IMG/VR virus record: IMGVR_UViG_3300025418_001025 | Coordinates: 1-23,476 of that record | Length of the DNA: 23,476 bases | Source: a virus | Reading direction: 5' to 3' (one strand) | In this document: positions 1 through 23,476 of the stretch, one piece after another | How positions within the stretch are numbered: the stretch's first letter is position 1 | Layout: the number at the start of each line of letters is the position of its first letter | Made by a program: the position numbers and the translations under genes | Notes under the pieces: model-generated | What the model was told of the DNA's origin: nothing | The model's input: the letters and a program-made list of their open reading frames with translations, nothing else | Databases searched by the model: none

Positions 1-321
1 TGAGCAAGCAGTTCCGTATGATTGTGCTCCGGTTGCAGGAACTTGCACAGTCCTGCGGATGGGGCCGTATTCTGACCCTTCCTCGTGATAAATCCAAAAG
101 TCAAATGACTGAGCGAGTGACTTATCCCTCACTTCTGACTCAACCTCATTTGCCACAATGACAAGCCCATGTTTAGCCATGAGCTTTCCGGCTTTCATTT
201 TGATCTGGTCGTGAGACACAAAGCGATACTTGGCGAAGTTATTGTCTTGATCTTTCACAAGACCTTCAACCTCAAGCGTAACTTTTACGATTGCCTTGGC
301 AATCTCTGGCGACATCTTCAT
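1..321 (-). CDS. erf: ERF-family single-strand annealing protein (partial, C-terminus off the left edge)
   Basis: The leftward reading frame opens at ATG 321-319, one base after the stop of the exonuclease gene, and stays open for 107 codons to the window edge. The N-terminal part contains FAKYRFVSHDQI and KHGLVIVANEVESEV. The visible end reads AQSYGTACS, which matches the conserved Q-x-x-G-S/T-A motif of the ERF superfamily (essential recombination function, as in phage P22). ERF proteins anneal single-stranded DNA and promote recombination and circularisation of phage genomes. Coupling to a YqaJ/lambda-type exonuclease directly upstream fits the classical exonuclease plus annealase pair. 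ATG 315-313 is an alternative start two codons in. The family call is fairly secure; the C-terminus cannot be judged. Confidence 0.85.
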   Translation of the reverse strand, partial: MKMSPEIAKAIVKVTLEVEGLVKDQDNNFAKYRFVSHDQIKMKAGKLMAKHGLVIVANEVESEVRDKSLAQSFDFWIYHEEGSEYGPIRRTVQVPATGAQSYGTACS

Positions 322-322
322 A

Positions 323-958
323 CTATTTCTCCGTGATTTTTGATTTTAATAATGCAACGGTTGCTTGGACCTCAGCGAGGAACTCTTTAACCATTGACTC
401 TGTTTGAGCGATAAATAAATCATCGCGCTCAATTCGCTTTGTCCAAAGTCTCAAGCCTTCTGGCATACGCGGATCGTATGAACAGAAATCACACCATTTA
501 CGGCCAGTGCATGCAAGTTGCCATTGTATCTGCGTCAGATACTCAGGCTTGATGTATTCATTAGTTAGGCACTCAATGTGCGTTGATGTTTTAGGGCATT
601 TAATTTCAACCAAACCATCCGATCCAACAAGGCCGTCAGGGCTAGCGCCAGAGTCAGGTATAGTAGGATGGATAACAAAACCGACTTCAGTGACATCATC
701 AAATACTGTTTGTCTATATGCATCTCTTGCTTCTGCTTCTTTTTCTATGCCCCATTGCATTTCTGGACTTGAGAATGATGGAGCGGGTTGACCTGTCATT
801 AATTCAATTACAAGATCAGACGCATAATCAGCGCGCTTGAACCCCCACCCAGTTTTTGTTCTTGTTATAATGCCATGTATGCGACTAGCGGTTGCCTTGC
901 CGACACGTTGCGCAAACCACTCAGGAGTGCGCTGTTCAATCATGGTTTCTTCAGTCAT
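323..958 (-). CDS. YqaJ/lambda-exonuclease-family viral recombinase
   Basis: A 211-residue protein with the PD-(D/E)xK nuclease pattern of the YqaJ viral recombinase family. It has RTPEWFAQRVGKATAS near the N-terminus (residues 10-25), an acidic WGIEKEAEAR segment (69-78), GASPDGLV with Asp108, and EIKCPK with Glu118 and Lys120. Such enzymes digest one strand of double-stranded DNA 5' to 3' and hand the single strand to an annealing protein, here the ERF protein encoded one base downstream. The start is supported by AAGGAG about six bases upstream on the minus strand; the internal Met6 is an alternative. It is the first gene of the leftward operon driven by the promoter at 980-1009. Length is normal for the family. 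Confidence 0.92.
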   Translation of the reverse strand: MTEETMIEQRTPEWFAQRVGKATASRIHGIITRTKTGWGFKRADYASDLVIELMTGQPAPSFSSPEMQWGIEKEAEARDAYRQTVFDDVTEVGFVIHPTIPDSGASPDGLVGSDGLVEIKCPKTSTHIECLTNEYIKPEYLTQIQWQLACTGRKWCDFCSYDPRMPEGLRLWTKRIERDDLFIAQTESMVKEFLAEVQATVALLKSKITEK

Positions 959-979
959 GTTGTCTCCTTATGCAAAAAT

Positions 980-1009
980 GTTATATGATAACAGTTATCT
1001 TTTTGTCAA
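980..1009 (-). promoter_or_regulatory. Leftward sigma70-type promoter for the exonuclease-ERF operon
   Basis: On the minus strand a perfect -35 TTGACA (1009-1004) is followed after 18 bp by TATAAC (985-980). The predicted start lies just upstream of the AAGGAG of the exonuclease gene. The spacer holds the palindrome at 987-999. Hexamers were seen directly; activity is inferred. Confidence 0.65.
987..999. promoter_or_regulatory. Candidate operator, palindrome GATAACAGTTATC
   Basis: A perfect 6-bp inverted repeat around one central base lies between the -35 and -10 boxes of the leftward early promoter, a typical place for a repressor to block polymerase. Two similar ATGTTAT strings flank it (978-984 and 1010-1016). 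The cognate regulator is not identifiable here. Confidence 0.45.
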
Positions 1010-1023
1010 ATGTTATTTTACTA

Positions 1024-1052
1024 TTGACTAAACTATTTGTTGAAAGTATTGT
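1024..1052 (+). promoter_or_regulatory. Rightward sigma70-type promoter for the early operon
   Basis: TTGACT (1024-1029), a 17-bp spacer and TATTGT (1047-1052) lie about 105 bp upstream of the VRR-NUC gene and back to back with the leftward promoter. The resulting leader would include the palindrome at 1095-1122. Confidence 0.5.
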
Positions 1053-1094
1053 GTAAGAATTGCTGTGTTATGCGCTGTCTACATACATGCAAAT

Positions 1095-1122
1095 AGCAGT
1101 TCTGCAAATTTGCAGAGCTGCT
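1095..1122. repeat. Palindromic site 1 of 3 (core CTGCAAATTTGCAG)
   Basis: Two 14-base arms are self-complementary at all but one pair (1100/1117) around the centre AAA|TTT. Near-identical sites lie at 7143-7168, inside the ParB-like/MT-A70 gene, and at 18947-18972, before the portal gene. Here it sits between the rightward promoter and the first early gene, so it could be an operator, a partition-like site or an RNA hairpin. Confidence 0.8.
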
Positions 1123-1157
1123 CTGATACCTTTTATGCAAAACGCTGAAAGAAAGTA

Positions 1158-1550
1158 ATGAGAAAGCAAGTTGAGGCGTCAATCCAAAAATCAATCGTGG
1201 AGTATCTTCGTGCGGTCATCCCAAATTCCGTGGTCTTCGCAATTCCAAACGGCTCCCAACGAACGGCCTCTGGACGGCCAGCTAATGCAGTTGCCGGACT
1301 CCTGCCAGGAGCACCCGATCTCTGTGTGGTATTGCCGGAAGGTCGCGTCCTGTGGCTCGAGGTCAAATCAGATAAGGGAAGAGTATCATCGAATCAGATA
1401 CTGGTTCACGGTCTTCTTAACAGTCTGGGGCATCATTGCCCTGTCGTTCGTAGCGTTGATGATGTTCGTCATGCACTTGCATTTCTAAAGATAAAAACAA
1501 GAGAAGCAACTGGAGAAAATAACAATGCAAACATTTCGATGGACGAGTGA
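1158..1550 (+). CDS. VRR-NUC domain nuclease
   Basis: A 130-residue single-domain protein of the VRR-NUC (virus-type replication-repair nuclease) group. It has a short N-terminal helix (SIQKSIVEYL), the PGAPDL segment with Asp54, and LWLEVKSDKGR with Glu68 and Lys70, the PD-x-ExK catalytic signature. Family members act as structure-specific or Holliday-junction-like nucleases in replication and repair. It is the first gene of the rightward early operon and overlaps the GcrA-like gene by 26 bases. The ribosome-binding site is weak (GAAAG). The role in this phage, such as branch resolution or DNA processing, is inferred. Confidence 0.88.
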   Translation: MRKQVEASIQKSIVEYLRAVIPNSVVFAIPNGSQRTASGRPANAVAGLLPGAPDLCVVLPEGRVLWLEVKSDKGRVSSNQILVHGLLNSLGHHCPVVRSVDDVRHALAFLKIKTREATGENNNANISMDE

Positions 1551-2166
1551 AGCTATCCAATACCTGAGAGAGCAAGCTAAATCTGGTCTTTACTCAGCGA
1601 CTGACATTGCTGAGCAAATATCAGCTAAATTTAATATTGAATGCACTCGAAACATGGTCATTGGCAAAGCTAATAGGGAAAAAATCCCTCTTAGAAAAGG
1701 CGGGATTAATCCTAAAACTGGAAAGCCGTATGATTTTTGGAACGCTGAAAGGCGCAAATTACTCAATGAATTATGGGATAAAAACCTTCCCGTAGCTGAC
1801 ATTGGTTATCAGCTTCAATGCTCAAGCAGTTCAATTGCACGCGCGGCAAAAACATTTGGTCTTCCAGAAAGAGATAAGCATACAGTTTGTCGCGCATCAT
1901 CTAAAGAAAAGGCGATTATCACATCAGATAAAACAAAGGAGCTAACTGGAAATTGGTGGGAGAAAATAAATTACTGGCACCACCCAAACCCTAAGAAACT
2001 AACTCTTGTGCAATTAACCAGTAGATCGTGCCGATACATTGTCGGGGAGCCTAGATTGTCGTCTTACAAATATTGTGGCGCCGATGTTCCCTTAAATTCG
2101 CCAACGCCATACTGCGAGTATTGCGTGAAAGTTATGTATGCCCCAAGAAAAGAGAAGAGAAAATGA
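1525..2166 (+). CDS. GcrA-like cell-cycle regulator with two helix-turn-helix units
   Basis: A 213-residue protein with two GcrA signatures. The N-terminal DNA-binding segment has SATDIAEQISAKF followed by TRNMVIGKANREKIPL (residues 24-56), matching the TRNAVIGKxHR recognition helix of GcrA. The C-terminal segment has CRYIVGEP and YKYCGADV followed by PYCEYCVKVMYAP, with Cys169, 184, 197 and 200. In Caulobacter GcrA binds RNA polymerase sigma70 and activates promoters carrying methylated GANTC. Between these parts is a second SANT-like repeat (FWNAERRKLLNELWDKNLPVA, split here at 71-91, then IGYQLQCSSSSIARAAKTFGL), not usual in chromosomal GcrA. CEYC replaces the more common CEYH, which could complete a four-cysteine zinc site. 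GGAG lies nine bases before the start. It probably redirects host transcription. Confidence 0.8.
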   Translation: MQTFRWTSEAIQYLREQAKSGLYSATDIAEQISAKFNIECTRNMVIGKANREKIPLRKGGINPKTGKPYDFWNAERRKLLNELWDKNLPVADIGYQLQCSSSSIARAAKTFGLPERDKHTVCRASSKEKAIITSDKTKELTGNWWEKINYWHHPNPKKLTLVQLTSRSCRYIVGEPRLSSYKYCGADVPLNSPTPYCEYCVKVMYAPRKEKRK

Positions 2167-2576
2167 GAAAAGTTAGAAGAGCAGACAAGACCGCCGAGCT
2201 ATTAAAGGAGATCGACCGACTCAGGGCATTGGTTCCTGAGAGAGATAGGTTCCCAACAATAGTCACTCCTGAAATTATTCAAACTGTTGTGTCTGAGTAT
2301 TTCAATGTAGACAAGAGTTTTATGTCTGCTTACTCGACCTACGCGCAACACGTTGAGCCAAGGCAGTTGGCTATATATTTGACCCATAAAATGTGCGGTT
2401 ACAGCAAGTCTGATCTGGGGCGCCTTTTTAAGAGGAACCATTCCTCAATCATTAATTCATTAAGCAGGGTTCAACTATTGCTCTGCGATGATGAAAGGGT
2501 GACACACCAGGTTGCTGAATTAACTGATAAGTGTCTCAAAATGGCACAGTCTAATCGGCAGAAAATTAATAGGTAA
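2163..2576 (+). CDS. Orphan DnaA domain IV-like DNA-binding protein
   Basis: The chosen ATG at 2163 overlaps the previous stop (ATGA) and gives 137 residues. The same frame runs back to 2073, but that would overlap the GcrA-like gene by nearly 100 bases. The middle part, EPRQLAIYLTHKMCGYSK and DLGRLFKRNHSSIINSLSRV, matches the DnaA C-terminal domain, including the signature region that reads DHTTVxHA in DnaA and NHSSIINS here. The AAA+ ATPase part is absent. Domain IV binds DnaA boxes. A free copy could bind an origin on its own, compete with host DnaA, or regulate transcription. Its position between a GcrA-like gene and a nuclease/helicase operon fits a replication-control role. Function is inferred from fold only. 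Confidence 0.75.
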   Translation: MRKVRRADKTAELLKEIDRLRALVPERDRFPTIVTPEIIQTVVSEYFNVDKSFMSAYSTYAQHVEPRQLAIYLTHKMCGYSKSDLGRLFKRNHSSIINSLSRVQLLLCDDERVTHQVAELTDKCLKMAQSNRQKINR

Positions 2577-2640
2577 AAGAAAAGACCCGCGATCTTAGGG
2601 GAACGCGGGCCTTGACAAATCCCTGCGATGCGGGGTTTAT
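2573..2640. terminator. Pair of hairpins after the DnaA-like gene
   Basis: CCCGCG (2586-2591) pairs with CGCGGG (2604-2609). Read leftward, this hairpin is followed by TCTTTTCTTTT, a good intrinsic terminator for a minus-strand transcript. Just beyond, CCCTGC (2621-2626) pairs with GCGGGG (2630-2635), followed by TTTAT, a weak rightward terminator with a three-base loop. Together they may partly insulate the first early genes from the next block. Confidence 0.4.
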
Positions 2641-2729
2641 AGGTGTCTTGGCGAGCTTGCCGGCTCCCAAAACTATCACAGCGTTGATGATGAGGACCGC
2701 CATGACCAGCCACAGCGAGAGACTTCGCC

Positions 2730-2966
2730 ATGACTACTAAATCAACAAATATCCCAAATCTTATCCGATCTCAAGAGTGTGTTGCGCTAGACGCCGACAT
2801 TCTTAGTAATATGCGCTTGGCCGCCGAGTTCTACGCTCTGGCGCAGCATCATTACGACATCTTCGACACCGATGGCTATCTGTATTGCGTCGAGAAGCAC
2901 CTCGCGCATGCCAGACTCGTGTCTGAGTATCTTAAAAAACTGAAGAAGATGGAGCAAAAGTCTTAG
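2730..2966 (+). CDS. Small hypothetical protein, 78 residues
   Basis: Not recognised. The sequence is helical and mildly acidic (LDADILSNMRLAAEFYALAQHHYDIF), with a His- and Tyr-rich middle and a basic end (EYLKKLKKMEQKS). No signal peptide, membrane span or cysteine cluster was seen; it has two cysteines, in QECVAL and YLYCVEKH. A weak GAGAG ribosome-binding site lies about nine bases upstream. It stands alone between two non-coding stretches (2577-2729 and 2967-3368), unlike the tightly packed genes around it. Phage genes of this size are often host-takeover factors, but nothing here proves that. Confidence 0.6.
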   Translation: MTTKSTNIPNLIRSQECVALDADILSNMRLAAEFYALAQHHYDIFDTDGYLYCVEKHLAHARLVSEYLKKLKKMEQKS

Positions 2967-3368
2967 CATGAGCTAGTCTGCCTTTACCCCCTACCTCTCG
3001 CATAACTGAGCCTTTTGAGGCCCGTAGTAACTGTGGACTGAAAGTCGCATGGTGAAGGGGATTAAGCGAGGGAAGCGCCCTGAGTTGTGGCGTTAAACCA
3101 ATTCCACACGAAGAGACTGAAAGACTACGTCAGCGGCGCAATATCGACAGGTGGTATGCGTCGTCACCGGCAGATGAGATAGCAGCGGTTAAGGTCTGGT
3201 AAATGCTGCCCACCAGACCGTCAGGATTAGATTCTTGCCCACCCGCTTACCTGTGTGTGTCCTCTCGGAATGGCTCGTCCCATCCAACATGACCCACGCC
3301 TGTCCCCCATCAAGGGGGATAGGTGTGACATCAGAAAACTGAACCCTCCAACATAACCGAGGATTAAT
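2967..3368 (+). other. Gene-free stretch of about 400 bp with RNA-like folds
   Basis: No convincing gene was found on either strand; frames are short or lack a ribosome-binding site. Strong inverted repeats are present: an 8-bp perfect stem GGTCTGGT/ACCAGACC (3193-3200 with 3212-3219) and the 14-bp hairpin listed at 3295-3327. A GACTGAAAG string recurs (near 3036 and 3117). This is the longest gene-free piece of the rightward operon and could hold a non-coding RNA or a structured leader for the gene at 3369. A group I intron was considered and not supported. Confidence 0.4.
3295..3327 (+). promoter_or_regulatory. Strong hairpin upstream of the gene at 3369
   Basis: A 14-bp stem (3295-3308 with 3314-3327) closes on the five-base loop ATCAA. 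Its core is CCCCC/GGGGG. Two of the pairs are G-U and pair only in rightward RNA, which points to a plus-strand RNA structure rather than a DNA palindrome. It ends about 40 bases before ATG 3369 and has no U tract, so a role in translation control or RNA stability is likelier than termination. Confidence 0.5.
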
Positions 3369-3611
3369 ATGGCTAAGAAGAGACTGAGTAGGGCTGCCAG
3401 ACGAAGGGCGGCAAAATACCGGGAAATCGCAGAACATGCCCGGATGTTTGGGGATGCTCCTACCTACGAAGAGATACTGGCAGCCCGGACTGGCCCGGGT
3501 GGTTGGAAGAGGGCCAAGCTGGCTGAATGGGGAGTCGATTGGCCCCCGTATGCTGGCTGGATTGATGACCTAATTTGTAAGAGAGAGTTCCAAGATGCCC
3601 AGAATTTCTGA
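3369..3611 (+). CDS. Small basic phage protein, 80 residues
   Basis: The N-terminus is very basic (MAKKRLSRAARRRAAKYREIA, quoted only as far as residue 20 in its key part KKRLSRAARRRAAKYR). A second half follows with the pattern GGWKRAKLAEWGVDWPPYAGW. The G-W-x-(K/R)-x-x-L-x-x-W-G-V-x-W-P-P segment is one I recall from many small proteins of phages of Alphaproteobacteria, without an assigned function. GAGG lies about six bases before the ATG. The gene overlaps the next one by 17 bases. Binding to nucleic acid is plausible from the charge but unproven. Confidence 0.7.
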   Translation: MAKKRLSRAARRRAAKYREIAEHARMFGDAPTYEEILAARTGPGGWKRAKLAEWGVDWPPYAGWIDDLICKREFQDAQNF

Positions 3612-3804
3612 CGACATGCTCACGTTGAAAGAACTGGATAGCAGGTATCCAGAATCGGATGGAAGAAACAAATCTCGTAGATGTCAGACGGCTTCTAAGT
3701 TTAGGAACAAGCGTTTGGGCAAGTTTGGCGCTGCTTCCAAGGTAAGAATAGTTGATCCTGCATCAGTAAACGTTAGTAAATACCTGCAAGACGCTAAGCA
3801 ATAA
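3595..3804 (+). CDS. Small basic hypothetical protein, 69 residues
   Basis: Starts inside the preceding gene and ends just before the 3820-3847 promoter. The protein is Arg/Lys/Ser rich (SDGRNKSRRCQTASKFRNKR). It starts with TLKELDSRYP, which could be a short helix of an excisionase- or MerR-like fold, and ends with RIVDPASVNVSKYL, similar to the tail of small helix-turn-helix proteins that carry a wing. This is a weak resemblance only. The ATG at 3619 (MLTLKELD) is an alternative start that would remove the overlap. The length is too short for firm assignment. Confidence 0.55.
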   Translation: MPRISDDMLTLKELDSRYPESDGRNKSRRCQTASKFRNKRLGKFGAASKVRIVDPASVNVSKYLQDAKQ

Positions 3805-3819
3805 AATGTTATCTTCTAC

Positions 3820-3847
3820 TTGCACTAATCATCAAAGTGTGTATAGA
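3820..3847 (+). promoter_or_regulatory. Possible internal rightward promoter
   Basis: TTGCAC (3820-3825), a 16-bp spacer and TATAGA (3842-3847) sit in an 80-bp gap ahead of the hydrolase-like gene. AATGTTATCTT just upstream (3805-3815) resembles one arm of the early operator at 987-999. Confidence 0.35.
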
Positions 3848-3884
3848 TACGTTCATAAGAAACAATAGTAATATGGAGAATAAG

Positions 3885-4322
3885 ATGAGCCAATTCCTGA
3901 ACCCACCCCCGTATGCCCAAGAGATTGTAATCACCAGTGATGGCGGTGGTTATGTTAGCTCTTACAAAGAGGCTGCTTTTCGGTATTACATTAGTGGGAA
4001 AAAGATTAAGGTTGCTGGATCTTGCCGATCTGCTTGCACGTTATCGCTTAGCTATTCAAATGTCTGCGTTTTCCCGAATGCAATATTCAAATGGCATATG
4101 GCGTATGACGAGGACACGGGGATAAGGCGCCCAGATGTCACCAATCAAATGATCTCCGCTATGCCGCCGAGAGTCGCAGCCCGTTTGCGCGGTGTTGTGT
4201 CAAGGGATTACAACCCAAGCGCCACATTGACGGGTTATCAACTTATTGAGTTAGGCATAAAAGCATGCGTTAAATCCTATGAGCCAAAAAACACTAACCG
4301 ATCAATTATGTTCAATGACTAA
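3885..4322 (+). CDS. ClpP/crotonase-fold (SDH-type) hydrolase-like protein
   Basis: ATG 3885 is preferred because GGAG lies six bases upstream; the frame itself opens earlier, at a GTG (3837). The 145-residue product has a pattern I associate with small ClpP-fold serine hydrolases of the SDH group: a VITSDGGGYVSSYKEA strand-helix, then KVAGSCRSACTLSLSYS with the candidate nucleophile Ser49 flanked by cysteines 47 and 51, then CVFPNAIFKWHMAYDED with candidate catalytic His71. Many bacterial relatives carry a signal peptide and act in the periplasm; none is seen here, so the protein is probably cytoplasmic. Possible roles are cleaving a host protein or maturation, but substrate and activity are unknown, and the third catalytic residue is not clear. 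Confidence 0.6.
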   Translation: MSQFLNPPPYAQEIVITSDGGGYVSSYKEAAFRYYISGKKIKVAGSCRSACTLSLSYSNVCVFPNAIFKWHMAYDEDTGIRRPDVTNQMISAMPPRVAARLRGVVSRDYNPSATLTGYQLIELGIKACVKSYEPKNTNRSIMFND

Positions 4323-4653
4323 AAATCAACCATACCCAAAACTTAGAAACCTAATTCATCGTTTAAAAGAAAGAAAGGATGACAAGTCTGCATTGCAAGA
4401 TGCCGAGCTATGCCAAAACGTCTTAGACTTATTAGAAGCGCAAGATAAAATGATAAGACATTTGCGTGCTGATAGAATGGCAACAGAAATAGTTCAGTGT
4501 CATAAGGAAAGCGCAAGAATAATGGGTTTGCGCAATGTTATAAAAGACATCATTGATAACGTAAGCGCATCTCATCCAAAAGCAAAAGCATCAATCATTC
4601 AAGACAAATGGATAGATAAAGCTAAAGCAGAATTAGATTGGAGTAAAAAATGA
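4315..4653 (+). CDS. Helical small protein, first of the tandem coiled-coil series
   Basis: A 112-residue helical, charged protein. ATG 4315 overlaps the previous stop by eight bases and puts the LIHRL segment at the same distance from the start as the related segments in the following genes. An in-frame ATG at 4279 would give 124 residues; neither start has a clear ribosome-binding site, so coupled translation is likely. The pattern (NLIHRLKERKDDKSALQDAE, then VLDLLEAQDKMIRHL) resembles the gene at 4880 (LIEKL, HIELLDEMIDAQDKVI). No catalytic motif was seen. It probably oligomerises through its helices; function unknown. Confidence 0.6.
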   Translation: MTKNQPYPKLRNLIHRLKERKDDKSALQDAELCQNVLDLLEAQDKMIRHLRADRMATEIVQCHKESARIMGLRNVIKDIIDNVSASHPKAKASIIQDKWIDKAKAELDWSKK

Positions 4654-4883
4654 ATGATAAGCAATTTGATGCGCTATTATCTGCGCTGAACGGCATAGCC
4701 ATAGAGCTTGGTTATATACGGGTTAATCTTGGCGATATTAGTTTGAAGCTGGACAGCATCATTTCGGAAGAATCCGATGAGGATGACGATTGCTGTGAGA
4801 TAACCTCGGTTGCTGAGTATAACCGTGGTCTCAAATCGGGCCTTCACCATCGGGCTCCATCTGACTTGCCGGAGGACGAATGA
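4650..4883 (+). CDS. Small acidic hypothetical protein, 77 residues
   Basis: Starts in an ATGA overlap with the gene before and ends in an ATGA overlap with the gene after. The N-terminal half is an amphipathic helix (DKQFDALLSALNGIAIELGY), followed by a very acidic linker (SEESDEDDDCCEI) and a short polar tail. The N-terminus resembles that of the gene at 16174 (TERQFEEICEILESISASLA), hinting at a shared family in early and late regions. The acidic run could mimic nucleic acid, but that is speculation. Confidence 0.6.
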   Translation: MNDKQFDALLSALNGIAIELGYIRVNLGDISLKLDSIISEESDEDDDCCEITSVAEYNRGLKSGLHHRAPSDLPEDE

Positions 4884-5143
4884 CCACTCCTCTTTCACTG
4901 ATTGAAAAGCTGCGCCTCGGTCATACCACTACCGGCCATAAAATGCTTGGCGAGGCGGCTGATCATATTGAGCTATTAGATGAAATGATAGACGCTCAAG
5001 ACAAGGTTATCTCAGACTGCGACAAGAGGATTGCCGAGCTTGAGAAGGCTCTTGGCGATATTATTAAGGCAAAAGAGCAGTGGATGTTCACCCAGCGTTT
5101 GATCGCTCAGGCACCATCGGAGCTTGGCGATGAAGAAAAATGA
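4880..5143 (+). CDS. Coiled-coil small protein of the tandem series
   Basis: An 87-residue protein joined to its upstream neighbour by ATGA. It follows the pattern of the series: LIEKLRLG near the start, then a predicted coiled coil (HIELLDEMIDAQDKVISDCD and RIAELEKALGDIIKAKEQ). Small proteins of this make-up (IxxLR, AAD, IxxLE, LExAL) are very common in phages and prophages of Alphaproteobacteria and lack a known function. It overlaps the next gene by 14 bases. Confidence 0.62.
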   Translation: MTTPLSLIEKLRLGHTTTGHKMLGEAADHIELLDEMIDAQDKVISDCDKRIAELEKALGDIIKAKEQWMFTQRLIAQAPSELGDEEK

Positions 5144-5399
5144 TTGCTCAGAGCTGGTTGACCTAGTCCGGCGCCTTCAGACTGAGGGCAGAGACAGAGA
5201 CGCAAACATCTGCGTGCGGGCTTTGTATTTTCTAAAACTTAATGAGGCCAGAGTCAGTTACATCCGTGACCTTGAGGCTGCACTAAAGCCATTTGCTGAT
5301 GCCAGCGAGCTTCATCTTGGCAGCGATGACATGTCTATAGCGTTTCGTATAATCATCGGAAACCTACGTCAAGCCCGTAAGGTATTGGAGAGCAAATGA
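5130..5399 (+). CDS. Coiled-coil small protein, paralogue of the gene at 5957
   Basis: ATG 5130 is chosen because GGAG lies seven bases upstream; the frame extends only to a TTG two codons earlier. The 89-residue product contains VDLVRRLQ, a helical middle, then RDLEAALKPFADASE and ends IGNLRQARKVLESK. The segment AALKPFA and the ending LRQARKVLE-x-K recur in the gene at 5957, so the two are paralogues. The copies have diverged at the DNA level, which argues against a very recent duplication. Function unknown. Confidence 0.62.
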   Translation: MKKNDCSELVDLVRRLQTEGRDRDANICVRALYFLKLNEARVSYIRDLEAALKPFADASELHLGSDDMSIAFRIIIGNLRQARKVLESK

Positions 5400-5620
5400 C
5401 CAATGACCGGTTTGAGGGCCATATTGAAAAACTTCAACGCATGTTGAAAGACAAAGATCGGCAGCTACAAGCTTTACGCAATTCAGTTGAGATATACGCT
5501 AAAGAGCGGTCGGATTTGGTTAAATGCCTAAACTATTTTGTATCTGACAAATATGAGGTTCCTTTGGAAAAGGCCATTCAGTCTTCCAAGGCAGTCTTGA
5601 GAGGTAAGAGACTTGACTGA
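5396..5620 (+). CDS. Coiled-coil small protein, 74 residues
   Basis: Linked by ATGA to the gene before it. Predicted coiled coil through most of the length (HIEKLQRMLKDKDRQLQALR), with a basic end (SKAVLRGKRLD). The tail SSKAVLRGK is a loose echo of the QARKVLEGK ending of its neighbours. No cysteines beyond one (KCLNYF) and no membrane span. It overlaps the next gene by eight bases. Confidence 0.58.
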   Translation: MTNDRFEGHIEKLQRMLKDKDRQLQALRNSVEIYAKERSDLVKCLNYFVSDKYEVPLEKAIQSSKAVLRGKRLD

Positions 5621-5960
5621 CTATTCAGACATTGTGAGCCGACTAAGAACCACATGGGGCGATGCTGAAGCTGAATGCGATGCGGCGGATTCCTTAGAGG
5701 CGCAAGCAAAGAGGATCGTGGAATTAGAACATCAACTAAAATTCGAGTGCGATACCTATCTCTGGAACCGCAAACGAATGTCAAGACGCATTGCGCTGTT
5801 AGAATATTGGATGGAGAGACTGTTCAAATACGGCAGTTCGCCGGAAGCAAAACGCAATGAACTGACAATGACAACAGAGATACCAGATTCTTTGATTAGA
5901 GAGGGTGAGGATATCTTGCAGCATCTTGAGGAAAAATCAGATTTGGAGAGCGGAGAATGA
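5613..5960 (+). CDS. Coiled-coil small protein starting at TTG
   Basis: The start at 5613 is a TTG. It is supported by GAGG eight bases upstream and by the resulting MTDYSD N-terminus, which is identical to that of the paralogue at 5957 and close to MTDYAY of the methyltransferase fusion at 6800. The 115-residue protein reads DIVSRLRTTWGDAEAECDAA and SLEAQAKRIVELEHQLKFE, the usual layout of this phage coiled-coil family, followed by a basic patch (NRKRMSRRI) and an acidic end. The TTG start probably lowers its translation relative to ATG neighbours. Confidence 0.6.
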   Translation: MTDYSDIVSRLRTTWGDAEAECDAADSLEAQAKRIVELEHQLKFECDTYLWNRKRMSRRIALLEYWMERLFKYGSSPEAKRNELTMTTEIPDSLIREGEDILQHLEEKSDLESGE

Positions 5961-6166
5961 CTGACTATTCAGATTTGCTTTTCCGCTTAGATTTCGGTGA
6001 CGATGCTATAATTGCATTGCAAATCCGCATTCGTAAACTAGAGGCAGCGTTAAAGCCATTCGCCTACTATGCACAACAGATACCCGATGACGTTAGCGAT
6101 ACGGCATCTGCATCTGGAACTGTTGGCGACCTACGCCAAGCTCGTAAGGTATTGGAGGGAAAATGA
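5957..6166 (+). CDS. Coiled-coil small protein, paralogue of the gene at 5130
   Basis: A 69-residue protein with ATGA junctions on both sides. It combines the MTDYSDL start of the gene at 5613 with the KLEAALKPFA and LRQARKVLEGK parts of the gene at 5130. It therefore looks like a hybrid of two series members, consistent with unequal recombination within the cluster. No enzymatic motif; function unknown. Confidence 0.62.
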   Translation: MTDYSDLLFRLDFGDDAIIALQIRIRKLEAALKPFAYYAQQIPDDVSDTASASGTVGDLRQARKVLEGK

Positions 6167-6609
6167 CAAATCTGGAAAAATCTAAAATGTATGTTCTCGG
6201 CCCTTTGGAAATTAGCCCGTATCAATTTGCTGTTGGCGAAAGATCGTATATTGCTATCAAGGGTAATATGCCGAAATACAACGCAATGAGGCAGAAGCTA
6301 TATCTACAAAATAAAAAGGATATTGCAGACGCCATAGGAGAGCTTGAGGCAAGAGCATTAGCAGCGGAAAAGTTTTACGAGGAAAGCATATCAGCAAGAA
6401 AATCAGCGGAGTCAAAATACAGAGAGATTGCATTAGAGTTTGCTGAATACAGAAGGGTATATGCACCCGCGATAAAAAAATATGCAAAGGAAATTAAAAG
6501 GCCGTTAATTAAAGTGAACGCTCCTTCTGAGGAGGAGATACGACGCAAGGGTAAGGTAGGGACATATAATCTTGAGTCATCCGAATTGCCGACAGAAAAC
6601 GATGAATAA
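6163..6609 (+). CDS. Helical hypothetical protein, 148 residues
   Basis: Starts in ATGA with the previous gene. A non-helical N-terminus (YVLGPLEISPYQFAVGERSY) is followed by a long basic helix or coiled coil (KKDIADAIGELEARALAAEK through about residue 105), a very basic stretch (AIKKYAKEIKRPLIK) and a polar, acidic end. Its DNA is more AT-rich than the surrounding genes and uses AAA and ATA heavily. No family recognised. The last base of its stop is the first base of the next start. Confidence 0.58.
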   Translation: MTNLEKSKMYVLGPLEISPYQFAVGERSYIAIKGNMPKYNAMRQKLYLQNKKDIADAIGELEARALAAEKFYEESISARKSAESKYREIALEFAEYRRVYAPAIKKYAKEIKRPLIKVNAPSEEEIRRKGKVGTYNLESSELPTENDE

Positions 6610-6803
6610 TGATGCAAAAGAAAACTGCTAAACAAAAGAACAATGAAGAAGCTGAGAAGGGTTCAACTGCGCGATACTGCAAATGCACAAGCCTTGCGAC
6701 ATTAGGAGTCGGGCATGATCGGCGCACAAAGTTTAATCCAGAGGGCGTAGAAAGATGGCTATGCCAGTATTGTTTTGATAAAGAAAAAGGGGAAAAGATA
6801 TGA
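6609..6803 (+). CDS. Small putative zinc-binding protein, 64 residues
   Basis: Begins at the A of the preceding TAA (a second ATG follows at 6612) and ends in a four-base overlap with the methyltransferase fusion. The N-terminus is Lys/Gln rich (KKTAKQKNNEEAEKG). The rest has four cysteines in two pairs, YCKCTS and LCQYCF, with the spacing C-x-C and C-x2-C, which could bind one zinc ion. GVERWLCQYCF resembles the second knuckle of small zinc-finger proteins. The tight overlap suggests co-translation with the fusion. Role unknown. Confidence 0.6.
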   Translation: MMQKKTAKQKNNEEAEKGSTARYCKCTSLATLGVGHDRRTKFNPEGVERWLCQYCFDKEKGEKI

Positions 6804-7957
6804 CTGACTACGCTTACGAAATTCACGATCTGGCTTTACTATTCCCACCAATGGGAAGGGTTGATTTCTATCAGTTATTGGTGGACATGCAGAAAAACGG
6901 TTTAGTTGAGCCGATTACTATTTATCAGAATAGAATCTTAGATGGTCGTAATAGATACAGAGCTTGCGAACAATTAGGGATAGAGCCTCATTTTATTGAT
7001 TATGAGGGGAACGATCCTCTTTCATTTGTTGTTTCAAAGAATTTATCACGCAGACATTTGAGCGAGTCCCAGCGCAGCATGATTGCTGGACGTATTGCTT
7101 ATATGAAGCCTGGCGGCACTGGCGCCAATCAACATAATACGAGCAGCTCTGCAAATTTGCAGAGCAGCATTTCTCAATCCGAGGCAGCTAAAAAATTAAA
7201 TGTATCAACTCGTTCAGTTTCAAGTGCTAGAAAGGTAATAGATACAGGTAATGAAGAATTAATTAAAGCGGTTGATAGCGGAGACTTGACTGTATCTGTT
7301 GCTGAAAAGATAGCTAAACTCCCAGAGCAAGATCAAAAGAAAGTTTTAGAATCTAAAAAACCAGCCGTAGATATTAAGAAAGTTGCCAGAGAAAAAAAGG
7401 AACGCGAGTTAGCCGCCAAACAAAAAGCATTACCAAATAGAAGATACGGCGTTATCTATGCTGACCCTGAGTGGAAGTTTGAAACTTACTCAGAGGACGG
7501 CAAGGATAGATCGGCTGAGAACCATTACCCAACGAGCACAACTGAAGAAATAGCATTAAGGAATGTCCCCTCTATTGCTGCGCAGGACTGTGTATTGTTT
7601 TTGTGGGCGACAGTCCCTATGTTACCAGATGCTTTAAGGGTTATGCACTCTTGGGGGTTTAAGTATAAGTCTCATCTTATATGGAATAAGGATAGACCCG
7701 GAACTGGCTATTGGTTTCGTAACAAACATGAGTTATTATTGGTTGGAACAAAGGGTAACATCCCTGCACCGGCGCCTGGCGGCCAGTGGTGGTCTGTTAT
7801 GGATGCGCCTGTTGGGAAGCACTCTGAGAAGCCGCATAAGGTTTACGAGTTAATCGAGAGCTATTATCCTAATGTTCCAAAGGTAGAATTAAACGCAAGA
7901 AACAAGAGGGACGGATGGTCCGTTTGGGGTAACGAAGCACCTGATAATGATGAATAA
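6800..7957 (+). CDS. ParB-like domain fused to MT-A70 adenine methyltransferase
   Basis: A 385-residue fusion. Residues about 10-100 form a ParB/Srx-like N-terminal domain (GLVEPITIY, ILDGRNRYRACEQLG, VSKNLSRRHLSESQRS). Residues 125-170 hold a helix-turn-helix (SQSEAAKKLNVSTRSVSSAR), as in KorB/ParB. A basic linker (KKVAREKKERELAAKQK) leads to an MT-A70 domain from about 213: YGVIYADPEWKF with the catalytic tetrad as DPEW (222-225), DCVLFLWATVPML, NKHELLLVGTKG and the C-terminal GWSVWGNEAP. MT-A70 enzymes transfer a methyl group from SAM to adenine N6. In phages this architecture is often used to protect or mark DNA. The canonical tetrad is DPPW; the E is a change at an active-site position. 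Palindromic site 2 lies within codons 115-123. It is coupled by overlap to the small zinc protein upstream. Confidence 0.9.
   Translation: MTDYAYEIHDLALLFPPMGRVDFYQLLVDMQKNGLVEPITIYQNRILDGRNRYRACEQLGIEPHFIDYEGNDPLSFVVSKNLSRRHLSESQRSMIAGRIAYMKPGGTGANQHNTSSSANLQSSISQSEAAKKLNVSTRSVSSARKVIDTGNEELIKAVDSGDLTVSVAEKIAKLPEQDQKKVLESKKPAVDIKKVAREKKERELAAKQKALPNRRYGVIYADPEWKFETYSEDGKDRSAENHYPTSTTEEIALRNVPSIAAQDCVLFLWATVPMLPDALRVMHSWGFKYKSHLIWNKDRPGTGYWFRNKHELLLVGTKGNIPAPAPGGQWWSVMDAPVGKHSEKPHKVYELIESYYPNVPKVELNARNKRDGWSVWGNEAPDNDE
7143..7168. repeat. Palindromic site 2 of 3, inside the ParB-like/MT-A70 gene
   Basis: Arms of 13 bases pair except at 7145/7166 around the AAA|TTT centre. It encodes SSSANLQSS in the linker between the ParB-like domain and the helix-turn-helix. 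It shares 24 of 26 aligned bases or more with sites 1 and 3, which are non-coding, so coding constraint alone does not explain the repeat. Confidence 0.8.
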
Positions 7958-7967
7958 GGAATAAAAA

Positions 7968-9476
7968 ATGTCTGGAGAATTACGCCCATATCAAAAAGAG
8001 GCGATTGAACAACTACGTCTAGCACTAAGCGAGAAATTAAAACCAGTTTTGTCGGCGCCTACGGGTTCAGGCAAGACCCGTATTGCGTCTGAGATATTTG
8101 CCCTAGCCAGATCAAAGAATAAGAGGGTTTGCTTTGTCGTTCCCTTTATTTCTTTGATCAATCAAACGTGGAAGGCGTTTGTCAATGCTGGCATAGATGA
8201 GCGTGAAATGTCAGTCATACAGGGCAACCACATACTGACTGATTATTCTATGCCCGTTCAAATAGCGTCGATTGATACATTAGCGCGCAGAAAGAAATTG
8301 CCGGAAGCTGATATTATTATCTTCGACGAATGCCATAAGAAAAGCGTTGTTCATACTAGATGGATGCTAGAGTCCCCCAACTCTACATTCATTGGTTTGT
8401 CAGCAACGCCCTGGGCAAAAGGCATGGGCGCCATATGGGACAAAATGATTATTGTCTCGACGCCAAAGAAGCTAATCGACGAGGGCTATTTATCCAATTT
8501 TAGATACTTTGCCCCATCCAGCCCCGATCTTTCGGAAGTTAAGATCATTGCTGGTGATTATCAAACAGATCAGCTTGCATCAGCCATGAACAAGCCCGAG
8601 CTTGTCGCGGATGTTGTGACAACTTGGATGAAGCGCGGTGAGGACAGACCCACGTTTTGCTTTGCCGTTGACTGTTCTCATGCGAGGGCATTGCAGAGCC
8701 AATTCATACAGGCTGGCATTCCGGCGGCTTACATTGATGCTGAGACACCCGTTAAAGAGCGCGAAGATTTGGTAGATAAACTCCGTTATGGGGAGATAAA
8801 GATTATCTGCAATGTTGGCACAATGACGACAGGCGTAGATGCGCCGTTTGTTTCGTGCCTTATCATCGCTAGGCCAACAAAGAGCGAGATGTTGTATGTT
8901 CAGATCGTTGGCAGGGGCCTGAGAAAGTGTGAGGGTAAAGCGGATTGTTTGATCCTCGATCACAGTGACAATGGCATACGGATGGGTTTGCCTGATCAAA
9001 TTGAGTATTTCGACTTCTCTGATAAACCCGCAGAGGAGAAGCGCGTTGCAGAGCGTAAGAAGCGTGAGCGCAAACTAACTCCATGTCCATCCTGCCAGTT
9101 CCTAAAGCTGCCTAAAGAGAACGAGTGCCCATCTTGTGGGTTTGCGCCAAAGCATTCCAGCAATGTGATCTACATAGACGGGGATCTTGTGGAGCATGGC
9201 CGCAACGGTAAAATAGCCCTATCCACCAGAGCCGAAAAGCAAGAGTTCTGGTCAGGTCTTTTGTATTACGCCAAGGAGCGTAATTATCAGCGAGGCTGGT
9301 GCAGCCACAAATACAAAGAGAAGTTTGGTGTATGGCCGCAGGGATTGGTTGACTATGAAACCTATCCAACCCAGACCGTCCTCAACTTCATTAAGTCAAG
9401 AAACATCGCATGGGCCAAGAAAAAGAACAAACGTGAGAAGATTAGGGCTTTTGGCAATCTGATGGAGATCAGATAA
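7968..9476 (+). CDS. DEAD/DEAH-box (SF2) helicase with C-terminal zinc ribbon
   Basis: A 502-residue superfamily 2 helicase. It has an N-terminal Q-like motif (LRPYQKEAIEQL), Walker A SAPTGSGKTR (residues 29-38), DECH (120-123), LSATPW (144-149), a helicase C domain with VGTMTTGVDAP (282-292), and motif VI VQIVGRGLRK (311-320). A CPSC-x10-CPSC zinc ribbon follows (Cys373, 376, 387, 390). The last 110 residues are basic and Trp/Tyr rich (YAKERNYQRGWCSHKYK). Relatives in phages unwind branched or duplex DNA in replication and recombination. AAGGA lies nine bases before the start. It is the last gene of the rightward early operon, ending right at the repeat block. No primase or polymerase gene is visible nearby. 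Confidence 0.92.
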   Translation: MSGELRPYQKEAIEQLRLALSEKLKPVLSAPTGSGKTRIASEIFALARSKNKRVCFVVPFISLINQTWKAFVNAGIDEREMSVIQGNHILTDYSMPVQIASIDTLARRKKLPEADIIIFDECHKKSVVHTRWMLESPNSTFIGLSATPWAKGMGAIWDKMIIVSTPKKLIDEGYLSNFRYFAPSSPDLSEVKIIAGDYQTDQLASAMNKPELVADVVTTWMKRGEDRPTFCFAVDCSHARALQSQFIQAGIPAAYIDAETPVKEREDLVDKLRYGEIKIICNVGTMTTGVDAPFVSCLIIARPTKSEMLYVQIVGRGLRKCEGKADCLILDHSDNGIRMGLPDQIEYFDFSDKPAEEKRVAERKKRERKLTPCPSCQFLKLPKENECPSCGFAPKHSSNVIYIDGDLVEHGRNGKIALSTRAEKQEFWSGLLYYAKERNYQRGWCSHKYKEKFGVWPQGLVDYETYPTQTVLNFIKSRNIAWAKKKNKREKIRAFGNLMEIR

Positions 9477-9620
9477 ATAAGCATGCTTTTTCTGATGCAA
9501 TTTACTCAATGAAAATAAGCATGCTTTTTCTGACGCAAAATAAGCATGCTTTTTTAGTTACAGATTTGATCGTTAAGGAATAAGCATGCTTTCTTACTCA
9601 CAAAAAAGCATGCTTTTGTT
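9477..9620. repeat. Iteron-like array, five copies centred on GCATGC
   Basis: Five copies of AAATAAGCATGCTTTTT-like units, all in one orientation, have GCATGC at 9481, 9519, 9544, 9584 and 9608. Centre spacings are 38, 25, 40 and 24 bp. Each has the 10-bp palindrome AAGCATGCTT or a close form. The block is AT-rich and starts one base after the helicase stop. It could be an origin, a cluster of protein-binding sites, or a recombination hot spot. Confidence 0.85.
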
Positions 9621-9622
9621 AG

Positions 9623-9805
9623 TTAAGATTTCATTTCTGCGCGTATGGACTTTATATTTATGTCGTCCATATTGTCTACAAGGCGCAAGATTTCAGTAAC
9701 TATTTCTTGCGCCTCATCCTTGTCAATGGCGTCTACTAAATACTCCCTTAATTGAGGCGAGGATTTTTTAATACATCCTGTTGCTGTAACAAGGTATTTT
9801 GGCAT
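9623..9805 (-). CDS. Small hypothetical protein, 60 residues
   Basis: Start at 9805 is chosen over the ATG two codons upstream because AGGA then sits seven bases before it. The product MPKYLVTATGCIKKSSPQL (first part) continues into an acidic helix (AIDKDEAQEIVTEILRLVDN). The N-terminal strand with LVTATG suggests a small alpha/beta domain. No family recognised. The gene ends directly beside the five-copy GCATGC array and begins 20 bases after the stop of its neighbour. Confidence 0.58.
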   Translation of the reverse strand: MPKYLVTATGCIKKSSPQLREYLVDAIDKDEAQEIVTEILRLVDNMDDINIKSIRAEMKS

Positions 9806-9825
9806 TTCCATATCCTGCTATTGTA

Positions 9826-10155
9826 TTACATAAACTCCGGGCCTAACGGTCTGGAGTCTTCTATTTCTCTAAGGATTGAATCTTCATACCTATTGAGAAG
9901 CGCATCTTCTATAAGACCATAGAGGGGATTGGAACCGTCTAAATTAAGCGGCGACTCTCCCTTTTTAATGTTGTATATAACGATACTGTTGACAGAATAA
10001 ATAATGCCGCCGGGGCATCCGCTGTAAGCGTCCCCGTCATCTACCTCCCAACTTATTTCTGCCTCTCCCTCAACGAATAGCATATGATCTTTGTATGGGC
10101 GTAGTTCCTCAAATGTATAGGTAATGTCGCCGCTACTATCGTTTCTGTGTCTCAT
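9826..10155 (-). CDS. Acidic hypothetical protein, 109 residues
   Basis: Start at 10155 follows GGAG by eight bases; the frame extends further upstream only through the repeat, where it would spell part of the GCATGC unit (KKHAYFG). The protein is acidic, with beta-rich segments (DHMLFVEGEAEISWEVDDGD, then GGIIYSVNSIVIYNIKKGES) and a C-terminal helix. No motif recognised. Its 5' region, from the repeat through GGAGATA, is the same as that of the next gene upstream (10454), so the two share an expression module. Confidence 0.58.
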   Translation of the reverse strand: MRHRNDSSGDITYTFEELRPYKDHMLFVEGEAEISWEVDDGDAYSGCPGGIIYSVNSIVIYNIKKGESPLNLDGSNPLYGLIEDALLNRYEDSILREIEDSRPLGPEFM

Positions 10156-10167
10156 TGTTTTATCTCC

Positions 10168-10186
10168 AAAATAAGCATGCTTTTTT
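10168..10186. repeat. Single GCATGC repeat copy between two small genes
   Basis: One copy (GCATGC at 10175-10180), of the same orientation as the others, lies between the stop of the 10454 gene, which it touches, and the ribosome-binding site of the 10155 gene. Confidence 0.8.
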
Positions 10187-10454
10187 ATTGGCAAAATCCA
10201 TATAGATAAGCCTCTGCGGGTAGTGCATTTACAGGCATTGCTTCGAGTAGCTTTGCTATTTCTTCGCGTGTCCCTTCTCGACCCTCCTCGAACATGGATT
10301 GATTGTCATCAGATATATGGGACATTGCATACCATCGACGTTTGCCTTCAACGTAAGTTAAAACCCAATACTCATTTGGGTTATCCGTGTTAAAATCATA
10401 GTCGTGATAATTATCAAACCGATTACTAAGACCTGCAAAACGATATTTTGTCAT
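10185..10454 (-). CDS. Small hypothetical protein, 89 residues
   Basis: Start at 10454 is set by GGAGATA about eight bases upstream; the longer open frame runs back through three copies of the GCATGC repeat and is unlikely to be translated. The protein is polar, Tyr/Asp/Asn rich at the N-terminus (SNRFDNYHDYDFNTDNPNEY), then WVLTYVEGKRRWYAMSHIS with a likely beta hairpin, then an acidic helix (REEIAKLLEAMP). No family recognised. The stop codon overlaps the next repeat copy. Confidence 0.58.
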   Translation of the reverse strand: MTKYRFAGLSNRFDNYHDYDFNTDNPNEYWVLTYVEGKRRWYAMSHISDDNQSMFEEGREGTREEIAKLLEAMPVNALPAEAYLYGFCQ

Positions 10455-10466
10455 TGCTCTATCTCC

Positions 10467-10536
10467 AAAATAAGCATGCTTTTTTCTATGCAAAATAAGC
10501 ATGCTTTTTCTGACGCAAAATAAGCATGCTTTTTTT
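10467..10536. repeat. Iteron-like array, three copies at exact 25-bp spacing
   Basis: GCATGC at 10474, 10499 and 10524 gives two intervals of exactly 25 bp. The last two units and the stretch between them match copies 2 and 3 of the 9477-9620 array over about 43 bp, which makes the two arrays direct repeats about 1 kb apart that flank three small genes. Confidence 0.85.
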
Positions 10537-10545
10537 CTATGTAAA

Positions 10546-10767
10546 TTATTCAGTCCAGCAAACGCGCTGGCCGTTTCGGTATTCGCAAGCGGTCTGATTT
10601 CCATGAGTCTGCGGAATCTGTTGGTAATAAGATCCCGTCATAGATTGCTGTTCCTGCCAACCTTGGCGGCTGGTTTGTGGGATCTGTTGATATTGGTATT
10701 GCTCCCATGAGTGCGCCGGGCCGTTTGTGGCGCCTAATACAAGCGCGACAGCTACAAGTTTTTTCAT
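10546..10767 (-). CDS. Small secreted protein with YQQIPQT repeat
   Basis: A 73-residue protein with a clear Sec signal peptide: basic MKK, hydrophobic LVAVALVLGA, then GPAHS with likely cleavage near residue 20. The mature part is Gln/Tyr rich and contains YQQIPQT twice (residues about 26-32 and 48-54), then CEYRNGQRVCW near the end, whose two cysteines could form a disulphide in the periplasm. AGGAG lies about ten bases before the start. Prophage-encoded secreted proteins of this type may modify the envelope or act in host fitness; the true role is unknown. No lipobox was seen. Confidence 0.7.
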   Translation of the reverse strand: MKKLVAVALVLGATNGPAHSWEQYQYQQIPQTSRQGWQEQQSMTGSYYQQIPQTHGNQTACEYRNGQRVCWTE

Positions 10768-10807
10768 TGGTCTTTACTCCTAGTTTGTTGGTTAGTGATA
10801 GCGTTTA

Positions 10808-10865
10808 CTCTTATTAATCGGAGCATGCCTCAACCCCATGGGGATTCCGATAAGAGTCTTTTCTT
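10808..10865 (+). terminator. Rightward terminator candidate 1
   Basis: CTCTTA (10808-10813) and TCGG (10818-10821) pair with CCGA (10847-10850) and TAAGAG (10851-10856), with a four-base bulge. The apical part has the palindrome CCCCATGGGG. TCTTTTCTT follows. Confidence 0.5.
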
Positions 10866-10873
10866 GCCTATTA

Positions 10874-10898
10874 CTGGCGCCATGTCGCGCCAGCTTTT
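10874..10898 (+). terminator. Rightward terminator candidate 2
   Basis: Perfect 7-bp stem CTGGCGC/GCGCCAG with six-base loop CATGTC, followed by CTTTTA. Confidence 0.5.
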
Positions 10899-11042
10899 AC
10901 ATTGTCCCGGTGCGCTATCCCCGGTTGACGGGGAATCTTCCCCATGGGTGTTCTAAAAATCATGATTACATTGCCAAGCCTTGGATTGATTGATATTTAT
11001 TCAAGAGGCGATTCTTTTCGTCTTTTCTCCAGAATAGACTAG

Positions 11043-11077
11043 CGGCCGCCAGGTTCACTTGGCGGCCGTCTTTTATT
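11043..11077 (+). terminator. Rightward terminator candidate 3
   Basis: A GC-rich 9-bp stem CGGCCGCCA/TGGCGGCCG (11043-11051 with 11060-11068) is followed by TCTTTTATT. It abuts the stop of the leftward peptidase gene. Read leftward the tail is CTAGTCTATTCT, a poorer U tract, so it may also act weakly for the leftward operon. Confidence 0.6.
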
Positions 11078-12041
11078 AATAGCCTAAAATATCGGCTGTA
11101 GAGACTCCAAATTGCTCTAGATAGTCTGCGACAGCATCCGGCCTAGATAGGCATAGGGACAGCAAAGACTCGTAATCATAGGCGCCAGTGGATGACTTGC
11201 GCCCATCTAATGGCGAGTCATAAAGCCAATTATCGTCCTCAGAATAATAATCAGACCATGAGTCTTTGGTGTTTGGATCCCGCTCGATTACAAGCCTGGA
11301 AACGTCCAGAGAGCATAACGAGTCTAATAGATCGACAGCAAAGCCTATATCCTGAGACTCTGCACGACTATGGGCGCCGCTATAACCGACCGACAGATTA
11401 GAGCATTCGGGGATAATATCAGTATAATTTGCTGTATCAGTAAAGAGGCCGGTATCATCAGGCTCGTAGCTGCCGGGCAATTGCGAGGCGATAGACAGCG
11501 CAAAAGCGTTAGAGGCGCATATATGCTCTTGCCTGGTTATGACGCTGCTATAGCCCTTTCTGTCCAGCGCAATGGCTATCTGAATGCCGTCCAGTAAATG
11601 GCGCTCATGCTTGGCGATATGACTAGAACCTAGGCCGCCAGACTCTTCTAATCTGTGAAAGATATAATGGCCGGGAATCTGGCGCTTTATCATATGGCGC
11701 ATAAGCCATACGCCTGTAGCATCATCTGCGCCAAGGCAATTTGAGGCGATTTCTATAGGCGCAAGCCTGACATGATTATTATCTATAATGATGGATTGAT
11801 TGCCAGCGTATGAGTGAACGGAATCAGTGTGACTAGTCCACAAAATTGGCGGCGCGGCATTGCCGCCAACTGTGATATATCTATTCCCGAATCCATCAAT
11901 CTGCATGCCCGGCAAAGAGTCGATATAGGTAGCAATGAATCTCTTTTCTGTCCGACTATTGGCGACTCGTCGTGTTCCTAGCATTTCGATTAATTCTTTT
12001 AGGGCTGCGTTTGTATTGTGCTTTACTATTGAATAGGACAT
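11076..12041 (-). CDS. Zinc-dependent exopeptidase-like protein (M20/M28/M42 clan)
   Basis: A 321-residue protein with the metal-ligand pattern of clan MH di-zinc peptidases, in order: SHTDSVH (His71, Asp73), NCLGADDATG (Asp106 as bridging ligand), HRLEESGGLGS (Glu132 as base, Glu133 as ligand), ALDRKG (Asp160) and YSGAHS (His224). These enzymes remove N-terminal amino acids or cleave dipeptides. The set of ligands looks complete, so it is probably active. No signal peptide, so it should act in the cytoplasm, unusual beside phage genes. It is the last gene of the leftward operon, 23 bases after the 523-residue protein, with an AGGAACAAGCGCC leader. It could supply amino acids during infection or process a specific peptide; neither is shown. 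Confidence 0.82.
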   Translation of the reverse strand: MSYSIVKHNTNAALKELIEMLGTRRVANSRTEKRFIATYIDSLPGMQIDGFGNRYITVGGNAAPPILWTSHTDSVHSYAGNQSIIIDNNHVRLAPIEIASNCLGADDATGVWLMRHMIKRQIPGHYIFHRLEESGGLGSSHIAKHERHLLDGIQIAIALDRKGYSSVITRQEHICASNAFALSIASQLPGSYEPDDTGLFTDTANYTDIIPECSNLSVGYSGAHSRAESQDIGFAVDLLDSLCSLDVSRLVIERDPNTKDSWSDYYSEDDNWLYDSPLDGRKSSTGAYDYESLLSLCLSRPDAVADYLEQFGVSTADILGY

Positions 12042-12064
12042 GGCGCTTGTTCCTGGTTAGGTAA

Positions 12065-13636
12065 TTATTCGGCTGCAATTGCATAATGCTCATGCGCGTT
12101 TGCTGTTTCCGGCGCAATGTCAAAGCGCTCGCGTGTTACAGGGTAATGATCTAGATAGCCCTTTAGATATTTCTTGCCATCATGCTCGAATATCTCGATT
12201 TCATCTTCATCTATGATAAAATTGGGGACCATTTCAACAAGGTCATAATACCAGCAAATAGCCCTATATTTATTATTAACAGTTTTAGCCCTTTCAACTA
12301 CAACCTTAGTATGCTCCACTTCATTGGCATAGATTTTATTATTATATTCATACGAGTGCATTTCTAGCGCGCCATATGACCATAGTTGAGTGTTACCTTC
12401 ATCATCAATTATTACTGTGTGAAGATCATCGAATGAATATTGCTCGTAATATTCGCAATAGTTGGCGTTTCTTTCGACATATATGGAAAGGTAGCATTCT
12501 TCATCAACAAAAGTGTGATCTACTGTTTCCGAATAATATTCTTGTGTCCCTTGGCAATAGAAAGAATAACCATTCCGGCAATATCCGCACCAATTTTGAC
12601 TGCGAGTCCTGCTCGCATTTGTGTAGACTTCTCTAAAATCTTCATCAGTGTCAAAATTATCGTTGCACGAATCGCATGTAAATTCCCCTCGTAATGGGAC
12701 TTCGCCTTCAGTCTTTTGCGCGTTAAAACCTGTTCTATCTATTATCAAATAATCGGTCATATCAGTAATATGGCCCGACTCGTCCAAATATGGGCAAACT
12801 AGATTGTCATTATCATTAATGACACGAAGCAAACGGGCGCCATCTATAGATTTATATTCATGAGAGTAATAACGGCTCTTATTATACCCGGCCGCCTGTA
12901 GCAGATTGTGCAAAATATCAGTGTCAGCGTAGACGCGAGAATATAGTTTTTTCTCCGGCCAACAAAGCGCCCTTGCGATAGTTTGGCCGTCATCATTGGT
13001 GAGGTATGCGACGGCAAGATCCCCGGCGCCATATACTCTTACAGGATGATAATAATTGCCTTCTACTCTTGCCCAATGCTCTTCATAGTATCTCATGCAG
13101 GAAACGCCGACAGATCGGGCGTTTTCGTCGTAATTGGTATAGACCGCTTCTATATCGTCCTCACTATAGGCGAATTTCAACTCCGACTCTAGCGCGCTTG
13201 CATGGGCAAATTGCGCGCTGATGATTTCTTGCGCTTCAGTCTCTTGAATCGCTCCAGCGTCAATCAATAGTTTGACATAGCCTTGAATAGAGATAAGGCT
13301 TTGCTTATCAGCGGCACCCTTTAGAGCATCTTTAGTATAGGCAATTAGAGAAGGCTTTTTCTTTGCGATATGCGCAAAGTGTAGTGGGAAATTATCAAAG
13401 GATAAAGCCTGGAGTCTTTTCTGCAATGGCTTATACTCTCCAAAGTCAAATCTAGATTTTTCCCTATCCTGCCAATTAGATTCCGTTTCCGTTTTTAATT
13501 CTATTTTGCGCACCTGGAAGCGGCGCCCAACCTTTAGCGTTAGCAAACGAGCGGCACGACTAGCCCTTTTACCGTCCTCAAATGTAATGCGAGATTCTAG
13601 CGTTTCTTGAGATTCTAGATTGATAAGTGTGAACAT
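12065..13636 (-). CDS. Large acidic zinc-ribbon protein of unknown function, 523 residues
   Basis: Not assigned to a named family. The N-terminus (about 1-60) is basic and beta-like. Residues 175-285 have the pattern VGVSCMRYY, HPVRVYGAGDLAVAYL, ARALCWPEKKLYSRVYAD and GARLLRVI, which I recall from large hypothetical proteins of phages. Residues 321-361 carry CDSC, CGYC and a further Cys361, likely a zinc ribbon. The rest is very acidic and Tyr-rich (YCEYYEQYSFDDLH). It has its own likely promoter (13675-13703) with a flanking inverted repeat, suggesting separate control from the genes upstream. GGAG lies eight bases before the start. A role in takeover or nucleic-acid binding is possible, not shown. 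Confidence 0.75.
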   Translation of the reverse strand: MFTLINLESQETLESRITFEDGKRASRAARLLTLKVGRRFQVRKIELKTETESNWQDREKSRFDFGEYKPLQKRLQALSFDNFPLHFAHIAKKKPSLIAYTKDALKGAADKQSLISIQGYVKLLIDAGAIQETEAQEIISAQFAHASALESELKFAYSEDDIEAVYTNYDENARSVGVSCMRYYEEHWARVEGNYYHPVRVYGAGDLAVAYLTNDDGQTIARALCWPEKKLYSRVYADTDILHNLLQAAGYNKSRYYSHEYKSIDGARLLRVINDNDNLVCPYLDESGHITDMTDYLIIDRTGFNAQKTEGEVPLRGEFTCDSCNDNFDTDEDFREVYTNASRTRSQNWCGYCRNGYSFYCQGTQEYYSETVDHTFVDEECYLSIYVERNANYCEYYEQYSFDDLHTVIIDDEGNTQLWSYGALEMHSYEYNNKIYANEVEHTKVVVERAKTVNNKYRAICWYYDLVEMVPNFIIDEDEIEIFEHDGKKYLKGYLDHYPVTRERFDIAPETANAHEHYAIAAE

Positions 13637-13661
13637 AGCGAGACTCCAGAATGTTAGTTAG

Positions 13662-13705
13662 AGTTGACGCAAGAATGTTATCAATTGTTATTAGTCGCGT
13701 CAACT
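13662..13705 (-). promoter_or_regulatory. Leftward promoter embraced by an inverted repeat
   Basis: On the minus strand TTGACG (13703-13698), a 17-bp spacer and TAACAT (13680-13675) precede the 523-residue gene. The perfect 9-bp inverted repeat AGTTGACGC/GCGTCAACT (13662-13670 and 13697-13705) covers the -35 box with one arm and the initial transcribed region with the other. Confidence 0.45.
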
Positions 13706-13729
13706 GTTAGTTGGCTGGATTGTTCAAGC

Positions 13730-13921
13730 CTAACTGTGGATATATCCGTCGCGTTCTATGCCTAGCCATTGTCCCCAAATGTTAATCATGAGGCAATCAA
13801 ATCCTTGCACGAAGCGGCGCCGGAATTGCCTATACGTCGCGCTAGTTGGATTGCGGCAATTCCTGGCGCGCTGATACAGGGCAAACATGGCAGCGCGCTG
13901 TTCTTTGGTAGTTTTTGTCAT
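13730..13921 (-). CDS. Conserved phage small protein, 63 residues
   Basis: The layout is EQRAAMFALYQRARN, TYRQFRRRFVQGFDCLMI and WGQWLGIERDGYIHS. I recall this arrangement (a helix with LYQR, then YRxFRRR, then W-x-G-I-E-x-D-G) from many small proteins of tailed phages with no assigned function. It is basic in the middle and ends with an aromatic-rich part. AGGGATC lies about eight bases upstream of the start, the same type of leader as the tiny membrane gene before it. No catalytic residues evident. Confidence 0.7.
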   Translation of the reverse strand: MTKTTKEQRAAMFALYQRARNCRNPTSATYRQFRRRFVQGFDCLMINIWGQWLGIERDGYIHS

Positions 13922-13933
13922 GGCTAAAGATCC

Positions 13934-14062
13934 CTATTTTTCTGTGACGGAAATAAACGCAAGCAACCCGCTTGCGAAAACGAGAGCCAAGCCAAAGAAA
14001 AGCAAACTAAGGCCGACTCTTTGTTCTGGTGATTGGTCAAGGATGAATTGCAAAATGGACAT
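13934..14062 (-). CDS. Tiny membrane protein, 42 residues
   Basis: A short gene supported by its leader: AGGGATCTCTAACC before the ATG is nearly the same as the leader of the next gene (AGGGATCTTTAGCC). The product starts MSILQFILDQSPEQRVG and has one hydrophobic span (LSLLFFGLALVFASGLLAFI), ending VTEK. One membrane pass with a short cytoplasmic or periplasmic tail is likely. It starts 20 bases after the stop of the preceding gene and ends 12 bases before the next start, so it fills what would otherwise be an empty gap. Tiny phage membrane proteins can be holin-like, superinfection-exclusion or envelope-stress factors; which is unknown. Confidence 0.6.
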   Translation of the reverse strand: MSILQFILDQSPEQRVGLSLLFFGLALVFASGLLAFISVTEK

Positions 14063-14082
14063 GGTTAGAGATCCCTATTTGG

Positions 14083-14547
14083 TTAAATGAATGAGGCTAC
14101 AATTGCGCGATTTCTGAATTGCCGCTTTGCCGTCTCTTTGATCTTTTCATAAGAGTCGCATCCGCATTGGTCCCGCCAGTAGGCCCATAGCGCGCCTCTC
14201 ATGACGGCAGAAACAGCCTTGCGATATTCAGTAGGGTAATACTGTCCCACGCAATAATCTAAGACTACAGCGCCTTTATCATTGGTCGTGATCTCAAGGC
14301 GCCCGGAAAAATTGCGCTTTGCCGCATCAACAATATCGTCCGCACTAATGCCAGACCTGGAAACAGCGTCGATTAAGGCTTGCGCTATATGCAGGTCTTT
14401 AGTGATAGATCGGGATTCAGACCGATAGGCCCGGCGCCCTTCTATGTCCCTATAGTCGCTGATATAATCACGGGGATCTAATCCCGGCCGCTTTGATACG
14501 AAAGCATGCAAGGCTTGTATAAGATCATCTTTATTGATGGATGACAT
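14083..14547 (-). CDS. Conserved phage hypothetical protein, 154 residues
   Basis: A helical protein with LIQALHAFVSKRPGLDPRDY, YRSESRSITKDLHIAQALI, RNFSGRLEI, VLDYCVGQYYPTEYRKAV and ALWAYWRDQCG. The combination F-V-x-x-R-P-G-L, R-S-I-T-x-D-L-x-x-A, S-G-R-L and DYCxGQYxPTEYR is one I recall from widespread phage proteins of similar size, without known function. Two strongly conserved-looking aromatic clusters suggest a folded globular domain. The leader is TGGAGTCAATGTC. Probably cytoplasmic. Confidence 0.7.
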   Translation of the reverse strand: MSSINKDDLIQALHAFVSKRPGLDPRDYISDYRDIEGRRAYRSESRSITKDLHIAQALIDAVSRSGISADDIVDAAKRNFSGRLEITTNDKGAVVLDYCVGQYYPTEYRKAVSAVMRGALWAYWRDQCGCDSYEKIKETAKRQFRNRAIVASFI

Positions 14548-14583
14548 GACATTGACTCCAGATTGGTGTTAAGGTATTGTTTA

Positions 14584-14772
14584 TTATAGTTTAAACGTGT
14601 TAGGTGCCGTCACTAGTTCAACTGAATAGCCTAGTGATTTTATGATTTCATATGCTCCGGGCGTAATGGTCTTAGTTCCTGCAAGCCTGGCAAGCGCCTT
14701 GGCCGTGTCGCAGATAGGATAGATTTTTTCATCTCCGTAGATATTACGGATTTGGATTTTGATTGTAGGCAT
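14584..14772 (-). CDS. Conserved small phage protein, 62 residues
   Basis: A compact alpha/beta protein: KIQIRNIYGDEKIYPICDTA, then KALARLAGTKTITPGAYEII, then SLGYSVELV. I recall this pattern (IxVRNVYG, YP-C-x-x-A, AGTKT-x-T, IKxLGYxIE) from many tailed phages, always without known function. Length is as usual for it. AGGAG lies eight to nine bases before the ATG in a leader (CCAGGAGTCACGCTT) that resembles those of the neighbours. Confidence 0.7.
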   Translation of the reverse strand: MPTIKIQIRNIYGDEKIYPICDTAKALARLAGTKTITPGAYEIIKSLGYSVELVTAPNTFKL

Positions 14773-14787
14773 AAGCGTGACTCCTGG

Positions 14788-15018
14788 TTAGTTGAATAAT
14801 TCCGGGTAAAGCATTGATAGCAATGCCATGCAGACAAAAGCGATTAAGATGGCAGCCCATGCAGAAAAATCATTCAGATTAAACAGCACAAAGAGCGGCG
14901 CAATTATGCAGCCTAAAAACAGTAGGCCCTTGGCTATCTGCCAAGCCAATAGCGGGTTGGTGACAATGAATAGCCCAACAAAAACTATCCATATCGTTGA
15001 CATATCCACAAGCAGCAT
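14788..15018 (-). CDS. Multi-span membrane protein, 76 residues
   Basis: Start at 15018 is chosen because GGAG lies eight bases upstream; the frame extends to 15048 without a ribosome-binding site. The product MLLVDMSTIWIVFVGLFIV (first part) has three hydrophobic segments: WIVFVGLFIV near residues 9-20, GLLFLGCIIAPLFVLFNL in the middle and WAAILIAFVCMALLSML towards the end. It should be an inner-membrane protein. It starts 14 bases after the stop of the tiny membrane gene at 15033-15131, so the two may work together. Confidence 0.65.
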   Translation of the reverse strand: MLLVDMSTIWIVFVGLFIVTNPLLAWQIAKGLLFLGCIIAPLFVLFNLNDFSAWAAILIAFVCMALLSMLYPELFN

Positions 15019-15032
15019 GGTCGTGACTCCGA

Positions 15033-15131
15033 TTAGATTAAAAACCAAAGAGCGGCAAAAGACATTAGCGGCACGAATAGGGTTGCTGCTACGGTAAAGA
15101 CGATGGTCTGAATGATATTGACGGATTGCAT
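15033..15131 (-). CDS. Tiny membrane protein, 32 residues
   Basis: A 33-codon gene supported by a leader (CCAGGAATAAACGCC) closely matching those of neighbouring genes and by filling the gap between two accepted genes. The product begins MQSVNIIQTIVFTVAA and continues LFVPLMSFAALWFLI, a single hydrophobic helix almost to the last residue. It has the look of a small membrane-inserted peptide. Function unknown; a partner of the next gene is possible. Confidence 0.55.
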   Translation of the reverse strand: MQSVNIIQTIVFTVAATLFVPLMSFAALWFLI

Positions 15132-15164
15132 GGCGTTTATTCCTGGTTAGTAGAGAGAGGGGAA

Positions 15165-15185
15165 AGAGGCGCGCTAGGCGCCTCT
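15165..15185 (-). terminator. Intercistronic hairpin 2 of the leftward operon
   Basis: Perfect 8-bp stem AGAGGCGC/GCGCCTCT with loop CTAGC (minus strand), one base after the stop of the 15498 gene, followed by a C/T tract rather than a true U run. It may attenuate or protect the upstream message. Confidence 0.45.
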
Positions 15186-15186
15186 A

Positions 15187-15498
15187 TTAATCGCCGTAAG
15201 CGTCAACGTAGCATTGGACTCCGGCATTGTTCAGAGCGGCAGCAATAGCGAGTGCTTTGGCTGGAGTTTCTACGTCGAAATTTTGGTATCCGACATAATA
15301 CGCGCATTTGCGGGTTGTAAGACCATAAGCCTGGCGCAATTCATAACCAGCCTTATGGACAGCCTTGGCGGCCGTTTTATCGGTTACGATGACATAAAGG
15401 CGAGCGGCGCCCCATCGAGCATAGGCTTTGGCGGCATGGTCGCGCATTTCTGCGGTAGCAATGGCATTGAAGGCTTGTTTAATCTCTTGAATATTCAT
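15187..15498 (-). CDS. Hypothetical protein, 103 residues
   Basis: An Ala-rich alpha/beta protein: NIQEIKQAFNAIATAEMRDH, then ARLYVIVTDKTAAKAVHKAG, CAYYVGYQNFD and ALNNAGVQCYVDAYGD. Alternating strands and helices with two cysteines suggest a small compact domain; I recall no family. The leader is CCAGGAATTGACGCC, shared in type with several genes of this operon. It is flanked on both sides by hairpins (15535-15551 before it, 15165-15185 after it), so its message may be a separately stabilised unit. Confidence 0.62.
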   Translation of the reverse strand: MNIQEIKQAFNAIATAEMRDHAAKAYARWGAARLYVIVTDKTAAKAVHKAGYELRQAYGLTTRKCAYYVGYQNFDVETPAKALAIAAALNNAGVQCYVDAYGD

Positions 15499-15534
15499 GG
15501 CGTCAATTCCTGGTTAGTTAGGGGAAGGGATAGA

Positions 15535-15551
15535 GCGCCCTATTCGGGCGC
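15535..15551 (-). terminator. Intercistronic hairpin 1 of the leftward operon
   Basis: 6-bp stem GCGCCC/GGGCGC with loop GAATA (minus strand), followed by TCTATCCCTTCCCC. It has the same arrangement as the hairpin at 15165-15185: stop codon, hairpin, pyrimidine tract, leader. Confidence 0.4.
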
Positions 15552-15559
15552 CCATAGTT

Positions 15560-15955
15560 TTACATATTGTCAGCTAGGCAATAGGTGTCTGCTAGAGCAT
15601 TGGCATTCTGAACAATGCCAGTCATGATTTCATTGTCAGTATGATCACAAATGACATCATGGCCGTCATTTCCGTAGACAAGGTATATTGAACCAATTTT
15701 TTTCTTATTGGCTTGGTCAAGGATAATTAGATATTCTTCATCCGCCGCATGGATTTCTGCGAGAATCTTGGCGACCATTTCTTGCGTATCGTTTTTGACG
15801 CCGCCTGTAGCTGCTAGATAATGGCTGTCCATATTGATAGGATAGACGGTTACTGTGTTTTCTTCTCCGTCATTATGTCGGACGCCATAGCCTTGCTCTA
15901 ATGCAGACTCGACTATTGTTGCGATAATAGCCCGTTCCATTTGCTGAGTGTTCAT
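15560..15955 (-). CDS. Hypothetical protein, 131 residues, first gene of the leftward operon
   Basis: An acidic protein with an N-terminal helix (QQMERAIIATIVESALEQGY), a strand region (ENTVTVYPINMDSHY), a second helix (TQEMVAKILAEIHAADEEYL) and a C-terminal alpha/beta part (KKIGSIYLVYGNDGHDVICD). I do not recognise the family. AAGGGATC stands about eight bases before the start. It is the promoter-proximal gene, immediately beside the divergent control region, a position often taken by regulators or early takeover proteins. Confidence 0.62.
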   Translation of the reverse strand: MNTQQMERAIIATIVESALEQGYGVRHNDGEENTVTVYPINMDSHYLAATGGVKNDTQEMVAKILAEIHAADEEYLIILDQANKKKIGSIYLVYGNDGHDVICDHTDNEIMTGIVQNANALADTYCLADNM

Positions 15956-16013
15956 ATTGCTAGATCCCTTGTTGGTGCTTCGATGGTTGTAGAGTGCGCC
16001 TTCCCGTTAATTC

Positions 16014-16019
16014 TGTCAA
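16014..16019 (-). promoter_or_regulatory. Perfect -35 box for the leftward operon, -10 unclear
   Basis: TTGACA occurs on the minus strand about 60 bp upstream of the 15955 start. The hexamer at the expected distance is CACTCT, a poor -10, so the promoter may need an activator. Given the phage GcrA-like protein this is interesting, but no GANTC lies at it. Confidence 0.35.
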
Positions 16020-16024
16020 CTCCG

Positions 16025-16051
16025 TTGATGGCTTTCGTTGAAGCATATAAT
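16025..16051 (+). promoter_or_regulatory. Possible rightward promoter, 15-bp spacer
   Basis: TTGATG (16025-16030) and a perfect TATAAT (16046-16051), with a 15-bp spacer that is shorter than ideal. An imperfect palindrome follows at once. Confidence 0.35.
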
Positions 16052-16067
16052 GCGGCAGGATGTCGCA
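16051..16067. promoter_or_regulatory. Imperfect palindrome, possible operator
   Basis: TGCGGCA-GGA-TGTCGCA pairs at six of seven positions and overlaps the end of the TATAAT above, where a bound repressor would block initiation. Confidence 0.35.
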
Positions 16068-16106
16068 GCATAATAACAGATAAAGGATAAGCAGTTGATT
16101 TTAGTA

Positions 16107-16134
16107 TTGATTATGGTTTGTTTATTGATATAAT
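16107..16134 (+). promoter_or_regulatory. Rightward promoter of the packaging and head operon
   Basis: TTGATT (16107-16112), a 16-bp spacer and a perfect TATAAT (16129-16134), about 40 bp upstream of the first rightward gene. The best promoter by eye in this half of the window. Confidence 0.6.
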
Positions 16135-16173
16135 GGGCGAGATAATATTTTTTATTTTGGGTAAGGGAATCTG

Positions 16174-16407
16174 ATGACTGAGCGGCAGTTTGAAGAAATA
16201 TGCGAGATTTTGGAAAGCATTAGCGCAAGCCTGGCGCGCATCAGCGAGTCGATCGACTCTTTGCCTAGCACGACGGATATGGACAATCTGATATACGAGA
16301 TAGGCAAGTTAAAGCCTTTAACCGTCCAAACTGCCAGCGGTAATACTCAGGCGCCGGAAACGGTAAAGGCGCGTTATTGCGCAGACGTTTCAGAGGATAG
16401 ATTTTAG
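16174..16407 (+). CDS. Small coiled-coil protein at the head of the late operon
   Basis: A 77-residue protein starting after AAGGGAATCTG. The N-terminal half is a helix or coiled coil (ERQFEEICEILESISASLAR, then ISESIDSL), followed by a polar linker and KARYCADVSEDRF. The start resembles that of the gene at 4650 (NDKQFDALLSALNGIAIELG) in the early region. It lies directly after the late promoter and before the small terminase. Candidate roles include a packaging accessory or regulator, but there is no motif to decide. Confidence 0.62.
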   Translation: MTERQFEEICEILESISASLARISESIDSLPSTTDMDNLIYEIGKLKPLTVQTASGNTQAPETVKARYCADVSEDRF

Positions 16408-16462
16408 AAACTATTTAGGGTAATATTTTGGGAAAGGGTAAACCAACCGCAGAGCTTAAAAG

Positions 16463-16924
16463 ATGCCTCCTCTCTCTAACCAAAGACAAGAGCGTTTCTG
16501 CCAAGAGATAGTTATAAACAAAAAGCCACCATATCGAGCTTACGTTGACGCTGGATATAAGAAAGACAATGGGGCGCCGTATCGCATGTCAGGATATGCC
16601 AGAGTAGCGAACCGAATAGCTGAATTAAGAGAACAGCTACAGAATGACGGTTTAGATGATAGAGAGAGAATAAAACTGCATATGGCTTGGTTAGCCTTCG
16701 CAGATATAGACCATAAGACAATTAAACCAGAGTTAAAGCAGAAAGCATTGAAGGATCTAGCGCATTTAGAAGGCTTTATTATAGAGCGGAGTGAGAGAAG
16801 GACGCTAAAGGAAGGCGAGCAGTTCACAACCGCTAGTGATCTTATAGAGGCGATAAAAGAGCGGCTGCTACTGACAAAGCAAGATGACGGCAGTTACGGT
16901 CTGGGCGAAGAAACAGAGTCATGA
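16463..16924 (+). CDS. terS: Terminase small subunit
   Basis: A 153-residue protein with the Terminase_2-like N-terminus: SNQRQERFCQEIVINKKPPY, RAYVDAGYKK, then YARVANRIAELREQLQ. The helix-turn-helix part recognises the packaging site; the central part (DDRERIKLHMAWLAFADIDH) and C-terminal helix should form the ring and contact the large subunit. Length is normal. It overlaps the large subunit gene by four bases (ATGA), the usual arrangement. The ribosome-binding site is weak. The C-terminal LIEAIKERLLLTK is a likely helix that meets the motor. The call rests on N-terminal motif plus context. Confidence 0.85.
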   Translation: MPPLSNQRQERFCQEIVINKKPPYRAYVDAGYKKDNGAPYRMSGYARVANRIAELREQLQNDGLDDRERIKLHMAWLAFADIDHKTIKPELKQKALKDLAHLEGFIIERSERRTLKEGEQFTTASDLIEAIKERLLLTKQDDGSYGLGEETES

Positions 16925-18699
16925 GCGGACTGAGTGATCTGCGTGAGATCCTGGAGCAGATAGACCTATCTACATTATCTCAGCGGGATCTGAATTGGCT
17001 TGACGCTATGACAGCGCGAGCACAAAGCCTTTCATTGAAAGAGTCGGCAGAGCAAAGCCTGACAGAGTTTATTCGCCAAGCCTGGAGCGTATTAGAACCA
17101 GCGATCCCTTATCAGCATGGGCGCCATATAGACGCTATGGCTTTCCACTTGGAGCATATCCTTGGCGGCGAGCATGCTGGCGAGATAACGCGACTCTGCA
17201 TTAACATTCCTCCCGGCCATATGAAGAGTCTGCTATCGGTCTTTTACAATGCTTGGTTGATAGGCCCAAAGCAAAGGCCAGACATTAGATTCTTGCGTGT
17301 ATCGCATAGCCAAAGCCTAGCCATCCGTGACGTCGTAAAGACAAGGCGACTCGTGCTAAGTGATTGGTTTCAAACGAATTGGCCCACCCCGGTGTCATCA
17401 GATCAAAACTCCAAGATCAAATTCGAGCTTGAGGGGACCGGTTGGGTGGAGGCATGCGCCGCGAATAGCGTGACCGGAGCGAGAGGGGACATACTGTGGC
17501 TCGATGACATTAATTCCGTGACCGGGGCCATGTCGGATGCCGAGCGTGAGTCTACAATCAATTGGTTTCTAGAAGCTGCTCCGACGCGGTTGAATAGGCC
17601 GGGTGTGGGCCCCAATGGGGAGCCTCCTAGTGCTATTGTTAATGTGCAACAGCGGCTGCATGAGGAGGATATTACTGGGGTGATATTGGATAAGGGTTTG
17701 CCGTATGTGCATTTATGTTTGCCTATGGAGTATGACCCTGACCGTCATTGTGAGACTGAGATAGGATTTAGTGACTGGCGTAGGGAGGCTGGGGAGCTTT
17801 TATTTCCTGAGAGGTTTAATCGTGAGACTGTAGAGCGGGACAAGGCTGTTATGGGCCGTTGGGCTGTTGCGTCTCAGTTTCAGATGGCTCCGACGCCTCG
17901 GGGTGGCGGGATATTACCGAGGGATCATTTTATATTGTATGATGCTGAGGAGGCGGCTGCGAATGGTCATTCGACGGCTGGGGTATATCCTGATATGGAT
18001 TATGTATTGGTGAGTTGTGATCCTGCGTATGGTGAGAAGCAGGAGAATGATGCGAGTGGTGTTGTTGTATTGGGTATTTGGCAGAAGGCTGGTTTATCTG
18101 CGAAGGCATTATTGACGCGTCAGGGTGTTCGGCATGATTTGATTGATGACCGGGATACGTTGCCGAAGGTTATGGTTATGTATGTGGCGAATTACCGGGT
18201 GCCGTTGCATGGTCCTGAGTTAGTTCCCCAGGTTGGGGAGTCGGAGAGCATGTTTCGTAGGCGTCGGATGATGAGTTGGGGTTTGGTTGAGCATTTGATG
18301 CATTTGTGTGAGAAGTTTAAGGCGAACAAGTTAATTGTTGAGGCGAAGGCGAATGGTATAACTGTTGGGCAGGAGATCCAGCGGTTGAACAGGAATTCCA
18401 GTTGGAATTGTGAGTTGGTTAATCCGGGGAATTTGGACAAGGTTGCGCGGGCTCATGCGATTAGTCCGATCCTTGCGAATGGGACGGTTTATGCTCCGGA
18501 TCGTGATTTTGCGGATTTATTGATTAATCAGTGTTCTACGTTTCCCAAGGGGAAGCATGATGATTTGGTTGACGCGTTTACGCAGGGTTTGGGGTATTTA
18601 CGCAGGCATGGTTATTTGAACCGTGCGGAGGATATAGCGGTTCAGATTAAGAATGAGGCGCTGCATCGCAAGGTTTCTTCTCCTATTTATACGGTGTAG
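16921..18699 (+). CDS. terL: Terminase large subunit
   Basis: A 592-residue packaging motor. It has an ATPase domain with the Walker A-like CINIPPGHMKSLL (residues 93-105), Walker B with ILWLDDIN (191-198), and a coupling region VNVQQRLHEEDITG (240-253). The RNase H-like nuclease domain follows: VSCDPAYG with Asp367, KLIVEAKANG near 470, and KHDDLVDAF (545-553) with paired Asp. It cuts concatemers and drives DNA into the prohead. Walker A lacks the usual GKT and reads PPGHMKS, as is normal in this branch. From about codon 240 (near base 17640) the DNA becomes strongly G- and T-rich and C-poor, unlike the first 240 codons, suggesting a mosaic junction. Coupled to the small subunit by ATGA. Confidence 0.95.
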   Translation: MSGLSDLREILEQIDLSTLSQRDLNWLDAMTARAQSLSLKESAEQSLTEFIRQAWSVLEPAIPYQHGRHIDAMAFHLEHILGGEHAGEITRLCINIPPGHMKSLLSVFYNAWLIGPKQRPDIRFLRVSHSQSLAIRDVVKTRRLVLSDWFQTNWPTPVSSDQNSKIKFELEGTGWVEACAANSVTGARGDILWLDDINSVTGAMSDAERESTINWFLEAAPTRLNRPGVGPNGEPPSAIVNVQQRLHEEDITGVILDKGLPYVHLCLPMEYDPDRHCETEIGFSDWRREAGELLFPERFNRETVERDKAVMGRWAVASQFQMAPTPRGGGILPRDHFILYDAEEAAANGHSTAGVYPDMDYVLVSCDPAYGEKQENDASGVVVLGIWQKAGLSAKALLTRQGVRHDLIDDRDTLPKVMVMYVANYRVPLHGPELVPQVGESESMFRRRRMMSWGLVEHLMHLCEKFKANKLIVEAKANGITVGQEIQRLNRNSSWNCELVNPGNLDKVARAHAISPILANGTVYAPDRDFADLLINQCSTFPKGKHDDLVDAFTQGLGYLRRHGYLNRAEDIAVQIKNEALHRKVSSPIYTV

Positions 18700-18703
18700 G
18701 TTG

Positions 18704-18937
18704 ATGGTTTCAAAGCTCCCGAAGGCTGAGTTTAAACAGATGGATTTTATATCGAGTATTGATGGGCGGTCGTTTATTGAGGATGTTTTGTTGAGTTTTG
18801 ATAATGAGGTGAGCATTAGGATTGAGCGGGCGAGTTCTAGTGATTTCGGTGAGATTATGTATTTGCAGATGGCTTATTGTGATGCTCGCAAAGAACTGGA
18901 GAGCTTTTTAAGTTGTTTGGGCCACGGACCTCACTGA
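18704..18937 (+). CDS. Small hypothetical protein between terminase and portal
   Basis: Start at 18704, five bases after the large terminase stop (a TTG precedes it directly). The same frame extends back inside the terminase gene but that is unlikely to be used. The 77-residue product (VSKLPKAEFKQMDFISSIDG, then EDVLLSFDNEVSIRIERASS, then MAYCDARKELESFLSCLGHG) is alpha/beta with two cysteines near the end. Not recognised. Its DNA shares the C-poor, G/T-rich composition of the second half of the terminase gene, so both probably came together in one exchange. Confidence 0.58.
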   Translation: MVSKLPKAEFKQMDFISSIDGRSFIEDVLLSFDNEVSIRIERASSSDFGEIMYLQMAYCDARKELESFLSCLGHGPH

Positions 18938-18946
18938 GTAGGGCGA

Positions 18947-18972
18947 GCAGCTCTGCAAATTTGCAGAACTGC
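18947..18972. repeat. Palindromic site 3 of 3, upstream of the portal gene
   Basis: 13-base arms pair except at 18951/18968 around AAA|TTT. It lies in the 97-bp gap between the small gene and the portal, an intergenic position that fits an operator, a transcription-RNA signal or a partition/packaging site. Confidence 0.8.
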
Positions 18973-19034
18973 ACCAAGTGAGTTTTGAGTTGCGCGGCAT
19001 GTGTGGTAATTGTTGTTGGCTTTGAGGATTTAAT

Positions 19035-21356
19035 ATGGCTACTGATTTTAGAACCATGAGATTAAACCCTGCATCTGGCGCGCAGCCTTTGCCAGAGCCG
19101 GTGGACCTCGGAAGTCTGGATGCAGTTACACCTCCGCCCGGAGATAATATTGTTACGTTAGAGCTACCCGGTGGAGGGGTAGAGATTAATTTTAATCCGG
19201 TTCAGAAAGACATTGATCCAAATGCGGCGTCGGATCACGACGAGAACCTAGCCTTCCACATTAACTCCGGTGAGCTTGTATCTGTTTCTGATGCAATTAT
19301 GCGTCTGGTTAGGGATGACATCACGCGTCAGGAGGAAAGACTTAAGGACATTGTCACCGGCATTGATTTATTGGGCGTGAAGCTTGAGCAGCCGCATGAT
19401 GAGCCCGGCATGGAGGGCATCTCGGTTGTTCATCATCCTTTGCTGCTTGAGGCTGTGATGCGGTTTCAGGCGAGCTGCCGTGGCGAGTTGCTGCCAGCCG
19501 ATGGCCCTGTGAAGGTTGAGAATGAGGGCGATCAGACCGAGCAGATGGATGCAGAGTCGAATGCCCTTGAGAATGACTTTAATTATTACCTTACCACTGG
19601 TGCGCCTGAGTATTACCCTGACACGGACCGGATGTTCTTTTCTTTAGGTTTGGGTGGAGAGGCGTATAAGAAGGTCTACTACCATCCTTTGAAGCAGCGT
19701 CCGGTGAGCGAGACGATTGACCGTAAGGACATCATCCTGTCTGACGGCGCCGTGAGCTTGGAGAGCTGCTCTCGCGTCACGCATCGCTCGAAGATGAAGC
19801 CGTCCGACGTGAAGCGGCTACAGATCGCTGGGGCTTGGCGTGATGTATCGCTGATGAGCAACTTCTTAGGGCTTGGCAATCCTGTAGAGATCACGTTGCA
19901 GGAGATTGCAGGCGTTGATCCCAAGACGACGCTAGAGCCCAACGAGACAGACCGAGAGATATGGGAAGTCTATTGCGAATTAAATCTCTCTGGCTTTGAG
20001 AACAAGGATGGCTTGCCCCTACCCTATCGAGTGACGATAGACAAAGAGTCCAGAGAAATTCTCGACATCCGCAGATGGTGGGAGGAAGGCGATGAATTCT
20101 TCATTCGTAAAGAAGTTTTTGTCGAATATATCTTCGTTCCTGCTTTTCCCGGTGTTAATCTTGGGCTTTTGCATATCCTTGGTAACGCTGCTCGCGCTCT
20201 TACTGCCGCTTGGCGTATTGCTCTGGATAATGGAATGCTTGCTAATTTCCCCGGTGGAGTCATGGCGCGCTCGACGGGTAGGCAACAGACGACGACGATC
20301 CGAGTAGGCCCGGGACAGGTTGCCCCTATGGATGTGGATGGTGTGCCGCTGAAGGAAGCGTTCCTGCCTCTGCCGTATCGTGATGTAACGACTGGCTTTC
20401 TGAACATCATGCAGAGCGTGGAGCAGACGGCTCAGCGTTTGGGGGGAACGGCTGAGTTACAGGTAGGTGAGGGGCGACAGGACGCTCCAGTAGGCACCAC
20501 GATTGCCATGATCGAACAGGCTCAGAAGACGCTGAGTGCGGTTCACAAGCGGCTGCATAATGCGCAACAGAAAGAATTTGGGCTTCTAAAACAATTATTC
20601 CGGCTTTATCCGGAGAGCCTTTGGAGGTCGAATAAAAATCCTGGCTTCCAGAAAGACGCTGTTCAGCTCCAGGCAGCTTTGGACAATTATGATATTGTCC
20701 CGAAAGCTGATCCGAATATCTCAAGTCAGACAATGAGAATTCAGAAGGCGATTGCCCTGTTCCAGCTCGCCCAGCAAATGCCAACAATGTTTGACATGAA
20801 GCTAGTGGTTCAGAGACTGTTTGACATGGTTGGCCTTGAAGACACGATGTCTCTGTTTAGCAAGGTTGCGCCTCCGACATCGCCTCCTGTTGATCCTGCC
20901 AAGATGATGTCGGCTCAGGCTTCGTTGATTGCGGCTCAGGCCAAGGCTCAGGATGTTCAATCCAAGACAGAGGCAAATGGTCTGGATGCTGCGACGAAGG
21001 TTGCCATTGCCAAGTCAAAGATCAAGGACATTGATACCAAGGCAATGATGGCTAAGACGGACGCGATTAACCATGCCGCTGATCGTGATACGGATATGCA
21101 GCTTGAGAAGATGCGTTTTATGCAATCCATGATTGTTCATAAGGATAAGATCAATCACGAGAATGAGCACAAGCATTTAGATCGGTCGCAGAGCCAAAGG
21201 CAGATTGATGAGCGCAAGGCTTTTGACGCTCAGGCTGCGGAAGATAGAAGACAGCACGAATTAAGAGTTGGACAACAAGAGCGCGACCACGAATTTGCTC
21301 TTGAAAGATCCAGGGCAATGACCTCTCCCCCACCGCAGGATGAGGAAAATGGTTAA
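19035..21356 (+). CDS. P22-like portal protein
   Basis: A 773-residue protein in the position and size range of P22-family portals (about 725 residues in P22). Portals form the dodecameric ring through which DNA enters and leaves the head. Supporting parts are LLEAVMRFQASCRGELLPAD, the long wing and stem regions, NIMQSVEQTAQRLGGTAELQ, GEGRQDAPVGTTIAMIEQAQ and a C-terminal rod-like stretch from about 640 rich in Lys, Glu, Gln, His and Asp (KDKINHENEHKHLDRSQSQR). That stretch probably builds the long helical barrel of P22-type portals. GAGG lies about seven bases before the start. The N-terminal 60 residues are Pro/Gly rich and likely flexible. Ends in an eight-base overlap with the next gene. 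Confidence 0.9.
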   Translation: MATDFRTMRLNPASGAQPLPEPVDLGSLDAVTPPPGDNIVTLELPGGGVEINFNPVQKDIDPNAASDHDENLAFHINSGELVSVSDAIMRLVRDDITRQEERLKDIVTGIDLLGVKLEQPHDEPGMEGISVVHHPLLLEAVMRFQASCRGELLPADGPVKVENEGDQTEQMDAESNALENDFNYYLTTGAPEYYPDTDRMFFSLGLGGEAYKKVYYHPLKQRPVSETIDRKDIILSDGAVSLESCSRVTHRSKMKPSDVKRLQIAGAWRDVSLMSNFLGLGNPVEITLQEIAGVDPKTTLEPNETDREIWEVYCELNLSGFENKDGLPLPYRVTIDKESREILDIRRWWEEGDEFFIRKEVFVEYIFVPAFPGVNLGLLHILGNAARALTAAWRIALDNGMLANFPGGVMARSTGRQQTTTIRVGPGQVAPMDVDGVPLKEAFLPLPYRDVTTGFLNIMQSVEQTAQRLGGTAELQVGEGRQDAPVGTTIAMIEQAQKTLSAVHKRLHNAQQKEFGLLKQLFRLYPESLWRSNKNPGFQKDAVQLQAALDNYDIVPKADPNISSQTMRIQKAIALFQLAQQMPTMFDMKLVVQRLFDMVGLEDTMSLFSKVAPPTSPPVDPAKMMSAQASLIAAQAKAQDVQSKTEANGLDAATKVAIAKSKIKDIDTKAMMAKTDAINHAADRDTDMQLEKMRFMQSMIVHKDKINHENEHKHLDRSQSQRQIDERKAFDAQAAEDRRQHELRVGQQERDHEFALERSRAMTSPPPQDEENG

Positions 21357-23163
21357 ATATCATATTGATGTGGCGTTGCGTCTCGCTAAGGGAGGCGCCG
21401 TATGGGACAAGCCGCGCCCGGATGATTTAGGCAAGCCGCATCATCTGTCTTCCGAGCAGAAGTCTAAGGCCAAGGCCGCAGCTAAAGCCGCTGGCAGGCC
21501 ATACCCAACCCTAGTGGATAACATGCGCGCTGCCAAAGCCAGTGGTGGTGGGGCATGGACCCGCAAGGAGGGCAAGAACCCCAATGGTGGGTTGAATGCC
21601 AAAGGTAGGGCATCTCTTAAAGCTCAAGGCCATGATATTAAGCCACCACAACCGGAAGGCGGATCTAGGCGTGATTCTTTCTGCGCCCGCATGAAGGGCA
21701 TGAAGGCGAAGCTCACTAGCTCTGAGACGGCCAATGACCCTGATAGTCGGATCAACAAGTCACTGAGGGCTTGGAAATGCGCTGATGGCGGCAGCGTTGA
21801 CCGTGCAATGCGCATGATCCGTAATGGTTACGCTACGGATGGTTTTGTTAAACAAGACATTAATAATGGTGCGCTTGGAAATGCGGCATCGTTTGCGCCA
21901 GCACCGGAAGCCACAACTCTAGAACAAAAATTTCCCGCTCCTAATAATGGGACAGACATAGCTGCGATTGCAAAAGATCCCCGAGAACCCGGTTGGAAGC
22001 GGGCCGGCGCTATTGGTGCAGGCATGGCGAGTGATATTGCCAAAGGTGCGTTGGAACAGGCCAAAAAGCCCGGACAGACCTTGACAGGCGAGTGGGATGC
22101 AAGTGGTGGAAAGGGCGTTGGCGCCTCAGATGAGGCGGTGCAATGGGCAAAAGACACAGGCATGGGCGCTTTAGGAACTGGAACGGCGTTTAACAGAGCG
22201 CCCGTTGGCGCCGTTGGTATGTTTGCCGGGCCAAGAGCCAACTTCACACCAATGGAAATATCTAAAAGAAACGTCGCTAATTCTATGTTAAGGCAGAATG
22301 CACCGCGTGAACAAGTGTGGCAATGGACTAATTCATACAAAGACCCAACGGGAACCTTACAAACTGAATTCTCTGATCTGGGGTCTAAGGTTATGGAGTC
22401 TCCGCAGTTTTCTAAAACTGAATTTGTAAATCTGAATAATATGTCGCCTGAGCAATTAGGTATTGCAAATTATTTAAGCCGCAAGGCTCCACAAAGGACA
22501 ACTTTGTCTCAAGTTATGGATCACCCTGAGTTATACCAAAAGTATCCTCATCTTTCTGATATGCCTGTTTATCTTATGAATGGTTTAGACAATAATGTTA
22601 ATGCTATTTATAGTCCTGTTCATAGAATTGCTCCCTTACCAGGGCATGAAAATGGGTTCATAGGGTTAAATATGAACAGCATGCCAAAGACAAGGGGAGA
22701 AGCAAGGTCGTCATTGTTGCATGAAATTAATCACGCAATTAATGATTTTGAGGGTGGGCCTGAAGCTTACGGACCTGAGTATAAACATTTAACTGAATAC
22801 GCCGCCAAGAATAATATGTCGCCGCTGGACGCTTATTATAATCAGCTTGATGAAATTAATTCTTACAATGTAGAGGGTCGCAGGAATTTAACGCAAAAGC
22901 AAAGAGAAACAGATTATCCGTGGCAAAATCAATTTCGTGAAAGAAATAGACCTGACCCTAATCCTGAAAATATAATATATGGAGACAGAAACACCAGAAT
23001 GCCGATGTCTCTTGAGGAATACAAAAGAGCCAACATGATGGCTAAAGGCGGCGACGTTCGCAGCAATGAAAATTCAATCCACACCGCTCGTGGAAATTAC
23101 AAGCATAGAAGCAAAGTCAAAGACGCTCTGAGACTCGCTCGCAAAATATCATCGAAGGGTTGA
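21349..23163 (+). CDS. DUF6321-like N-terminus joined to polyvalent-type zincin domain
   Basis: Start at 21349 is chosen because AGGA ends eight bases upstream; an in-frame ATG at 21340 adds three residues. Residues about 1-145 (GRPYPTLVDNMRAAKASGGG, RKEGKNPNGGLNAKGRASL, CARMKGMKAKLTSSETANDP, INKSLRAWKC) match the DUF6321 pattern of phage proteins. A Gly/Ala-rich segment (IGAGMASDIAKGAL) follows. Near residues 457-505 is LLHEINHAINDFEGG, an HExxH zincin motif (HEINH), with LDEINSYNVEGRRNLT carrying the third-ligand glutamate, typical of large polyvalent protein-associated metalloprotease domains. Such proteins are often packaged and injected. The short basic Ala/Leu motif at the start (VALRLAKGG) is echoed at the end (DALRLARKI). 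It overlaps the portal gene by eight bases. Confidence 0.8.
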   Translation: MVKYHIDVALRLAKGGAVWDKPRPDDLGKPHHLSSEQKSKAKAAAKAAGRPYPTLVDNMRAAKASGGGAWTRKEGKNPNGGLNAKGRASLKAQGHDIKPPQPEGGSRRDSFCARMKGMKAKLTSSETANDPDSRINKSLRAWKCADGGSVDRAMRMIRNGYATDGFVKQDINNGALGNAASFAPAPEATTLEQKFPAPNNGTDIAAIAKDPREPGWKRAGAIGAGMASDIAKGALEQAKKPGQTLTGEWDASGGKGVGASDEAVQWAKDTGMGALGTGTAFNRAPVGAVGMFAGPRANFTPMEISKRNVANSMLRQNAPREQVWQWTNSYKDPTGTLQTEFSDLGSKVMESPQFSKTEFVNLNNMSPEQLGIANYLSRKAPQRTTLSQVMDHPELYQKYPHLSDMPVYLMNGLDNNVNAIYSPVHRIAPLPGHENGFIGLNMNSMPKTRGEARSSLLHEINHAINDFEGGPEAYGPEYKHLTEYAAKNNMSPLDAYYNQLDEINSYNVEGRRNLTQKQRETDYPWQNQFRERNRPDPNPENIIYGDRNTRMPMSLEEYKRANMMAKGGDVRSNENSIHTARGNYKHRSKVKDALRLARKISSKG

Positions 23164-23187
23164 TAAGAACATTGGGTGTGCTATACT
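23160..23187 (+). promoter_or_regulatory. Promoter of the HNH endonuclease gene
   Basis: TTGATA (23160-23165), overlapping the stop of the upstream gene, a 16-bp spacer and TATACT (23182-23187). It suggests independent expression, as expected for an inserted homing endonuclease. Confidence 0.55.
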
Positions 23188-23212
23188 GGGTGTGCCATTA
23201 AAGGAGGCACCC

Positions 23213-23476
23213 GTGATTAGCATAAAACAAATATCTGATGGTTTGTCTTACGACCCTGAGACGGGTAAGTTTACTTGGTTGATTGGAAGACGAAAAGGTA
23301 AAATAGCCGGGTGTATTACACGGAAAGGATATGTTAGAATAAAGGTTGATAGGAATTACATGGCGCATCGTCTGGCGTGGGCGCTCCATAACGGCGAATG
23401 GCCTAGTAAACAGATTGACCACATCGACGGGGATAGAGCAAACAATCGTATAAGTAATTTGCGAGAGGCTACACAG
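23213..23476 (+). CDS. HNH endonuclease, probably homing (partial, C-terminus off the right edge)
   Basis: A GTG start is set by AAGGAGG ending five bases upstream. The 88 visible codons have no stop. The order LSYDPETGKFTWL, KGYVRIKVDRNYMAHRLAWA, GEWPSKQIDHIDGDRANNRI, SNLREATQ is the standard layout of phage HNH endonucleases, with Asp69-His70 of the DHID motif and Asn78 of the NNR part as catalytic or metal-binding residues. These free-standing enzymes cut related phage DNA lacking the gene and spread by repair. Its own promoter and position after an apparently complete gene fit an inserted mobile element. The C-terminus, possibly an AP2-like DNA-binding part, is not visible. Confidence 0.9.
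   Translation, partial: MISIKQISDGLSYDPETGKFTWLIGRRKGKIAGCITRKGYVRIKVDRNYMAHRLAWALHNGEWPSKQIDHIDGDRANNRISNLREATQ

Follow-up and report, generated by a model that had tools for sequence, protein, structure and literature searches.

Why does a viral genome carry three near-identical palindromes, one of them inside the gene for a ParB-like protein fused to an MT-A70 methyltransferase? The window (the whole stretch of viral DNA analysed, 23,476 nucleotides) contains exactly three exact copies of the core CTGCAAATTTGCAG (1102-1115, 7149-7162 and 18953-18966), against about 1e-4 expected from its base composition. With up to two mismatches the same three are found (100 dinucleotide shuffles: mean 0.19, none at three), and the 26-mer of arms plus core, with up to three mismatches, returns only the three known sites, each on both strands (shuffle mean 0.00). 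The original observation of three palindromes of 26-28 bp, far beyond chance, is thus confirmed, with no further site in the window. Each copy, within the spans listed below, has one mismatched pair, which is pair 11 in copy 2 and pair 9 in the other two. Copy 1 is the exact reverse complement of copy 3 over 28 bp. Megablast found no phage record that matches the window. The features are the following:

1095-1122, no strand: palindrome copy 1, intergenic, between the divergent YqaJ (323-958, minus strand) and VRR-NUC (1158-1550, plus strand)
6800-7957, plus strand: ParB-fold / HTH / MT-A70 protein, 385 aa; best PHROG match phrog_21315 (unknown function)
6824-7102, plus strand: ParB-fold N domain, about residues 9-101; profile match to Spo0J and Noc, fold match to ParB/Noc/KorB
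7103-7141, plus strand: N-terminal arm and disordered linker, about residues 102-114; low pLDDT, family columns 104 and 106 track outer bases
7143-7168, no strand: palindrome copy 2, in the ParB-like/MT-A70 gene 6800-7957; codes for the linker SSSANLQSS, residues 115-123
7172-7246, plus strand: HTH, residues 125-149, from covariation, held-out prediction and the model
7208-7246, plus strand: predicted recognition helix, residues 137-149; code residues 137, 138, 141 and 142
7445-7936, plus strand: MT-A70 (METTL3-like) methyltransferase domain, residues 216-379; Pfam and fold match
18947-18972, no strand: palindrome copy 3, intergenic, its end 62 bp upstream of the portal start at 19035

Concerning the protein, the full-length model retrieved methyltransferases only among the 50 fold matches listed, so a separate model of the N part was made for a further search. 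The N domain has profile matches to Spo0J (1vz0, E 9.7e-6) and Noc (7.4e-5) and fold matches to Caulobacter ParB (7bm8_A: Z 10.0, rmsd 2.4, 81 aligned) and KorB (8qa9_B: Z 10.4, rmsd 4.8, 178 aligned); a further fold match is to ParB (7o0n_A: Z 10.8, rmsd 13.3, 154 aligned). Foldseek matches cover the N domain and the HTH (1vz0_A: 184 columns, E 4.3e-6). The HTH part matches Spo0J-parS (4umk_A: Z 7.4, rmsd 3.2, 91 aligned) and Noc (6y93_A: Z 7.2, rmsd 2.8, 93 aligned), Z scores below 8 that, taken alone, may reflect a common arrangement. Opposite the nucleotide-binding motifs GERRYRA and ENLQREDL, the alignment has DGRNRYRA and SKNLxRRHL; in the window protein K80 replaces the Glu before Asn. 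The protein is described here as ParB-fold and not filed as a canonical ParB because it scores 15.1 bits against TIGR00180 (ParB/RepB/Spo0J partition protein), below the cut-off of 58.45; in the palindrome family 44 of 99 members match that model at E <= 0.001, an E-value criterion and not the curated cut-off. The MT-A70 domain scores 78.4 bits against PF05063 (cut-off 23.9) and matches the METTL3 fold (E 4e-14). According to Pfam, PHROGs or both, no ParA is found among the nine ORFs of at least 200 aa in the window, which is a fragment.

The family carrying these genes is widespread, with members in viral contigs and bacterial genomes. Its linkers were mapped by HMM (a motif regex used earlier caught just 11); 51 of 208 distinct ORFs, many of them truncated genes or methyltransferases with other N domains, were unmapped and lie outside every count. 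In 105-106 of the 157 mapped homologs, a perfect palindrome 12-30 bp long lies in the linker before the HTH. When amino acids are kept and synonymous codons randomised, about 9 (9.0) of at least 12 bp are expected in the 157 linkers, and for at least 16 bp 65 are observed against 1.5 expected. Same-length windows elsewhere in the same genes hold a palindrome of at least 12 bp in 52 of 1,532 cases; the equivalent stretch of canonical ParB ORFs from the same genomes, used as a control, does so in 1 of 21 (at least 14 bp: 0 of 21). The centre lies 0-60 nt before the HTH anchor in 83 of the 107 palindromes of at least 14 bp in these genes. The palindrome sequence varies from homolog to homolog, and all three codon phases are used (59, 44 and 3 of 106 linker palindromes). 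A perfect palindrome of at least 12 bp is absent from the linker of 51 of the 157 mapped members, of which 17 by raw count have an 18-bp dyad with one mismatched pair and others none, and from 18 of 48 members of the held-out set. Some of the counted palindromes, GC-rich or in a different N domain (L052, L119, L138), may be due to chance.

The residue-to-base comparison started from 114 ORFs with a palindrome of at least 10 bp, reduced to 106 by near-identity, 90 AATT-centred and finally 68 non-redundant members. Among these 68, half-site base 6 tracks residue 141 (z 23, 1.51 bits), base 3 residue 142 (z 15.4), bases 4 and 5 residue 138 (z 11.2 and 12.6) and base 7 residue 137 (z 11.8); base 8 has no recognition-helix signal, and N-domain columns reach a z of at most 3.9. 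For the outer bases, column 104 tracks base 9 and column 106 base 11 (z 11.3 for both) in a class-free test; the arm classes themselves were defined after data inspection, and 19 of 119 rows fall in no class. The window arm (GG type) is off the outer-base pattern of its class, and S141 of the window protein is the sole S at that residue in the training set. The DNA GGCAAATTTGCC goes with the same ERSVR-type helix whether it is read in phase 0 (GKFA) or phase 2 (ANLP).

Held-out predictions were recounted on non-redundant members (24 new members) because near-duplicates were present (L271/L272, L274-L276, L280-L282, L283/L284). Base 6 was predicted in 25/29 of all members and 19/22 non-redundant ones (baseline 7/29 and 7/22), base 3 in 28/29 and 21/22 (20/29 and 13/22), base 4 in 29/29 and 22/22 (23/29 and 16/22) and base 7 in 19/28 and 15/21 (6/28 and 6/21); base 5 was little over baseline (19/22 against 16/22, non-redundant). 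Three of the 22 non-redundant held-out members break the base-6 rule, and L341 breaks it with K141 (assigned by eye) and a TGCA site. L262 has no in-gene palindrome, but a 24-bp TGCA-class palindrome lies 170 nt upstream of its open frame, and this is the class predicted from its residue A141.

Closely related genes differ by a stretch of about 120-240 bp in which linker, palindrome and HTH are swapped as one, and their unlike palindromes each fit their own HTH. That site and reader are swapped between such near relatives suggests that being different is itself selected, in the manner of incompatibility or self/non-self systems. Target-recognition domains (HsdS) and phage immunity regions are also specificity modules swapped between near-identical backbones, whereas here the module's protein-coding part contains the DNA target, which travels with it.

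Covariation, held-out prediction and cassette exchange give strong support, at the level of sequence, to the proposal that the ParB-like protein reads a parS-like site in its own gene. We put the probability that the three palindromes are cognate sites of the protein encoded at 6800-7957 at roughly 85%, and the best reading of the family is that a cognate parS-like site is kept within the gene of its putative reader. We infer a dimer that would read a site of about 24 bp in two parts: residues 142, 138, 141 and 137 of the recognition helix would contact half-site bases 3, 4-5, 6 and 7, and the arm just upstream of the linker palindrome (columns 104-106) would contact outer bases 9-12. Since a couple of hundred bp hold the arm, the site and the HTH together, recombination could move them as a matched cassette, producing new specificities with the pair intact. 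The in-gene site would be a parS-like loading point for a sliding clamp, so that DNA carrying the gene also carries the address of the protein; we consider it somewhat more probable than not that such loading is the main role of this site. The attached domain, which in the window protein and roughly half of the scanned members is an adenine-type methyltransferase, may act on that DNA or on nearby promoters; in this phage, the two additional copies would bring the early divergent region and the portal gene start within its reach. A further, rather doubtful step is that the clamp spreads from its address and takes the adenine methyltransferase, or another module, over the phage's own genome in cis; as the phage gene carries both address and reader, only DNA with the gene would be loaded, and in related phages the cassettes would diversify by recombination as compatibility or immunity types.

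Copies outside the gene bear on function. The in-gene copy is the only one in 34 of the 41 contigs searched, some of which are fragments; the other 7 have extra copies, 9 out of 10 of which share the class of the in-gene site. A gene's own palindrome core recurs outside it in 3 of 106 loci, where each of 20 mismatched shuffles gave 0 or 1. A genome-wide regulon as a general rule is disfavoured by these counts (3/106 loci, 7/41 contigs), because 34 of 41 contigs have the in-gene site alone. In this window, coordination of early and late modules is possible, with the extra copies at the early divergent region and before the portal.

The protein could alternatively be an autorepressor, with the in-gene and intergenic sites as operators for a roadblock or a KorB-like sliding repressor that curbs transcription of its own gene and of the neighbours, and with no partition or self-marking; we regard this as a credible minority reading. 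Both extra copies in the window are intergenic and adjoin gene starts, the L262 palindrome is upstream of its open frame, and the second site of L192 is directly upstream of an ORF start. KorB slides up to 1.5 kb to promoters and represses them, according to the available part of the source (PMC11790492). However, an operator about 340 nt inside a gene is in an unusual, though recurrent, place, and most contigs have no second copy. The cognate-site claim is common to the autorepressor and the loading-point readings, which differ in function.

Mobile palindromic elements, of which those of Rickettsia are known examples, could insert where they are tolerated, in the linker and between genes. In favour of this, the model shows a disordered linker, the palindromes occupy every codon phase and extra copies occur in some contigs; however, mobility predicts neither a palindrome that covaries with the recognition helix and arm of the protein its gene encodes nor a fixed place with usually one copy per contig, and we consider this very improbable. 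We hold an RNA hairpin acting in the mRNA, by translation pausing or mRNA control, to be equally improbable. Long inverted repeats can fold into hairpins and stems with a loop show a mild excess (39 against about 17 expected over gaps 1-12 together, to which mismatched palindromes contribute), but the main excess is of dyads that have no loop (gap 0: 86 where 5.7 would be expected; in this gap analysis, selection itself fixes the pairing of the arms at positions 1-5), the covariation partner is the HTH recognition helix, and intergenic copies occur. That the site marks a host factor, the alternative raised originally, has only the palindrome shape in its favour and is the least probable of all, as near relatives carry unlike palindromes that fit their own HTH.

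The proposed link between the site and the ParB-like/MT-A70 fusion holds for the ParB-fold/HTH part and fails for the fusion as such: MT-A70 is present in 47 of 99 palindrome-bearing members scanned, a share biased upwards because the search for homologs began from the MT-A70 fusion. Among nine MT-A70 homologs whose N domain is a different one, eight have no palindrome of at least 12 bp near the equivalent place, and four of those eight have none anywhere in the gene; L052, an MT-A70 protein with another N domain, has a CG-rich 18-bp palindrome.

Concerning known systems, parS-359 of Bacillus subtilis is one among several chromosomal parS sites. It also lies within the parB gene (PMC4442127, as excerpted), in contrast to the 21 canonical ParB ORFs, which lack an in-gene palindrome of at least 14 bp in the equivalent stretch. 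In the Streptomyces plasmid SCP2, parS is an 18-bp inverted repeat inside parT, established by ChIP-seq and bio-layer interferometry, from which ParT loads and spreads; the likeness is a site within the coding sequence of its own ParB-like binder, whereas ParT has no CTPase domain and partners ParA, and the available text describes no family-wide fixed placement before the HTH, code or cassette exchange (PMC12260392). KorB-OB of RK2 (PMC11790492) and ParB/Noc (PMC7383237) similarly read palindromes with a ParB fold and HTH, a few residues setting specificity; the residues and bases are other ones, and the excerpts describe no in-gene site beside the HTH. A survey of domains and nucleotide binding reports orphan ParB-CTPase-fold fusions, those of phages often fused to predicted DNA methyltransferases, and names MT-A70 fusions for archaea; 'palindrom' occurs 0 times in its main text as available (PMC12704722). 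For one phage ParB homolog the accessible text reports that no parS was found (PMC3918226), and in another excerpt 'within the parB gene' refers to engineered mutations (PMC12207404). In the literature searched, represented partly by excerpts, a family-wide, code-readable, exchangeable in-gene site has no prior description; SCP2 parT and B. subtilis parB are individual precedents. Should binding be confirmed, the genes of many uncharacterised phage and bacterial ParB-like proteins would reveal which DNA those proteins recognise, because the linker holds the answer. The family would also be a natural data set for the protein-DNA recognition code of the ParB/Noc/KorB fold, would supply orthogonal protein-site pairs and would open a direct route to testing the function of orphan ParB-methyltransferase fusions.

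More distant relatives have no linker palindrome (plasmids pCAR1 (L268), L270, L342 and L343; phage loci L269 and L337-L340). In-gene sites had been expected in IncP-7-type plasmid relatives and are absent from those examined; in pCAR1 and L270, parB and the ParB-like gene flank a GCAAATTTGC site.

The original prediction placed three palindromes in the window, and a sequence search of the window locates them at exactly those positions: the core has 3 exact occurrences, and copy 1 is the exact reverse complement of copy 3 across 28 bp. The 26-bp form has no further site in the rest of the window (shuffle mean zero). The gene content of this 23,476-bp virus record includes GcrA-like, DnaA-C-like, terminase and portal genes. 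The relevant features are:

1095-1122: palindrome copy 1, intergenic
6800-7957 (+): gene of a 385-aa protein; its ParB-fold N domain is followed by a predicted disordered linker, then a ParB-type HTH, with an MT-A70 domain last
7143-7168: palindrome copy 2, inside this gene
18947-18972: palindrome copy 3, before the portal gene

A second repeat family, AAAATAAGCATGCTTTTT, whose palindromic core is AAGCATGCTT, lies at 9474-10535, with six copies listed around short ORFs. The 523-aa ORF at 12065-13636 (-) has no Pfam or PHROG match at E <= 0.001.

Homologs of the 6800-7957 product were drawn from viral contigs and bacterial genomes, and profile mapping placed 157 of 208 distinct ORFs. In 106 of these, the linker between N domain and HTH contains a perfect palindrome, 12-30 bp long (105 within the linker slice). 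When amino acids were kept and synonymous codons redrawn in the 157 ORFs, 9.0 linker palindromes of at least 12 bp were expected vs 105 observed (at least 14 bp: 5.6 vs 86; at least 16 bp: 1.5 vs 65). Control windows of the same length elsewhere in the same genes reached 12 bp in 52 of 1,532 cases, and palindromes of at least 14 bp in family genes are centred 0-60 nt before the HTH anchor in 83 of 107. The palindrome share is 3/24 below a profile score of 150 bits and 102/133 above it; 17 of the 51 members without a linker palindrome have an 18-bp dyad with one mismatched pair, the chance frequency of which was not estimated. In a set of nine MT-A70 homologs whose N domain is of another kind, the mapped stretch contains a palindrome in L052 alone. 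Canonical ParB ORFs of the same bacterial genomes (found by motif in 21 of 30 fetched loci) have a 12-bp palindrome in the equivalent stretch in 1/21 and a 14-bp one in 0/21. Palindrome-bearing bacterial contigs include Kaistia, Lysobacter, Rhizobium, Hoeflea, Chthoniobacter, Actinomadura, one Bacillota and one Planctomycetota assembly. Judged by sequence, the in-gene palindrome is a feature of the family.

The palindrome type varies among members (GCAAATTTGC, CCAATTGG, TCAATTGA, GAAATTTC and GCAGATCTGC among them); the centre is AATT in 94 of 106, and the codon phase is 2 in 59, 1 in 44 and 0 in 3. We calculated the mutual information between half-site bases, numbered outward from the centre, and all protein columns, numbered by the window protein, for 68 non-redundant AATT-centred members. 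The predicted recognition helix (137-149) is singled out: base 6 pairs with residue 141 (z 23.0, 1.51 bits), base 3 with 142 (z 15.4), bases 4 and 5 with 138 (z 11.2 and 12.6) and base 7 with 137 (z 11.8), while base 8 has no recognition-helix signal of this kind. Column 136 and linker columns 117-122 are also high, the latter trivially, because they encode the palindrome itself; N-domain columns reach z 3.9 at most. At residue 141, R/K goes with C at base 6, E/Q/T with G and A with A, and R142 is paired with G at base 3 in 22/22. Arg opposite G, on either strand, would be expected from HTH chemistry. Each palindrome thus appears to fit its own protein's HTH.

A held-out set of 48 new mapped ORFs came from a separate scan with another query and three plasmid or phage loci (L268-L270). 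A palindrome of at least 12 bp is present in 30 of them, and 31 with an AATT centre were scorable. L341 is an additional exception to the base-6 rule.

Table. Correct held-out predictions (majority baseline in brackets); the non-redundant cut has 24 members with HTH identity <85% to training and to one another.
Base 3: all 28/29 (20/29); non-redundant 21/22 (13/22)
Base 4: all 29/29 (23/29); non-redundant 22/22 (16/22)
Base 5: all 26/29 (23/29); non-redundant 19/22 (16/22)
Base 6: all 25/29 (7/29); non-redundant 19/22 (7/22)
Base 7: all 19/28 (6/28); non-redundant 15/21 (6/21)

Among 117 members, 70 pairs, with members shared among many pairs, have N domains at least 75% identical and different half-sites; their recognition residues are likewise dissimilar (mean identity 0.32 vs 0.79 in 45 same-half-site pairs). 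DNA identity dips for ~120-240 columns across linker, palindrome and HTH in L128/L274, L128/L140, L040/L046, L043/L045 and L213/L206; site and reader therefore change together. Both flanks are mostly 80-100% identical in the first three pairs, with another dip farther along in L040/L046; in the last two, similarity drops again past parts of the gene.

Half-site arms of 90 members pair at 0.97 at position 6, 0.84 at 7, ~0.7 at 8-10, 0.89 at 11 and 0.77 at 12, then fall to 0.43 and 0.33 (arm-swap controls 0.29-0.46; positions 1-5 are paired by selection). Column 104 tracks base 9 and column 106 base 11 (z 11.3 each), and these residues sit just upstream of the palindrome codons. In arm classes grouped by eye afterwards, at paired positions only and with 19 of 119 rows outside every class, base 11 is T with GRP (21/21) and GQR/GVR (9/9), G with RTD (15/15) and GG (15/16), and C with xNQH/Y (24/24). 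The window protein's arm departs from the pattern of its own group. The family's arm is a putative second reading element for the palindrome, beside the recognition helix. GRP, the core of AT-hook motifs, occurs in many family arms (e.g. L043, L048, L239) along with T-rich outer half-sites.

Given the residue-to-base code, the held-out predictions and the cassette exchange, the economical reading of these sequences is that the protein would recognise its own gene's palindrome. We favour, by analogy, a parS-like loading site kept within the gene, because in-gene parS has precedents: the SCP2 ParT loading site, a parS, is inside parT (PMC12260392), and B. subtilis parB contains parS-359 (PMC4442127). 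The main rival, compatible with such loading, is local regulation by the site-bound protein; its precedent is KorB, which shows that proteins of this type can also act as repressors of distant promoters (PMC11790492). On the boldest reading of the parS-like site, a putative clamp would deliver the methyltransferase to its own DNA. In the 99 members scanned, from the 114 whose linker palindrome reaches 10 bp (a set sampled partly by MT-A70 fusion), the attached domains include MT-A70 (47), Dam (5) and N6_N4 methyltransferase (4). Palindrome-bearing members also match the FtsK gamma domain (one) and PADLOC mad2 (five; alignment A3); the reader therefore has partner modules of several kinds.

In-gene parS is already known from single cases, and phage ParB-fold/methyltransferase fusions are already published (PMC12704722). 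We found no prior description of a family-wide, code-readable, exchangeable in-gene site in searches of an open-access library with few subscription journals.

Copies outside the gene were sought with the pattern BGCAAATTTGCV in contigs from 41 members whose sites are of the GCAAATTTGC type, including G001, a near-identical relative of the window. A single match is found in 34 of the 41; the other 7 have 10 extra copies in all, of which 9 belong to the in-gene site's class, and the reversed control pattern matches once. Contigs G002 and G003 probably represent one phage. In L192 and L123 the extra sites precede ORF starts (L123's ORF is Nu1-like by eye), and some of the remainder fall inside ORFs. 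L262 has no palindrome within the gene; one of 24 bp that fits its helix lies upstream of the open frame, at a distance of 170 nt. The IncP-7-type plasmid relatives L268 (pCAR1, 4705) and L270 (3768) likewise have none within the gene; in each, a GCAAATTTGC site sits between parB and the gene of the ParB-like protein. Phage contig G038 (L350) encodes a CGCA-class reader of its own and has a 24-bp TGCA-class palindrome (centre 2006) within a 524-aa ORF, perhaps a site for a different protein.

Follow-up and report, generated by a model that had tools for sequence, protein, structure and literature searches.

The stoperators of L5-type (Cluster A) mycobacteriophages are short, repeated, asymmetric sites whose orientation follows transcription; they are found in short intergenic spaces and are thought to halt elongation (PMC9283540). 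In Cluster K mycobacteriophages, conserved repeats with an inverted-repeat character, the start-associated and extended start-associated sequences, lie just upstream of start codons, and their function has not been established (PMC3203893). Two types of origin iterons are also relevant, namely those of phage lambda, which are bound by the O protein and lie as repeats in the replication region (PMC3985674), and those of RepA_N systems, including repeat 3 of the Vibrio PLE, which are semi-palindromic direct repeats with a poly-A tract (PMC7145576). The phage array analysed here shares these features of sequence, position and orientation with the four systems, and some of its copies lie inside a replication gene. 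It differs from the L5-type stoperators in that its sites have a palindromic core, form one cluster, occur also inside genes and are common to unrelated phages, and in that an HTH_3 search found no repressor gene over the cut-off in 21 of 24 array phage records. The Cluster K elements have another sequence and accompany many genes in one phage cluster, whereas the present motif forms a single cluster in many lineages. In contrast to the lambda iterons, it comes with no recognised common initiator and no helical phasing, and relatives with the same helicase or primase lack it; in contrast to the RepA_N iterons, none of the 24 array phage records contains a RepA_N protein over the cut-off.

The stretch of DNA analysed (hereafter named the window) comprises the 23,476 bases of an IMG/VR virus record and represents a fragment. 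Nine copies of AAATAAGCATGCTTTT(T), all in the same orientation, were located between positions 9475 and 10533, with cores starting at 9479, 9517, 9542, 9582, 9606, 10173, 10472, 10497 and 10522. An earlier, sequence-only reading had listed nine GCATGC positions in this region, each of which proved to be exact on recheck. Seven of the nine copies match AAATAAGCATGCTTTT exactly, the copy at 9602 (AAAAAAGCATGCTTTT) bearing one change and the copy at 9578 (GAATAAGCATGCTTTC) two. The GCATGC hexamer alone is unremarkable (18 occurrences in the window versus 11.0 expected), and the meaningful unit is the cluster of 16-mers, not the hexamer. Since the core AAGCATGCTT is palindromic, the orientation of the copies rests on the flanks. 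On the minus strand AAGCATGCTTATT is read in eight of the nine copies, the remaining one being symmetric, and the reversed pattern gave no matches in the window, in agreement with the single orientation that had been proposed. Consecutive copies are spaced 38, 25, 40 and 24 bp apart in the first cluster and 25 and 25 bp apart in the second, which confirms the regular 25-bp distance described for the three copies at 10467-10536. The AT-richness attributed to the array (0.60-0.67, compared with 0.54 for the window) and its adjacency to a helicase gene, which ends at 9476 with the first core directly after it, were also verified.

This gene (7968-9476, plus strand) encodes an SF2 helicase (phrog_16; ResIII and Helicase_C). 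Repeat 1 (9475-9490, minus strand, where it reads AAAAGCATGCTTATTT) occupies the convergent intergenic space, and is followed on the same strand by repeat 2 (9513-9528), repeat 3 (9538-9553), which is 25 bp from repeat 2, and repeat 4 (9578-9593), whose core is exact and whose flanks carry the two changes. No strand can be assigned to repeat 5 (9602-9617), the symmetric copy. Four small genes without family match are encoded on the minus strand, at 9623-9811, 9826-10155 (109 aa, with repeat 6 in its leader), 10185-10454 (89 aa, with repeats 7-9 in its leader) and 10546-10767, the last one being the upstream neighbour of the array. Repeats 6 (10169-10184) and 7 (10468-10483), both on the minus strand, end their cores 17 nt before the ATG codons at 10155 and 10454, respectively, with GGAG close after the repeat in each case; the two leaders are nearly identical and both read AAAAAAGCATGCTTATTTTGGAGATARARCAATG. 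Repeats 8 (10493-10508) and 9 (10518-10533) are on the same strand, and the latter overlaps the spacer of a weak promoter-like sequence, TTTACA-17-TATTTT (10517-10545, minus strand; 9/12), although the number of such sequences found is at chance level for the region. The sibling contig 3300006123_000122, whose helicase is 100% identical, carries the same nine sites and extends about 2.4 kb further on the left. Elsewhere in the window, positions 1525-2166 encode a GcrA-family protein with an apparent second HTH stretch and relatives in seven other array contigs, positions 2073-2576 a small protein consisting only of DnaA domain IV (Bac_DnaA_C), which is absent in 22 other array phage records, and positions 6800-7957 a ParB-like N-terminal region with an HTH, fused to an MT-A70 methyltransferase.

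Occurrence of the motif in other phages was analysed by scanning IMG/VR. A first scan for two close copies returned six contigs, including the sibling mentioned above, and a wider pair scan returned many more, with many Pseudomonas-type pairs bearing C/G flanks. When A/T flanks were required in the paired motif, 25 stretches were retrieved, whereas the control palindromes AAGTGCACTT, AAGCTAGCTT and AACGATCGTT gave 0, 2 and 0 stretches in the same pattern. Twenty-one loci were sorted by gene content, yielding 14 groups; the motif, with 3-10 copies, is shared by about 14 gene-content groups of unrelated phage contigs, and also by the cultured genus Myosmarvirus (Serratia and Erwinia phages). Nearly always, the copies in contigs of 28-96 kb are confined to a single cluster, whose length varies between a few hundred bases and about 4 kb. 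This cluster usually adjoins primase, helicase or polymerase genes, such as those for AAA_25 primase-helicases, NrS-1-like primases, VapE helicases, DUF5906, D5 and Prim-Pol proteins, and for type B polymerases that, judging from their family and gene size, belong to the protein-primed type. No replication gene was recognised near the array in two groups (G012 and G039), and the sites of G012 are the same as those in L127, a Lactobacillus hominis contig. The matches listed in a pair search of a genome collection were mostly single pairs with other flanks, and the single sites seen in a Chlorobiaceae phage and in an Enterococcus phage are likely due to chance. Pseudomonas phages and genomes very commonly contain paired CAAGCATGCTTG sites at a distance of 23 bp (L135-L249 and several of L017-L134), and we take those of phages and prophages to be, probably, repressor operators. 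They have the same 10-bp core as the present sites and also come in pairs, but differ in their C/G flanks, in having two or three copies about 23 bp apart and in their setting. In Bradyrhizobium genomes (L072, L077, L097 and L104), paired ACGAAGCATGCTTCGT palindromes were observed about 23-27 bp apart.

The genus Myosmarvirus was found by BLAST with the window array. Two or three copies of AAAAATAAGCATGCTTTGTA are present in the six phages with a complete array (in phage WR01 the array is cut at the record end), and these copies have stayed identical despite divergence of the intervening DNA. The array is located 3' of the primase operon, and the small genes that it faces run leftward in most annotations; wherever the terminal repeat has been annotated, the array is inside it. 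The window and Myosmarvirus have a common layout, consisting of a replication operon, the array and convergent small genes.

The motif itself is under selection. The 21 loci contain 132 exact cores, of which about 90 are free, about two exact copies per contig being forced by the search, compared with only four A/T-flanked one-mismatch cores near the arrays. In six orthologous primases the motif occurs at eight aligned places, where it is translated in three reading frames (KSM, KHA and KAC) and replaces otherwise conserved residues (e.g. EIEAGFV by EIKACFI, and LKRCPKTP by IKSMLLTP); these sites have been gained and lost by substitution. Because conserved primase residues are overridden in three frames, selection acts on the nucleic acid. 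When the sites are oriented by the local genes, A replaces T in the 3' flank in 26% of them and T is present in the 5' flank in 3%; the fully asymmetric sites are polarised along these genes, with 38 pointing one way and two the other (eight groups versus two). Sites located at most 26 nt upstream of a Shine-Dalgarno sequence plus start codon are enriched (18 of 132, where 3.7 were expected) and are present in 9 of the 14 groups (2.7 expected), a contrast inflated by a background made up mostly of coding positions; some of the matches counted, in L284, are spurious. In this phi29-like contig the two outer copies lie upstream of a promoter and not between promoter and gene. Its minus strand at 11040-11625 (G034) contains, in this order, the motif, a perfect parS palindrome (TGTTTCACGTGAAACA) and a TTGACA-17-TATAAT promoter, and the whole set is present twice in about 420 bp. 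An ORF of a GcrA-bearing phage contig (L259, 14902-14920; G022) begins with ATGTTTCACGTGAAACA, which is also a parS palindrome.

The phages that carry the same site differ in their primases, polymerases and probable hosts, which points to a common reader, and some factor probably does read the shared motif. The statement that no matching binding protein is obvious was borne out, and no protein family is common to all groups; in an all-against-all blastp comparison no protein was present in every group. Individual candidates were discarded: the GcrA-like protein was found in eight contigs only, the DnaA_C protein in the window only, ParB_N in one of 23 array phage records, and a lambda-type HTH_3 repressor over the cut-off in three of 24, although an HTH_3 gene adjoins the array in both group B contigs. 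RepA_N was rejected with no record over the cut-off, and the primase with Nipunavirus relatives that lack the motif. A host regulon was also discarded: of 385 genomes from the class of an Azospirillum MAG, six contained matches to the motif, at one or two places in each. The motif may be read by a protein of the host or of a mobile defence system, or by a phage protein that has diverged beyond recognition.

The functions that had been put forward for the array include a replication origin made of iterons and, as an alternative, a cooperative repressor array. We tentatively favour a polarised regulatory (operator or roadblock) array over origin iterons, with a probability of roughly 0.45. Under this explanation AAAAAGCATGCTT(A/T)TT would be the sequence-specific recognition site of one trans-acting factor. 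The sites form one strand-polarised cluster that extends over the early or replication region, with copies in leaders just before the Shine-Dalgarno sequence, within genes and at operon ends. The bound factor would most likely gate expression by holding back or stopping RNA polymerase in a stoperator-like manner. The small leftward operon would be its target in the window: two genes of this operon have repeats 6-9 in their leaders, and repeats 1-5, at the operon's end, would keep leftward transcripts out of the convergent helicase operon. We infer that the motif is bound in its DNA form by a protein, which would affect transcription and be the same factor in every phage. The regulatory array is supported by the 38:2 polarity, the Shine-Dalgarno enrichment, the near-invariant core, the Myosmarvirus footprint, the result with control palindromes, the primase codons, the similar leaders of repeats 6 and 7, the layout common to the window and Myosmarvirus, and the stoperator precedent, and it does not need helical phasing. 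The repressor-type array of the sequence-only reading fits at least as well as iterons, because of strand polarity and the position of sites before Shine-Dalgarno sequences, but the HTH_3 repressor that operators of the lambda CI/Cro type would call for was found over the cut-off only in the three records mentioned. Several copies deep inside the primase gene also speak against regulation, as do the two copies upstream of the promoter in L284, the clustering of the sites, whereas stoperators are spread over the genome, and the lack of a repressor family common to the array phages in the HTH_3, ParB_N and GcrA searches.

It is possible but doubtful that the array works like the four lambda iterons with their O protein, an initiator binding to it, opening the DNA and loading the replisome of the phage. 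The proposal was right in that this is an array of specific sites, directly repeated in a single cluster per genome in the 28-96 kb contigs, and beside or inside primase, polymerase or helicase genes in most groups. The array is within 38 bp of one contig end in the phi29-like contig and in the terminal repeat of Myosmarvirus, its semi-palindromic sites with an A-tract resemble RepA_N iterons (PMC7145576), and in 13 long contigs, which are not independent, it lies nearer the GC-skew minimum than expected (mean circular distance 0.155 versus 0.25). However, in the window the array coincides with a local maximum of the skew, which follows gene direction, and the phasing that had been claimed is absent (vector strength 0.15 at 10.5 bp for 70 spacings), phasing being common rather than universal for iterons. 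The array is retained within phage group A. The refuting condition that the sequence-only reading had named goes against an origin in the window, as the array is not kept in four relatives of the window with helicases 53-60% identical and terminases of the same family 49-54% identical, which have other genes there. It was not found either in a further relative with a 48% identical helicase, or in phages with a 53% identical primase (Nipunavirus PaMx25 and DoCa3). L378, which is related to the window by its terminase, contains about twelve tandem 11-bp units of TAAACCGCCAA at 5830-5980. No common initiator was recognised, given the RepA_N result and a DnaA_C protein seen only in the window, itself a fragment, but an initiator of an unfamiliar family is possible. 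TTATNCACA-type DnaA boxes were absent from the window; the arrays of the 21 other loci have four such boxes nearby, L257 accounting for two. AT-richness is not a consistent property of the array regions (median percentile 0.62), and polarity and Shine-Dalgarno adjacency are left unexplained by iterons. A role of the sites as decoys or sensors, aimed at a DNA-binding protein that is widespread in hosts or defence systems, is improbable. Such a role would explain why unrelated phages share them with no common phage protein and why their presence varies among relatives, and the near absence of the motif from the 385 genomes of the Azospirillum MAG's class means that it is no ordinary host regulon site there, but a sponge would work without a fixed place, polarity or position in leaders, and no candidate protein was found. 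Polarity and Shine-Dalgarno adjacency would also suit an RNA-level element, in which transcribed copies serve as leader signals through a binding protein or through mutual pairing of the self-complementary motif, and in the predicted fold of the window leader two copies pair with each other (-23.8 kcal/mol, z -2.9). We regard this as quite improbable: the same core would not become fixed in unrelated phages through pairing alone, a promoter follows some copies and others are at a convergent junction, and Rfam gave no family, the only gathering-level match being one tRNA in L255 with the others far below. The motif was not among terminator-like matches, and a terminator was discarded. The three 25-bp copies at 10467-10536 do look like recent tandem duplicates, but chance or functionless duplication is hardly credible against the control palindromes, the primase codon evidence and, in Myosmarvirus, sites that are more conserved than their spacers.

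We did not find a shared cis-element of this kind described, and a literature search on the 10-mer was uninformative. Regulatory and origin sequences of phages normally vary by lineage, whereas here one short site recurs unchanged. It is conceivable, if rather unlikely, that one conserved factor, of the host or of a mobile defence system, reads a single, nearly invariant 16-bp signal in unrelated phages of different bacterial phyla, and that the signal controls their early or replication region. With their two or three identical sites, the cultured phages of Myosmarvirus make this question accessible to direct experiment.
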